Origin: Tribonema minus
Lineage: Eukaryota > Sar > Xanthophyceae > Tribonematales > Tribonemataceae
NCBI GenBank assembly: GCA_017506865.1
Contig: JAFCMP010000042.1
Coordinates: forward strand, 62,001 to 126,000
Reading direction: 5' to 3'
Length of the DNA stretch: 64,000 nucleotides
Below are positions 1 through 64,000 of this stretch, piece after piece (positions within the stretch are counted from its first letter, which is position 1; every line of letters begins with the position of its first letter). The notes below the pieces were generated by a model, which saw only the letters and a list, made by a program, of their open reading frames with translations, had not been told where the DNA came from and did no database searches. A program made the position numbers and the translations under genes.

Positions 1-790
1 GCACAGCCACAAAACAATTGTTAACATCATTGTTGAAAAGATGTGCATTGTTCACGAAAAGCAGCATGCATGCTGTGCCTGGAAGTGAAAACCAGCGAAT
101 GCAAAGGCGTACATGGCTATATGTAGAGTGCTGCGCTTTGTGCATCCTGAAGCAAGGGCGTATGTGGCCCTGAGATAGCACGCTGGCTATCAAATGGACT
201 GGGTAAGTATTGGATAAAAGATTGAGTGGACCATGTCCACAGACGACTGTCTGCTAAGCCTGCAGGAACTCTGCAAGTATCCGGGACGTGCCAGGAGATA
301 CCAACCCCATAGTCCTGTGTGCTGACACTTGAACGAGTATGCTACCTATCAGTAACGCAGTTGAGAATATATGGCATACAACAAGTCCTCCCCTGCCAGC
401 GCACCATCACGGCCATGTACTTGAACCTGTGTACAGCCATGAAGTATAACAAACACACAGCTACATAGCTCTTGCACCAAGCTGTACCAACGTGCCAAGC
501 GCTGCGTATGTGTGCCAAAAAAAAATCAACACCTTTGCCAATGCTACGTGCGCACTGCGCCGGTATGTAAGCGGCTTAGGCAGCACTGTGCCGAGACTGA
601 ATCTCCGGGGGAGGTCTTCAGTGATCGCTTGCGGCCCATGTAGCAGCCCGTTTCTTGCTGCTGCCACTGTGTTCCTCCTCATCAGTGTCCCTCAGAGGTG
701 ATGCCAAAGGCGAGGGTATCGGGCTGCTCAAAAAGCGCTCCAGCCCGCCGCCCGCACCTGCACCCGCTGCAGGCTCATTCAAGTCGAAAT
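1..790. other. Intergenic stretch, nothing recognised
   Basis: No reading frame here shows splice-bounded coding character. It lies downstream of the stop codon of the minus-strand ankyrin-like gene and should hold its 3' UTR. No RNA gene or mobile element was recognised. Confidence 0.4.
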
Positions 791-1259
791 TCAAGCTGAA
801 GTAGGGATTGTGATCAGGCGCCCTTCAGGCGCCATCAGCAGCGGCGGTGCACGAAGCGGGCTACCTGCCATGGCTGCTGCAGGCGACGCCATTGGTCTGA
901 GACTCGGAGAATCCTTAGTGGCGGTGCCGCCAGCAGCAGCGGAGTGCTGCGCAGGCGTGCTGGTCGCATCTTGGAACCCGGGCTGAGCCTCCAGCCACTC
1001 TCTGAAGCGCGCCATGAGACCCTGGCACTCGGCCCCAAAGTGCTCGCCGCTCGTGTGCGGCTTCCACAGCGAGTCCCCCACCTCCCTGCGCATGGCCACG
1101 GCTGCCCTGCTCAGCAGCTTCTCGATGCACCGCGAGAACGCGACGCAGCCGGTGGCGCATTCCGTGGCAGCGATTAGCTCCGAGTCATTGCAGCCGGCGG
1201 GGGGCGCGCCTAGGGGCGCGGCTTCCATCAGGAAGCCCCACCCATGGGCTGCAGCAATT
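791..1259 (-). CDS. Terminal exon (G) of ankyrin-like gene
   Basis: Open frame ending in a stop at 791-793. The likely acceptor (tgcag, ag at 1261-1260) gives incoming phase 2, which matches the donor phase of the ankyrin exon at 2453. It encodes a mostly helical, Cys-containing segment (for example MEAAPLGAPPAGCNDSEL, then REWLEAQPGFQDATS) followed by a Ser/Ala/Pro-rich low-complexity tail. No known domain is recognised in this exon. The stop is the inferred end of the protein. Confidence 0.55.
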
Positions 1260-1747
1260 CTGCACCCGGTCCGGTGGTTGGCCTTCTGGGCTGAAGCTGG
1301 GCGGTTGTGTCTGCATGGGGCGGCGTAGGCCTCACGCAGGGGTTGGGGCAGCTTGCCATGTGTTTCGTTGCGCACATCACGGCGACTTGATGGCAGAACC
1401 ACCCGGACTTGCTGAGTGCGCGAGGGTTGGCCCTGCAGGCGCCACCAGCGGCGACGCACAGATGGGGTGGCAAGGCAGAGGGGGGCTGATCAGCACCATG
1501 ACAGCATGGCCTTGTTATGACGGGTCAGTGTATCTGCCCTCAGGCTGGCAAGCCTAGCCTAACCAGACAATCATCAAATGCCTTTGCGAAGCGTACACTA
1601 GTCTCAAAGTTATGCAAATCAGCAGTCTGAGAAAGAAATATTGTGTTGAGTCAGACCCAGTTGCGGTGGTGTGTATCACGGCGCCTGTAGGTCAACCAAT
1701 CGCGAAGGAAGAGATGCCCTCTTGCACGGGTGACTGTCCACCCTTGC

Positions 1748-1807
1748 AGCAGGAGCAGCAGCAGCAGCAGTAGTATATGGTTCCAGCAGCAGTAGTATAT
1801 GGTTCCT
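1748..1807. repeat. AGC microsatellite with a short duplication
   Basis: A run of agcagc triplets is followed by two copies of a roughly 19 bp unit containing agtagtatatggttcc. It lies within the intron between exons F and G of the minus-strand gene. Confidence 0.6.
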
Positions 1808-2452
1808 GACACTATTTTTTAGTTAAGGAACATGGCTGAACATACAGCAGACAGCAGTGCCACAAACAACGTGAACATGGCTGGTGACCACTGTCTCATG
1901 GTCACCAGCTGTACAATGGAATGTTTGGTTGGCAACTAACAATAGACAGCCCTGGTACCGGCATTACGGTGCAAGAGTAGCACCTGCATAACTACTTCGG
2001 GCGCAGCCATGCAATTGCCACGCTATGTGCAACACATTAGTTTACAATACTTCAGATTCAATGATATTTCGTCGGCCTCCAACCTGAGGGCTGACCGTTG
2101 GCAACTTGAAGGCTTCCTTCAAGTGTCTGCCAGTCGAATTTGCCGAACCCTACTGCAACGTTGAATCAGCATTGTTGCACTCACTGACAGGCCCAAACAT
2201 GATGGTGCAACTTGAAGCATATTGTTTCCTCCTAGGAGCACCACACCTGGCAATTCATGCTCTGTGCACTGAAAACTCACATGGGTTCAGAATAGTTCAC
2301 ATTCATGGAAACGCGAATCACTTGCACGATGTTAGCATACTTCAGATGCCTCCTCAGATAATGTTTGTGCAACATGATGAATCATGCAATATCACCACAC
2401 ACTGTCATGTTAAGCCAGAGGCCACCCATCGCACGGCTCGCAACGTCCTTAC

Positions 2453-2767
2453 CCGTTGTCGAGCAGCAGGTCCACCACCGCAGGCCTGGCGTGCGCCGCC
2501 GCTTGCGACAAAGCGGTCGTCTTGTTGATCGCTGACAAAGCGTTCACATCTGCCTTCCTCACGATCCGAGCCGCAGCGACTGCCGTGTTCCCAGCCCGGC
2601 TTGCCACTGACAGAACAGGTAGCATGTCTGGGTAGCCGGGATCGATTATGAGGTTCGCCAAAGCGGGCCACCGTGACAGTAAGGCTTGGACGCTGTCTTC
2701 GGTAGCGGTGGGCGACTTGACCAGCTCCGAGAACTCATCGATTTCACTCTTCGGGTGTGCAAGTATG
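2453..2767 (-). CDS. Ankyrin-like exon (F)
   Basis: The frame reads SEIDEFSELVKSP, then a stretch with the ankyrin helix pattern: DVNALSAINKTTALSQAAA followed by ARPAVVDLLLDNG. Ankyrin repeats are helical protein-protein interaction modules; the partner here is unknown. The donor is gg|gtaagg (phase 2). The best acceptor is gcag|cata (incoming phase 2), supported by a diverged second copy of the same boundary about 200 bp away. Only about one and a half repeats are readable in this exon, so it may be a small or degenerate ankyrin region. Confidence 0.6.
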
Positions 2768-2877
2768 CTGCTCGCAAGAAATCAAGAGAGGGGTTCCGAG
2801 TGAGTGCATTTCTGCTCATGTTCGGTTCTCTGACAGGATGAGCGCTCATGCATAGAGCTGGCCACAGTGAGAGTCAG

Positions 2878-2974
2878 GCTTGAGCGTCATGCTTGGCAGC
2901 AGTGGGCGCGTTCACCAGCGCCATATAAGCACATCGATATCACCCTTAGTGAGTGTCAGGATGCTGCATGCAGA
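2878..2974 (-). repeat. Decayed partial copy of the head of exon F
   Basis: On the minus strand an acceptor-like gcag is followed by sequence reading roughly KGDIDVLIWRW, paralogous to the start of exon F (KSEIDEFSEL...LLSRW), then an in-frame stop. It is a partial duplicate of an exon head in the upstream intron, the same type of event seen dozens of times in the large + strand gene. Confidence 0.5.
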
Positions 2975-3037
2975 CAGCAAAGGAGGGCTGAAAAGTGGTT
3001 ATTCACATAGTTCTTCGCATGTTCGTATGATGCATAC

Positions 3038-3228
3038 CCTGAAGTTCTTCTTAGGGCGTGGTTTTGAGAGTTCAGTCTGAGGCGGAACTGGGCAACGCAT
3101 CCACTTGTCATAGGAGGCCGGCATTTGCAGTATCAAATACCATTTCATCTCATCAGGCTTGACATTCAGGTACTTCGCCAACGGATTGAAAGTGGCGACG
3201 CAAGGCACTCCAGCAGTACAACCAATTG
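3038..3228 (-). CDS. Exon (E) of the ankyrin-like gene
   Basis: The frame contains NPLAKYLNVKPDEMKWYLIL and a Pro/Lys-rich end (LSKPRPKKNFR) before a gtatgc donor in phase 0. The acceptor gctag at 3230-3229 is in phase 1, matching exon D. The phase-0 donor does not fit exon F directly (phase 2), so one small exon between 2768 and 3037 has been missed or one boundary is wrong. No family was recognised. Confidence 0.45.
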
Positions 3229-3269
3229 CTAGCACACAATCAGTCACATTGACATCCAGTCACACAAAC

Positions 3270-3457
3270 TTGCACGTGCAGACAATTTCAAGCACGCAGT
3301 ATCTGCTAGTGGGTTGTACAACTGCTTGATGTACTCTTGAGATGCAGGTGTCACAGTGCTAAGATATGTAGCACAGCCAGCAGTCGGCCTGCTTGCAACA
3401 GCGCAGCTCAAAATGATCATGTGCATTTCGGCTGTAGCGTACGTGCGCACCAAATAG
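3270..3457 (-). CDS. Exon (D) of the ankyrin-like gene
   Basis: The frame YLVRTYATAEMHMIILSCAV... continues to ...YIKQLYNPLADTACLKL and looks amphipathic helical. An acceptor ccag at 3459-3458 gives phase 2, matching exon C. A gtttgt donor (phase 1) would leave a very short 41-nt intron before exon E. Two other acceptors in the same region (exons starting at 3464 or 3474) are possible in other phases. Confidence 0.45.
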
Positions 3458-3849
3458 CTGGCATCTGTTTGGGCCTACATCAACACAAGGAGTGGTGCAC
3501 GTGAATGCGTACACTATACATTTGTAGACCTACGCATGCACCATGACTTGACAGACAGATACTCAACTCAAGCAAGCAGTTACTATGTGCCCATGAGTCA
3601 CGGCCGTGACAAGCAGCTTGCTGCCCTCACAAGCAGAATTGCAGTGCCATAATGTGGCTACAGTACAACTAGACCGGCTGAATCTCGATGTAGCAGTCCG
3701 TATGAACTTCGCTGGCATCTGCCGTGCTGTGCACCTGTGCACCGACACGCTTACTGTTAAACATGCGTCTGCGCAGTGATCCTGAGTGAGCTAAGCCTGC
3801 TGGGTCGCTCCCCCCCCCCATGCTATGCGGGCATTGCAAATGCTCTCAC

Positions 3850-3984
3850 CTGTCACCTAGCATCCTGATCTCCTTCTCGACGATGCCTGCCGCAAAGCTG
3901 AGTTCGGCTATACGGGTGCCGTGGCTCAGGAACTTCAGGCAGGTATCGGTCCACAGCTGCATCTTTTTGGAATCAGTGTGCACC
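3850..3984 (-). CDS. Exon (C) of the ankyrin-like gene
   Basis: Clean exon bounded by ccacag and gacag|gtgaga, 135 nt, phase 2 on both sides. It encodes a helical stretch beginning VHTDSKKMQLWTDTCLKFL and ending EKEIRMLGD. A related, decayed fragment lies near 3680-3745. The phase agrees with exon B upstream. No family assignment. Confidence 0.55.
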
Positions 3985-5006
3985 CTGTGGAAACACACAC
4001 ATGATGATTGATTAGATGCTAGATACCGTGATCAGGTTGTGCGAAGGAGCACGTCTTGTCGAGATGGGTGTACTCTGTGGAGCTTTGTTCAAATTCAGAT
4101 TTGCGAGTACTTCTATGCACTGCACAAGTATTAATGTGAAGTGCAAACAATCTGCGGCAAACTACAAGTTGCATGAAGGCCCTCTGATTGCTGCTTCAAG
4201 GCCCTTGGCATATTCTGGCTGTTAGTTGAGTTCAACACCGAGTGCTGACTCGCCGTTCCCGCCCTGAACTGCGGATGCACAGTAACTGCCAGTACGTATA
4301 CAGCGGAACGCTGACTTTTTATAAACAACGCTGAAGAGTTGCATCACTCTCTGCATATCTGTAGATGCCCGAGAAAATGCCCCGTCTCCATCTGTGCAGC
4401 CTCCTCCCCCCTGCAAGCGCCCATGGGCGTACTTGTCAGGGCAAAGCGGGCAGCATCGCCCCCCTCCCTCTTGTAAACGTGACCTAGCAACCATAGTGGC
4501 TGCAGGGGAGAGCAGGCCACACAGGCAGCAACGCTTGCCTGACAAGAGTTCGTTGCAGCTTCACAAGCACTATCAGAGGTGTCCGCCATCGCCACCTCAT
4601 TTGTGGCAACACTCAACCCCCCCCCCCCTCCCCTGGGCACTCATAAACCGTGCCTGTCCTGGTCCCTTGTAAACCGTGACGCCCGCTCCTCTTTTGTTGA
4701 TGGCCCCTTCTAGAGCTGACCATTCACAACGAGCGGCGAAGCCCTGCACCCCCTTCAAGTTGTACAAGCTGCTGACCTTTTGTTAAGGCCCATGGGCGTG
4801 CCATGCAAGGGTCCAGATCCGCTGACCCAAGGGAATGTAAATAAACACGTTTCCTTGGGCATTGATAGTATGCATTGATCGTGTTCTGCTACTACATGAT
4901 TACTGCGTAGTCAGGGGCAAGTTTGCAATCGGCCATAACATTGCACATGTTCCGCTGTAAATGAAATTTTGAGTGATCATACCATAAGAGGCTGTTAAAG
5001 TCTTAC

Positions 5007-5250
5007 CGGGATATTTGCAAAGCTTCTCTGGCACAGGCGTCACACCAGCCCAGCTTCGCCTTCAAAAAAGCCCACAAATCGCCCGGCTGAATGGTTTTAC
5101 GGAAGTGAAGCACAACGCCTGCCAGTGCACGGTCCTCCTGAAGGATGATGACAGAATAGACTGTTCTCGTTTGAGGTTGAGGCGAGTCTGAGGTATGCAG
5201 CGCAGATGGTGTCCAGCACAGACAGGTACATGATGCCAATGACTGCGTTA
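5007..5250 (-). CDS. Exon (B) of the ankyrin-like gene, 5' edge uncertain
   Basis: The frame contains TVYSVIILQEDRALAGVVL, then GDLWAFLKAKLGWCDACAR, and ends at cccg|gtaaga (phase 2, matching exon C). Candidate acceptors are acgcag (phase 0, which would match exon A) or the closer cctcag at about 5188 (phase 1). The 5' end is therefore approximate. The mix of beta-like hydrophobic and acidic residues looks coding, but no domain is recognised. Confidence 0.45.
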
Positions 5251-5428
5251 CAGGCTGCTGACACGGAAAAAGTTCCACTCAGCCGTACCTGCAGCATGAC
5301 ACTGGTACAACTTGCCTCGAATACAGCTGCTCTTCTTGCCATATATATAAACAGCAGCACACTGCTGTGTGCTGACCAGTGGAGTAAAGGCTGGCTGGTA
5401 GCTGTGAGGTCAAAGACACCCAACGCAC

Positions 5429-5740
5429 CTTGCGAGCGAGGGCCATTTTTGTCAGCTTCTGGGGAACCTCGGACTTGCCCCTAGCAGCCTCAGGACGCTG
5501 CCAGAATGCCTTGTCGGCGACCTGCTGTCCAGCTTCGCAGCTGCCGATGTGGCTGCATGATGCTTCAGAGCAAGCCGGGGGGATGGCGTGCAGCCTGAGC
5601 AGCTGAATTTGAGCACCGTTTGGCAAACCGTCGTAGGTGCGCGATGGCGCAGGACCAATGCCACGAGTATAGCCCACCTCATCACCGTTCGCAACAGCAA
5701 CAGCTGGCGCGTTCGCTTCCAGCACGTACTCACGAGAAAT
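5429..5740 (-). CDS. Exon (A) of the ankyrin-like gene, 5' edge uncertain
   Basis: Long open frame including YVLEANAPAVAVANGDEVGY and later QKLTKMALARK, ending at gcaag|gtgcgt (phase 0). An in-frame stop lies just upstream, so the exon must begin near 5730-5745. No initiator is obvious, so the first coding exon of this gene was not found. The gene is divergent from the large Cys-rich gene starting at 6379. Confidence 0.5.
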
Positions 5741-5744
5741 GAAT

Positions 5745-6378
5745 GAACTTCAACCTTTTGGAAAGTTCGGCCTTGCCCTTTGAACTTTGAACTTGAAGTG
5801 TGGCTGTGAGGTGTGAACAACAGTTTTTGTTTTTTGGTTGAAATGTTCTCAAAGGTTGTGTCATGATGACACTGTCATCCATGTAGACGCATGTGTAAAG
5901 TCACATGTAACACACTGATCTGGATCGTGTCATGCTTCGCCTCTGCTTTGAAACGATTTGATGGACGGTGGCATCTTAATCGTGTTCCAGCTCCTCTTGA
6001 GAATCAGCATCCTGTTCGCAAAACACGCCACCGCCCCCCATCCCCCCGCCCTCGACTCTGCTCTTGCCTGTCACCAACTTCATGTTGGGCCAGCACCTGA
6101 ACAGCGCTGTTGATGCAGATCTGTCGTGAGTTCAACAATGAAAGCTGTCCCCTTCACACTCGTACATATATGAATATATATGCATAGCCAGCAAACTCTG
6201 CAGGGCGCTTGCTTGCAGTTCCAACCGTTGCAGACTGTTTCACTTTTTTTTCTGAACCGTCGCCAACCGGTTTAGCGATAAATGTCTTTCAATACACATC
6301 TTTCGCCGTTGCAGTGTCGGATCACAGGAGGCACAGACGCAACTGGTGTCGGCAATAGACTGCCGTCCACACAGCAGC
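5745..6378. promoter_or_regulatory. Divergent intergenic region with a TATA-like element
   Basis: About 0.6 kb between two divergently oriented genes. An AT-rich tatatatgaatatatatgca string at about 6167-6185 lies about 200 bp upstream of the inferred ATG at 6379 and could act as a core promoter element. This rests on position and composition only. Confidence 0.25.
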
Positions 6379-6502
6379 ATGCGCAGCGTGGCCTGGCTGC
6401 TGCCCCTGCTGCTGGCTTCTCAGGCATCCGGTGCCGAGGAGCAACGGGAGCTTGCCAAAAAAGCAGCCGCCAAACCTGCGCTAGCAGTCAAGTGCGACGA
6501 TG
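6379..6502 (+). CDS. Exon 1: start codon and signal peptide
   Basis: ATG at 6379, followed by a basic residue and a hydrophobic core (VAWLLPLLLA), then a small-residue cleavage region (SQASGA). A Lys/Ala linker follows and the exon ends in KCDD before g|gtgagc. An ATG 33 bases upstream in the same frame (6346) would put a polar leader before the core, so 6379 is preferred. Confidence 0.75.
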
Positions 6503-9500
6503 GTGAGCGAGCAGGCGCTAGCAGGACTGACCGCCTGAGACACCTCCAGTCTGGCTACCAGTTTGACCTTGATTTCGTTTGTTTTCACACGCATCCGTTT
6601 CGTGATCCTTTGGATTCCAGGGCGAGGAGGAGCGAACTGTGAGCCGTGCACGGGGAACACGTACTCGTTGAAGTCATTGCCAGGAGACTCTCTGTGCAGG
6701 GATTGCCCGGCAGGCTTCGGCACATTAGATCACAAGACATGTTCAGGTATGTGGACGCATTGATCATTGCAGCAAAGCGCAAGCGGGACTGGATCAGCTC
6801 ATTGCAGACGTTCGTGCAGCGTCATCGGATGCCGTCAATCGGATGTTCTGTCAGCATACGGCTTGTGACTCAGCAATTTTCGGTTTTGCTCTTTCACGAA
6901 GTTAATCAACAGACGTCGCGACATGCAATAAACTCTGACTGCCTGTTGATCCGCCGGATCCAATTCGGCATCAGGATTTTGCTCCTCGGCCAGTAGTTGG
7001 TTTTCTGTGACGCAGCTGAGCATGCACTGATCGCAAAATTTCGAGTTGTCGATGTCAAGCATTCAAGCAACGACAAGTGCCAACGCGCATGCCAGGGATG
7101 CTGCTTCTATGTAGCAGTTGCTTGCACTAGAAGGCATGGGCCTAGAGATTTTCATCATGTTACAGAAGTTTAAGTCCATCTGCTTGTGATCTTGCTAGGC
7201 AGAATCTTGTGTGCTGACGTGTGGCGGCTTGCGAAGCTGTCAAACGTGTTTGCTGGTGGTGGCGCGCGGACGACATAGAGAGACCTTGCAAATATTGTCA
7301 TGGCTGTTGTATGTACTGACTCTCGCCGTGTGAACATCATAGGGTGTCCGTAAGGCCTTTGTTCAGAGTAGAGGTCACACTTACTGCCGCAGGATTATTG
7401 CGCTGCAGTGCACTGGCAGTCGTCAGCAACGCATGTACACTCTCGATCGGCCGCGTAACATATCACACGTTCTGTGACTGTTGCGCAGGTGCTCATAGCG
7501 CAGCGTGAGATGTCAAGGTTGCACACAGTCTGCAAGTAAATTCAACAGTCTGCATCACTACAATTAACGCACGGCGCTAACAGATAGGAGCCAGCTAGGG
7601 GGGGCTGGGCCTGTTGTGGATAATTGTGGGGGTATGAAGCCCCTCAACGGCGATGACTAGTTGTAGTTGAGAACGTGCCAAGAGCAGAGTATCCCCTCGT
7701 CATGTGAGCAGCTGATTGGGGTACTTGAAAATCAGGTCTGGCAAGCATAGTCTACCTGACATGTGCGCGACACGCACCGTTCCACGACTAGTCGACGTGC
7801 GAAGCGCGCCCGGGCGCGAGCGCCAACACAAAAATGCAGCGTCAGCGTCCAAACAAAACATGCAAGGCACGGTGCTCTGAAGGCTTGCCGTAGCAAATGT
7901 TTGGATGAAATCCTGTCAAAAATGGTCATTGTATGACATCTGCTGACTCGCACGTCAACCACCGACGCTCTTGTTGCATCGTGGAAACGCCGTGGGCGCC
8001 ACCGCCAGTGTGCCTGCCGGGCTTTGGCGGCAAGGACTGCAAGCGGTGCGAGGGGGAGACGTACTCGCCCGGAGACTCATTGCAGGACTGCCAGCGCTGC
8101 CTGCCAGGCTACCGGATCAGCGACAAGAAGGACGCGTGTCAAGGTGAGCGGTGGCGCGCGACGTGCTTGTAATGTTGAAGTTGAAGTAGCATGACGCTGC
8201 AGGAATGCCAGCGCTGCCTGCCGGGCTATCGGATCAGCGACAAGAAGGACGCGTGCCAAGGTCAGCGCTAGCGCGCGGCGTGCTGCAATCTTCAAGTTGA
8301 AGTGCCATGACTCACTAGTAGTGGCGGCACTTTGCCTTACTAATGCGCTTGTGTCAATGGAGTGCGTGAGTAGGGGCGCGGGCGTTTGGTGCATGCAATC
8401 GTACACATACATGTATGCATGTTGGTGTCAAATTACACCAAGATCAGAGCATGTGTTGCAATGGGTAACAAATAGTCGGTGGTTTGCGGACTGCCACCCT
8501 GGTCGCCATCTACCCAGTTCTGTGGCTTTCTGTCGTGTGAACATTGCACAAATTTGCCAGCGTCACCGCAACAGCTAGGCCACCGGATGGGCGAAGACGA
8601 GCCATGTCATAGGTATTGAGTACTGCACCTCATGTCACGTGTGTTAAACCTCAATGCCAAGCACGCTGTATGTGTGTAGAATGTGCTCACTTGTTTTGTG
8701 CAGGCCATGCACCTACTTGCGGCTTCGACAGATTGCCTTCGAGAGGTACTTTGTACTCGTCCTCATCCTCAGATGACATGACAGCAACACGAGCATAAAT
8801 CCAAGATGTCCGTGTTGCCCAAAAACACAAGTGTGCATTCACCAACAAACAAGCATTGTTGTGGCGGTTACGTGACCGCTGTAACTGTGACTGCGAACAG
8901 ACACAAACCATTGAACTACAGGCTAGACACACAGATCAAGCCCATATTCCAACAGCGGCAGCTGAACCCCTGGAGTGTAATCGTGGCCCACATCTGAAGG
9001 ATCGTCGCAGGTGATGATGGCGCAGTGTGAGCTGTGCCCGGCAGTGTAGAACACTACTGCTGACATGTCAAACACACAAAGCATGCGCGTTGTGTAGCAC
9101 GCGCTGCCCACAGCGCACCTTGCAGCAATCTCAGTGCCCCCCCCCCCGGTGCCCAAAGATCTTGCAGTGATCATACCACCAACTACACACACCTGAAAAC
9201 CCCATTTCGCAGACTGCAAGCCCGGCTACGGCGACCCCAGGACCCCCTGGGGGTCGGACGTGGCCTACACCTCTAGGGTCCTTACGGACGACGCGGCGCC
9301 GCAGTGCGAGCCGTGCCGCGAGGGCAGCATATCGTCAGGAGGGTACTTTGCGGAGTGCAAGTGGTGCGACGCGGGGTTTTTGAGCAGCGCGGACAGGACG
9401 CAGTGCAGAGGTGAGCGCTGTGGCACGCACGCCGTGTACTTCAACTTGGGGTATTCCAGTTGCGGAGTGCAAGCGGTCTGATGCGGCGAACAGCGCGGAC

Positions 9501-12500
9501 AGGTCGCAGTGCAAGGGTGAGCGCTGCGGCACGCACGCCATGTACTTCAACTTGAAGTATTTCGGTACCCGAACATGTACAGTAGCGTCTGCTTGGCAGC
9601 GCAGACAAAACACAGCGCAGAGGTGAGCACACGCCGTGTACCTCAACCTCAAGTACACTGTACACACTTCGACGTACCTGGCGTCAACGGTGCCTGCCTA
9701 GGAGCACAGAGGTGCGCGATGTGCACGCGACATGCAAAGTCACTTGAAGTACGTTGAACATATCTAGAACTTCAACAGCATCTGCTTGAAGGGCGGGACA
9801 GCACTGATGAGTGTAGAGGTGAGCATTTTGTACCACGTGCAATGTACCTTGACTTGAAGTATGTCAAGCGCATCCAATACCCCAATAGTATCTCCTTGGA
9901 AGCACTGATGGGACTGGGTGCAGACGTGAGCGCTGTGGCACGCACTTTGTACTTCAACTTGATGTAAGTTGAACAGTTGCGGTTTGCACAGAGTCTGTTG
10001 GATGCGCGCATAGGACTGAGTGCGGAGGTAACAGCGTTGTGGTACGCAATGAAGTAGTTCAACAAGAACTATTATGGGCGAGGTCACTACTCCGCTAGTG
10101 TCGGCTCGCAAGTAGGGACTTCATCGACTTGTGCAGTGTGAAGTTGTGAGTGCTGCCTGTGAACTTCAAAACCAGCAGAGCTGCAGCAGTGCATTGGCAT
10201 TGATGGCAAGGGCTACCAGTTCAAGCTCCAGAACGGGTGTGTGCACGAGAGAATGCATTATCTGAAAGTACCGAAATCGCTCACCTACTGTCAATGTGCC
10301 CCATTTTGAACCGCATGTAGTATGTGATGCCTGTGAGCTGTGCAATCTGTTAACCTACGTCAACCTGCACAAGTGGTTGAAATGGCAGCACGCCATGCAG
10401 CACAGCACAAGCTATGGAGACTAAGTACATGTGAAGTCGTAGTGGTTGAAGTTGTAGTGATGCATGGCTCCATGCGGACAGACTGGCTGCACCCCAATTG
10501 CAGGTGCCACTGATCCCCCCTCTGAAACAGTACTGTATGTCCGAATGATAGCACTTGAAGTTGACTCTCCGTTGCCACGCGCGCGCCCCGCGCAGGCTGC
10601 AAGCCCGGCTACGGCAGCCCGCTCACCGACTGCGTCGATTGAAGTTGTAGTGATGCCTCAGCCTGGAAAAACTGATCGTATCGATTGCAAGCGCACCGAC
10701 GATTCTTCTGAAGTTCTTCTGAAGCAGCACTTCCGAATTACTGCAAGTTGACTCTCCGCTGCCGTCCACGCTCTGTGCAGGCTGCAAGCCTGGCTACGGC
10801 AGCCCGCTCACCGACTGCGTGGAGTGCAAGGGCAAGGTGTGCTCGCCCTGCACGGGCAACTCTGTGGCCACCGGCGGCATCGGCTCGCAGTGCACGCAGT
10901 GCCCCGCGGGCTACATCGCCAATGACGAGAACACCGCCTGCTCGGGTACGTGCTTTCTGTTGGTTCTCGCTGAGGGCGCGAAACAGCCCAGATGATTGGC
11001 ATCAAAGCTTGTGGTACAGAATCTATGAGTCATTTTCTGTTTATTCTCGCTCAGGGCGCGAAGCAGCCCAGATGATTGATATCAAAGCCTACAGATCAGA
11101 ATCTATGCGTCATGTGGCGATGTGAAAGTGTCTCAATGATGACCACATCTTTCATGTACTTGCGCTTGAGGGGCGGAAACCGTATTGTGCGCCACGGCGT
11201 ATGAACACGTACGCCCCTACTGAGCTTGTGCACACTTTGGCTGCTGGGAGCATACACAACACTCGTTAACTCCGTAAAGCTATCTACGGATGGGATGCAG
11301 CCGTGGCCTCCTCCGCTGCTGCCCGTTGCGTACTACTCTAATGGATACCGTGCAGTGACAGCACCTCTGGCCTGAGCTCAATGTCATCATTGCTGGGTCC
11401 CCAGTTTAGGGCTACTGCCGCAGCAAAGATGCCTTGCAGTGACAGCAGCTCTGGCCTATGCTTGGTTTCATTATCGCTGGGTCGCCAGTTGAGCCATTGT
11501 TGGTTTGTCGCCGGTTGAGCGCTGCTGCCGCAGTCGCAGCACGGCCTTACCAGTGCAGCGCCGGTCACGCTATGGAGTCCAGAACACCGGTTCAGATTGT
11601 GCCTCGTTGCGCTCGCGGCGTTGACGGAGCTGGCTCCTGGGCGATACAGATGCAGCGGTCTGATGGCCCTGTTGCTAGGGTGTGTGGTGACACGCACCCA
11701 TGGATGCATTGTATCAATGCAATGACTTTTACGGCGAGCTCCGCCAAGTACGCAAGCACTTGCAGAAAGGAGCATGGTAGACAATGAGTGCGGGCACAAT
11801 GCCGGGGTATGCAGCACAGCCAGTCTCTAAGCAGGTGGCGAAAAGCGCAACTTGCGCCAGTACGAGGCATCAGCACGTCAACCGGCCAACAGCTGCTGGT
11901 AACACATTTTGAAGATCAGGATGCGCACGCACGACGGATGCCAGAAGGGTACCGCAACACACAATGCATACGTGAGACCATAGGCTGTGCTGCAGTGAGA
12001 GCGCGGGCAGACAATCTGGGCGCATCGAGCACTGTTCACAACGTTCTGCGGCGACATCATCAAACTTCAACTTGAAGTACGAGTCAACACCGCCGCGCTC
12101 CACCCCTCAGACCGCACATTCGCGCTGTGAGACATGGTGTTTTTGCTGCTGCCTCCGGTGTCCTGTGCAGACTGTGCCGCCGGTCACGGCGGCGAGGACT
12201 GCCACACGTGCGCCGGCAACACGTACTCCCCTGGGCCGCACCCCAGCGAACCCGCCTTTGGCGAGTGCAAGGTGTGCGCAACGGGGTATCAGCCCAATGC
12301 GCTTCACAGCGACTGCAAAGGTGAGAGGTTGGGGGGCAATGGGCTGGCAATGGGGCTGTATAACCAGTGTTGGTGTCAGGGTCGCATTGGACAAGGGTAG
12401 GGTTATAGCCAGAGTTGGCTTTGACCCGCCTCAGCATGAGCTTTGTGCAGCGGGCTACCAGCCCAACGAGCTTCACAGCGACTGCAAAGGTGAGAGGCTG

Positions 12501-15500
12501 GGGGGGGTTAGAAATTTAGGGTTAGCATTAACCCTAACCCTACGTCGGCTTTGACCTGCCTCCGCATAGACATTGCGCGACGGGCTACTAACTCAATGAG
12601 CTTCACAGCGACTGCAAAGGTAGGTTGGGGCTAGGATTGAGGGTGAGGGTCAGGTTGAGCCCTAACCCCCTAAAATGGCTTTGACCTGCCAGTGCCTCAG
12701 CATGAGCTTTGTGCGGCGGGCTACCAGCCCAATGAGCTTCACAACGACTGCAAAGGTGAGAAGTCAGGGGACAGGGTTGTGGTGAGGGCCATGGGCTGTG
12801 GGCTGGGGCTGCATATTCGGTGTTGAGATGAGGGCCCATAGGTCAAGGTTACGGATATGGTTAGGGTTAGGTTAAACCCTACCCTAAGTTGGATTTGCGG
12901 GTGAGAGGCCAGGGCCAGGGGTTATGGTGAGGGCCACAGGTTGGGGGCTGGGGCTGCCTAATCAGTGTTGAGATCAGGGTCACGTAGGACGAGGTTAGGG
13001 TTAGGGCTAGGGTAGGTAAAGATTAACTCTAAATTGGCATTGACCTGCCTCAGCGCGAGAGTTGCGCAGCGCGCTATCAAGCGCTTGACCTTCACAGCCA
13101 CACCAAATGCGAGCGAGCGGCAATGGAAGGTTCTACCCAGGCCAAGGCTGCGTACCGAGTGTTAGGGTTGGCACATGTCATGGTATGCGAAGTGAGGGTT
13201 TTAGTTTGGGTGTTGGGAAGGTTCAGTTAATTCACTACTTTGATTGACGTACTTCAAGGCCGGAACAACCCAAGGGTGCAGCTCTCTTGGGCCCAAAGGC
13301 GCCACAGATAATGATCTCAATGCCACCTTTGCTGGGGGCAGTACACTGATTTACGCCTGCTCGTCAATTGAGCGCATCGCCAATACCCCGAGGTATGCCA
13401 CTTGTACCACTTTAAGAGATCAAGTGCACTTAAATTCATCAGTGTTGCACGACCCTTCATGAATTCAGTGCACCCCTGCTCTACCGCCCTGAACCCCAGA
13501 CTGCGCCCCCGGCTACGGCAAGAATGACAAGGGGGATGCATGCGTCGCCTGCACGGCCAACAACCAGTACTCCCCAGGGGGTCCATCCGCCATCTGCAAG
13601 CCGTGTCCACCGGGCCTTCAGGCCACTGCCAACCACGATGACTGCGGAGGTGAGGCGCTGTTACTGTGTGCCACTAGGCAAGAGGGGGGGGGGGGGGGGT
13701 GGTACATGGCACAAATGTGTTTGTGCGTCAAGAAGAATTGCCCATGCGTTCTACTGATGGGGGGGGGGGAAGGTCACTGGGCCTTCAAGCGGAGGTGATA
13801 CGTTGTTGTTGTGTGCTAGTACAACTGCGCACCCGGCAAGGGCGGTGCGTGGTGCGAGGACTGCCCTTTGTTACTACATACCCCGCATGCATCTACATAC
13901 ACGCCTTGCAGAGCACAACTGACATACCCCACGTGCTCCTACATACATGCCCTGCAGAGCACAACTGCGCGCCTGGCAAGGGCGGCGCCTGGTGCGACAA
14001 CTGCCTTCTTATCTTACATACCCCGCTCGTGCTCCTACATACATGCCCTGCAGAGCACAACTGCGCGCCTGGCAAGGGCGGCGCCTGGTGCGAGGACTGC
14101 CCCGCCGGAACGTACTCGCCGGGCGGCGTCGGCGCCCAGTGCATCGCGTGCCCCGAGGGCTCCTTCTCTTACGCGCCCGCCGCTGCCATGTGTAAGGGTG
14201 AGTAACAATACGGCAAAGCGCAGGTTGTGAACATTTTAGAAGTATATCAAATCAGGTTCAGAAGTGCCAGGTGCCCAGTGCGTCGCATGCCCCGGAGGGC
14301 TCGTTCTCTTACGCGCCCGCCGCTGCCATGTGCAAAGGTGAGTAGCCAGGGCCATCTTAGCTTGATACCATCATGTTACCTTGAATCACATGCAGCAGAA
14401 GTACCAGTTCATGAAGTGCCTCGGTCCAAACATCCTTCGAATTGATTGGCGTACACAGCCCGGAGCATATGTGCCAGAACATGATGTGCTTCAATGGCGG
14501 CGTGCGTCCACAGACGCGTATACCGCTTGCATGTGCCAGTGTGCCTGAAAAGCTCCTTTTCCTACGCTGCCGCCTTCGCCATGTGCAGAGGACCATACAA
14601 TACAATTCACCGTGAGAGCATGTTTCACTTTTAAAGTTCCATCGTGTCCTCTGTTGGCGCAAGGGCGACATACAAGTGCCACGCACGCATGCCTCTGAGG
14701 TCACAACGGTGGTACAGGCAGCACCGCAGCTGGGGGCGAGCATGGCAACGATCCGCATATGGGACGCTCCACACTCTGCACCTGCACCTCATGCATGTCA
14801 GAAAAACTGTGAACTACTGCTGCCAGTTCTACGCAGGTTCAACAACCCAATCTTCAACATGTGACGCTACCTTGCCCCTATGGCGAGCCGCGCACCGCCG
14901 CCCGTATGCAAAACCATCGCGGTCAAAGCACGTCGGTAAAAGGACATGACACAGACTTCAACCTGTGACACTCCGCTGCGCAGCGTGCCCCGACGGCGAG
15001 ACGTCCGACGCCACGCGCACCGCGTGCGTGTGCCTCGGCGGTTACGGCGACCCTGCAGAGACTGGCGACCAGATCAAGCGCTGCGGCAAGTGCGACAGGG
15101 GGTACTACAGCGTCGGCGGCGCGCGCGATGAGTGCGCGGCGTGCGGGGAGGGCGCCACCACCAACAGGGACCGCACCGCCTGCGACGGTGCGTGGTTGTG
15201 CTTGAAGTATATGAAGTGGCTTTAGTTTGCATCTGTGGGGGGGCTTCGGGCCCAACACCAAGGGTGAGGTTCGCATTGGGGTACGGCCTAGCCGTTGCGC
15301 GCGACACCTGCGCGGCGTGCGGGGAGGGCGTCACCGCCAACAGGGACCGCATCGTCTGCGACTGTGTGTAGTGCTTTGCACTTGCTGTAGCTGTGCGACG
15401 CGTTCGGAGTAGTTCTTTGCCAAGTGCCAATGGCTAGGGTTGGCGTTAGGTTTTGAGTAAAATAAGGCCTGGCCCTTGCTGCGATGCGTGCGCGTTGTGT

Positions 15501-18500
15501 GGCGAGTGTGCACGCACCAACAGGACCGCGCAGCCTGCGACGCTGTGCACTGCTTGTGCCTGAACTGCGTCGGGTAGTGTCCCGTTGCATCTGTAAGGAT
15601 CTATGGACTCTGTGGTAAGGAGTAGGGTAAAGTCTGGTAGTGCTTAGCCTACGCGTGCAAAGTTAGGGCTAGGCTCATGGTTTTTATAAGCCTTACCCTA
15701 AGTCTAACTCATAGTTCCCACCTGCCTGCAGGCGGCGGGGGTGCATATGCTGCTGTATTGAGTGGCTTCGCATCAAATCTGCATCAATGTGGAAGACCTT
15801 GCCACCATGGTCCTGCTGACAGTGACACATAGGCTGCTATATTACATGCCGCTAATTCATTCCATCGTCTGTCTAATTTGAGGGGCATGGATACCCTCCT
15901 CCTGCTCATCATACCCGATTTTCACTCACTGACAACCTTGTCCCCCGTATCATTGCTGTCCTACATTACAGTCTGCCTCCCCGGCTACGGGGGACCCCAC
16001 TGCGACAAGTGCCCCGCAGGAACGTTCTCCGCGGGCGGCGCGGGCGCGGTCTGCGGAACTTGCCCGCTGGGGACCGTCGCTCGCGACGCCGGCGCTGCGC
16101 GCTGCGCCGGTGAGTCGCCTGATTTCTACTTGAAGTATCAAGATGAGGTGTATCAGCTGGGGGCTGCCTTGTTGCTGTTTGATGAGATGCATCAACTGGG
16201 GGCTGGTTGATGAGATGACGTGCGAGGGGCACAGAGTTAGGGTTGGGGTTAGACGAGACGTCACGCATTGTCGCACAGAGTTGATGCTGTCTGAGTACTG
16301 TGGAGCACTGCTGCGGGTGCAAAGGGCAGCTGAAGACACGTGCAGTGAGGGCGCACCATGGCGTCAATGGTGATCGCGAGCAAACGCATAGCAGCAATGG
16401 ATTGCCACACTAAATGGTCCTTGATGCGCATGTAGTGACAGCGCATGACAAACTTCAAATTGGTCGAAGCTGCGAATTGCCCGCAGTCTATCGCACCTTG
16501 TGAGCTCTGCATGTCTGGACCCCAATGGCTGTGCTGATTATTGTCAGGATTGGGATTCGGGCTGGCGCCAGGATTTGGACTGTGGGTGGTGTTAGAGTTA
16601 GCCTTTGATAAGACGCGCTCTCGTGACTGATGTCTGCCAGTGCCATCGCGTATTGCCCCCCCCCCCCCCCCCCCCTGTGCAGCCTGCCCCTACGGCGAGG
16701 CCCCCAGCAGCGACCAGACACAGTGCGGTGAGTATGTAGGTATCTGTTGTGGGTGCCGTGTTACAAGTGATGCTTCAACTGCAATTGCGCCCACTGCAAA
16801 CACAGTGCATGTATGTGTGCTACGCACTGAAGTACACTGTTGCAGTGCAAGAAGTACAAAAGTTGCAAATTGAGTGTCCCTTAATGGTGATGTTTGGACA
16901 GAGGATTGGCCACCCGGCATGTGCACTTGTGTGCATATATGCAAGATCAAAATCCACTGCTGTGGTGAGAATCCGGACCGCGAATGCTTTGTCGCACATG
17001 CTTCAGTGTCTTCAAACCACGCACGGCGTGTGAAGACATGCGCACATACAACTTCAAGAGCAACGCACCTTGCCCGACCTGCCAAATACCGTCATGTATC
17101 CCCACACTCAAGCCTGACCCCCTAACCCTTATGCTAACCCTTAATTCTAAGTGTTAACGCTCAGCACTCACCTCGCAAGTTGACTCTGCACCGTGTGCCG
17201 CGTGCAGTCTGCAAGAGCGGCTTCGGCAACCCATACGAAGGCCCCGCCCCCCAGGTGGACAAGTGTGAGGCGTGCAATGAGGGGGAGATAGGGGACGGCG
17301 GCGACATGGCGCCGTGCGACAAGTGCAAGGCGGGCACCACCAGCAACAGCGACCACACCGCGTGCGATGGTATGATGCTGTTTGCTTTGACCCACAGTGC
17401 GCTCGTGACTGCTGCGTTGGCGCTGTGTTGCCCTCACTGTCACACACACATACATCTACAGCCAGGGACAGACCTACTCCCTCCTATACCTCTTACGCAC
17501 ACTCACATATGTCAGCATAGTGACGAGTACACACAGCGTGCTCGTGAGTGCTGCACAGCGCTGTGGTGCAGAGTTGGTGTTGTGCTAGTCATTGGCATAT
17601 GGTCCACTGATGAGCACCTTCGAGAACCAAGACACGGCCATGCTGCCTGTGATAGCATGGGAGTGTACATGTCTTTCACAAGCAGCAACAATCGGTGGCG
17701 TTTGATTTGGGACCTGCAGTTGTGAAAACATCAAGAGAGGGCTGCTCTGCATTGTTGCAATTTGAAGTTATGCCTTTGAAGCTCACTTTCCAAGTCCCAA
17801 GTCAGTAAACTATCATGCAACTGAAATGAAGGCAATATCAATGAAAAATACGCAGCAGGTATGTATGCACCTGTACGGTACTTGTTGAAGTATGGCATCC
17901 TCCGTCCCTGCTACAGTGGTCATCACTGCAGCGTGTTATCTTAGAGCATCTGCTTGCAAGCACTCGGGATGAATGCTAATTTCACTTTCTAAACCAACAC
18001 AATAACACCCAGCCCTACAACCAACTTCCCCCCCCCCCCCTCCCATATCGCCTACACTATACCCCCCCCACACAGTCTGCCTGCCTGGCTACGGCGGCAA
18101 GAACTGTGACCTGTGCCCGGCTGGAACCTACTCCCCAGGGGGCAAGCGATCGTGCTGCGGCGGCAAGGGCCCCAAGTGCGAGATCTGCCCCGTCGGATTC
18201 ATCACCTCGAAGGCTGGCTCCAGTGTGTGTGCAGGTAGGTGTTAGGGTTAGAATCAGGGCTAGGGCAGGTGTGTGTGGAGGTGGGTGCAGTAGCTATGCT
18301 TCACAGTGAGTTCTTGCAGTTTGTGATGAGTTTGCGCAGTGCGCGCGCTTGCGCGGCTGCTGCTGCGACACGGCTTGAGTGCGCGGAGCCCTTCTGACAC
18401 GGGCGAGGAGGGGTTTAGGCATGCTGAAAGTCGAATGAAGCACAGTTGGGTGAAGGCAGCTTCCAGCAGCTCATGCAGCAACGGGTTGTGAATGCTTTGA

Positions 18501-21500
18501 TGGCGCAGCTGAAGTGTCGATCATCGCACATGTTGTCATCCATTGTCCCATGAGTTGTCGTGCTGTGCACGTGTACTGGCAGGTTCACGCTCCCTTTTCA
18601 AGCGCAAGTAACTGTCCGTAACTGATTTTTGTGTCAGTTCTGGCTTACGCGTTGTGCCGCACTACGCCCCCATCAATGAGACAACCATCAAACGTAGACT
18701 GCTGCAAGGCACTGCTCCAGGCACCTCAAGCGCACTCGCAACAAAATGCACAGTAGATTTGCCCTGACTCTCATGACAAGCATCCACTCAGCACCGACAC
18801 TCTTTGAGGTATGACCAGCGCCGGAAATGGTGGTAAAGGTGTGGCTGGTCATGCAGACATGGATTCTTGCTCTTTAGACTTGCCTGCCTTACAGCACGGC
18901 ATCTGGCACAAGAACCGTTTACATGAGAATTTTAATCATCAAAAAATTGTTTTTGCTGCTGCTTCAGCTGAGCACTGCTAAATGCACCTGCCTTCACGGT
19001 CATCCCACATTAACAACCCCCTGTCTCTGCTCTGCTGCAACTGCCGCATGCGACGCATGGCAAGCAGCTTGCCCCAATGGCGAGACCTCGAACAACTCGC
19101 GCGACGATTGCGGTAAGCGTGGCAGCACTCAACACGCAACAGTGTGCTCAGTACTTGCAACCCCTCACGTGATATGCGCGTTGCATTTGATGTAGCAAGC
19201 TCAACAGTACATGCAGCAGGCATTTGCCAGGTGGAACAGCTGCAGACAGTGCTGTTAATTCAAAAGGCTTGCTTACATGCACCGTTAGGTGAGCCTGCGG
19301 CGCTTCACCCATGACCAAGTATTGCGCACTCTGTGGTGTGTACAGGCTGCAGATTGCGCGCCTTCTCTGCCAGCCCTAACCCTAACCCCAACTGAGCTTC
19401 ACTGTGCAGACCCGCGATGGCTAGGCTGCACCAGCATAGCATAGCAGCTGCTTCCCAAGCACACTTTGTGCATGCTCCCACGATTGCCACTTCAAGCACT
19501 GGCAGTGAGGCAGAGTCAACTCAGTGCATGGATATCGGCACGCTGACAAGAGCATAGAGCGTTTGTCTCTTCTCGCAATGAAGTTTGCTCAGCGCAAGTG
19601 CTACTTGAAGTGACTGGATCAGGAGTCGCACGACCGCTGTCACCGGGTATCAATCATTGATCACTAACTTGCCTCATGACTGTCAGCAGCCTCTGCCTGC
19701 GACGTGCAGCGGGGCGCCATATGATCATCTCTGCCAACACGTAATTCGAGGCAATAGGATATGATTAACATGCTGACGAGTCCACCACTTTCTCACGACT
19801 GGTGCAGTCTGCCAGGCAGGCTACGGCGATTCGGCCGCAGGAGTCGAGCGCATTGACGATCACTTCGCAACGGCATCGCCAAGTGGCATATCCCCCCCAT
19901 CAAAGTCCTTGTTCATGTCCTTCGAAGCGATACAATCAACACACTGACAAGTCAGTCCGCCATTTCATGCGTCGTGTCTGGTGCAGTCTGCCAGGCAGGC
20001 TACGGCGACCCGGCCGCTGACAACCCGCAGGAAGATGAGCGCAAGTGCTACCACTGCGACAAGATGGCGTACAGCCTGGGCGGCACGCGCACTCCCTGCG
20101 TCCTCTGCGATAACTCCACCTCCAACAGCGAGCGCACCAAATGCGAGGGTGAGTCACGCAGCGACTGAATGATGTACTCCAAAGTAGCTGAAACATGAAG
20201 AGACTTCAACAAGTGCTACCGCTGCGACAAGATGGCGTACAGCCTGGGCGGCACGCGCACTCCCTGTGTTCTCTGCGACAACTCCACGTCTACCGGCGAG
20301 CGCACCAAGTGCGAGGGTGAGTTGTTGGCGTTTACACAATAGGGCTACTTTTCAAACGTGTTAGAGTACAACGGAAAATTAACAAATTACAAACTCAAAC
20401 TTGGGAGCGAAATTGAAGTACAGCCTGAGCAGCACACGCGCCCCTTGGGTCTAGTGCGACAACTCCACCTCTTACAGCAAGCGCACCAAGTGCGAGGGTG
20501 AATTATGCAGCATTAAAATGCTTGGAGTGTGAATGAGGTTGCAAGCGCACCAAGTGCGAGGGTGAATTATGCAGCATTAAAATGCTTGGAGTGTGAATGA
20601 GATTGATGTCTGGAGTAGTACTGAAGAACAGCCTGGGAGGCATGTGCAGCCTGCGTCCTGTGCGTCAACTTCAACTCTACCGCCCTCAGCGAGCGCACTC
20701 AGTGCGAGGGTCAGTTATCCAGCAGTCAACCAGTTGAACGTATGCTTAACGTTCAACAATAAAGAACGGCAACAGTTAGAACTCTAGGTCTGGATGAAAA
20801 CGGAAGCACAGTTTAGGACGCATGCTTTGCTCCTGCGTCCTGTATGACATCTCGGCCTCCAACAGTGGGCGCACAAAGTGCGAGTGGGAGTTATCCTGCG
20901 TTCGCATCCCCAAGTGATGAAGCACCTTGAAGCAGCAAACTTGAAGTATGAGCACTGGCAGATAGTTCAGCCTGGGCAAGCGCAGCCCTGCGTTCTGTGC
21001 GACATCTCTACGCCTGGCAGCAAGCGCACCAGGTGCGAGAATGAGGTCTTCGGAATGAGAGTGCTTGAGGTACTAAGCGGAGCACATTTGCCTTCGTGGA
21101 AGGCTGATGTCACAGTGACGGGCATTGCATACGTACGTGCTGAGTGTCAGGACCTCCGCGTAGTGCATATAACCTGCTAAGAAGGTGGTTACATACTTGT
21201 ATATGGTTTAGTTCGCGACTCGAGCTATGCAACTCGTACTCATGTTTACGGCGACCCTGGGTGCGGCGAGTGCCTGGCCGGAACGTCCTTGCGTGGCAAC
21301 GTGGGCACGGAACAGCAAACGCTTTGCAGCCACGCACGTTACTTGCATTGGCTCCTACACTCAGACTCACGTTCACGTATGCGCAGTCTGCTGCCCGGCG
21401 ACGCAGGCACCGAGTGCAAGCAGCGCTCAGCAGCCACATACCTCACCCATATTCATAATACCTATCCTATACTCATTTCGCGTTCATGTATGCGCAGTCT

Positions 21501-24500
21501 GCCTCCCCGGCTACGGCGGCCCCGGCTGCGGCGAGTGCCTGGCGGGTTCTCGCCTGGGGGCGTGGGCGCCGAGTGCCAGCAGCGCTCAGCAGCCACAAAC
21601 CTTGCTCATAATCACAACACCTATCCTATGTATATTATACTCTTACTCCTTCCATGTTCACGTATGCGCAGTCTGCTTCCCCGGCTACGGCGGCGCCGGC
21701 CGCGGCGAGTGCCCGGCGGGAACGTTCTCGCCCGGCGGCGTCAGCGCCGACGAATGCCGGCAGTGCTCAGCAGCCACGTACCTTACTCATATCCATAATG
21801 CCTATCCTATACTTGTAAATTATTTCCATGTTCACCATGCACAGTCTGCTTTCCCGGCTTCGGCGGCCCCGGCTGCGGCGAGTGCCCCGCCGGAACGTTC
21901 TCGGCCGGCGGCGTGGGTGCCGAGTGCCAGCAGTGCTCAGCGGGAACGTATGCGGACAGCACCGGCAACACCGTGTGCCAGGCGTGCCCTGTCACCGAGA
22001 CCTCCGCTCCCGACCGCCAGAGCTGCGGTGAGTGCAAAGTGAAAGTTGTAGGTGCAGTTAAGGTTGAAGTTGAGGACAGGTGTTTGAGGATCGAATAAGA
22101 GGCAGCAGTGCTCAAACAGTGTGCGCCAGGCGTGCCCAGTCACCAAGACGTCTGCGCCCGACCGCCAGAGCTGCGGTGAGAACAAAGTTCCAGTTTAAGT
22201 TGCAGACGAAGTTGAGGACAGGGGTTTGAGGATTGAAGATGAGGCAGCAGTGCTCAAATGGTGTGCGCCCCCAGGCGTGCCCTGTCGCCGAAACGTCCGC
22301 GCCCGACCGCCAGAGCTGCTGGGTTGAAAGTTGAAGTTTCACTTGAAGTTGAGCACAGGGGTTAGGATTGACGGAGAGGCAGCAAGGCTCAGGATAGTGT
22401 GCGCCCAGGCGTGCTCCGTTACCAAGACCTCCGCGCCCGACCGCCAGAGCAGCGGCGAGTGCAAAGCTGAAGTAGAGGATGGAGTTCAGGAGCAGAAGAG
22501 AGGCAGCAGCGGTCAAATAGCTTGCGCACAGACGATGCTGGCAGCAATTGCAGGCCATGCGGTGTCTGTCACACAACACCAATTTGATGCGTACAGCCTA
22601 ATCCTAACCCCAACCCTAACCCCAACCCTAACCCTAACCCTAACTCTAACCCTAAGCACCAAGCAAGGCCAGCGCCAGCATGGCATATCAGCCACTGCAT
22701 TTGCTCATCGAAATTGGGGGGCTGGGGAAGGCACAAACTCTACTCTAATCTCCTCTGCTATGCGGGCTTTCAAATGCGAAGTGTAAGATCCAAGTGGCTG
22801 TAAGTACATGCATGTAAAACAGGGGGGCATGTGCAACAAGGGGGGGGGGGGGGGGGGGGGTGCTTAGCACCACGTACACCACCGCTTCCACATTACAACA
22901 GTGTAACAACACGCATCCTCAGCTCATCCTGCCTGTCCGGCCACAGCTTGTGCAGCAGTTCCGTGCCCCAACTTCAATTCTAATCCTCACTTCATAGACC
23001 CACTATCACCTGATTGTGGTACCTTGCAGCTACTTTGATTGTGTGCCCTTGCACGTCATTTCGCAGTGTGCCTGCCCGGCTACAACTCTTGCGGCGAGTC
23101 CAAGCACTGCGCCAAGTGCGGCAACTTCAACTCTAAACCCCACTTCATTCAATTTTACCACCTGAATCCGATCCTGACAGCTGTTCCTGACGTGCATACG
23201 TGCTCATCAATTGCAGTGTGCCTGCCCGGCTACGGCTCCTGCAGCAAGTCCAAGCGCTGCGAGAAGTGCGAGCGCGGCACAACTTCAACTTGAAATCTCA
23301 CTACTACTACACTCAATCCTACCACCTGATGCCGATCTCTTGCACCTATCTCAATTTTCTTGCAGTGTGCCTCCCTGGCTACGGCTCTTGCGGCGAGTCC
23401 AAGCGGTGCGAGAAGTGCGAACGCGGCGCCTACAGCCGCGGCGGCGACAGAGCCTCTTGCGCGCGCTGCCCTGGCAACTTTGCACCCAACGCCGATCACA
23501 CCATCTGCAACGGTGCGTGCGCAGTAAACTTCAAGTGCAAATTAGGGCATGGATAAGCAACGTGTCGTGACGGTGTGCGCGCAGCGGACTTCAAGTGCGG
23601 ATTCGGGAGTGTGGACAAGCAATGTGTCGTGCGCCGCAGAGATCGTGCCCATTGAAGTTCACTAGTCAGGTACCTACCCGCTATGTTGCAGAGTGGGTGG
23701 CTCACATGCGCAGGCCTCAGGCGCCTTTGTGCCCTGCACTGACTTACGGTTAGGGTTAGGGTTTAGGTCCATCTGTACCCTGCCCTGACTGCGGCGTCTG
23801 TCAACGCCGCATGCATGCATGCGATGCACCTTGTTGCGCAGCGCATCTGTCTATGCACAGTTCAAGGCCTGGGCAGGAGGGTAAACATGTTTTGAACACG
23901 CACCTTCCTTGACTTCGGCGGCGGCCATCTGTGACTTCGGCGGCGGCCATCTGTATTTTTGTACAAGGCAGAATGGCACAAACAGAGCATCCCAACAAAC
24001 ACACAGACACACTCAAGAAACAGCATCATTTGTGGTCAAGATGGGTTGGCATTGTTTGTGTCCCTTTTCATTCCACGTCCCGGAGCCGTGTGGGGGAGCC
24101 ACGGCTGCTCTGACGCCAGACGCTCGTGCTTTGAACAAAGGCTACTGACAGGATCGCGCACTCATCACTGCCGCTTGCCCGCGCGCGCGCAGCCTGCAAG
24201 CCCGGTTACGCGGGCCCCAACTGCGACGCGTGCCCCGCCGGCACCCACTCTGCCGGCGGCGTCAACGCCACGTGCGAGCCCTGCGGCGACGGTTTTGTGT
24301 CCAGCGCCGGGCAGGACACGTGCACTGCATGCCCGCGCGGCGAGACTTCCAACTTCGGCAACACGCACTGCGGTGAGTTATAGTCACGTGTTCAGGTACT
24401 TGGACTATGTGTTTCTGCCTGGTTGCACATGCTGTGAACATGACGGTATCGTGTCCGGCGCCGGAAGCATACATGTACATGCGCGGCAAGCCGTCCAACT

Positions 24501-27500
24501 TCGGCAACACGCGCTGCGGTGAGCTATGTAGTGCGCAGACCATATGTTCATGACTTGAAGTATGTGTTTTTGCCAAGTTCCTGAGCAGGCACAATGTGCT
24601 TGCCGGTGTTGTGAACGTGGCGTGCCTGCACGGCGAGACGTCCAGCTTTGGCAACACGCGCTGCCGTGAGCCCCATGAGCAGACATGTTCAAGTACTGAA
24701 GTATGTATGTCTGTGTGTTTCTGGAACCCGCTGCTTGCCCATGTTGTGAACATGACGGTTTAGTGGCTGGCGTTGGGCGGGACACGCGCGTGGCGACACT
24801 TGTCACTTGGTACTAATAGCTGCTTTCTGGTCTACAGTGTGTCTACAGTGTTAAGAAATACTTAGAGTTGCTTTCTGTTTTACAGTGTGCAAAGCGCGGC
24901 ACGACACCGGCGCTTAGCAAGCGCAAAACCTGCGATGGCACAAGCAGCTGCATTCTGCTTTACAGTGTTCATCCTCACAAATGCTGCCTGCTTTACAGTA
25001 TGCAAGGCGGACAGCGGCGTCGGCATGTGGGGCGGCAAGTGCGAGCCCAACAGCACTATTGGCTGATTTCTGGTTGACAGTTTGCGAAGCACTTATTATG
25101 ATAATTTGCAAAACACTAATAACTGTTTTTGATCTTGCAGTGTGCAAAGTTGACAGTGTGTCAGGCACTTATAGCTGCAACTTCCTTTCTGACAGTTTGC
25201 AAATCACTTTCACTTGTATCCTTTTTTAATCTTGCAGTGTGCAAAGTTGACGGTGTGCGAAGCACTAATAGGTGCTTTCTGTTTCACAGTGTGCAAAGCT
25301 GGCCACGGCGTCGGCGCACGGGGTGGCGCGTGAAAGCCCTGCAACGGCACTAACAACTGCTTCTTGGTTCACAGGGTGCAAAGCACTAATAGCTGCGTTC
25401 TGTTTCACAGTGTGCAAGGCTGGCCACGGTGTTGGCGCATGGGGCGGCAAGTGCGGGCCCTGCGACAAGTACAGCTACAGCGCGGGAGGCGCGCGCGAGC
25501 AGTGCGCCAGCTGCGGTAATGCCACGTCCAATGCTGACCGCACCGCCTGCGAAGGTGAGCGCGGCTCCCATTACCCTGTTAAAGATTTACTTGAAGTATT
25601 CATTCAAGACTGTTTGTAGTGTTCAAATGCACCGGCTGTGAAGGCGACTGCAACTCCCTTTCTCTTGACAGACTACTCAAAGGGCTTTATTGGTGAAAAG
25701 GCAACCGTGCCGCCTGCGAAGGTGAGCGCAGCTTTCATGCCGCTCTGAAAAAAATCTTCTCGAAAGTACTTGTTTGTTCATAGTGTCCAACTGTCTCATT
25801 GGGTTTCCTTCTTCACCACGAGACGGTTTAGGTGCTGATGCAGCTCGGGTCGGCGCACGACCGTGCGTGACGACATTGTCGGAGATGTGTGTGCTTGACA
25901 AAATCACCGTCCTCACACTGCCTGGTGCAATAGTCATGTCCATGAGCTGTCTCAGCAGTGTACTTCCTACGACCTCCCTCGAACTGCATGTGTACTGTCA
26001 ATGAAGCTCGCAGTTCGTGCGCCGTGCTGTGGCAAACAGGCCTGCCGTCAGCGCGCACCACTGGCGGTGAGGGCGCCACAGTGACCCAATTTTGTAATCA
26101 CCTCTCACACTTGATGTCAACAGTTGTAAAACTTGCAGCATGTAGGCCGGGTGATGGTGGGCCAGTGCGTGCCGCTGCGCACTCTTTTGCCTGTGGCGGC
26201 GGTGCCACTGCGAGTGATGTGAACCGCGGCTGCATACTTGCCACAACTGCATGCGGACTATTTTTGAAATCTGAGTGTGCAAGCCCCGCTACGGCGGGCC
26301 AGCGTGGTACTGATACGTTTCCTTGGGTGGCATCGGCGCTGATTGCGAGCGCTGCAGCAATGTGAACCACTTTTGCACTCGCCCTAAACTGCATGTGGGC
26401 CGTTGTTGAACTTGCAGTGTGCAAGTCCGGCTAGGGCGGGCTAGCGTGGTGCCGATTCGTACCACTTGGGTGGCGTCGGCGCCGACTGTGAGCGCTGCAG
26501 CAATTTGAATCACTTTTGTTCTCGCCCTAAAGTGCATGTGGACTGTTGTTGAACTTGCAGTGTGCAAGCCCGGCTACGGCGGGCCAGCGTGCGACCAGTG
26601 CCCTGCCGGCACCTACTCCTTGGGTGGCGTTGGCGCCGATTGCGAGCGCTGCAACGAGGGCACATACTCCAGCGCCGGCAGCGCCAAGTGCACCGGTGAG
26701 TCACCTAACTTTTATCCTGTGCTGAAGATTGTGTTTGGCGGCCGAGGGGTTCAAAGGCTAGCCAGCAATCTCGTCGCGCGAACTGTGCTTCTGATACACC
26801 GAATTGCTGATGCCATATGTAGCAGTCCTGCATGGTCTGGTCGCCGGTGTGGTCCACAATGGCGATGCATGCGCTGCGCATGTGTGTCAGGGAACACTCC
26901 CCCAGTGCTCACACCCGTGTCGTCTTGTCCGCTGCTCCGCTGTGCGCTGTGTGCTGTGCAGCCTGCAAGTCCAATGAGGCCTCCAACGCTGCGCGCGACG
27001 CATGCGGTGAGTGCTCTTGCACCGCGGTGTACTTTACGTACATGCGTGCGTTTACTGAGCTCCCTCAATCGAAGCCACCTTGATGAAGATTCGACGATAT
27101 TTTGTCATGCTTGAAAGGGGGGGTTAAACGTTCAAATCATCAAGACACCCCATGCTTGCGAGCATTGCCTCTCGCCCGCACTGAGCCTGCCACCTCCGTG
27201 CCGCAAAGTGCAAGCCTGGGTGTGTGGATGCCCTTGTGTCTCCGTACTTGAACTTGAAGTAATTTCAAATGGCAAGCACGACATCAAGAACCATCAAAAA
27301 ATACATACCGCGAGTGTGCCTGGCGACTACGTGTCAGTCCATTGAAGTGCAATGCACTGCAGTGGTGTTGTTACCAAATACTTCAACCGCACTCACTCTG
27401 CGTACCTCCCCTGCGCTGCAGTGTGCAAGCCCGGGTACATGGACGTGGACCCATCGGCAACAAAGACCAACTGCGTGAAGTGCGCATGCGACAAGTTCTC

Positions 27501-30500
27501 GTGGGGTGGCGACGGCGCGGCCTGCCAGCCGTGCGCAGATGGCACTGTGGCTGATGAGGACCGCACCGCATGCAACAGTACGTCCACAACCAGGATGATA
27601 GTAGGGGTTAGAGTGAGGGTCAGCGTCACGTAGGGCTCAGGTTTGACTTCCAAAGATGAAGTTAGCGCAGACGGCACTGCCGCCGATGAGGACCGCACAG
27701 CCAGTACGTCCACAACTAGCGTTACTGCTAGCATTAGGGGTAGGCCTGTCTAGGGCTTAAGTTGACCTCGGTAACAGCTTGTAGAGTTGGGTTGGGGTTA
27801 GGGTCAGGGTTATCATGGGGCGGCAATGGCGCCGCCTGCCAGGCGTGCGCGAATGGGGCTGTGGCCAACGAGGACCGCACTGCGGGTAACAGCACGTCCA
27901 CAACTAGCGTTACTACTAGCATTAGGGTTAGGCCTGTGTAGGGTTTGGGTTAGGATCAGCATTAGGTTGTGAAATCTTGGGTTAGGTTAAGATTCTCGTG
28001 GGGCGGCAACGGCGCGGCCTGCCAGCCGTGCGCGGATGGCACTGTGGCCGACGAGGACCGCACCGCATGCAACAGTACATCCACAACTAGAGTTACTGCT
28101 AGCATTAGGGTTAGGCCTGTCTAGGGCTTAAGTTGACCTCGGTAATACTTCTAGCTTGTAGAGTTGGGTTGAGGTTAGGGTGAAGGTGCTCGTGGGGCGG
28201 CGACGGCGCGGCCTGCCAAGCGTGCGCGGATGGGACTGTGAATGATGAGGACCGCACAGCATACAATAGTATGTCCACAACTGGGTTACTAGGGCTAGGG
28301 TCAGTGTGAGGATTAGCATCAAGTAGGGCTTGGGTTACGATTGCGCATCTCGGGATAAGCTAAGGAAGGCACCGCCACTGATGAGGACCACAGCATGCAA
28401 CAGTACGTCCACATCTAGGGCACAGCTAGGGTTAGAGTGAGGGTCAGCGCCAAGTAGGGCTCAAATTTGAAGTTGAAATTGGTGGGGACGGCACTGCAAC
28501 TGATGAGGACCGCATCGCGTGCAATAGGACATCCACAACTCGGCTTATGGCTAGCATGAAGGTTATGCCTGACTACATCACGCGTCAATGCACCTCTTGC
28601 AGTGCATGCGCCCATAGTCTAAGCGTGCAAGAAGTCCGGTCTCAATCCTCGCCTCGCAACTCCAGCTTTGAACCGCATTTCAAGCCAACGCCACAGCTGC
28701 CTGTGGATACACAACAAACCAACAACGTATGTTTGTACAAGCCAATACCGTATGTAAGCATATACCGTATGTATGGTCCACTGCCCCGCTCCAACCTGAC
28801 AGTCTGCAAGCCGGGGTACGGCGGCAGGGACTGCGCGCTGTGCCCTAAGGGTATGTATTCAGCCGGCGGCAAGCGCAGCTGCTGCGGCGGCGGGGGCCCC
28901 AAATGCGACATCTGCCCTGACAGCTTTGTTGCGCTTGCCGAGGGATCCAGCATCTGCACGGGTGAGCACACGTGCTGCAGCACTAGATCTGTACTCCGCA
29001 TGTGTTCACGCGGCTTCAGCCTGTGTGTCAAGGTGATGCTTCGCTAGTCCCCATGTTGATCATAATTCCAATTCTCTGTTAAGCCCGTGCTGGTCATAAC
29101 AAAGTCAGTGCTCTGCGAATTCCCGTGCTGAATATATGGGTATTCAGTAGGCGGAGCAGCGCTGCTCAGTGCGCGGGCGGCAGTGCGCAGGCCCAGTTTC
29201 ACATTTTGCCCCGGGGCGCTGCAACGCCTTGGCGGAGCGCTGCCGCACCTGTGTCTGAGCACTGCGGACAGCTGTCGCATCGTCTGCCGCTGCCGCATGC
29301 GTCACCTTTTCCTGAGTGCCACCGCCCTATCGCCTGAGCGTTGTCACTTTTTGCCGAGCGCTGCCACCCTGTCGCCTGAGCGTTGCCATACTTTGTTGAG
29401 CGCTGCCACCATATTGCCTGAGCGTTGCCACGCTTTGCTGAGCGTTACCACCCTATCGCCTTAGCGTTGCCACACTTTGCTGAGCGCTGCACCCTATCGC
29501 CTGAGCGTTGCCACACTTTACTGAGTGCTGCCACCCTATTGCCTGAGTGCTGCCACGAAGCAACTGCAGTCAGGCCGCTGCAACCTCTCATTCTGACCAG
29601 CGGCTCTTCTGCAGAGGTGACGACTGCTGTGCAGCTGTGAGGGCGGCCCTGCAGAAGCGTCTCCGCTGACTTGTTGTGCGTGTACTGACGTTGCTAGTGT
29701 TGCCGTGTGTGCTGTTGGTGCTGCTTGCTTCTGCAGCATGCGGGCGTGGAGAGGTGGCCAACGCTGCACGCGACCAATGCAGTGAGTGCCAGTAAAACAA
29801 GTAGGCATTTATTGTGTGCGCCGCATTGGTGGCTGCAGTTCACAGCAGTCCACAAAAGCGATGACGGTCCACACTTGCACTCTCCGAGTGCTGTGTTGCC
29901 TTTGCAACCATTGCAAGGGATTGAGGATGTACTCACGAGTCCTTGGATGTCTCCAGTTCTTGATCCCTCTGTTTTTAAGCATTTGAGAGGTCTCTGGGTC
30001 TCAACAGACCATGAGCTCAATGGCCCTTCCATGCGGCAACAGCTGGAGTCACTCTGCATGTCTTGGTGCTCCTCTTGGCGTGCAGATTGCGCAAGGCTCC
30101 GCAAGTAGAGGCTATGCGTGTAAGCAGTGCTCAGTGCATCAATGTGCTTGGCAACAGATAAGCTGGAACTTCAAGTTGAAGACGGCGCTCCCCCCTTCCC
30201 ATCTTCACCAGCTTCAGTGACCTTCTCCAGAAGTGACGCGCCGCCCCTGGTCTACTCAGAACCATTCACGCGGCGCGTTCCCGTTGTCCCGTCATGATTT
30301 CGCATGACGCGTGCGTGGCTTTGCATGAGCCACCACGGGCGGCACGCACATGCCACGCGCAAGGCTTTGCGAGAAGCAGGATCGGCACGTCACTGCACCA
30401 AGCTGTTGAAGTTGTAATCATGAATGATCGAAAGCACTGTCCAGATCCTTCTTCACATGCAACTGGCGCATCACCCCCGGTCCCACCCCCGCCTTCGTGT

Positions 30501-33500
30501 CCCTGCACCTACTTCCAGAAGCGAAATCACTGGTCCAGCAGGTGCTTGATCCAACGCAGACTAACTCATCATCTCCGCGCACCCAACTTCAACTCTCTGC
30601 GCAGTCTGCGCGCCTGGCTACGCGTACCAGGGCGGCGCGTGCAAGCAGTGCTCAGCGGACCAGTACAGCCTCGGCGGGCCCAAGACTGAGCAGTGCCACG
30701 CGTGCCCCGCCAGCACGGAGTCTAATCCGGAGCGCACCGAGTGCAACGGTGAGCAGTACATAGATGCGTTCTTGAGGTGATGCAGCAGCGCGGTAGTAGC
30801 GACCGAGCGTGGAACATGATGTTGCTGCTGCCTAGCTGTAACTCTCACTCTAACCTTGACCCTAACCCCAACCCCTAGAGCATGACCAGGATGTTATGTG
30901 ACAGTGGGTCGAACTTTCTCGCTCATTTGCGTAACCTTACAGCGTGCTCCGTTGAGCTTGCGTCCACAGACAGTTTGCGAGCCTGGCTGTGGTGCGTAGC
31001 TCGACGTAACTCCTCAATGCTACACAACCTGCTGTTGTCCGTGTACATCACTGAAGTGCTACTACTTAGTAGATGATGCACCCCGCACAACTTGCTTCTG
31101 CCGTCACGGTTAGGCTGGCCTGGCTACGGCGGCAAGGGCCGCAGCGTCGACACAAATTCATCCATCGTGATGCGCATCATGCTTGTGTCTCTGTTGGACG
31201 ATGTCACTGAAGATGGTTCGCGAGCCCGGCTATGGCAGCCAGGGCTGCGGCGTCTTCAAGACAATCATTCATTCTGAATCATTCATCATTTGGATTCATC
31301 GCCTGAATGAAGTCATTCATTCATCGCGTCAATCCGCTTGTCCACTAGACTACCAGTGTGCAAGCCCGACTGTGGCGGCAAGGACTGCGGCGTCTCAAAA
31401 CTCATTCATTCATCATCTGGATTCATTACGTGAATGAGTTCATCCATCACGTTGACTCTCATATCCACTGCCAGCCTGCATGCCCGGCTAGAGCGGCGAG
31501 GGCTGCGGCGTCTCAAGTTCATTCAGTCATCATATGGATTCATCGCCTGAATGACTTCATGAACCCAAGCCCGGCTCCCGTTGGCGAGGGCTGCGGCGTC
31601 TTAGACTCATTCATTCATCATCTGAACTCATTGCCTTGATGAGTTACCATGTTAATCCTCCCATCCGCTTCCAGTTTGCAAGCCCAGCTACGGGGGCGAG
31701 GACTGCGGCGTCACGGCCACTTGATTCATTCATCACCTGCATTCCTCGCCTGAATGAGGTCATTCATCACGTTAACCCTCTTGTCCACTTCCAGTTTGCA
31801 AGCGCGGCCTGGCGGCGAGGGCTGTGGCATCTTAGACTTATTTCATCATCTGGATTCGTCGCCTTGATGAGTTGTCACATTAATCATCTTGTCCACTACC
31901 AGTGTGCAAGCCCGGCTACACGGGCAAGGGCTGCGGCGTCTCAAATATATTCATTCGTCAGCTGGATTCATTGCCCTGATGAATTCATTCATCACATTTA
32001 TTTCATATCCACCACCAGTCTGCAAGCCCAGCTATGGCGGCAAGGGGCTGCGGCGTCTGCCCCGACGGCCACTTCATTAATTCATCACCTCAATTCGTCG
32101 CCTTAATGAATTCATTCATCACGTTAATCCTCTTGTCCGCTGGCAATCTGCGAGCCTGGCTATGGCGGCGCGGCATCTCAGATATATTCATTCATCATCT
32201 GGACTCATCACCTCAATGAATGACCACGTCAATCCTTTTATCCACTACCAGTTTGCAAGCCTGGCTTTGGCGGCGAGGGCTGCGGCGTCTGCCCCGACGG
32301 CCACTCGTCCGACGGCGGCAAAGGAGTGCAGTGCATGCCGTGCCCCGCCGGGGCTGTCTCGCGCGTCGGCATCGCCAGCGATGGCACCGTCACGGCACCG
32401 GTGTGCACAGGTACTTGTGAAGATCATCATGAATTTCAACACAAAGACATCTATGCATTCGATAATAAATCAGATTGGATGAACCATTGTTGATTTTTGT
32501 TGTACCTTTCCATTTTCAAAAACTCTTAAGAGCGTGAAGGCTTGAGACTCGCTAACGTGTACGTTGTGAGCACACGCACTGCACGGGCATGAGAGCTGTA
32601 TGTCGCGAATGGGTGGATTGCATAGGGTCTCCGCCCCTCAAGGGAAAGTAGTTCAAGTGCGCAGGTGTCAGCAGCGACGGTCTTGGGTATGTGCTGAGTG
32701 TTGTCACCTTGCGGACAAGCATATGCCTCGGTTCCTTGCGTCCTGTTTTCTTTGTTTGTTTTTGCTTGCCGGCGCTCTTCGTTGTCTCGATCTTACGCAA
32801 AGCAAACTCAAGTGCGAGGTCAAACAGAAAATGCGTTTGGGACACATGCGCGCTTGCAGCACGAGACCTGTGCAAGTGCCCGCATGTAAATAATGTCGCA
32901 GACGCCGCAGCGCCGTGTATAGTAGTATCTCACTGCGTAACGCACTTGCTGCTCGCATGTGCTTGATAGGTCACAGAGCGCAGTGCATGTAAAGCCTCAG
33001 ATCAGCACAGCCAAGCGGGCCCCTTGTGGAGTGCTTTGATCGATGAGCTCTCGTTAAGTTCACATACTTGAAGTAGAATTTATGATGACCTGACGTGCGG
33101 CTGATCGCTGCTCGCTGTCCCTGCCCAATGCGCAGTTTGCCCCAAGGGACAGGCGCCCAACGAGGACCAGACGGAGTGCGGTGAGTGGCCATTGCAGTAA
33201 AGCGCATACTTCAAATTGCAGTACTCAGTGAAGCGCATACTTCAAATCAGTAACACGAGTATTGCGTAGGAGCGCAGCACATCGTGGCGAACGACACTAT
33301 TTGATGTTTGAAAGCTGGCCTACAGTGAGTAATGGGCTCACTGTGCATCACAGCAGGGTGGGGCATTCTGCATGGCACTCTCCACCACAGGAGCTGAGAG
33401 CCTAACCCCCCCCCCCAAGCTCCGCTCTTCCTTCCCTCTTCTGCTGAGCAACGCAATCATCACACCTCAGATGGTAGTAGTCTTCAAGAATGAATGGTGC

Positions 33501-36500
33501 ACGTCGTCACTTGACTTGGGAGCCAGATCGCGCGCAATGTGATCTTCTATCAACCCCATTCTGGGTGGCGGGCGACGACTCCAAGTCTAACCCTAGCCCT
33601 ACCCTTGCCTCTCTCTTCATTTGTTCGAGACATGCGCTTCGCTCACCGATGCTGCGTGCCCCCCGCCCCCCCCCGCCCGCCTTCCTCTTAGTGTGCGAGA
33701 CCCTGGCCACGGCCTCCAGCTCAGCGAGGGCCACGCACCCCCTGCCTACCCCCTGCTGGCGGGCAACAGCGCCACGCCCATTTCTAGCCCTATACTTGCC
33801 TCTCTTCATTCGACGGACACATGCGTTTCGCTCACTGACGCCCCCCCCCCCCCCTCCCCTGCCCCCCTGCAGTGTGCGCCCCCGGCTACGGCCTGCAGCT
33901 CAGCGAGGGCCACGCGCCCCCCGCCTACCCCCTGCTGACTGGCGACGGCGCCAACGCCGAGTGCGTGCGCTGCGCCGGCAACGCCATCTCCGCGGGCGGC
34001 CTCTCCGAGTGCCTGCAGTGCCCGGAATACTCGGAGTGCGACTCGTGCGGTCTGCTGGGTCCCGCGTACCCGGAGGTACGCTCGTGGTGGTCACGGCAGC
34101 AGGGCTCAGCGGCGGCCGGGGGGGGGTTCGGCGCTGCGGCAGGGGGGGAGGGGGGGGTTGTGCCCCCCCCGAGGGTCAGGTTCGCGTGGGCGCCCAACAA
34201 GAGCCATACGCAGTGCAACGGTGAGTGGGGCCGCCAGCACAATCACATGTTCGCACTGCTATCATGAAGCCGGTACGCAAGTCAGCATGCTCTTGTGAAT
34301 ACAAGTGCCCTTGTGCATGCCCTCACAGAGTACCGTGCATTTGCGTTATGCTGCCTTTACACGGCAGATTGTCATGGGAGCATTCAATGACCTAATGCAT
34401 GTGCCCGCCACTCTACATACTTTCACACAGTATACATGCCCTTACACACTGTCAGTATACAAACCCTCACACAGTATATGTCCCCTCACACAGTATACCT
34501 TCGCTTACACATGTATACCTGCGCAACGCTCGTACATGCACGAAACGCAGCATGCTAGCCGGGCTACGGAGGCAAGGACTGCGCGATCTGTCCCGCTGGA
34601 GCGTGGCCGCGCTACGGCACACTGCGTTCACACAGCAAGAGCACTGCATTTGCACACCATATCATGATGGGAGCACTCGTGATTTCCATGCATATGCACC
34701 TTCACATACCCTCACACAGTATACCTCCGCAACAATGCTACTGCGCGTACTGAGTGCAGTCTGCCAACCGGGCTACGGCGGCAAGGACTGTGCGATCTGC
34801 CCCGCTGGCACCTGGTCGCGCTACAGCACGGGCCAGGGCTGCCGGCCGTGCCCGGAGGGCATGATCTCCGACGAGGGCGCGCAAGAGTGCAGGGCGTGCG
34901 AGGACGAATCGCTCACCGCAGACGAGCAGCACCGCACATGCGGTAAGCATACATGAGCTTCTTTGAACTATACTTCCACTACTTGTGTATATGATTCAAG
35001 AAGTATGTGCTTCACATATAGTGTCAGGCGTGTGCGAGGACGAATCGCTCACCGCAGACGAGCAGCACCGCACTTGCGGTGAGCATACATGAACACTTCA
35101 AACTCAATGTGTTTGTGTAATGTATTGTGTTTAGCGAATCGCTCGCCGCAGACGAGCAGCACCGCACTTGCGGTGAGCAACCATGGGTTTAGATTTGTGA
35201 ACTTCACTTGCTCACCACTTTTGTATATGCAGTACTGAAGTATAGATGTAGCATGTAAAGGCAAATTGTTCACAGCGGACGAGCAGCACCGCACTTGCGG
35301 TGAGCATACATGAACACTTCAAACTCAATATGTTTGTGTAATGTATTGTGTTTAGCGAATCGCTTGCCGCAGACGAGCAGCACCGCACTTGCAGTGAGCA
35401 ACCATGGGTTTAGAGTTGTGAACTTCACTTGCTCACCACTTCTGTATATGCGGTACTGAAGTATAGATGTAGCATGTGAAGGCAAATTGTTCACAGCGGA
35501 CGAGCAGCACCGCACTTGCGGTGAGCATACATGATCACTGTAAATTTTGACATGTTTGTATAATGTTTTGTGTTTAGCGTGGAGGACGAATCGCTCACCG
35601 CGGACGAGCAGCACCGCACTTGCGGTGAGCATACATGAACACTGTAAATTTTGACATGTTTGTATAGTGTATTGTGCTTAGCGTGGAGGACGAATTGCTC
35701 ACCGCGGATGAGCAGCACCGCACATGCGGTGAGCATACATGAACACTTTAAGCATGTCTGTATAATACGTTGCGTTTGGCGTGCGAGGATGAATCGCTCA
35801 CCGCAGACGCGCAGCACCGCACTTGCGGTGAGCAAGCATGAACAGCGTTTTGAAGACCCATTTGAGCATGCTAGCATTGGTTACTTGGTCATGACCAATG
35901 CTCGCTATGCCGATCTCATGGGCGCAGTGTGCGCGCCCGGTCACGGCGGCCGCAGCTGCCAGGAGCCAACTTCAAGTTCAGCTACGTCAAGAGTAGGGTT
36001 AGGGCTAGGATTAGAAGTAGGAGTAGGGTTAGGGTGGAGGTTAGGTTAGGAAGTACTGCTTGCAATAGTATCGTATTGACCGATGCTCGCTCTGTCAATC
36101 TCGTGCGCACAGTGTGCGCGCCCGGTCACGGCGGCCGCAGCTGCAAGGAGTGCCTCGCCGCCAACTTCAAGTTCGGCTACGGCGGCAGCTTTGCGGAGTG
36201 CGAGGTGTGCCCCGACACTGCCAAGTACGGCATCGTCGTCAGGTCCAAGCACACGCACGCGGGGCTCGACGCCGCTGTGGACGTCGGCATCGGGTGCAAT
36301 GGTGAGCGCTGCCATGTAACCCTAATCCTAGCTCTAATCGCACCCCATAGCCATAGCAGAAATGGCCGTCCTGAGCCCTGGCCATTTGAACACACGCCAC
36401 TTTATCAGAGATGTACCAGGCAGCGGCTGTTGATCTGGAATTGGGTGCAATGCCGAGCGCTGCCGTGCAACTTTAGATGTGAACGTGATCTCAAACACGG

Positions 36501-39500
36501 TACGCCTTGTTTTACTCATACTAGTAACCCTCAGCCCTGACCACTTGAGCATGCAATGCCTCGTAAGAGACGTCAAGCGTCACTTCAGCGGCGAATTTGT
36601 CAGACTTGAGCACGGGAGTAAGGTCAGGGTAAGGTGAAGTTTGAAACGCACGCGTGGGGTTTGGTGCGGTGGACATCGTAGCCGCAAAGCGGGGCAGCGA
36701 GCGTGAGATTAGAGTTGAGGTTAAGGGTTGACGCATAGCATTAAGGCATAAAGGAGGGTTGACATGAGGGCTACGCCAACCTGCTGAGCACTGAGCACCA
36801 ACTTTAACCCTAACCCTACCCAACTCCTCATGCGCAAGTGCGACACGAACTGCATGCCCTGTCATTGCATCTGCAGCATGCGTCTTGAAGGAGCTAACCC
36901 GGACCGTACCTGCAACACAGAGTGATCATTGTTCGTGAGGCATTCAGGGTGCTTATTGCTGCTGAACCGCACACAAAGGGGGCCAGTCTGCAGTTGAGAT
37001 GGGGCCAGAGCTTGCAGCCAGATGATGTTTGACACTGAGCTCTGAAGTTGCAGTCATTGCACTGTAGCGGATGCGGTTTTGCCGGATTTCAGATTTGGTC
37101 TGCTGGCGGTCTCAGCGGGCCCTGCTGTGATCACCACTTTGGGTTCAAGACTGTGATTGTGTGCTTCATATTTTTGCCAACTTCAACAGGCTGCCCGGGC
37201 GATCTCAAGTACCAGGCTGGCAAGAGAACCTGTGGTGAGTTCGTCGACATGGAGTTTTGCTGTGTTTATAAGCTCTGATGCTGGCAATGACGCGCATTTC
37301 CCAATGCACCCGACTACCTCATCCATGACAGTGTTCACTTCCAGATTTCAATGATGTCTTGGCTGCTGAACAGGGTCTTGACGGTGCGGATGCTCAGCAG
37401 TCGCCACACACTCACTTCCTCAAGCCCCTCCTGCAATGCTGCCGTCAATGCGCATATCACGGCCAACTGTTCTGGTAGTCAGCTTCCAACACTGCAAGTA
37501 GGGTTAGCATTAGATTTTAGGGTTAGGGTTAGGGTTAGGTTAGGGTTAGGGTTAACACAACACGCCTGTACACACAAAACACGCTTGACTACGCGCGGCC
37601 GGCGCATCCGCATCACGCTCCACGAGTCGCCGATGGCGATTCGGCTGAGCCCTGCAATGCTGAGCACTGCCGCTGTTGCTGCAGAGTGCGACCCACTTTG
37701 TATCCTGACCCAAATCAACCCTGACCCTGACCCGAATCCTGCCCTTGCCACAGAGTGCGACCACGCCGACAGTTACAGGGACCCCAACAACCTCTGCCAG
37801 GCGTGCGGCATCAACAAGACGCGCGACCCGCAGGACGACTCGCAGTGCGGTGAGTGACCTAGACCATACCTAGGGTTTGCAGCATGCGTCAGGGAAGGGT
37901 CAGGGTTAGAGTGAGGGTTAGGTTAGGGTTAGTCTTGATACGCTGGGGCGCCTTGGTGTAGCTGAACACTGATGTGCCCATGGACAGTTCACAATGCGGG
38001 ATAGCGACTCAGGGTGTATGAGGCTCGACACATGTGCGTCTGATGTAAGGTTTGCAGCAAGCTCGTGCTGAACAAGCCGATGCGCCTCGGTGCGCCTGAG
38101 CACTGATGCGAGTCTACCCAGCTGCAGCATACTAGGGTTCAGGCATAACCCTAACGGTCATCGTGATTCATCCATTCCCATCCATTCATTTCACCACTTG
38201 ACAGTGACTCATGCGTCCCTTTGCGTGCCCCCCCCCCCCCCCCCCCCCACTCTACACTCGCAGTGTGCAAGTCCGGCTTCACGGACAACGGCGCTGGCAC
38301 ATGCGGTGAGTGCCCGTAAAGGAAGAAATGTTACGCTTGCTTGTGTACTCTTTCCTATCGTGATTTGATGCATGCACCGAAGCTTCGCCAAGTGCAGACG
38401 GTAATCGCCTGTGCGTCACTCCTGAGCTGAGTGCCTCTGCACAGGTTATGCCCTGGCGATCTGCTATTGCCCCCTCGTACTTTGACTTTGACTTGCTGCC
38501 TTGGCTCAAGCTTGTGGGTCGCCATGCGGTGTGCAACGTTGCTGAGTGGTGTGCATGGTCAATTTCAAGTGCCTGAGTTTTGACGTGCCACCCTGACTCT
38601 ACCTCTGCGGGCTTCGAAGTGTCTGCCTGGCAGAGCAGTGTGCGTCGTTGTCGACAAGTGTGTACCGGTATACTCATCCACCAAGAATGTCATGCACCGA
38701 CACAATCATAGTCCAAGCCATTCGTCATGTGCGACGTCCACGTGCAATGTTCAACATGTACACGGCTAACCAGTGTGCACTCGCCCACTATCCAACTTCA
38801 GCACTTGACTCTGACTCACTACCCTGGCTTGAGACTCTTTGTGCTGAGCATTGTGCACCAGTGCAGTGCAGGACGTCATTGGCACAGTCACATCTCAATT
38901 TCTGAAGTCTGACTCGCTACCCTGACTTGATACTCTTGTTGTGCTGAGCAGTGTGCACAAGTTCGATGCCGTACGTCATTGGCACAATCCAGCTTCAACT
39001 TCTTGACTCTGACTTGCTACGCTGACTTGGGACTCTCTTGTGCTGAGCAGTATGCACCAGGGCCAACGCGGTACATCATCGGCACGATTAAAAATCTGAA
39101 TCTGACTCGCTACCCTGACTTGAGACTCTGTTGTTTTGCTGAGCAGTGTGCACAAGCCCAACGCAGTACGTTGTCGGCACCGAGTGCAAGGACCTGCCAG
39201 ACCCGGCCAAGCAGACGGCCACATTCCAGGGCGACGCTTACTGTGAGTAATTACTCAGAAATAACTCTAACAAGAAACGCTGACTTAAATCTAGCACTGC
39301 CTCTAGCCCTGAGTTATAGCCCTAACGCCCATGTTGACCAAACAGTCAGCCACGTTCGAGAGGAACGCGTATGGTGAGCACCCCTAGCTGTTAACGCTTG
39401 TATAACTCCTAGCACTGGCTCGAGCCCCAAGGTCTAGCCCTAACGCGCTTCATGACCAAGCAGACGGCCACATTCAAGGGCGACGCTTACTGAGAGTAAC

Positions 39501-42500
39501 CCTAGTTGTTGGCACAAGTACGAACCTGGCACTGCCTCTAGCTCTAAGTCCTGGTCCTAATGCTCACAACGACCAAGCAGACGGCCACATGTGAGGGTGA
39601 CACTTACTGTGAGTAACCCTAATTGTTAATGCTACTGTAAACCCTAGCACTGCACCTAGCCTACGCCATGTGAGTGCCACTGCGTCCCTGGATCCTTAGC
39701 CTATATCATGCATCCAGTGAATATCAGACCAAAAAAATCACGCGCACACTGTGAGGGCCGTCGATGCAACTGTGATTAAACGCAATCCATCTCTCCTGAA
39801 TCATGCATACATGGTGATTAGCCTAGCTCTAAGCCTGCCCCTAGCCCATTGCCAGTGCAAGCGTGTTTGGAGGCCCGCATCAGCTGTGGAAACCGCTCTC
39901 TGTTCAGGCACCGTGCACACCTGTATGCAATGTACTGCAACGTAGTCGAGTACATTCTAGGGTGCGTATGCCAGTGTGTGTGCCTGACCCTAACCCTCGA
40001 TTGACTTCAACCCGAACACTGACCCTTTTCTAACCCTGACCCCAGTCAGCAAGCGTGAATGAGCACACCAACCTCAGGCATCGTCGCAGAGGCAATGCAA
40101 AACTGCCGCCCCGATGTGGCATTGTCATGCAGGCCTTGCCAAGTCGCCATTGTCAACGAATGGTTCAACACCAACCTTTATCTCTTTCCAACTTGCACGA
40201 CAAGACCACCGGCAGTAGAGTACCCTGAAGGTACAATGACCCCCCACAAATATGCGCTGCACCATACTGAATGCGTGTGCAATACTTTCAAATCACCTTT
40301 GTTGCCGCAGTGTGCGTGGACGAGCACGAGATCCTGGATGCCAACGGCAAGTGCGTCAAGTGCCCCTTCAACCAGCTGGCCAACAGCGACGACACGCATT
40401 GCGGTGAGGTCACTACCACAACCGTGGCAACGCTGAGCGATGACGTGGGTAAAGTTCAGTCAGCGATGAACCTAACATGCAGCTGCAAACTTCAACTTGC
40501 AGCACGATACGCGCCTCTAACGTACTGCCAGCAGCCGACGACCAGTAGTGCCGAGGGCGGCTGGTAGCGCGGCTCTTAGCCTTGAGCAGTTACAAACTTC
40601 AAGTCACCCCATCGAAACGTAAACTTCAACTCCTCCCCCATTGCGGATTGTGAAACTCCTCAGAGCTACAACGCTTGCTTGCGGAGCAGATACCAGACGT
40701 TTTCACTCGTCAAGTACTCTCCAGCTTTGCCTCAAAAAGAGATTTAAAGTACACCCGCCCCGTGTGGGCAGTGGTGACTGCTTTGACGTGGCAATGCTTG
40801 ACTACTGGTGACAGCACAACACTAGCGCACCCTGTGGCCCAAGTTACACATGCGCATTTGCGACAACACTTCAACATGGCCTTGACTACCTCACAGTGAA
40901 TGCGTAAATTGCCGGACTCTTGGGGCCCGGCATGCACAAAAGCAGGAGCTCTAAGTACCTAGATCTGTCTGCTGGCAAGGCTGTGGCGCCCAAAGGTTCA
41001 GGGCTAGGGTTGGGGATGAGATTAGGATTGAGGATAAGGGTGAGAATGTGCAGCTGACCACCGTGCCAGATATGGAATTTAACTTGGTTGAAGATGCTGC
41101 CGCCAACAGGATGATAACGTGGACACCAGCGCCCTCGAGTGCAGATGGCAGTTCTACCCCTCTGTGTTGACGTTACGCACAGCTAGTCAAACTTCACACT
41201 GTCCTTCAGCCAGCTTCTCACACCATCATGACCTACGCACAATGAAGGCGCTACCAAACGCCATTGGAATTCATCGTTTAGCGACAATATGACACGCTTC
41301 GCTGCATTGCTTGTGCGCTGCATCGGACAGGCTTGTGCCTGGGGCCTCTTGTGCTGGACGCGAAGGGCGAGAGATGCGGTGAGCTTCTTCACGATCAAAT
41401 TGAAGTTTTCATGCAGCATTCGACCGTGGCACGTCACTGATGTTGCTGTCGCCTGACATGATCGCTCAACCTGTTCTTCTGTCGTTAGCTAACCAATTAC
41501 GGGAGTGAGCTACTTGCTGAAGTAGTCAAATTCAGTTTTGCACGTGAAGTTTCCGATATTTCAAAAGTAGGTGAAGTATGTTAAAAATGCAGCGGTCAGC
41601 GCCAGCAGGTTTGCACTGGCAAGCGCGCCTTTGCAATGAGTCAAACAGCAGTGTTCACCTTGACCCCCTCCGTTCTCAATTATAGCAGGCGTTACAGCAG
41701 AGGTATACCATCAGCAGGCGCGTTCGCCTTGCACAGGTCCACAAGCAAGCCATGGCGCAGCTACCAAAGCTGCTGATCTTGGGTACTCTATTGCCTATAG
41801 CATGCGTGTTCAGTTGCAGCTAGCCCGCTGGCCTGCATAGCACTTGCACACGTACACACATACTCCTCTGTACCCCCGCAGTATACATACATGCCCTTAG
41901 CATCTCAGCATCGTTCAGGTGCGGGCAGCACGTGTCACCAATACATACCTTCCAACTCATACCTACATACCTTGTTCCTTGCCTACCCCCTTCGCAGTCT
42001 GCCCGGATCTGGACCACTACTTTGACCCCAACGACGGCACCACCGGCATGTGCAAGGAGTGCGTCGGCGACAGACTTGTGCCCAACGTAGAGGACGACAC
42101 GTGTGGTGAGTCACTGATGGCAGTTGAAGTTAAGCAGACCAGAAGCCTCGTATGTATCACTCGCGAGTGCACGTTGACGTGGTGTTCAATTACATGGCTG
42201 CCTTTTGCATTGCCTTGAACAAAGGCGCGGGACTACTCTTTCAGTAGGAACTGCCACGGCGACAATGGTTCTGTTGGCGTGCACGCAACGCACTGGCGCC
42301 AGCGACAATGATTGTGCATTGACGTATTGTACATCTTGCATGCAATTTGAACTGTTGCTGCTTAGTCAAAGCTCATGCCTCTCCAGGTCTGCCTTCAACC
42401 ATCACCAAACCAGTCATATCACTGACATGAAACACTCCGTTCATGCCACAGAAAGCCGTCCCTGACACTCTGACCTTGCTGTGTCATGCGACCCCTCCGT

Positions 42501-45500
42501 CTCATTGCAGTCTGCAAGGCGGCCCTGACGGCGGACGGCGATCGTTGCGGTGAGTCAGAACTCCACTACTTACTTCAAGCTGAAATGCACAGCAGCAATG
42601 GTTTGCACAGGATTTGAAACCAGTACACACACCGGACAGCCGCAATCCCCTAGGGCCATTATTAATACAGGTCCATGAGTACAAAACATTGGTGTTGTTC
42701 AAGTTGAAGTATACAGTTGTCGTGGGTGCCATTGATCGTCAAACAGCCACACAAATGTAGACTACACAGCAGAGTAAGTTTTTGGTGAGGGTTGTGCTTT
42801 ACCCATGCACGCGGGGCATGCACTCGCCGTCGTCACAAACTATGCTTTAAGGTCTAGCGGATCAGGATGAGGGTTAGGGTCAGGTCGAGCCACAGGTGAG
42901 GGTAGTGATACATTGCACAAGTGGAAAATCTGCGAGGTAAGAGCCTTGAAGGGACCGTAATCAAAGCAGCCATGCCATTTGAGGCAGTGACGAGGTAGCT
43001 TGAGGCTGCAGTGTCACTAATCAGGCCATTGTTGAGCAGCGCAGTGCCTGCATTGCTGAGCATCACCCAACGCTCATCTCGCTCATTGCGACTGCTTGCT
43101 GATGTCCATCTCATCAGCCACAAGCGCCCTGAATGTGGCGTTGGTCGTGTGATGCTTGTCTTTGACAAATGTGCATGGGGTCATTACACTCTGTTGTCTG
43201 GTGGCAGTGCGCAGAGTCACACTCACCAATGACGCATCACGAAAGCTGCGTCCTCAATTCTACGACTCGAAGCTCTGCTGATGCGGATGGTGCACCACGA
43301 AATTCACAAAAAGTTGTATATTCTGAACACACTGTCCTGCGCTATGTTGCTCAACATCCAAGTCCCCCCCCTCCCCCCCCCCTTCTCGTGGCAGTTTGCC
43401 TCGAATCGACGTACTACGACTCCGCCGAAGACAAGTGCAAGGCCTGCGCAGACCCCGACAGACAGGTTGTCGACGACGACAACGACGGCTGCGGTGAGTA
43501 CGCATACATACATACCCGCATGCATGGTGCAAGGGGTATGAAGCGCAAAGGGGTATGTAGCGCAAAATGGGTATGTAGGGGTGTATAGGAATTGAAATGT
43601 TGTGCTTATGGGTATGTATATATGGATGTCCTCGCATATGCGCATGTGGCGCCTGTTGGGCAGGGGTATGTAGGTATGCTGTGCTCATGGGTATGTATAC
43701 ATGGCTGCACGGGGCTGCCCCGCAGCTGCTCAGCTTAGTGCAGGGGGGTATGCACGGGGTACGTGGATACTTGTCAGATGTGATGCGTGTGCATCTGCAT
43801 GTATCACATGTACTTGCATCATGACGTACTTTTGCTTTTGGGGCGCGAAATGACGCTTGCATTGAATTGCACGTGCACTTGAAATGCAGCAGGTGCTACT
43901 TTCGAGGCATGCAATTTGAAAATGTACAGCATGATGGCGTGTTACATCGCATACGGTGTGTGTTGCCAGCCAATGCCGGCATTGAACTTCCATGGAAAGT
44001 AGCTCGGTGTGTGAAGAAGGCGAGAGGACAGATTCGCCTTGTGCATGCTGCTGGTCTAGTGCTTTCAAGTCACACACCGCAAGTCATGGCTCTGCGATGA
44101 AATTGACATGAAGCTCAAAGTTTTGTCTGCAAAGTTGATCATTGACGCATTTTCCATGCACTTCTGTCCACTGTCAGAGTGCAACGCGGCGCTGGACCTG
44201 GTTTACGATGCGACTGACAAGAAGTGCGGTGAGTGCCATCAGACTAGTGAACTTCCGGCTCAAGTTGTTGAAGTTGCTGCTGAGGGAAATACAGCTATCA
44301 CTCTAGCGCTTTCGTTGAATTACTTCATGTGACAGGGTATGCCCGCTTTGCCTACACTGCTGATACTTGGAGTGTGCCTCAAAGCAATGTGTTTTGTCAA
44401 TGGTGGCATTCGCACATGTGTGTCCCTGCAGTTTTTCGGGCGTATATGTGTGTGTCTCCGCAGTGTTTCAGGGGTTGGTGAGTGATTTGTTCTGATGCTA
44501 ACCTTTTGCTGTCAACAGCGGTATTGGTTTGTGCATCCTGTAGGTTTTTTGGATGCATATACCTACTCTGTAATGCTTACCGCTTGCTGATATTGCCGCA
44601 AACTAACCCTTGCACGTCCTGCCATCATTGCTCGGCTTGCTGTTTTCATAGTTCTTGCTGTTTTGTGCCGTCTTACTCATGCTGCTGCTTCTACTCATTT
44701 CATCCGTCTTACAGGATTACTGATTCGTACTGATGATACTGTCCTCTCTGACAGTGTGCAAGGACGACACGAAGTTCTGGGACGCAATGAGCAAGACCTG
44801 CACCGCCTGTGCCGCAAGGAAGGAGCCCGCCGCCGGCAACGAGCACTGCGGTAAGCGGCAAAAATCACGATCATGATCATGAATTGATCATACATTATTA
44901 TGTTTTGACATTCACAGGGAGCCAGCCGCGGACCACCAACACTTTGGAAAGCGGCAAGAATCGTGATAATAATTATGGATTGATCATACATCCAAGTGCA
45001 TTTTCGCCTGTGGCCTGTGGCGCCAGGCAGGAGCCGGCTGCGCACTACGCGCACTACAGTGAGAAGCCGTGATCACGTTCATGATCAGGAACATCACGAT
45101 CATGAATCACAATGCATTAACATGGCTCCTGGACTATTTTTGTTGTACATCGCTGACCATACTGAACAAGAAAAGTTCAGAAACATGAGCTTCACGATGC
45201 GGTTATGATGCGATTCAAAGCTGAGCGCTTCGCAGATTTCAACGTTTCAACACATGTGACCAACAGAGGATTGTGACGAAAAATCAGACTTAGGTTATGT
45301 ATACTTCAAAGTATACGGTAAGTCATAAATATGTGAATCAACCATGATCTGAGAGCACAGAACTGCCGATGCATGCGCCACTCGCGCACCTCAGAGTGAG
45401 AGGACATGTTCATCACGAACCCCAGCGCGTCCACCCAGTGATACATACATGCTTCAAAGCATGTTCTTTTGGATGGGGGGGGGGCACATGGAGGAGGACG

Positions 45501-48500
45501 TAGGGGAGGATCCCGAGATGCCATTTGGCGGCGGCGGCGTTTGAGTGGTTGTCGTTGAGACACTCTCAGACTGTCACACGACATGTAGATTCTGTACAGC
45601 AAGCTTCAAGTTAGATGCCATTCATCTGGGCTTTTTCGCGCCCTGAGCGAGAATTAACAACAAGTACTTGGAGGTACATTGAAGCATAAGCATTAGGTTA
45701 TATGAATCATAATGCTCTGACCACAGCACTGCCTTGCGCCGCTCTCGTATCTCAGAGTGCGAGGACATGTTCATCGTGGACCCCAGCGCGTCCACCAAAT
45801 TACATGTACCTCCAAGCATTAGCGTTACGTTAGGTCATAGGTTAGGTTATGCGCACATGAGGGTTTTAAATGCTGATGACAGCACTGCATCTGCGTTTGT
45901 GTGCACCTTGCAGAGTGCGAGGACATGTTCATCGTGGACCCCAATGCATCCACCAAGTGCATCTGCCCCGCGGGCAAGGTGCTGCACGAGGGCGCGTGCG
46001 TGGCGTGCGCCGACGCCAAGAGGGAGTCCAACGCGGCGAACGACGCGTGCGGTGAGTGGCCCTGATCAGCATCATCATCAGTAAATGACACACTTCACAC
46101 TTCGAAGTACCAGTATTTCTCATACTACATATGAATGGTACCACTACAATCTACACTTCAATCCCTCTTCGTTCATCAACACTTTATGGGCAGGATACAA
46201 TCACAACTTTTGAGTCATTAGGCAGACATTAAGCTGAGCATAATCACAACAGGAATTCGCACAGCAGCAGCACGCAGGGGATCCTGTTGAGCACGATGCA
46301 GAGATTCTGCTGCGCGTGATTATGCACACTGACCGTGGTGGTCATGCAGCGATCCTGGCACGCACCGCCAGGCCGTGACCCTGCTGAGCGTTGTCACACA
46401 GTGACAAGAGGGAGTTCAACGCGGCGAACGACGCGCGTGCGGTGAGTGACCCTGTTGAGCATCATCATCAGGCAGGGAATGTGCTGAGCGTCATCATCAG
46501 GCAGGGGATGTGCTGCGCATCATCATCAGGCAGTGATCCTGATGAGCATGCCCAGCAGGCAGGGATCTGCTGAGCTTCATCACGCCGCAAATCTGCTGAA
46601 AACCTGCCGGCAGTGATTCCGCCGAGCAAGGTTGTGCGCTGGCCCTGTTGAGCATCAACATGCAGTGACACGGGCCCGCTGAGCATCATCACGCTACGTT
46701 TGCTGATCAACATAGGCAGTGACCATGTGAAGCATCATTGAGTAGTGACTCCGCTGAGCATCATAAGCCTACTGCGCATCATCATGCAATGACCCCCGCT
46801 GAGCCTGAACCTGCTGAGCATCATCAAGTAGTGACCTGCGGGGCATAATCAGGAAGTAATCCTGCGAAGCTTCACCTTCATTGCCCTGTTGAGCACCGTG
46901 ATGATGCAGCATTTCAGCTGAGCACCAATCGCGCCACATTTGAGCGTCACCATGGCTTGCTGCGATCAGTTCCAAGACTCTCGCACGAAGCCCTTGGTCA
47001 CTGACTCAGGCAGTGCATTCTGTAAAATCTTGCAGATCACTCTTGCTTTGTGGAGAGAGCCAACACTTTGCTGACGCAGAAGTAGAGTTCAGAGTTTTCG
47101 GCAATTTCGGGAAAAATTGGCCCCAAAAACCAGAAACCAGCAAGGGGCACAGAAAGGGGGAGGCGAGCGTGTGGCAGCCATTCACATTCTGCTAGGCCGC
47201 ACAAGGCCAAGCTCTCGTAGACACGGCAACACCAGCCAGGTAGCCAGCATTGTCGCCTATCTGCTCAATCTGATCAAGACGGTAGTTGGCAAAGGTCCAG
47301 GACAGTCAAAGATTGGCTGATGCTGTATGTGATCTCATTCTTGCCTTGCCATAACTTTGTGCTGGTCGCAGTGTGCAAGGCGGGCTTCAAGGAGGAGGGC
47401 GGCATCTGCGGTAAGCATTAGGGTTAGGGTTAGGGTTAGGGTTAGCAGAACCAATGCACGTCGCTGCTGCAGGATATTGCAGTGGTTTGGGGTGATTCTT
47501 GAAAGTGCACGTGTCAACGGTATGCAAGGCATGATAAGCCCGCTCTGAGAGTCACCCAGGCAACCAGGTGTACATTACGCGTGCCATGTGGCGGCCTCAT
47601 GCGCACAGCGTCACACCCCGCTCCGTCATAGACGAGCTTGCGTTTGCTTTCTTATTGAAGTTGAAGGGGTAGGCAAGTAGCAATGTTGATACCCTGCCGT
47701 CGGGGTGCCGCGTGCGGCATTCGTCACAAGTCCTCGACGCATTGACTGAGTGCTACTTCTGCGCGTGTGAGCTACAACAGCAGTAGGCCGTGCACACAGG
47801 CCCCCAGTACACCAGCAGCAGGCCATTCCTCCCGTTCAGCATCTGCTGTGCGTCCTTCACTGTGTGAACGTGTGCAGCCCATCAGCATTAGACCTGAATG
47901 TTCCCCACCTGCCTCAGAACGGGTGCCTGACTTAGTGTGCGTCACCGCTGGCAAGTACTGGGCTGACCACTCATGCGAAGCATGGGTAGACGAACTCCAG
48001 CACTTATGCTGTGCTTTCTTCATCAATTTCAACTGCCACTGCTGGCAACTACATGGGATGATCGGCATTTGTCCCTGACCCTAACCCTAACCCTAGCCCT
48101 AAACCTAATTGTTTCCCACCCGCCTCGCACTGACTGCCTGCCCCAGTATGCGCCACCACTGGTAATTACTGAGACGGCGACTCGTGCGAAGCAAGAGTGG
48201 ACAAGCTTCGACGCTATAACGTGTGTACTTCTACAGACATGACTCAAAATGAACTACGGCACGCTGTGTGGCCCACTTGCAGTCTGCACTGAACATTGTC
48301 TGTCGATCTGTCTTGAATGTGCTGCCTTCCCCAGTCTGCGCCACCGCCGGCAACTACTGGGATGGTGACTCGTGCGAATCAGCCCATCAGCATTCAACTG
48401 TAACCCTGACCCTAGCCCTGAACCTAACCCTAACTCTAACCCTAATCCTCACCCCAACTCCAAACGTTTCTCACCTGCCTCCGACTGATTGTCGGCCTCA

Positions 48501-51500
48501 GTGTGCGCCACTGCCGGCAACTACTGGGATGGCGACTCGTGCGAAGCGTGCCCTGACAGGAAGAAGCCCGCCGCCGACAACAACAGCTGCGGTGAGAGTC
48601 ACCACTTGAACTTGTCTTCTCGCAGAGTTGCAGTGATTCAGAGACAAGAGCTGTGCTGCAAGTGGTGCAGCAACAACAGCCACGATGAGAGAGGGCATTT
48701 GTACCTGCGTACTTGAGGTTGCAAGAGCTCGTCTAGAGCAGCTGCTCTGAGGCATATGCACTGCCGCTCTGCACCACGTGGTACCTGCCAACCGCCGCTT
48801 GCTGCTGCACCATAACCTCTGCCACCATAAAACATATATATATATACTTCCACATTTAATGCGCGCCGTGAGGTATGAAGTCAGCTCCTGCAAGCACCGT
48901 GCAGACAAACACCTTTGCCTAGTGTACTTGTAATGCGCTTGCCGGCGTTGGGCCTCAAAGCAAGGTGCTGAAGTGCAATGTTGTGGCATGCTTCAAGTTG
49001 CTCGGACAGTACGTACCCACTTTCGCAGTGTTTCCTGCCCATTGCATCCGCACCTCAATGGCTCCCTGCATCAAATCACACCTCAGTGCTCAGCGTCATC
49101 ACTTTCTGCAAACCTTGTTGTTGCTGCTGTCTCACGTATCGTTGCCCCTGCAGAGTGCCAGGACAAGTTTGTGCTGCTGGACGGCAAATGCGGTGAGTGC
49201 ACGCTACTTGCCTTAATAAGCCTTGCAAAGTGCCGGAGTGCATGCCAGTAGCTGTGCATCTCAAGTGCAAAGATTCAAAACAAGTAGCAGCCCTGAGGCC
49301 TAATGCCCAGTCCTATTTTGAAACCCCGTTCTGTCGTGTTGTGATCGCTGGCCACTGTCAAAAGTGCTGACGTTGAGCCAGCGCTGCCCCTTGCTTCTGG
49401 CGTGCTGTGGTACCGCCGTGGCTAAGGTGGTGGTGTGCCGCGGCTCGCCTGATTTTGGCAGTTTGCTAGCCGCGACTGCGCTCTGTGACTCAAAGGCTTA
49501 GAGAAACCCGACCCTAATTGTTGCTCCTATATATGCCCATCAGGCAGCTGTGGCCAAGCACAGAGGCCACCCATGTCATGACAACCTATAGACTGTGCAC
49601 TAGTGCACTCATACAGTCCTGCGTAGCCTCTGCATGGGGTAGGGTTAGGGTCAGGATGGGGTTAGGGCTAGGGTTAGGATTAGCATTAGGGTTGAAAGGT
49701 AGCTAGGCCGCTTGCTGCTCGCCACACATCACCACCGCCGGCCCAGGCAGCAGCCAACCATGCACCCCATGCCAGTCGCTGCTCTGTGTTGCTCCACGTC
49801 ACCACAGTCTGCTCAGACGTGATGCATGCCATTGGTTCAAGGCCATGGTTCTCATCCCTGCTGCACGATGCCGCTGCGGTCTGCTCGGACAGCAAGTACC
49901 TTGGGTCGGACGGAGTCTGTGCCGCCTGCCCCGCAACTGGGTCATGGCCATCTAATTCATGTTTATTTACTGCCATGAATTCACGCCACTGACTGCTCAC
50001 TGCTGCTGCACGATCCGTTGCAGTCTGCCCGGACGGCAAGTACCTTGGGGCGGACGGAGTCTGTGCCGCCTGCCCCGCAAGGAAGGTGTCCAATGACGCC
50101 AACGACGGCTGCGGTGCGTTCTGAATCTGGTACTTTATTGGAATGCCAGTTTCAAGTGCTTGATTATTTGGATAGCATTGTGGTGCACTTAAAACCAACG
50201 TGCGACAGATAAAGCATGCGGAGGCGCCCATGTTGCATCTTGCCCGCAGTCTGTGCATCTATGCAACTGAGTGCGCGATGCTTTGCCTTTGCCTCACAAC
50301 AAGCTCAAGAGGTGACTCACCGAGTCCCCCTTTGTTCACCGTGCTCGCAGTCTGCATGTCAAGACTTCAACACGGCGGCGAATAATGAGTTGATGCGTTG
50401 CGTGACGAACTTCAAGGGTGACTCACCACCTTCCCATCTCGCGCCGTGCCCGCAGTCTGTGCGTCGATATTTGACAAGAGGATCAAGTGTGATGCACTGT
50501 GCTCACTGCTTAATAAACTGCAAGGATGACTCGCCGACTTCCCATTCCACACCGTACTTGCTGTGGGGTGGTGATGTGATGAACTTCAAGGGTAACTCAC
50601 CAAGCTCCTCTTTCCACCGTGCCCGCAGTCTGCGCGTCGATATTCGACGAGGCCAGCGCGTCGTGCGCGTGCCCCGACGGGAAGGTCCTCGTGCAGAGCG
50701 GCCAGAGCAGCACCTGCGAGGCCTGCACGGACCCCAAGAAGGAATCTAATGCCACCAACGACGCCTGCAGTAAGTGGCGGATGCGCGCATGCAGTTTGCT
50801 TGAAGATGTGTGTCGTTTGCCTCACACGCGGCGCGTGGTAGAGAGCAACGCCACGCGTGACAGCATAAGCAAGGGTCGGCACTTGCACCCCTTCCTAAAC
50901 CTAGTTTGAGCCGTAGCAGGCCTTACGGTCCCAAGAAGGAGTACAACGTCACCAATGACGCCTGCAGTAAGTGGCAGAAGAGCTGTTGCGGCTGTCCACG
51001 CTTGCATTGTGTCCGCTTTGCCCCGCATGTGTTGACCGTTCTGCTGCCTTTGGTGTCTGGCATGCTTTTGCCGGTAATTGGCTGCTTTGGACAAATAGTT
51101 GCTTCCTATGCGCTGACAAGAAACAAGCCACTGACGATTTCATCGCTGCCTCTGCCTGCGTGCCCTGCGCACTACCTCTACCGCTTGCAGAGTGCAAGGC
51201 GGCTTTCTTGGACGCTGACGCGAAGGGCCTGTGTGGTGAGGCTCAAATCCTACTCGAGTAGGGCTAGACGCCAACGCCAATCCAGTGACTGCACACGTAG
51301 CAGATGGTTCAAAATGCGGTGAACGCGTTGCTGACATCCAAGACATATTGAGACTCCTCTGCTATAGACCGTTGATGTGAACGACAGGCCTCCTTGTAAC
51401 TCGACGTCAATGTGCATTGAACATGAGACAATGCCAGTTTCTCCCACTACAGTATCATCATCACAAGAAACGGACTCATTTTGAAGCACGTTCATGCTGA

Positions 51501-54500
51501 ACACCGTCTTACCCTCACTTTAACCCTAACTCCTGCCGTGTATTGGTCACGTCTACAAGACAGCATGCACAGTTCAAGTAAAACGTAGTAGGGGATAGAG
51601 TGAGTGGTGGAGACAGCTCCAGAGTTAGCTGCAGGTGATGTCGGGTTAGGGTCAGGTTAGCACTAAGTTGCAATTAGGGTTAGAATTAGGGTTAGGGTGA
51701 GCTTGGGTTACGACTTGTCACAGCAAACAATAATGCTCAAATTCTGATTCACTGCGCTGCCCATGTCTGTGTCCCACAGTCTGCAAGGACGGAAAGTTCT
51801 GGGACCAGACTTCGTGCGAGGCGTGCCCCGCGCGGAAGGAGCCGACCGCCGACAACGAGGACTGCCGTGAGTACACACAGAGTTCATGACTTGAGTACAC
51901 ATAAGTTCATGTGTGCCCATCCCCAAAATGATTTATGTTTGATGGCGCACCTGTCTTCAGTGTGTGCTGCTGTGTGGGCCTCCTAAGCATTATGCTGCTT
52001 TGTCTTCCTGCAGAAACTTCAACCTTGCACATGATACAACGTCCTGTGTGATCGTTGATCAGGGCTTCACGTATCTACCAGTGAGGCGCATTGCGTAGCT
52101 GCCGGGGCGGCACAGTGATCCGTAAAGTAACGTCGGCTGTGCTAAGTGGTAGACTTCGTTTTTTTTGGTAGTCACTGACATTGATGACGACATTCCCTTT
52201 GGCACGGGCTGCCTCCATGCCAGGGCTCAGCCAGCATACTCTAAGTATACTCTTCAGTAGGTGCTACCTTGTCGCTTACCATGTCCACTCACCACTCACC
52301 TTTCTGATCTCCGGATGATGTTGCAATGTCTCTGCGTGCGACAGAGTGCCAAGGCATCTTCAGGGTCGCAGACAACGGCGCATGCGGTGAGTGCCGCGTG
52401 CACTGCTTGTGCTGAGAATACTTTGCGTTCCACTCAGTTTCTGGCATTTGAAGTTGGCGGCACTCAAGGTAGTCTACAGGAGGTTGAAGGTTTTGCGGCC
52501 ACGTGCACGCACCAGAGAGCCAATATTGTTGTAAAACCCAAGTGTTTGCACACAATCAATGCGCGTCGGAGTACAATACGTACCTCTCCGCTTCAGGTGT
52601 TTCAGTACTACTTCTTTATCATGCCCGATGAGCTGACTGCCCCGCAAGTAGTTGAGCGCTACTTCAGCGCGGCGTGAAATGCCTACTTCAAAGATGAAGT
52701 TGTCAGTGCTCAGCTGACTATACACGCCTGACGAACCACGTTCAGCAATGAGCATCCCTGCTGTGTTTCAAGCACGGTCAACTGACCCGGGCACAACCGT
52801 CATTTCACGCATTGCTGCGCCAGTAGAGCCGCGCAAGCTCCATTCTGCGTATGTCACCAGCAGATGTAGCAGATACTTCAAGTTTGCGCACGCCTCAGCG
52901 CTGCCTTATATTGTGTTAAACGCACCCAATGTTCACACGGTTTCTTGTCTTGCTTGCATTGAGCGATGAGGGCTGCGTGCACACAGCACACACAAGCACC
53001 ATCCTTTTTTCCTTCGCACAGCTACACCAGTAGACCCTCACAGGCTTGTCCTATAGGTAGTATGATCGGTCCAGATATCAGTTTCGATTTGCACAAGCCG
53101 TTGTAACCCCGTAGCTTCATCTTACCGAGTGTCACCCGCGCGGCTGTACCGCTCTCCTGTTGTCGACGTTGCAGTCTGCCAGAACGCCACCGAGTACTTC
53201 AACAGCAAGGAGTGCCTGGCGTGCACCGGTAGCGACGAGACACCCAACGAAAGCAACGATGCCTGCAGTAAGTGACTCGACCTACTGCATACTAGCACCT
53301 GGGACGTTAACGATGGCTTATGAGACGCCGAAACACGACCAACGATGCCTGCAGTAGGTGCTTCAAGCCACTGCTCACTAGGGTTAGGGCTATGGCCAGG
53401 AGCAGGAAAAGGGCGTAAGAATCAGGGTTAGGGGTCACGGTTGGGGTGAGGGTTGAACTTCGCGCCCTGGATTATATATGCACGAGACGCTGAAAGCGGC
53501 CAGTGATGCCTGCAGTAAGAGTTTTAACCTATTGCTCACGTGCGCCTTGGTTAAGGGTGACCTATTGCTTGCCAGCACCTGGGACATGGACAAAGGCTGC
53601 AGTGGTTTCCTTGATACGAACGATGGCCACGGTGCTACTGCCGCTTGGGCAATCGGTTGTGACTGCTTGCACCAATCACAGACCGTGGTGCTCGCACCGG
53701 GCTCTTGTACTGCGTTCGCGCATGGCTGTTGCCCGCTTGATTAGCACACGGTATCAGCACAGTGCCACGTGGCAGGGTTAAAATGGGGTTGGGTTAGGCT
53801 CAGGGTGGAGGGTTCGAGTTGCCATGTGTTCGCACTGGCCGCCTAACTTGCCATTGCTCTTTGATGAAGCAGGTTGGGGTTAGGCTCAGGGTGGAGCGTT
53901 AGAGTTGCCATGTGTTCGCACTGGCCGCTTAACTTGCCATTGCTCTTTGATGAAGCAGAGCTCAGCACAAAGATGGGATTTTCGGTGCTGGTGAGCACTG
54001 ACGTGTCACCTCAGACAGCGGTCGCGTGTCCTTTCTGACTGCACACAAACAGCATGAGGTTCTCTGTGCTGAACACGCAATGTGCACGCCCCTGCTGCCT
54101 TGCCTCGCCGTGCAGCCTGCGTGGGCCAGCTCACCAAGGGCGGCGCCAACAATGTCTGCGGTACGTATGTAGAGTTACTGTCAACTTCAAGCACTCGAGG
54201 TTGATTGCCTTCAGTTCAGAACCAGAAACTGTACATCTGCATTCCTGCGCTCGAGGAACATGCTATGAAAGCCTTGATTTATGCCTTGAAGAACCGGAGC
54301 AGCAGAAGGCCACGAGAGTCGCACAGTGTCTGCCGAGGCTTCAAGAGAGGGCGTTGTGCCCTGTTGAAGCATGCATCAAGGCCCCAATGAAGCCTCTCAT
54401 TTGGCGTGTGTGTAAGGGCCAAAGTGTCTTGCACACGCAAAGCGCACATTGTTGCAACGTGTACATGCATCAGGTCAGGGCAACCTAGGACGGCATAGAA

Positions 54501-56116
54501 GTGCGCCCTGCATTGAAGTGTTGTCCACTCATGTCGCGTGCAACGGCTCGCAAACAAGCCCACCACCGCACATAGGCCTTGGCTATGACGCATGTCCAGA
54601 ACTGCTGCTGCCTGCTGATGCGTTGCGGGCTAACGGCACACACTGGCACTCAAACAGACTCCGAGCCAAAGTCAACTCTTCCGATCTAAAGTTCAATTAA
54701 CTGTTGTCGACACCAGCTCTTGCAAATGCGAGTATATGGAGCTGAACTTCAACTTCTCTTGTCCGTCACCAGGCTGCCACGGCGCCAACGAGATCAGGGT
54801 GGGCAACGGCTGCGCCACGTGCAACCCGGGCATGGAGCCTAACAGCACCGGCGACGCTTGCGGTGAGTGCAGCCTTTTCCTCATCCCAACTTCAATTCTT
54901 ACTTCAAATAAGGCCTGCCGGAACTCAGTCTGGCTTCAGCACATATGCCGGTTGACTGCGCGTGCGCTGTCACCGAAGAACGGCATTGCGTCTGATGTTC
55001 ATCACTTGAAGTCTGAAGTTAGCCCGAGCGCTGCTGCTACCTTTGGTGGTGGTTACGTCTGTCACGTCGGCAGTTTCACCGGCGCCGACAAGTTATGATG
55101 GGCTGCCACCATTTCTGACACGTAGATGGCTGCTCTGGGAGCAGATTAAAGCTCATTGGAGATCATGGTTCGTGCACCGCTGCGGTGGTGAGCCCGGCCG
55201 AAAGCAGGCTGTCTGAACCGCACGTGCGCATAGCCATGTGCGGCAGCAGCGCTGCTACATACCCCACAGGTCATCAGATGAAAATACACGACTACCCCCT
55301 CCTTGCGCCCAATCAGAATGTGCTTCGGCGGTCACGTGGGAACCGGCAGTACCCGTGTTCAATGGCATAGGGCATCACCGCTGCAACAATACCTCAATGC
55401 TGAGACATGCTGCATGCTGTTGAACTCTGTCAGGTCGGAAGGCATCAGACCGCACCTGGTTCTTCAACCCACCGCTGCATCCTGTGCCACGCGCGCAGCG
55501 CGCACCGAACCGCTGGTCAACAAGCGCGCCGCCACCAACGTTCTCTTCATTTGCATTTACTCAACTTGCGCTGATGCTGAGATGTGCTGCACGACATCGC
55601 CCTTGGCCGCCACCAGTATCCTCTTCAGTCGCATTGACTTGACTCGCGCTGATACTGAGATATGCTGCAAGATATCACCTTCGACGAAAACATGCCACGC
55701 GCTCACCCTCCCCCCCTCCCCCTTGTGCCCCCCCCCCCCCCCCCCACGCGCGCGCGCGCGCAGTGTGCACCGCCACGCAAGTTGACAAAGCCGCCACCAA
55801 CGTCCTCTTCAGCCAGGCTGACAGCACCTCCGTCACGGCGGCAGCGCTCACCGCGCCGCAGGCCGACGCGCGCGCGTGCTGCAGTGCCTGCGGCAACCTC
55901 TACGCTGCAGGGCAGTCGTGCGTGGGCTGGGGCTTCAAGACCGCCGACGGCACCTGCACCATCTTCGCAGTTTCGTCGGACGTAACCGACGCGCCCGACG
56001 CGAGCGCCGCGTGCCCGCGCGGCAAGCGGCGCATGGGGCTGTGCAACGGCGACGGCCAGGTTATCGGCAACGGGCCGTGCCACCCGCCCGTGGTCGCCGC
56101 GTCGCGGCGCCAGTAA
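6379..56116 (+). CDS. Giant secreted cysteine-rich repeat protein (54 exons, whole gene span)
   Basis: Joined exons encode about 2,157 residues. Order: signal peptide (residues 1 to about 19, MRSVAWLLPLLLASQASGA); about 30 modules of the pattern CxPGYGG..C..CPAGTYS.GG....C..CP.G..S....T.C.G with five 15-codon mini-modules; a C-terminal half of short/long cysteine dyads ending in DN..CG; and a final PAN/Apple-like domain (residues about 2041-2157). The modules resemble EGF-like, GCC2/GCC3 and ephrin-receptor-like cysteine repeats of extracellular proteins. No transmembrane helix is visible, so a secreted or cell-surface/extracellular-matrix role is inferred. All 53 introns are GT-AG and phase 1, which allows exons to be duplicated or skipped without frame change. 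Introns make up about 87% of the locus and are filled with partial copies of neighbouring exon edges. The function is unknown; adhesion or carbohydrate/protein binding is a guess from the PAN domain. Confidence 0.75.
6621..6746 (+). CDS. Exon 2: Cys module
   Basis: Acceptor ttccag, donor gtatgt; 42 codons, phase 1/1. Shows NCEPCTGNTYS, then CRDCPAGFGT, ending KTCS. It lacks the usual CxPGYGG opening and starts with GRGGANC, so it is a slightly shortened module. Confidence 0.75.
8009..8143 (+). CDS. Exon 3: Cys module
   Basis: 45 codons between cgccag and gtgagc. Canonical: VCLPGFGGKDCKRC, GETYSPGDSLQDC, CLPGYRISDKKDACQG. Its 3' half is duplicated in the following intron. Confidence 0.85.
8082..8310 (+). 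repeat. Exon 3 tail: two tandem units of about 115 bp
   Basis: The unit from tgcagga.tgccagcgc through the donor and the ttgaagttgaagt motif occurs twice. The second copy (8199-8310) keeps a gtcagc donor-like site, but its acceptor would be out of phase, so it is probably intronic. Confidence 0.7.
9213..9410 (+). CDS. Exon 4: extended Cys module
   Basis: 66 codons (ttcgcag/gtgagc). Opens DCKPGYGDPRTPWGSD, carries a roughly 20-residue insert before QCEPCREGSISSGG, and closes AGFLSSADRTQCRG. Confidence 0.85.
9411..10060 (+). repeat. Decaying array of exon 4 tail copies
   Basis: Five or six units of about 90-120 bp. Each resembles the end of exon 4 plus the donor (gtgagcgctg.ggcacgcac) plus a tacttcaacttgaagta motif. 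The first copies (around 9454-9516 and 9575-9622) are recognisable; later ones (9700-10040) are strongly diverged. None has a usable acceptor in phase 1. Confidence 0.65.
10595..10637 (+). repeat. Partial copy of the exon 5 head
   Basis: cgcag followed by sequence encoding CKPGYGSPLTDCVD, then non-homologous DNA. It duplicates the acceptor and first 40 bases of exon 5, 186 bp upstream of the real exon. Confidence 0.75.
10781..10945 (+). CDS. Exon 5: Cys module
   Basis: 55 codons between tgtgcag and gtacgt. GCKPGYGSPLTDCVECK, CSPCTGNSVATGGIGSQC and CPAGYIANDENTACSG follow the family spacing. Confidence 0.85.
10957..11110. repeat. Two tandem intronic units of about 75 bp
   Basis: Both units contain ttctcgctnagggcgcgaa, cagcccagatgattg and cagaatctatg. 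The core is shared with dispersed copies at about 45637 and 57403 on the other strand. Confidence 0.7.
12171..12320 (+). CDS. Exon 6: Cys module
   Basis: 50 codons between tgtgcag and gtgaga. DCAAGHGGEDCHTCAG, NTYSPGPHPSEPAFGEC, CATGYQPNALHSDCKG. Confidence 0.85.
12321..13110 (+). repeat. Exon 6 tail array with TTAGGG-like spacers
   Basis: Four diverging copies of the exon 6 tail (GYQPNELHSDCKG-like) with its donor and a G-rich, ggttaggg-containing spacer, at about 12451, 12577, 12718 and 13057. The unit is about 130-150 bp, the last about 330 bp away. Only the first keeps an acceptor. Confidence 0.75.
12451..12489 (+). CDS. Possible 13-codon cassette exon (exon 6 tail copy)
   Basis: tgtgcag acceptor, 39 nt, gtgaga donor, phase 1/1, encoding roughly GYQPNELHSDCKG. 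It could be spliced in without a frameshift, adding a half-module, or be an inert copy. It is not counted among the 54 exons. Confidence 0.3.
13500..13649 (+). CDS. Exon 7: Cys module
   Basis: 50 codons (accccag/gtgagg). DCAPGYGKNDKGDACVAC, NQYSPGGPSAICKPCPPG, TANHDDCGG. Confidence 0.85.
13819..14053 (+). repeat. Exon 8 head array
   Basis: Three partial copies of the acceptor and head of exon 8 (NCAPGKGGAWC...) separated by tacataccc-rich spacer, at about 13830, 13910 and 13965. Each stops before the module is complete and has no donor. Confidence 0.75.
14054..14197 (+). CDS. Exon 8: Cys module
   Basis: 48 codons (ctgcag/gtgagt). HNCAPGKGGAWCEDCPAG, TYSPGGVGAQCIACPEG, SFSYAPAAAMCKG. Partial copies flank it on both sides. 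Confidence 0.85.
14260..14600 (+). repeat. Exon 8 tail copies
   Basis: A close copy of the last 75 bases of exon 8 plus donor (14262-14342, with an indel shifting the frame) and a more diverged one at about 14530-14590 (tacgctgccgccttcgccatgtgc). Confidence 0.65.
14984..15187 (+). CDS. Exon 9: fused mini-module plus full module
   Basis: 68 codons (gcgcag/gtgcgt). It begins with a 15-codon-type module (CPDGETSDATRTAC), then runs straight into VCLGGYGDPAETGDQIKRC and CGEGATTNRDRTACDG. Elsewhere these two module types are separated by an intron, so an intron was lost here, or never gained. Confidence 0.85.
15188..15560 (+). repeat. Exon 9 tail copies
   Basis: Two decayed copies of the exon 9 tail (CAACGEGVTANRDRIVCD at about 15307-15363; a worse one at about 15488-15545). 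Each is followed by donor-like sequence and, for the first, a ggttgg/ttagg spacer. Confidence 0.7.
15972..16109 (+). CDS. Exon 10: Cys module
   Basis: 46 codons (ttacag/gtgagt). VCLPGYGGPHCDKCPAG, TFSAGGAGAVCGTCPLG, AGAARCAG. Confidence 0.85.
16683..16727 (+). CDS. Exon 11: 15-codon mini-module
   Basis: 45 nt between tgtgcag and gtgagt, preceded by a run of about 20 C. Encodes ACPYGEAPSSDQTQCG across the phase-1 junctions. Confidence 0.75.
17208..17369 (+). CDS. Exon 12: Cys module
   Basis: 54 codons (gtgcag/gtatga). VCKSGFGNPYEGPAPQ, KCEACNEGEIGDGG, CKAGTTSNSDHTACDG. Confidence 0.85.
18076..18234 (+). CDS. Exon 13: Cys module, CCGGKG subtype
   Basis: 53 codons (cacag/gtaggt). VCLPGYGGKNCDLCPAG, TYSPGGKRSCCGGKGPKC, ICPVGFITSKAGSSVCAG. 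Nearest relative in the window is exon 23, with the same GGKRSCCGG insertion. Confidence 0.85.
19068..19112 (+). CDS. Exon 14: 15-codon mini-module
   Basis: 45 nt between aagcag and gtaagc, encoding ACPNGETSNNSRDDCG. Similar to the beginning of exon 9. Confidence 0.7.
19800..19850 (+). repeat. Partial copy of the exon 15 head
   Basis: gtgcag followed by sequence encoding VCQAGYGDSAAG, then divergence. It duplicates the acceptor and first 40 bases of exon 15, about 180 bp upstream. Confidence 0.75.
19987..20148 (+). CDS. Exon 15: Cys module
   Basis: 54 codons (gtgcag/gtgagt). VCQAGYGDPAADNPQEDERK, CDKMAYSLGGTRTPCVLC, NSTSNSERTKCEG. Confidence 0.85.
20203..20316 (+). CDS. Possible cassette exon: in-phase copy of exon 15
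   Basis: gaagag acceptor-like site, 114 nt, gtgagt donor, phase 1/1. Reads KCYRCDKMAYSLGGTRTPC and NSTSTGERTKCEG. It is nearly identical to the second two-thirds of exon 15 with both boundaries usable, but the acceptor lacks a pyrimidine tract. Confidence 0.35.
20317..21045 (+). repeat. Decaying array of exon 15 tail copies
   Basis: At least four further copies of the exon 15 tail (NSTS...ERTKCEG-like) at about 20414-20501, 20540-20563, 20625-20710 and 20820-20890, and a last one at about 20960-21043. Similarity falls with distance from exon 15. Confidence 0.7.
21230..21844 (+). repeat. Exon 16 head array
   Basis: Four units of about 150-190 bp with gcgcag, PGYGG.GCGEC, GG..AEC..CSAAT-like coding sequence, then a cctatcctat-rich intron piece, ending at the real exon 16. 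The frame stays open across much of the array (21227-22042), a consequence of the repeat structure and not a separate gene. Confidence 0.75.
21845..22027 (+). CDS. Exon 16: Cys module with extra CxxC
   Basis: 61 codons (gcacag/gtgagt). VCFPGFGGPGCGECPAG, TFSAGGVGAECQQCSAG, then ADSTGNTVCQACPVTET and APDRQSCG. Contains one extra half-module compared with exon 10. Confidence 0.85.
22028..22460 (+). repeat. Exon 16 tail array
   Basis: Three copies (ACPVTKTSAPDRQSCG-like) at about 22131-22175, 22276-22320 and 22409-22458. Spacers contain gttgaagt and ggggtttgaggattga. The acceptor-like cag before each is in phase 0, so they would break the frame if used. Confidence 0.75.
22590..22655. repeat. 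CCCTAA-like interstitial string
   Basis: About ten consecutive imperfect cctaaccc units in intron 16. It is the longest C-strand telomere-like run in the window. Confidence 0.7.
22838..22862. repeat. Poly-G tract
   Basis: Long uninterrupted G run in intron 16. Its length is likely to be unreliable in assembly. Confidence 0.7.
23064..23365 (+). repeat. Exon 17 head array
   Basis: Two upstream partial copies (VCLPGYNSCGESKHCAKC at 23068; VCLPGYGSCSKSKRCEKC at 23217), each with its acceptor. They break off into acttcaactctaa or acttcaacttgaa, that is, at the inverted-repeat motif. Confidence 0.8.
23366..23512 (+). CDS. Exon 17: Cys module
   Basis: 49 codons (ttgcag/gtgcgt). VCLPGYGSCGESKRCEKC, RGAYSRGGDRASCARCPG, APNADHTICNG. 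Confidence 0.85.
23504..23645. repeat. Two tandem units of about 63 bp after exon 17
   Basis: The donor region (ggtg.gcgcgcag...acttcaagtgc...ggacaagcaa.gtgtcgtg) is repeated once, giving a second donor-like gtgtgcgc. Confidence 0.6.
24193..24372 (+). CDS. Exon 18: Cys module with extra CxxC
   Basis: 60 codons (gcgcag/gtgagt). ACKPGYAGPNCDACPAG, THSAGGVNATCEPCGDG, then TCTACPRGETSNFGNTHCG. The last part resembles the 15-codon mini-modules, fused in. Confidence 0.85.
24470..24790 (+). repeat. Exon 18 tail copies
   Basis: Two clear copies of the exon tail (cnaacttcggcaacacgcgctgcggtgag type) at about 24488-24525 and 24622-24670, and a trace near 24760. Spacers carry acttgaagtatg. Confidence 0.7.
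24830..25410 (+). repeat. Exon 19 head array (about eight copies)
   Basis: Repeats of ttctgttttacagtgtgcaaagc at about 24870, 24955, 24990, 25070, 25130, 25230, 25285 and 25370, spaced 40-100 bp. Each is a copy of the acceptor plus the first bases of exon 19 (VCKAGHGVGA...). Several are out of frame or truncated. The spliceosome is offered a ladder of near-identical acceptors. Confidence 0.75.
25411..25554 (+). CDS. Exon 19: Cys module
   Basis: 48 codons (ttcacag/gtgagc). VCKAGHGVGAWGGKCGPC, YSYSAGGAREQCASC, NATSNADRTACEG. Confidence 0.85.
26130..26560 (+). repeat. Exon 20 head array
   Basis: Three units of about 140 bp (at about 26138, 26278 and 26420) that carry gttgaacttgcag, CK.GYGG-like and ggtggcgtcggcgccgatt sequence with indels. 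The fourth unit is the intact exon 20. Confidence 0.75.
26561..26695 (+). CDS. Exon 20: Cys module
   Basis: 45 codons (ttgcag/gtgagt). VCKPGYGGPACDQCPAG, TYSLGGVGADCERCNEG, SAGSAKCTG. The most canonical module in the gene. Confidence 0.85.
26962..27006 (+). CDS. Exon 21: 15-codon mini-module
   Basis: 45 nt (gtgcag/gtgagt), encoding ACKSNEASNAARDACG. Confidence 0.75.
27422..27577 (+). CDS. Exon 22: Cys module
   Basis: 52 codons (ctgcag/gtacgt). VCKPGYMDVDPSATKTNC, CDKFSWGGDGAACQPC, GTVADEDRTACN. The split codon after the last Cys starts with a instead of g. Confidence 0.85.
27578..28535 (+). repeat. Exon 22 tail array (six copies) with TTAGGG-like spacers
   Basis: Copies of GG.GAACQPCADGTV.DEDRTA.N plus the gtacgtccacaact donor region at about 27667, 27815, 27990, 28187, 28360 and 28490. 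Spacing is about 130-200 bp, with ggttaggg and gtagggctt in every spacer. No copy has an acceptor immediately before it. Confidence 0.8.
28803..28961 (+). CDS. Exon 23: Cys module, CCGGGG subtype
   Basis: 53 codons (gacag/gtgagc). VCKPGYGGRDCALCPKG, YSAGGKRSCCGGGGPKC, SFVALAEGSSICTG. Paralogue of exon 13, about 10.7 kb upstream, and the same length. Confidence 0.85.
29325..29575. repeat. Minisatellite, unit about 22 bp
   Basis: About ten alternating units of the type gagcgttgccacactttgct and gagcgctgccaccctatcgcct in intron 23. Confidence 0.8.
29737..29781 (+). CDS. Exon 24: 15-codon mini-module
   Basis: 45 nt (ctgcag/gtgagt), encoding ACGRGEVANAARDQC, closest to exon 21. Its split codon starts with a, as in exon 22. 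Confidence 0.65.
30605..30748 (+). CDS. Exon 25: Cys module
   Basis: 48 codons (gcgcag/gtgagc). VCAPGYAYQGGACKQC, QYSLGGPKTEQCHACPA, TESNPERTECNG. Confidence 0.85.
31105..32251 (+). repeat. Exon 26 head array (about ten units)
   Basis: Tandem units of about 105-125 bp. Each is ccnctaccag or similar acceptor, tgcaagcccggcta..ggcg/aagggctgcggcgtct, then an attcattcatc-rich spacer with tggattcatcgcctgaatgag. The last unit is the intact exon 26. Copies nearest the exon are closest to it. Many keep a good acceptor but no donor. Confidence 0.85.
32252..32410 (+). CDS. Exon 26: Cys module
   Basis: 53 codons (accag/gtactt). VCKPGFGGEGCGVCPDG, SDGGKGVQCMPCPAG, then a Thr/Val-rich end (DGTVTAPVCTG). 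Confidence 0.85.
33136..33180 (+). CDS. Exon 27: 15-codon mini-module
   Basis: 45 nt (gcgcag/gtgagt), encoding VCPKGQAPNEDQTECG, similar to exon 11. Confidence 0.75.
33690..33780 (+). repeat. Partial copy of the exon 28 head
   Basis: Reads LQLSEGHAPPAYPLLAGN in one frame, close to exon 28 (LQLSEGHAPPAYPLLTGD), then breaks off. It is about 180 bp upstream of the real exon. Confidence 0.75.
33873..34220 (+). CDS. Exon 28: longest internal exon (116 codons)
   Basis: Acceptor ctgcag after a C-rich tract, donor gtgagt. Begins VCAPGYGLQLSEGHAPP, has ECVRCAGNAISAGG and CLQCPEYSECDSCG, then a long insertion rich in Gly/Ala/Pro encoded by homopolymer G and C runs, ending NKSHTQCNG. The insertion could hide an unrecognised intron (a gtacgc sits at 34076), but the frame is open throughout. 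Confidence 0.7.
34395..34530. repeat. Minisatellite of cacacagtatac type
   Basis: Five or six units of about 22-27 bp containing cctcacacagtatac in intron 28. A single further copy lies at about 34705. Confidence 0.65.
34555..34615 (+). repeat. Partial copy of the exon 29 head
   Basis: Reads GYGGKDCAICPAG-like after a gctag acceptor, then diverges. About 190 bp upstream of exon 29. Confidence 0.7.
34760..34942 (+). CDS. Exon 29: Cys module
   Basis: 61 codons (gtgcag/gtaagc). VCQPGYGGKDCAICPAG, TGQGCRPCPEGMISDEG, CEDESLTADEQHRTCG. Confidence 0.85.
34990..35840 (+). repeat. Exon 29 tail array (eight copies)
   Basis: Copies of EDESLTADEQHRTCG plus the gtgagcatacatgaac donor region at about 35036, 35136, 35274, 35360, 35497, 35585, 35690 and 35788. 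Units are about 100 bp, alternating with a second, slightly different unit to give a roughly 220 bp higher-order repeat (35100-35300 versus 35320-35520). The coding part is almost unchanged between copies. Confidence 0.85.
35028..35078 (+). CDS. Possible 17-codon cassette exon (exon 29 tail copy)
   Basis: gtgtcag acceptor, 51 nt, gtgagc donor, phase 1/1, reading VCEDESLTADEQHRTCG. It is the only member of the array with both splice sites in phase, so it could be included without a frameshift. Confidence 0.35.
35925..35990 (+). repeat. Partial copy of the exon 30 head
   Basis: gcgcag followed by VCAPGHGGRSCQE-like coding sequence, then a jump to aacttcaagttc (which also occurs inside exon 30), then a TTAGGG-like spacer. 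Confidence 0.75.
36113..36301 (+). CDS. Exon 30: Cys module with His/Asp-rich tail
   Basis: 63 codons (gcacag/gtgagc). VCAPGHGGRSCKEC, then FGYGGSFAECEVCPDTAKYG, and an unusual end, KHTHAGLDAAVDVGIGCNG. Last of the large modules. Confidence 0.8.
36877..36919 (+). pseudogene. Decayed 15-codon mini-module
   Basis: ctgcag followed by a sequence related to the mini-modules (EGANPDRTCN in one frame), but the first Cys and the rest are in different frames and no donor follows. Probably a dead mini-exon between exons 30 and 31. Confidence 0.45.
37190..37234 (+). CDS. Exon 31: short dyad exon
   Basis: 45 nt (caacag/gtgagt), GCPGDLKYQAGKRTCG. First of the short/long alternation that fills the C-terminal half. 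Confidence 0.7.
37495..37560. repeat. TTAGGG-like interstitial string
   Basis: Six or more imperfect ttaggg units in intron 31, bounded by unique sequence. Confidence 0.75.
37754..37849 (+). CDS. Exon 32: long dyad exon
   Basis: 32 codons (cacag/gtgagt). ECDHADSYRDPNNLCQAC, TRDPQDDSQCG. Confidence 0.75.
38264..38305 (+). CDS. Exon 33: short dyad exon
   Basis: 42 nt (tcgcag/gtgagt), VCKSGFTDNGAGTCG, preceded by a C run of about 20 within 35 bp of the acceptor. Confidence 0.7.
38800..39146 (+). repeat. Exon 34 head array
   Basis: Four units of about 100 bp (ctgactcgctaccctgacttgagactctt, gtgctgagcagtgtgcac, tacgtcattggcac), at about 38810, 38905, 39005 and 39105; the last leads into exon 34. 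Confidence 0.75.
39147..39242 (+). CDS. Exon 34: dyad exon lacking its last Cys
   Basis: 32 codons (gagcag/gtgagt). VCTSPTQYVVGTECKDL, then QTATFQGDAY with no final CG. The exon end tact|gtgag looks like the usual tgcg|gtgag minus three bases, which removes the terminal Cys but keeps phase 1. Confidence 0.65.
39243..39625 (+). repeat. Exon 34 tail copies
   Basis: Three copies (accaagcagacggccacattc.agggcgac-like) at about 39345, 39455 and 39572, with donor-like gtgag and a ccctagc-rich spacer. Confidence 0.7.
40311..40403 (+). CDS. Exon 35: long dyad exon
   Basis: 31 codons (ccgcag/gtgagg). VCVDEHEILDANGKCVKC, LANSDDTHCG. Confidence 0.8.
41331..41378 (+). CDS. Exon 36: short dyad exon
   Basis: 48 nt (gacag/gtgagc), GLCLGPLVLDAKGERCG. 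The LDAKG...CG ending matches exon 48. The first Cys is displaced by one residue. Confidence 0.55.
41998..42105 (+). CDS. Exon 37: long dyad exon
   Basis: 36 codons (tcgcag/gtgagt). VCPDLDHYFDPNDGTTGMC, then RLVPNVEDDTCG. Confidence 0.8.
42511..42549 (+). CDS. Exon 38: short dyad exon
   Basis: 39 nt (ttgcag/gtgagt), VCKAALTADGDRCG; similar to exon 43. Confidence 0.7.
43395..43493 (+). CDS. Exon 39: long dyad exon
   Basis: 33 codons (ggcag/gtgagt). VCLESTYYDSAEDKCKAC and an acidic end, QVVDDDNDGCG. Preceded by a C-rich tract. Confidence 0.8.
43500..43760. repeat. ggggtatgta-type minisatellite
   Basis: About nine scattered ggtatgta units in intron 39, some in a longer repeated block (tgtgct.atgggtatgtatata). 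Confidence 0.55.
44178..44228 (+). CDS. Exon 40: short dyad exon
   Basis: 51 nt (gtcag/gtgagt), ECNAALDLVYDATDKKCG. Confidence 0.7.
44755..44850 (+). CDS. Exon 41: long dyad exon, FWD subtype
   Basis: 32 codons (gacag/gtaagc). VCKDDTKFWDAMSKTC, AARKEPAAGNEHCG. Close to exon 49. Confidence 0.8.
44851..45115. repeat. Exon 41 tail copies and GATCATGATC palindromes
   Basis: Two diverged copies of the exon 41 tail (gagccagccgcggaccaccaac..., aggagccggctgcgcactac) alternate with inverted-repeat blocks such as atcacgatcatgatcatgaa and tgatcatacat. These could form hairpins. Confidence 0.6.
45391..45450 (+). repeat. Partial copy of the exon 42 head (distal)
   Basis: ctcagagtg followed by aggacatgttcatca and ccccagcgcgtccacc, similar to exon 42 (ECEDMFIVDPNAST), then divergence. 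Confidence 0.7.
45637..45665 (-). repeat. Dispersed repeat core, copy 1
   Basis: tcgcgccctgagcgagaatta also occurs at 57409 and, in reverse orientation, at about 10966 and 11041. Copies are in different genes or introns, so this may be a fragment of a dispersed element. Confidence 0.5.
45745..45805 (+). repeat. Partial copy of the exon 42 head (proximal)
   Basis: Nearly identical to exon 42 from the acceptor through ECEDMFIVDPSASTK, then breaks off. It lies about 165 bp upstream of the real exon. Confidence 0.75.
45914..46051 (+). CDS. Exon 42: fused short + long dyad
   Basis: 46 codons (ttgcag/gtgagt). ECEDMFIVDPNASTKC (short type) runs directly into CPAGKVLHEGACVAC and ESNAANDACG (long type). 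Same arrangement as exon 47. Confidence 0.85.
46400..46900. repeat. Exon 42 tail copy followed by a gagcatcatca minisatellite
   Basis: One frameshifted copy of the exon 42 tail with donor (46405-46446) leads into about 15 units of 25-40 bp built from gtgagtgaccctgntgagcatcatcatcaggcag, that is, from the donor sequence of exon 42. The array seems to have grown from the splice-donor side. Confidence 0.7.
47372..47410 (+). CDS. Exon 43: short dyad exon
   Basis: 39 nt (tcgcag/gtaagc), VCKAGFKEEGGICG. The intron begins gtaagca followed at once by four exact ttaggg units. Confidence 0.7.
47417..47444. repeat. TTAGGG array at the start of an intron
   Basis: Four perfect ttaggg units begin seven bases after the exon 43 donor, which looks like an insertion at or near the splice site. 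Confidence 0.8.
47935..48501 (+). repeat. Exon 44 head array
   Basis: Three upstream partial copies of exon 44 with acceptors at 47936, 48148 and 48334 (VC.TAG.YW.D.SCE type). Spacers contain ccctaaccctaac. Spacing is about 180-210 bp. Confidence 0.8.
48502..48591 (+). CDS. Exon 44: long dyad exon, YWD subtype
   Basis: 30 codons (cctcag/gtgaga). VCATAGNYWDGDSCEACP, KKPAADNNSCG. Confidence 0.85.
49154..49192 (+). CDS. Exon 45: short dyad exon
   Basis: 39 nt (ctgcag/gtgagt), ECQDKFVLLDGKCG; pairs with exon 50. Confidence 0.75.
49800..49940 (+). repeat. Exon 46 head copies
   Basis: A short fragment at about 49805 and a longer one at 49878-49933 (VCSDSKYLGSDGVCAACPA) upstream of exon 46. Confidence 0.75.
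50024..50113 (+). CDS. Exon 46: long dyad exon
   Basis: 30 codons (ttgcag/gtgcgt). VCPDGKYLGADGVCAACPA, VSNDANDGCG. Confidence 0.85.
50245..50628 (+). repeat. Exon 47 head array
   Basis: Three or four units of about 105-120 bp, each with aacttcaagggtgactcaccna...cccgcagtctgtg. At about 50452 the copy extends to gtgcgtcgatatttgacaag, that is, VCASIFD. The spacer includes the aacttcaag half-motif. Confidence 0.75.
50629..50769 (+). CDS. Exon 47: fused short + long dyad
   Basis: 47 codons (ccgcag/gtaagt). VCASIFDEASASCACPDGK, then STCEACTDPKKESNATNDAC. Paralogue of exon 42. Confidence 0.85.
50830..50975 (+). repeat. Exon 47 tail copies
   Basis: A fragment at about 50838-50865 (gagagcaacgccacgcgtgac) and a better one at 50927-50968 (PKKEYNVTNDAC plus gtaagtggc). 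Neither has an in-phase acceptor. Confidence 0.7.
51191..51235 (+). CDS. Exon 48: short dyad exon
   Basis: 45 nt (ttgcag/gtgagg), ECKAAFLDADAKGLCG; related to exon 36. Confidence 0.75.
51780..51866 (+). CDS. Exon 49: long dyad exon, FWD subtype
   Basis: 29 codons (cacag/gtgagt). VCKDGKFWDQTSCEACPA, EPTADNEDC. The split codon after the last Cys starts with c. Confidence 0.85.
52345..52386 (+). CDS. Exon 50: short dyad exon
   Basis: 42 nt (gacag/gtgagt), ECQGIFRVADNGACG. Confidence 0.7.
53175..53267 (+). CDS. Exon 51: long dyad exon
   Basis: 31 codons (ttgcag/gtaagt). VCQNATEYFNSKECLAC, ETPNESNDAC. Confidence 0.8.
53335..53525 (+). repeat. Exon 51 tail copies
   Basis: accaacgatgcctgcagtaggtg at about 53338 and gccagtgatgcctgcagtaagag at about 53498 repeat the last bases of exon 51 with the donor. 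Confidence 0.65.
53785..53960. repeat. Tandem duplication of about 85 bp
   Basis: ggttgggttaggctcagggtgga...ctctttgatgaagca occurs twice in tandem in intron 51, nearly identical, so it is recent. Confidence 0.8.
54116..54160 (+). CDS. Exon 52: short dyad exon
   Basis: 45 nt (tgcag/gtacgt), ACVGQLTKGGANNVCG. Confidence 0.7.
54773..54862 (+). CDS. Exon 53: long dyad exon
   Basis: 30 codons (accag/gtgagt). GCHGANEIRVGNGCATC, MEPNSTGDACG. Last cysteine dyad before the terminal domain. Confidence 0.8.
55480..55690 (+). repeat. Exon 54 head copies
   Basis: Two or three copies related to the first bases of exon 54 (gccgccaccaacgttctcttca; gccgccaccagtatcctcttcag), each followed by a gctgatnctgagatntgctgca spacer. 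Confidence 0.7.
55764..56116 (+). CDS. Exon 54: terminal exon, PAN/Apple-like domain and stop
   Basis: Acceptor gcgcag after a C run; 353 nt ending in TAA at 56114-56116. Contains ARACCSACGNLYAAGQSC, then VGWGFKTADGTCTIFA, the CxGxxF...GTCxxF pattern of PAN/Apple domains, with a later Cys pair near LCNGDGQ and GPCHPP. PAN domains bind proteins or carbohydrates. No membrane helix or GPI-like tail follows; the end is basic (ASRRQ). Confidence 0.8.
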
Positions 56117-56159
56117 TGCCATGGCAGCGCTCCGCGTGAGGCTCGGCTGCCTACATACA

Positions 56160-56320
56160 TACATACCCCCTTTGTGTGGATGGCATAAGGGGGCGCGTAG
56201 GGTTGGGAAGGTGCCAGGAGGGGGGAGAGGGGGGGGGGGGGGGTAGCCTCTGCAAGCCCCCTCTGTGTGGATGGCAAAGGGCGCGTAGGATTGGAACGGT
56301 GCCAGGAGGGGGGTAGGGGG
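56160..56320. repeat. Two direct repeats downstream of the gene
   Basis: Two copies of a roughly 60-75 bp unit (ccccctntgtgtggatggca..., ggtgccaggagggggg) flank a poly-G tract in the intergenic region between the convergent genes. Confidence 0.75.
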
Positions 56321-57402
56321 AGTATAAGTGCAGGTTGCAGTGCCGTACTCCTCTGCACCTTGCATGTACATCGCACAACGTCCAACCCTGAAAGCGCCAG
56401 CGCGCAGGGGGGTTGGGGGGCCTTCGGAGTGTCAGGTGATGGCGGGGGGGGTGCCACTGTCGCGTGACGTAGGCATCCCAGCAAATGCAAGCGTGGGCTG
56501 CGCCCAGCTGCCGTACGCACAACAAGGGGTATGTATGGGTACACCGGTGGGTATGGGGGGCGCGGAGTGTCAGCAGTGCTCAACAAGCCTGCATCAAGGC
56601 CTCGCCTCAGCTGCCGCAGCCGCGTTCACGGCATCTGCTTGTTCGTCTCCAGCATGAGGCGGGCGTGTAGTGCCGTATCCTCTAAGAAGTCACGTCTCCT
56701 GTGCGCCGTGCTGCGCGTTTCGTAGTTTCGTAGGTGGATGTCCTGTATGTCGAGTCATATGTGCTGAGTCAATGTAAGCGATAGCATACTGAGACGTCTG
56801 CAATGCTGCTTTTTTGGTGTTTGTTCCCAAGCGTCACCCATGAGCTTTGAGCAGTGCATCACAGCCGGTGCACACGTAACTTGCCCAACTTCAATTTGAA
56901 GATGCATCGATGTTTTTCCCCCTCAGCTGCCCCCTCTGGCCACTGCTCATTGCCAGCAACGCAGAGGGGCGAGGTTTATGCGCACATGAAAGGGAGAGTT
57001 GCCGTGTACATTCACGACTAACCAAGTACATGGCCGAGCGGTGGCAGACATGCACCTTTGGTGTGTAAGCCATGACTGGTGTTCCGCAAGGCAGCGGTGT
57101 GTGAGCCACCATTCTGTCAGTGTAGCACTCAGATCATCGGACTTGAAAGATGCAAGGAAGTCATGTGAAATCCACAAAATGATGCCAGCACATGCCACAC
57201 TGTGAAGACTCAACGCGAGCGCAAGGAAGCAGCGGTTGCAAGGACTGCTGGCATCCGGTCATCCTCGTCGCTTTTTGGGTCATTCTAGGCAGGATTTTTA
57301 GAAATATTTGTCGGTCATAGCATTACGAGAGGGGCAGCACAATGGATCACACCGCGTTGGTGGATGCCATGGCTCAATGCGGGCGGCAGAACAGGCACAG
57401 AC

Positions 57403-57440
57403 ACAGTTCGCGCCCTGAGCGAGAATTAATAAAAAGTACA
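57403..57440 (-). repeat. Dispersed repeat core, copy 2
   Basis: gttcgcgccctgagcgagaattaataaaaagtac shares its core with the copies at about 45637, 10966 and 11041. Confidence 0.5.
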
Positions 57441-58659
57441 GACACAGTGCAAAGACACACCAGCAAATGCAAGCGCAAATGCGAGCACTCAAGTCCAAAG
57501 TCTCAATGACGGAGTCAATTAGTGTGAGATGTGTACAGCAGGGAGGCAGATGGGGGAGGGGGAGACTATGCGCTACAGGAAGAAACGCGCTACAGGAAGA
57601 AACATACGCCGCAAACGGACGCAATGCGCTACCTACATCATGGATGACTGTTGCAATGGCTTAGCACCACTGCTGGCTGGCATCTGCTGCGCCGCCTGCC
57701 CCCAAAGGGCACGCGGCAACAGACCCTGCTACTTCAACTACATGAAGTGTGTGAACTCAACTGGTGTCGTCGGGCTGCAAAACGGAGCCCAGCGTGACGT
57801 CTTCCGTACTCTTCGCGCTTCGTTTCGACGTCACCCACCCGTGCCGATCTATGGCACGACGGCATTGTGCACGATGCAGCTGAGAACTGCTGCGCCTTCA
57901 AATCATCGCCCCCTCTGGAAAGATCTCGGCGGAATCTGCGTTCTCCATCAGATTTCTTCCCAAGTTGAACTCAGGGTGGCCAACCGCCGCCCCCCCCCCC
58001 CCCCCCCCTCCCCCCCATGTCTGCCTGCGGCGCAGCAGATGTACCGCGGTACGCGGTATTGCGACGTCGTTTTCACATGTGCAAAACAGCGGCAACCCCC
58101 CCTAAAGACGCAGCGCCGTTTGTTGATAGCGTTTGTTGATAACCCGCCCTCCCCCCCCCCCCCCCCCCCCCCGCCGCCCGCTCCCTCCCCCATGACCCCC
58201 CACGCAGCGACATGGTGCTCAATGAGCTCCACGCTCAGCTCCACAGCAGAGCTACAGATGCTCGCTGAACCATGTCTGACAAAATAGCACGCGCCGGCAG
58301 CAGCAGCAGCAGCAGCGAGAGCAGCTGAGTGCCGTGCCATTGCGCAGTGCACAACGCTCAGCACCCACCCAGTCACAGCAGCGCTCACCGCGCTGCCTCC
58401 ACATCGTGCTCTGCATCACAGCGCATCAGCACTAGCGCTCCGCCTCAGCACCGCAGCGCTGGCTCGATGCGCGCACTGCGCCCGCGCACCGACGCTCTCG
58501 TCACAGCGCTCAACAGCGCTCGGCGCGCACCCCCATGTGCTGAGCGTTGTGGGACCACATGCGCAAGCGCACCAGTGCTCAGCGTCATGGCCACAGCGCT
58601 CAGCCCCCGCCTAAGCACTGCGGACCACACACACGCACACACGCCGGTGCGCAGCAGCA

Positions 58660-58870
58660 CTCGCCGCGCGCTGCCGCTGCGCCGGCTGCGCCGCCGCCGC
58701 TGCCGCCGCGCCGGCTGCGCCGCCGCCGCCGCCGCTGCACCAGCTGCGCCGCCGCCGCGCCAGCTGCGCCGCCGCCGCCGCGCCGCCCGCACCGCCGCTG
58801 CTGCCTCCGCAGCCGCCGCCGCCGCGCCGCCGCCGCCGCCGCGCCGCCGCCGCCGCCGCTGCGCACGCGG
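58660..58870. repeat. GCC/GCG low-complexity tract
   Basis: Imperfect (gccgcc)n-type sequence immediately 3' of the minus-strand stop codon. It gives Ala-, Pro- or Arg-rich open frames in several readings, none convincing. Confidence 0.75.
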
Positions 58871-58873
58871 CGC

Positions 58874-59084
58874 TCACAGCAGCAGCGCGGCGAGCGCGGC
58901 GCCGAGGACCGTCGCGAGGCTGAGCACTGCGGCGGCGAAGGCGCCGCCGCACTCGGCCTTTATGAGGCCGAACGGCTCGTCCTGGAAGCACTCTCCGGAC
59001 CCGCATTGCACCTGGATGTTGTCCGCCTGCTTGACGGCCATGCAACCGCTGCCGGCGACGTCGCACGCGGGGTCGGTGCCGATC
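58874..59084 (-). CDS. Terminal exon of a minus-strand gene with a hydrophobic C-terminal tail
   Basis: Acceptor ctgcag (incoming phase 2), stop at 58876-58874. Encodes GTDPACDVAGSGCMAVKQAD, then QCGSGECFQDEPFGLIKAEC, and ends in a run of about 23 small/hydrophobic residues (FAAAVLSLATVLGAALAALL). A tail like this at the very C-terminus indicates a GPI-attachment signal or a single membrane segment, so a cell-surface Cys-rich protein is inferred. The acceptor is preceded by a long C tract (G run on + at 59107-59129). Phase matches the exon at 59953. Confidence 0.65.
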
Positions 59085-59149
59085 CTGCAGGGGGGCACAG
59101 GGAGGGTTGGGGGGGGGGGGGGGGGGGGGTTGTTCGCAGTGCTCAGCAA

Positions 59150-59400
59150 ATGGGTGTTGCAGCACGCGGGGTCGGTGCCAATCCTATGGGTCAACAGCCC
59201 TCAGCAATGGAGCAGCCGCCCCCGCCAGGCTCGAAGGTGATGCCGGGTTGGTGCCAATGCTGCGGGGTGTGCAACGATCGGCTGAAGCTTTCAGATCGGC
59301 GCCTGCGGCTGTCAGCCGTGCTCAGCATGCGGGGTCAGTGCCAGTCCTGCAGGGTGTGCAGCGATCGGCTGGAGCGTCTTGAGCGGCGCCTGCTGCTGGT
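59150..59400 (-). repeat. Head copies of the terminal minus-strand exon
   Basis: Three diverged copies of the acceptor and first bases of the exon (on + strand gcggggtcggtgccaatcct, gggttggtgccaatgctg and gcggggtcagtgccagtcctg) at about 59168, 59240 and 59330. Confidence 0.65.
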
Positions 59401-59694
59401 GAAGTGCGAAGGGGGAGGGCACGGCCCCATGGATGCGCTGCGGAAACGCCAGTGCCATGATTTCTGCACGTCAGTGAATCACTTTGCAGAAGGTCGCTCT
59501 TGCCCAGCGCTGCCTCATTCTCCTTCCACAGCTGGCACACAAGGTGCGCAACACCTATGTCGAGGTTGCATTTTGACGTCGATCATGTATGCCAGTGACC
59601 CTCGTACCTGGCCATCCCAAACCCCGCCCCCTTCTTACTCTTGTACCGCTAATGTTGGACGCACTCCATGATACCGGCCAAGACGAAAGCTTAA

Positions 59695-59952
59695 TCTGAG
59701 CACGACTCACCAGGTGGCGTTCGCTTCCAGTAGGTATGTATACGTATAGCTTTATCTGAGTACTGCCTCACCAGGTGGCGTTCTCCCCCCCAGCAGGTAC
59801 GGGTACTTGAGCACTGACTCACCAGGTGGCATTCGCTTCCCCTAGGTTTGTATATGTGTACCTTCCAGGTGTAGCTTCATCTGAGCACTGACTCATCAGG
59901 AGGCGTTCGGCACGTATACATGTACAGTAGCTTCATCTGAGCACTGACTCAC
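59695..59952 (-). repeat. Tail copies of the next minus-strand exon
   Basis: Four copies of the exon 3' end with donor (on + strand gagcactgactcaccaggtggcgttc) at about 59700, 59762, 59812 and 59885, spaced 50-75 bp, downstream of the exon on the minus strand. Confidence 0.8.
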
Positions 59953-60062
59953 CATGTGGCGTTCTCCCCCAGCAGGTACGGGTACTTGACCTCAAAGTCG
60001 TTGCCGCAGCCCGTGGGATTCGGCGCGCCCTTGTAGATGGGGAAGTAGACCTGGTTGCACTC
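59953..60062 (-). CDS. Penultimate exon of the minus-strand gene
   Basis: Acceptor ctcacag (phase 0) and donor catg|gtgagt (phase 2), 110 nt. Encodes ECNQVYFPIYKGAPNPTGCG and then DFEVKYPYLLGENAT. An N-glycosylation sequon (NAT) is near the end. No domain recognised. Confidence 0.65.
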
Positions 60063-60420
60063 CTGTGAGCATGGTAGGGTTGAGGTTTCATCATCAAGGG
60101 TTAGCATAAGGGCTAGACGTGAATGCATTGCTAATCGTGTTGATAGGGGGAAGTGGACCTCGTTGCTCTCCTGTGAGCACACTAAGGTTGAGGTAGAATT
60201 AGGTTGAACTATGGGGTTGGCATTAGGGCCAGACAAGAAGGCATCGCTTATCGTGTACAAGGGGAAGTAGCCCTTGTTGCACTCGTGTGGGCAAAGCAGG
60301 GTTGAGGCTGAATCATCTAGGGTGAGAGTATGTAGGTTTGGGCAAGGAAAGGCATCGCTACAGTAATCGTGTAGAAAGGGACGTAGCCCTTCCGCTCGTG
60401 TGAGCACAGCAGGGTTGAGG
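60063..60420 (-). repeat. Head copies of the penultimate minus-strand exon
   Basis: Three partial copies of the exon head (on the minus strand gag.gcaacnaggtctacttcccc type) at about 60150-60180, 60262-60290 and 60375-60405, each with a nearby ccctaacc-like string. Only the first keeps an AG. Confidence 0.75.
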
Positions 60421-61559
60421 CTGAATTATCTAGGGTTAGGGGGTATTATCTAGGTTTGGGGCTGACGTAAAGGATTGCCGAGCGTGGTGTCACCTCCGCC
60501 TATTGTCATAGCAGTGAGAACGCGCTGAGCCAGCATTATCTAGGGTATCTAGGGTGAGGGTTAGGGCTAGACGCGAAAGCAGCGCTCAGCATGGAGCGTC
60601 ACCTCCACCTCTGTGAGAACGCGCTGAGGCAGCATGTGGCATGGGAGTCAGGGTCGTGATGGGGGCGTTTGCTAGGTGGCAAAGGTCGAGCAAGGTCCAG
60701 CAGCTGACCATCACCTTCAACCTCAACTCTGACCGAAACCGTCAGCACCCTTAGGGTTAGGTCAGGGTTAGCGACTGGGAGTGCTCCAGAGGCACTGGAG
60801 CAAACGGCGTGCAGCGTAGAACCGACCACCCGCCCCCCTGCTGGTCGCCATCGCCACTTTTTTGTAGCACTTCTATTATCAATATATTTCAACGTATAGT
60901 ATATGCATGTATGTACGCCCCATGCTGATGCCTGCATGCGCTTCGATTGCCTGGCACACTTCAGCGCTGGCGTCTCATTGCAGCATCATCGTCGTAGGCG
61001 GTTGAGATGTACATTGCGACCAACACCGTGCCTGGACCTAACCTAGCCCTGTCGCTGCTGAAAACCTGGCGCATAGCTAACATGACCAGGTAGCACAACC
61101 AGCCATCAATCAGTATTAGATTGATTTGAGATTCTGACTAGATGAACATTCCCTTAGCCATGGGATGCTTTCTGAGGAGGCGCATGTGATCCCTCCATTT
61201 CAATCGTATGATACAGTCAGTGCAATTACACTGCCAGTGGTGTTAGTCACCACTATTACCGCCCAGCACTCCAAAAAAACAAGATCCACCATACTTCAAC
61301 TTGGGTATTTGAGAGTAACTGCCACACTGGTAACTGCCATACTACCAGCAACAGCCATACCAGTATGCAGTCCAGTGCAGTCCGGTGCGATCATCCATCA
61401 TTTGCAGGTGGCCAAAAGATGCAACTGCCATACATGTACTTCCAATAGAATTGTCGTGCATCAATCCATATGTGGCCACAAAAAATCACGGCTGCTGCAA
61501 GTACGGTCACTCTGCTTGTTGCAATGTCTAGTTCAAGTGCGACTTACAAGGTGTAACGT

Positions 61560-61700
61560 GCGCACCTCTGCATCGCACGCCTAGGTATGCCTGCACGATT
61601 GTCTTGCCACTGGTTGCGAGATGTAGTTCAAGCGGTAGTTCAATGAGTGACGCGCACACCTCAGTATCGCACGCCTAGGTATGCCTGCACTCCCCTGCGT
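61560..61700 (-). repeat. Tail copies of the upstream minus-strand exon
   Basis: Two copies of the exon 3' end with donor (+ strand gcgcacctctgcatcgcacgcctaggtatgcctgcac and its second copy at about 61651). Confidence 0.75.
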
Positions 61701-61814
61701 GGTCATCAGTCAAGGCGCGTTACTCACAGCTCATCGCCGCTTTGCCCCGGTAACGTAGCTCAAAACGTCTGCAATTCGACCTTGTTCGAGCCGTACTTCA
61801 ATTTGGTGACGCAC

Positions 61815-61913
61815 CTCTGTATCGCACGCGTACAGGTACCACTCCCCGCAGTTCTTTGACAGCTGCGTCAGGAATGCGTAGTAGTCCGTAGGGCGCTTTT
61901 CCAGGGTCCAGAG
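61815..61913 (-). CDS. Upstream exon of the minus-strand gene
   Basis: Acceptor ctgcag and donor gag|gtgcgt, 99 nt, phase 0/0. Encodes LWTLEKRPTDYYAFLTQLSK, then NCGEWYLYACDTE. Joined to the exon at 60062 in frame. The 5' part of the gene was not found and may lie beyond the window. Confidence 0.6.
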
Positions 61914-62400
61914 CTGCAGCATGTAGCGCAAATGCGCACGCACAACAGCGCAAGCGTCAGAGGAGCAACTGCAATTGCAACCATGTGGGGGTCGTCGGAT
62001 TTGACCCCATATGACGAGCTTTGTCAGGAAATAGAAGACTGTAGCGCTGGTGAGTGGTAACGGCCGTCTTACTTCAAGTTGAACTTCACATCTACCCTGC
62101 GCATGGTGGCGAATGCAGCCGCACAACAGCGCAAGCGTCAGAGGAGCAACTGCAAGTGAATCATGCAAGGGCCGCAACGCTCCATGTTATGCCAAGCGTT
62201 GTGCAAAATCTCGAGAACGCAGTGCTGTGGCGTGAGTGGCGACAGCCCGCAAGTTGAGGTTCACTGCCGCGCAGCGGCGCAAGCGTCGGAGGAGCGGCTG
62301 CAGTCCGCAAATGCCTTGCATGAGGGTGGTGGCTTCCCACCCGCTATGACGAGCGTTGTGCAACAACTTGGCAAAATTGCTTGCGAGTGCAATGGTGACG
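61914..62400 (-). repeat. Head-side array of the upstream minus-strand exon
   Basis: Three units of about 120-150 bp with (minus strand) tgcacaacgctcgtcata-like and gcagttgctcctctgacgcttgcgctgttgtgcg sequence, ending at the real acceptor. Spacers carry the acttcaagttgaacttc motif. Confidence 0.7.
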
Positions 62401-62589
62401 GCCCTCAGACTTCAAGTTGCACTTCACATCTACCCAGTGCACTGAAGCGCTCGATGTCGTCAACAGCAATGAATGCCCGCGTCAATCGCGCCAGGGCTCA
62501 AGCGATGTGCCAGCAGTGCGCTGATTTCAGTGCCGACTACCATCGCGTAGCAGCAGAGACTGTCACAATTACACCAGGGCTCGGTGAAG

Positions 62590-62625
62590 AATGATATAAT
62601 ATATATATATATATAATATATATAC
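62590..62625. repeat. AT microsatellite
   Basis: (ta)n-rich stretch of about 34 bp. Confidence 0.85.
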
Positions 62626-64000
62626 AGCGCCGGGACGTGGTGACGAACAAAACAGTGCGCCCTCTTGGCCATGCTGCATCTCATTGAGAGCTGAACATGC
62701 ATATGGCCGAGTTGCGCAACAGACAAAAAAGGAGGTTTTCGGTGCTGGCATCAATTCCCCGGCGATCCCAGTGGAGTCAGGCGCATGCGTGATCAAAACA
62801 TGTGAATACGTTGTCGCATGGACGAATCACAATTGCAAATGCGAGCTCCAGCATATGCTGCGCTGGAGTACATGGCGACGGTCGCTAACCCTTGCGCTCA
62901 TCCGACATCATAACCTGAACCCTCATCCCAACCCTAACCCTAGACAAGCGCCCCCCATCGTCGATTTGACGTGCTTTCTGGATTAGCAGTAATGTATGCA
63001 TCTTTGCCCCAAACAGGATGATTCCTGCACCTGATGCAGTACTGAGTTCATCTTACGCATCAAGTTCGTCTTGAGTTCATCTTGAGTTCATAGATCCAGG
63101 CTGAGCTGGTGCTGCGACTGCCTTGGTAGCCATCGCTGCAACTCCACTGCATCAGCTACAGCGGTTGTTGCGCCGCCGTATGAGCGTGAGGCATCGGAGT
63201 AGCTTAGGGTTAGGGCTACAATTAGGGTTAGCGGCCCGAAGCACAAGGCGTGGTGCGTTTTGTGCTGCTGACTGTGCCGAAGCGCACTGCGGTGGAAGCA
63301 ACCTACATATCAACCGGTGTTCCAGGGATGAATTGCTCACAGTGCGCGAATTGGCTTTGAGCACATTTGAGCTGATTTGTGCTGAGCACTGCTGCTCCCA
63401 TTGCGGAAGTACCTACATGAGAGGGGTACAGCAGTTTACCGTGATTTTTGGGGAAGTGCCGTTTGGCAATGTTATTAAGAGTGATTGTTAGTGAGCACTG
63501 CGGCACTTTGTTGCAGATCAAACGTAGACTTTGGCAGCAAGCTTGGCAGTGTCATCTGGGCTCTTGCACTCGAAAAGATGATTTGAAAATGTACATTTAC
63601 GGGCAAGTCTCATACCAGCTCCTGTCGCGCCATGTTTGCCGCCATGCATTCATTAAAATACACTTTTCTGCTGAAAATCGGAGGGATGACTCATCGAGCA
63701 CTAGCTAGGCAGCAGTACCTTTCAATAAAATGTGCAGATGCTGCACACGAGTAGAGTCTTGATGTGTGTTTTAGCGCAACACTGTGGCAGCAACACAGGG
63801 GACAGAGCGATTATTATAGAGTCACTACATTCCGATAGGACCGATGTTTAATTGTCGCTGAACATTGGTTGAGACTGCGCGTCGCCGTGAGACTGCGCGT
63901 CGCCGTCTGCTTGTTACCGCTCATCGCTGCACGACAAACTCGCGGTTATACATGCAGACCTCATCCACGAATGCACCGGGCTATCGCCAGAGGCTAAATG
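62626..64000. other. Window end, nothing recognised
   Basis: No exon with supporting splice sites and composition was found on either strand. CCCTAA- and TTAGGG-like strings occur at about 62915-62945 and 63205-63235, and a gactgcgcgtcgccgt duplication at about 63870-63910. Confidence 0.4.

What the first reader, a model, noticed from the sequence alone, without database searches (positions are those of the whole stretch)
8082..55690. Introns built from tandem, decaying copies of the neighbouring exon's edge
At 20 or more exons, the adjacent intron contains 1-10 partial copies of that exon's own border: either acceptor plus exon head (upstream) or exon tail plus donor (downstream). The intact exon sits at one end, and in several arrays similarity falls with distance from it. 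Such repeated splice-site arrays could be a mechanism of intron lengthening, a source of new in-phase exons, or splice-site decoys. I know of no named system in which exon-edge arrays flank most exons of one gene.
Basis: partly seen in the sequence, partly recalled or inferred. Interest (0 to 1): 0.9.

Follow-up and report, generated by a model that had tools for sequence, protein, structure and literature searches.

The report
Exon borders copied into neighbouring introns
In this stretch of a eukaryotic genome, about half of the exons of one large gene, and several exons of two neighbouring genes, have tandem, slowly decaying copies of their own border lying in the next intron, which shows one way in which introns can grow without harming the protein.

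Summary
The main gene (+ strand, 6379-56116, about 48 exons of a Cys-rich repeat protein) has, at 34 of 93 mapped exon borders (24 of 47 exons), 1-10 tandem copies of that border in the adjacent intron: 88 copies, each best matched by its own exon (88/88); 0 borders in 20 shuffles.

The copies behave as neutral debris. Parent-copy divergence is ~10% at codon position 2 and at GT/AG, but ~23% at codon position 3 and 22% in intron: one versus two freely drifting lineages. Only 1 of 85 copied sites would extend the exon in frame and without a stop. Decoy and new-exon readings are not supported; intron lengthening is (arrays span 32% of intron DNA; 96% of intron 28-29).

Unexpected: arrays sit at borders far more often than uniform duplication allows (31 of 36; 7-8 expected), and neither exon conservation nor detectability explains it. 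The elementary event, a tandem duplication across a splice junction, is known (potato RdRp, human repeats). Serial, border-biased arrays were not found in my seven literature searches. The organism is unknown, so relatives could not be compared.

The parts
6379..56116 (+). Main gene: signal-peptide ATG at 6379 to TAA near 56116; about 48 exons of a Cys-rich (Ephrin_rec_like/TNFR-like) repeat protein; exons 2-39 and 41-49 mapped
   Evidence: no transcript evidence
8081..8331 (+). Array 3t: exon 3 tail + donor, 1 copy
9348..10063 (+). Array 4t: exon 4 tail + donor, 3 copies (4 hits)
10553..10826 (+). Array 5h: acceptor + exon 5 head, 1 copy
12270..13113 (+). Array 6t: exon 6 tail + donor, 4 copies
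13818..14102 (+). Array 8h: acceptor + exon 8 head, 2 non-overlapping copies (3 hits)
14131..14344 (+). Array 8t: exon 8 tail + donor (second, weaker copy at 14552-14603)
15106..15594 (+). Array 9t: exon 9 tail + donor, 2 copies
19779..20017 (+). Array 15h: acceptor + exon 15 head, 1 copy
20042..21074 (+). Array 15t: exon 15 tail + donor, 6 copies, with a nested 98% identical 64-nt duplication at 20477-20605
21247..21950 (+). Array 16h: acceptor + exon 16 head, 3 copies
21967..22490 (+). Array 16t: exon 16 tail + donor, 3 copies
22963..23427 (+). Array 17h: acceptor + exon 17 head, 2 copies
24327..24772 (+). Array 18t: exon 18 tail + donor, 2 copies
24812..25466 (+). Array 19h: acceptor + exon 19 head, 5 non-overlapping copies (8 hits)
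25704..25750 (+). Single weak copy of exon 19 tail + donor (19t)
26081..26653 (+). Array 20h: acceptor + exon 20 head, 3 copies
27173..27228 (+). Single weak copy of exon 21 acceptor + head (21h)
27495..28575 (+). Array 21t: exon 21 tail + donor, 6 copies
31118..32305 (+). Array 25h: acceptor + exon 25 head, 10 copies, period about 115
33566..33953 (+). Array 27h: acceptor + exon 27 head, 1 copy
34497..34829 (+). Array 28h: acceptor + exon 28 head, 1 copy
34887..35854 (+). Array 28t: exon 28 tail + donor, 8 copies, with a 221-nt two-unit higher-order duplication (35043-35357 and 35264-35579, 93%)
35892..36150 (+). Array 29h: acceptor + exon 29 head, 1 copy
36423..36471 (+). Single weak copy of exon 29 tail + donor (29t)
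38786..39180 (+). Array 32h: acceptor + exon 32 head, 3 copies
39204..39661 (+). Array 32t: exon 32 tail + donor, 2 copies by the probe; one search shows a further decayed one, read by eye
44805..45091 (+). Array 37t: exon 37 tail + donor, 2 copies
45374..45959 (+). Array 38h: acceptor + exon 38 head, 2 copies
46017..46582 (+). Array 38t: exon 38 tail + donor, 1 copy, running into a 29-nt tandem repeat
47884..48550 (+). Array 41h: acceptor + exon 41 head, 3 copies
49827..50080 (+). Array 43h: acceptor + exon 43 head, 1 copy
50305..50651 (+). Array 44h: acceptor + exon 44 head, 2 copies
50733..50983 (+). Array 44t: exon 44 tail + donor, 1 copy
55490..55811 (+). 49h: acceptor + head of the last exon, 1 copy by the probe; a 78-nt repeat at 55528-55679 lies in the same stretch
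59085..59398 (-). Minus-strand gene, last exon (M0): acceptor + head copies upstream (2 probe hits; a third read by eye)
60032..60444 (-). Minus-strand gene, exon M1: 3 copies of acceptor + head
59688..59989 (-). Minus-strand gene, exon M1: 4 probe hits (some overlapping) of tail + donor
61928..62441 (-). Minus-strand exon M2: 2 copies of acceptor + head
61515..61690 (-). Minus-strand exon M2: 2 weak copies of tail + donor; donor assignment tentative, the alternative donor at 61728 gave no exon-bearing copy
2662..3025 (-). Minus-strand ankyrin-like exon: 1 copy of acceptor + head (no copy of its tail)

Best explanation
A border-duplication ratchet that lengthens introns. (1) Shown by anatomy: DNA segments of about 100-200 nt, with one end inside an exon and the other in the flanking intron, were tandemly duplicated across existing splice junctions. 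(2) Follows from geometry: after such a duplication, only the border still joined to the rest of the exon restores the original mRNA, so the other copy is silently left in the intron. (3) Shown by divergence: the left-over copies drift neutrally while the parent border stays constrained. (4) Shown in array 28t, inferred elsewhere: once seeded, arrays also grow by duplication among the copies. (5) Shown: arrays span about a third of the intron DNA of this gene. (6) Inferred, not shown: the events are border-biased because their breakpoints favour exon bodies. A guess at the cause is replication or repair errors of about nucleosome or Okazaki-fragment size, anchored in the GC-rich exons (68% GC against 53% in introns). 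No function is needed for the arrays.
For: 34 of 93 borders, 88 copies; 1 junction-crossing hit on the wrong side of the exon against 76 on the right side; 0 of 93 borders in 20 shuffles; 88/88 match their own exon. Divergence by site class: codon 1 12.4%, codon 2 9.9%, GT/AG 9.6%, codon 3 23.4%, intron 22.0%; codon 1+2 against 3 p 1e-22, codon 3 against intron p 0.35: one drifting lineage against two. Splice dinucleotide intact in 31/35 acceptor and 31/43 donor copies. Random reading frames. The copied exon part is shorter than the exon at 34 of 34 borders and often ends abruptly (by eye). A 221-nt higher-order duplication at 93% in 28t; copies cluster on borders (variance 3.2, mean 0.95; 59 empty borders, 36 expected by Poisson). 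Span 13,734 of 43,461 intron nt. Border bias: 31 of 36 arrays, 7.2 expected, p 3e-17; recomputed with machine-read units 6.7 to 8.0 expected, p at most 1e-14 even without the marginal 17t; with exons masked, 15 of 29 arrays lie within 25 nt of a border, 2.4 expected, at most 9 in 5,000 placements; simulated detection of intron-only duplications is at least 90% up to 15% one-lineage divergence, and 29 of 33 borders have a copy younger than that. Offset to the nearest copy: median 162 nt at borders (min 96), 42-86 nt in the five non-border arrays, p 4e-4. Heads and tails equally affected (18/47, 16/46). Same pattern in two other genes.
Against: The cause of the border bias is not shown; breakpoints show no common motif by eye. 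Borders without detected copies show no trace of faint older ones (58 borders, median percentile 0.51), so seeding is patchy rather than a steady rain on every border. The ordered ageing that repeated duplication from the exon predicts is seen in only part of the arrays (14 of 21). Larger units cross borders more often by chance, which explains part of the size difference. The exon map is mine, without cDNA, so which of the similar sites the cell uses is inferred from exon phase and conservation. Alignment ends are worn, so breakpoint positions are approximate.
Confidence: 0.78

Rival explanations
1. Selected splice-site decoys or regulatory arrays: the copies compete for or recruit spliceosome parts and are kept by selection.
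For: 62 of 78 junction-crossing copies still carry an intact AG or GT, and in acceptor copies the A and G agree at 34/35 and 32/35.
Against: GT/AG divergence (9.6%) equals that of codon positions 1+2 (p 0.70), which is what one neutral lineage gives; donor G and T agree at 39/43 and 34/43. With 166 dinucleotide positions the power to see weak selection is limited.
Confidence: 0.06
2. Source of new or alternative exon ends: copied sites are used and give in-phase protein variants.
For: The exons are phase 1-1 and the protein is built of repeated modules; some real exon heads are still 80-85% alike over about 45 nt, for example exons 13, 22 and 28, so module exons were duplicated in the past.
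Against: Added lengths are random modulo 3 and only 1 of 85 is in frame and stop-free. Copies hold only part of the exon next to one splice site (34 of 34 borders).
Confidence: 0.04
3. Ordinary tandem duplication, uniform along the gene, that looks border-linked only because exons are conserved and so keep copies recognisable.
For: Tandem repeats also occur inside introns (6 of 37 arrays without a mapped border); border probes (33 of 93) and interior intron probes (192 of 548) have a same-intron copy equally often. Detection does favour borders among old events.
Against: Of those 192 interior probes, 115 hit a true border, that is, they lie in border arrays. Placement null 7-8 against 31 of 36. 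Masking exons leaves a sixfold excess near borders. Detection is nearly equal at the ages seen.
Confidence: 0.1
4. Introner-like or other mobile elements.
For: Short intronic motifs recur in the window, such as ACTTGAAGT-type motifs.
Against: Each copy matches its own exon best (88/88); 8 inverted self-matches at any distance against 81 nearby direct ones; units are tandem and of variable size.
Confidence: 0.01
5. Assembly artefact.
For: The source of the assembly is unknown.
Against: Copies differ from parents by 0-37% at codon positions 1+2 and from each other, follow codon-position rules, and occur in three genes on both strands.
Confidence: 0.01

Closest known systems
Intron gain by tandem duplication across an intron-exon boundary, potato RdRp gene (PMC4974935; abstract and introduction read)
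   Same: The elementary event: a tandem duplication that crosses an existing intron-exon boundary and so copies acceptor plus exon head.
   Different: One event in one gene, and there a new intron arises in the duplicated region. Here no new intron is needed, the outer copy falls silent, and the event recurs at 34 of 93 borders with up to 10 copies.
Internal tandem repeats at exon-intron boundaries in human genes within segmental duplications (PMC2812944; abstract and passages read)
   Same: Tandem repeats at exon-intron boundaries alter gene structure; some coding units are 62-126 nt long.
   Different: Recent repeats that vary between near-identical paralogues and are often alternatively spliced; not serial decayed arrays at many borders of one gene.
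Rogers/Hellsten tandem genomic duplication model of intron gain (PMC3443670 passages; also described in PMC4974935; originals not read)
   Same: Tandem DNA duplication within genes supplies splice sites.
   Different: There an exonic AGGT segment is duplicated and a new intron position arises; here existing junctions are duplicated and the intron position stays.
Human introns from tandem arrays (Zhuo et al. 2007, PNAS; not held, seen only in reference lists)
   Same: By its title, tandem arrays and introns.
   Different: Not compared; the paper could not be read.
Introners (PMC9860276, search listing only; PMC11453091, passages)
   Same: A process that adds much intron DNA.
   Different: Introners are sequence families in many places; here every array is private to its exon.

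Membership tests
Tandem duplication across a splice junction (potato RdRp type) | Duplicated segment contains an existing splice junction with exon and intron on its two sides | tested here: met
   78 of 88 copies hold at least 8 nt on both sides of the junction
Tandem duplication across a splice junction (potato RdRp type) | A new intron arises in the duplicated region | not testable with these tools
   No cDNA and no relative found; the exon map needs no new intron
Rogers/AGGT tandem-duplication intron gain | The duplicated segment is exonic and the new intron lies at a new position | tested here: not met
   Units span existing junctions of phase 1-1 exons
Introners | Same sequence family found as introns at many positions | tested here: not met
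   88/88 copies match their own exon best
Duplicated alternative exons | Copies have both splice sites and an open, in-phase frame | tested here: not met
   The copied exon part is shorter than the exon at 34 of 34 borders; 1 of 85 in frame and open if used
Internal tandem repeats at exon-intron boundaries (human ITR type) | Head-to-tail repeat overlapping an exon-intron boundary | tested here: met
   31 of 37 arrays in the gene overlap a mapped border
Internal tandem repeats at exon-intron boundaries (human ITR type) | Copy number varies between paralogues or individuals | not testable with these tools
   No relative or second haplotype found

The most novel reading that the evidence does not exclude
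This genome has a mutational process aimed at exon borders: tandem duplications of about 100-200 nt arise preferentially with one end inside an exon, at both exon sides alike, and have built a large part of its introns from silent border copies. Introns here grow outwards from their ends rather than by insertions in the middle.
Probability: 0.35. Interest if true: 0.82.

Novelty: new variant of a known kind. Interest (0 to 1): 0.63.

Why it matters
How introns get longer is usually ascribed to transposable elements and small insertions (general knowledge). Here the source sequence of much intron DNA can be named, copies of different ages can be compared, and the conserved parent beside drifting copies gives a built-in clock. 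The arrays are a natural experiment on how a spliceosome picks one of up to eleven similar sites, and on why duplications favour exon borders.

Tried and rejected
Search for the organism and for relatives: last-exon protein, module alignment and ankyrin exon against viral contigs, none; module alignment against GTDB genomes, two bacterial matches of 17 residues; two DNA patterns in viral contigs, two hits each, taken as chance and examined only by a count of nearby tandem self-matches: 0 in five of the six fetched loci, 3 in L006. No Rfam match; one ARAGORN tRNA call.

Idea that tail copies begin at an AG (complete mini-exons), suggested by 28t and 3t: breakpoints looked at by eye; no rule held.

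Idea that exon penetration is junction-centred: the measured exon part is shorter than uniform (p 1.4e-4), but worn alignment ends bias this, so I do not rest on it.

Idea that borders without copies hide older ones: not so (58 borders; 4 of 58 below percentile 0.1). The wrong-side control there had 19% of 57 and 12% of 33 below 0.1, neither distribution significant. One border (2h) was left out for want of a mapped intron.

Idea that arrays age strictly outwards: only partly.

Equal rates at border probes (33 of 93) and interior probes (192 of 548) at first looked like no enrichment; 115 of the 192 hit a true border, so array-level counts were used instead.

Hand-entered numbers: one search used 36 of the 37 arrays (the telomere-like 37519 repeat dropped) with unit lengths typed from earlier output; one search repeats it with the smallest offsets and with a typical unit. 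The unit list was typed with at least one wrong entry, so its medians and p-value are not used; one search replaces them. The list of 31 includes 17t, which holds only 3 nt of exon. One search used 30 array spans typed (17t left out); spans include unaligned stretches between copies. One search used a looser E-value (0.01) than the main gene (0.001), and one M2 tail copy (E 0.006) depends on it. The printed output was cut in the middle; counts come.
Full report
What is there. The window is eukaryotic by its gene structure; no whole genome is held for it, and no relative beyond two 17-residue bacterial matches was found in the viral and GTDB collections. On the + strand lies one gene from a signal-peptide ATG at 6379 to a stop near 56116. 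I mapped 47 exons by a profile of their repeated module and by splice motifs. The 46 exons with both ends are multiples of three and stop-free in phase 1-1; they carry whole or partial Cys-rich modules of the C-x-P-G-Y-G-G...C-x-x-C-P-A-G-T-Y-S-x-G-G type or a shorter relative, with Ephrin_rec_like above Pfam's cut-off for the exon 16 frame (24.2 against 23.1 bits). Exon GC is 68%, intron GC 53% and GC3 86%. Introns have a median of 837 nt. The map has no transcript support.

The observation. A probe of up to 120 nt at each border finds, in the adjacent intron on the expected side, copies of that border at 34 of 93 borders: 18 of 47 heads (copies upstream) and 16 of 46 tails (copies downstream), 24 of 47 exons, ten of them at both borders; 90 non-overlapping hits, 88 with at least 8 nt of exon (two dropped), 78 crossing the junction. 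Shuffled intron interiors give 0 borders in each of 20 runs. In one search, 76 junction-crossing hits lie in the expected intron and 73 in all the rest of the window, where the paralogous modules are; only 1 of these 73 is in the intron on the other side of the same exon. All 88 copies score best against their own exon. Borders without detected copies show no fainter ones either (58 borders).

Direction and order. That head copies lie upstream and tail copies downstream is the geometry of a tandem duplication across a junction: the copy joined to the rest of the exon is the only one that restores the mRNA. The nearest copy is the most similar in 14 of 21 multi-copy arrays (7.5 expected); 25h, 28t, 21t, 16h and 16t show no fall with distance. 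Array 28t contains a 221-nt two-unit block repeated at 93%, so arrays also grow from within, and copies are clumped on borders (59 borders empty, 36 expected by Poisson). The offset to the nearest copy has a median of 162 nt over 34 borders (10-90%: 105-213), against 42-86 nt in the five tandem arrays of the gene that touch no mapped border (p 4e-4); longer units cross borders more often by chance, so part of this difference is expected.

What the copies are. Divergence between parent and copy by site class is the most telling result: codon position 1 12.4% (160/1294), position 2 9.9% (128/1296), the splice dinucleotides 9.6% (16/166), codon position 3 23.4% (302/1291), intron beyond position 6 22.0% (553/2514); intron positions 3-6 are in between (17.0%, 55/323). 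Sites that are constrained in the parent differ by about half as much as sites free in both. This is what neutral copies beside a constrained parent give. It leaves little room for selection on the copies: the copied GT/AG are neither better nor worse kept than coding positions 1+2 (p 0.70). If a copied site were used, the added length is random modulo three and only 1 of 85 would be in frame and open (the junction could be placed in 85 of 88 copies).

Effect on introns. Array spans cover 13,734 of 43,461 intron bases: 96% of intron 28-29, 92% of 18-19, 89% of 15-16. Counted by aligned bases, near repeats of any kind with an offset of at least 40 cover 11,672. Copy number correlates with intron length (rho 0.40, p 0.0065), although a two-group comparison of lengths is not significant (p 0.15). 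Without their arrays, introns that have them would be shorter than introns without (426 against 726 nt median).

Border bias. Of 37 arrays in the gene with an offset of at least 40 nt, 31 overlap a mapped border. Leaving out one telomere-like repeat and placing the other 36 units at random, with duplications inside exons or around whole exons forbidden, gives 7.2 expected (p 3e-17); with other unit choices 6.7 to 8.0 expected, and p is at most 1e-14 even if the marginal 17t is not counted. Could exon conservation create this, by keeping border copies recognisable? With all exons masked, 29 arrays are still found from intron sequence alone, and 15 of them reach within 25 nt of a border against 2.4 expected, maximum 9 in 5,000 placements. 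In a simulation of decay, intron-only duplications are found in at least 90% of cases up to 15% one-lineage divergence, and 29 of 33 borders with enough sites have a copy younger than that; above that age borders are favoured. The bias is thus real in this window. Its cause is open. Heads and tails are equally affected, which speaks for a DNA-level process without transcriptional polarity. The guess offered is breakpoints anchored in GC-rich exon bodies with a nucleosome or Okazaki-fragment scale; it is not tested.

Generality. That M0, M1 and M2 belong to one gene is an assumption. These exons were picked because arrays had been seen there, so 6 of 7 is not a rate; but they differ in protein from the main gene, so its module structure is not required.

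Against what is known. A single tandem duplication across an intron-exon boundary is described in a potato RdRp gene (PMC4974935, abstract and introduction), where a new intron arose. Tandem repeats at exon-intron boundaries that alter splicing are described in recent human duplicates (PMC2812944, passages). The AGGT model (PMC3443670, passages) duplicates exonic sequence and creates a new intron position. A review of intron evolution (PMC3488318, passages) mentions no such arrays in the passages seen. Introners (PMC11453091 passages, PMC9860276 listing) are sequence families in many places. In a chlorarachniophyte, intron growth is reported together with simple repeats and intron gain (PMC12730881, passages). 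In my searches I did not find a description of serial, decaying border arrays at a large share of a gene's exons; the library lacks most subscription journals, and Zhuo et al. 2007 could not be read.

Verdict. The feature is real, neutral in its present state, a source of intron length here, and a new variant of a known kind of event. The border bias is the part that would surprise a specialist and the part that a whole-genome count could settle at once.

Noticed in passing
window, 104 of 106 sites outside mapped exons: Short motifs of the ACTTCAA/ACTTGAA type occur 106 times after merging, against about 16 expected from equal base frequencies. Their nature is unknown; one 17-nt form was sought in viral contigs.
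   Followed up: partly
37517-37554, 47418-47445, 48401-48460, 22597-22655: Telomere-like TTAGGG/CCCTAA runs inside introns.
   Followed up: no
e.g. about 16650-16680, 33850-33868, 38225-38256, 55700-55745, 57984-58016: Runs of mostly C, several of them forming the pyrimidine tract right before an acceptor.
   Followed up: no
16683-16727, 19068-19112, 29737-29781, 33136-33180, 51191-51235: Very short 45-nt exons; exons 11 and 26 (the first and fourth listed) resemble each other at both borders, hinting at an older duplication.
   Followed up: no
33873-34220: Exon 27 is 348 nt long and carries a glycine/alanine-rich insert between the module and its last cysteine.
   Followed up: no
58642-58949: CGC/GCC-rich low-complexity block just beyond, or overlapping the end of, the last exon of the minus-strand gene.
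   Followed up: no
57646-57740: ARAGORN calls a 95-nt tRNA-Gln (anticodon ttg) on the minus strand; the length suggests an intron or a false call.
   Followed up: no
58874-59084, minus strand: Last exon of the neighbouring gene ends in a hydrophobic stretch, so that gene may encode a membrane-anchored protein.
   Followed up: no
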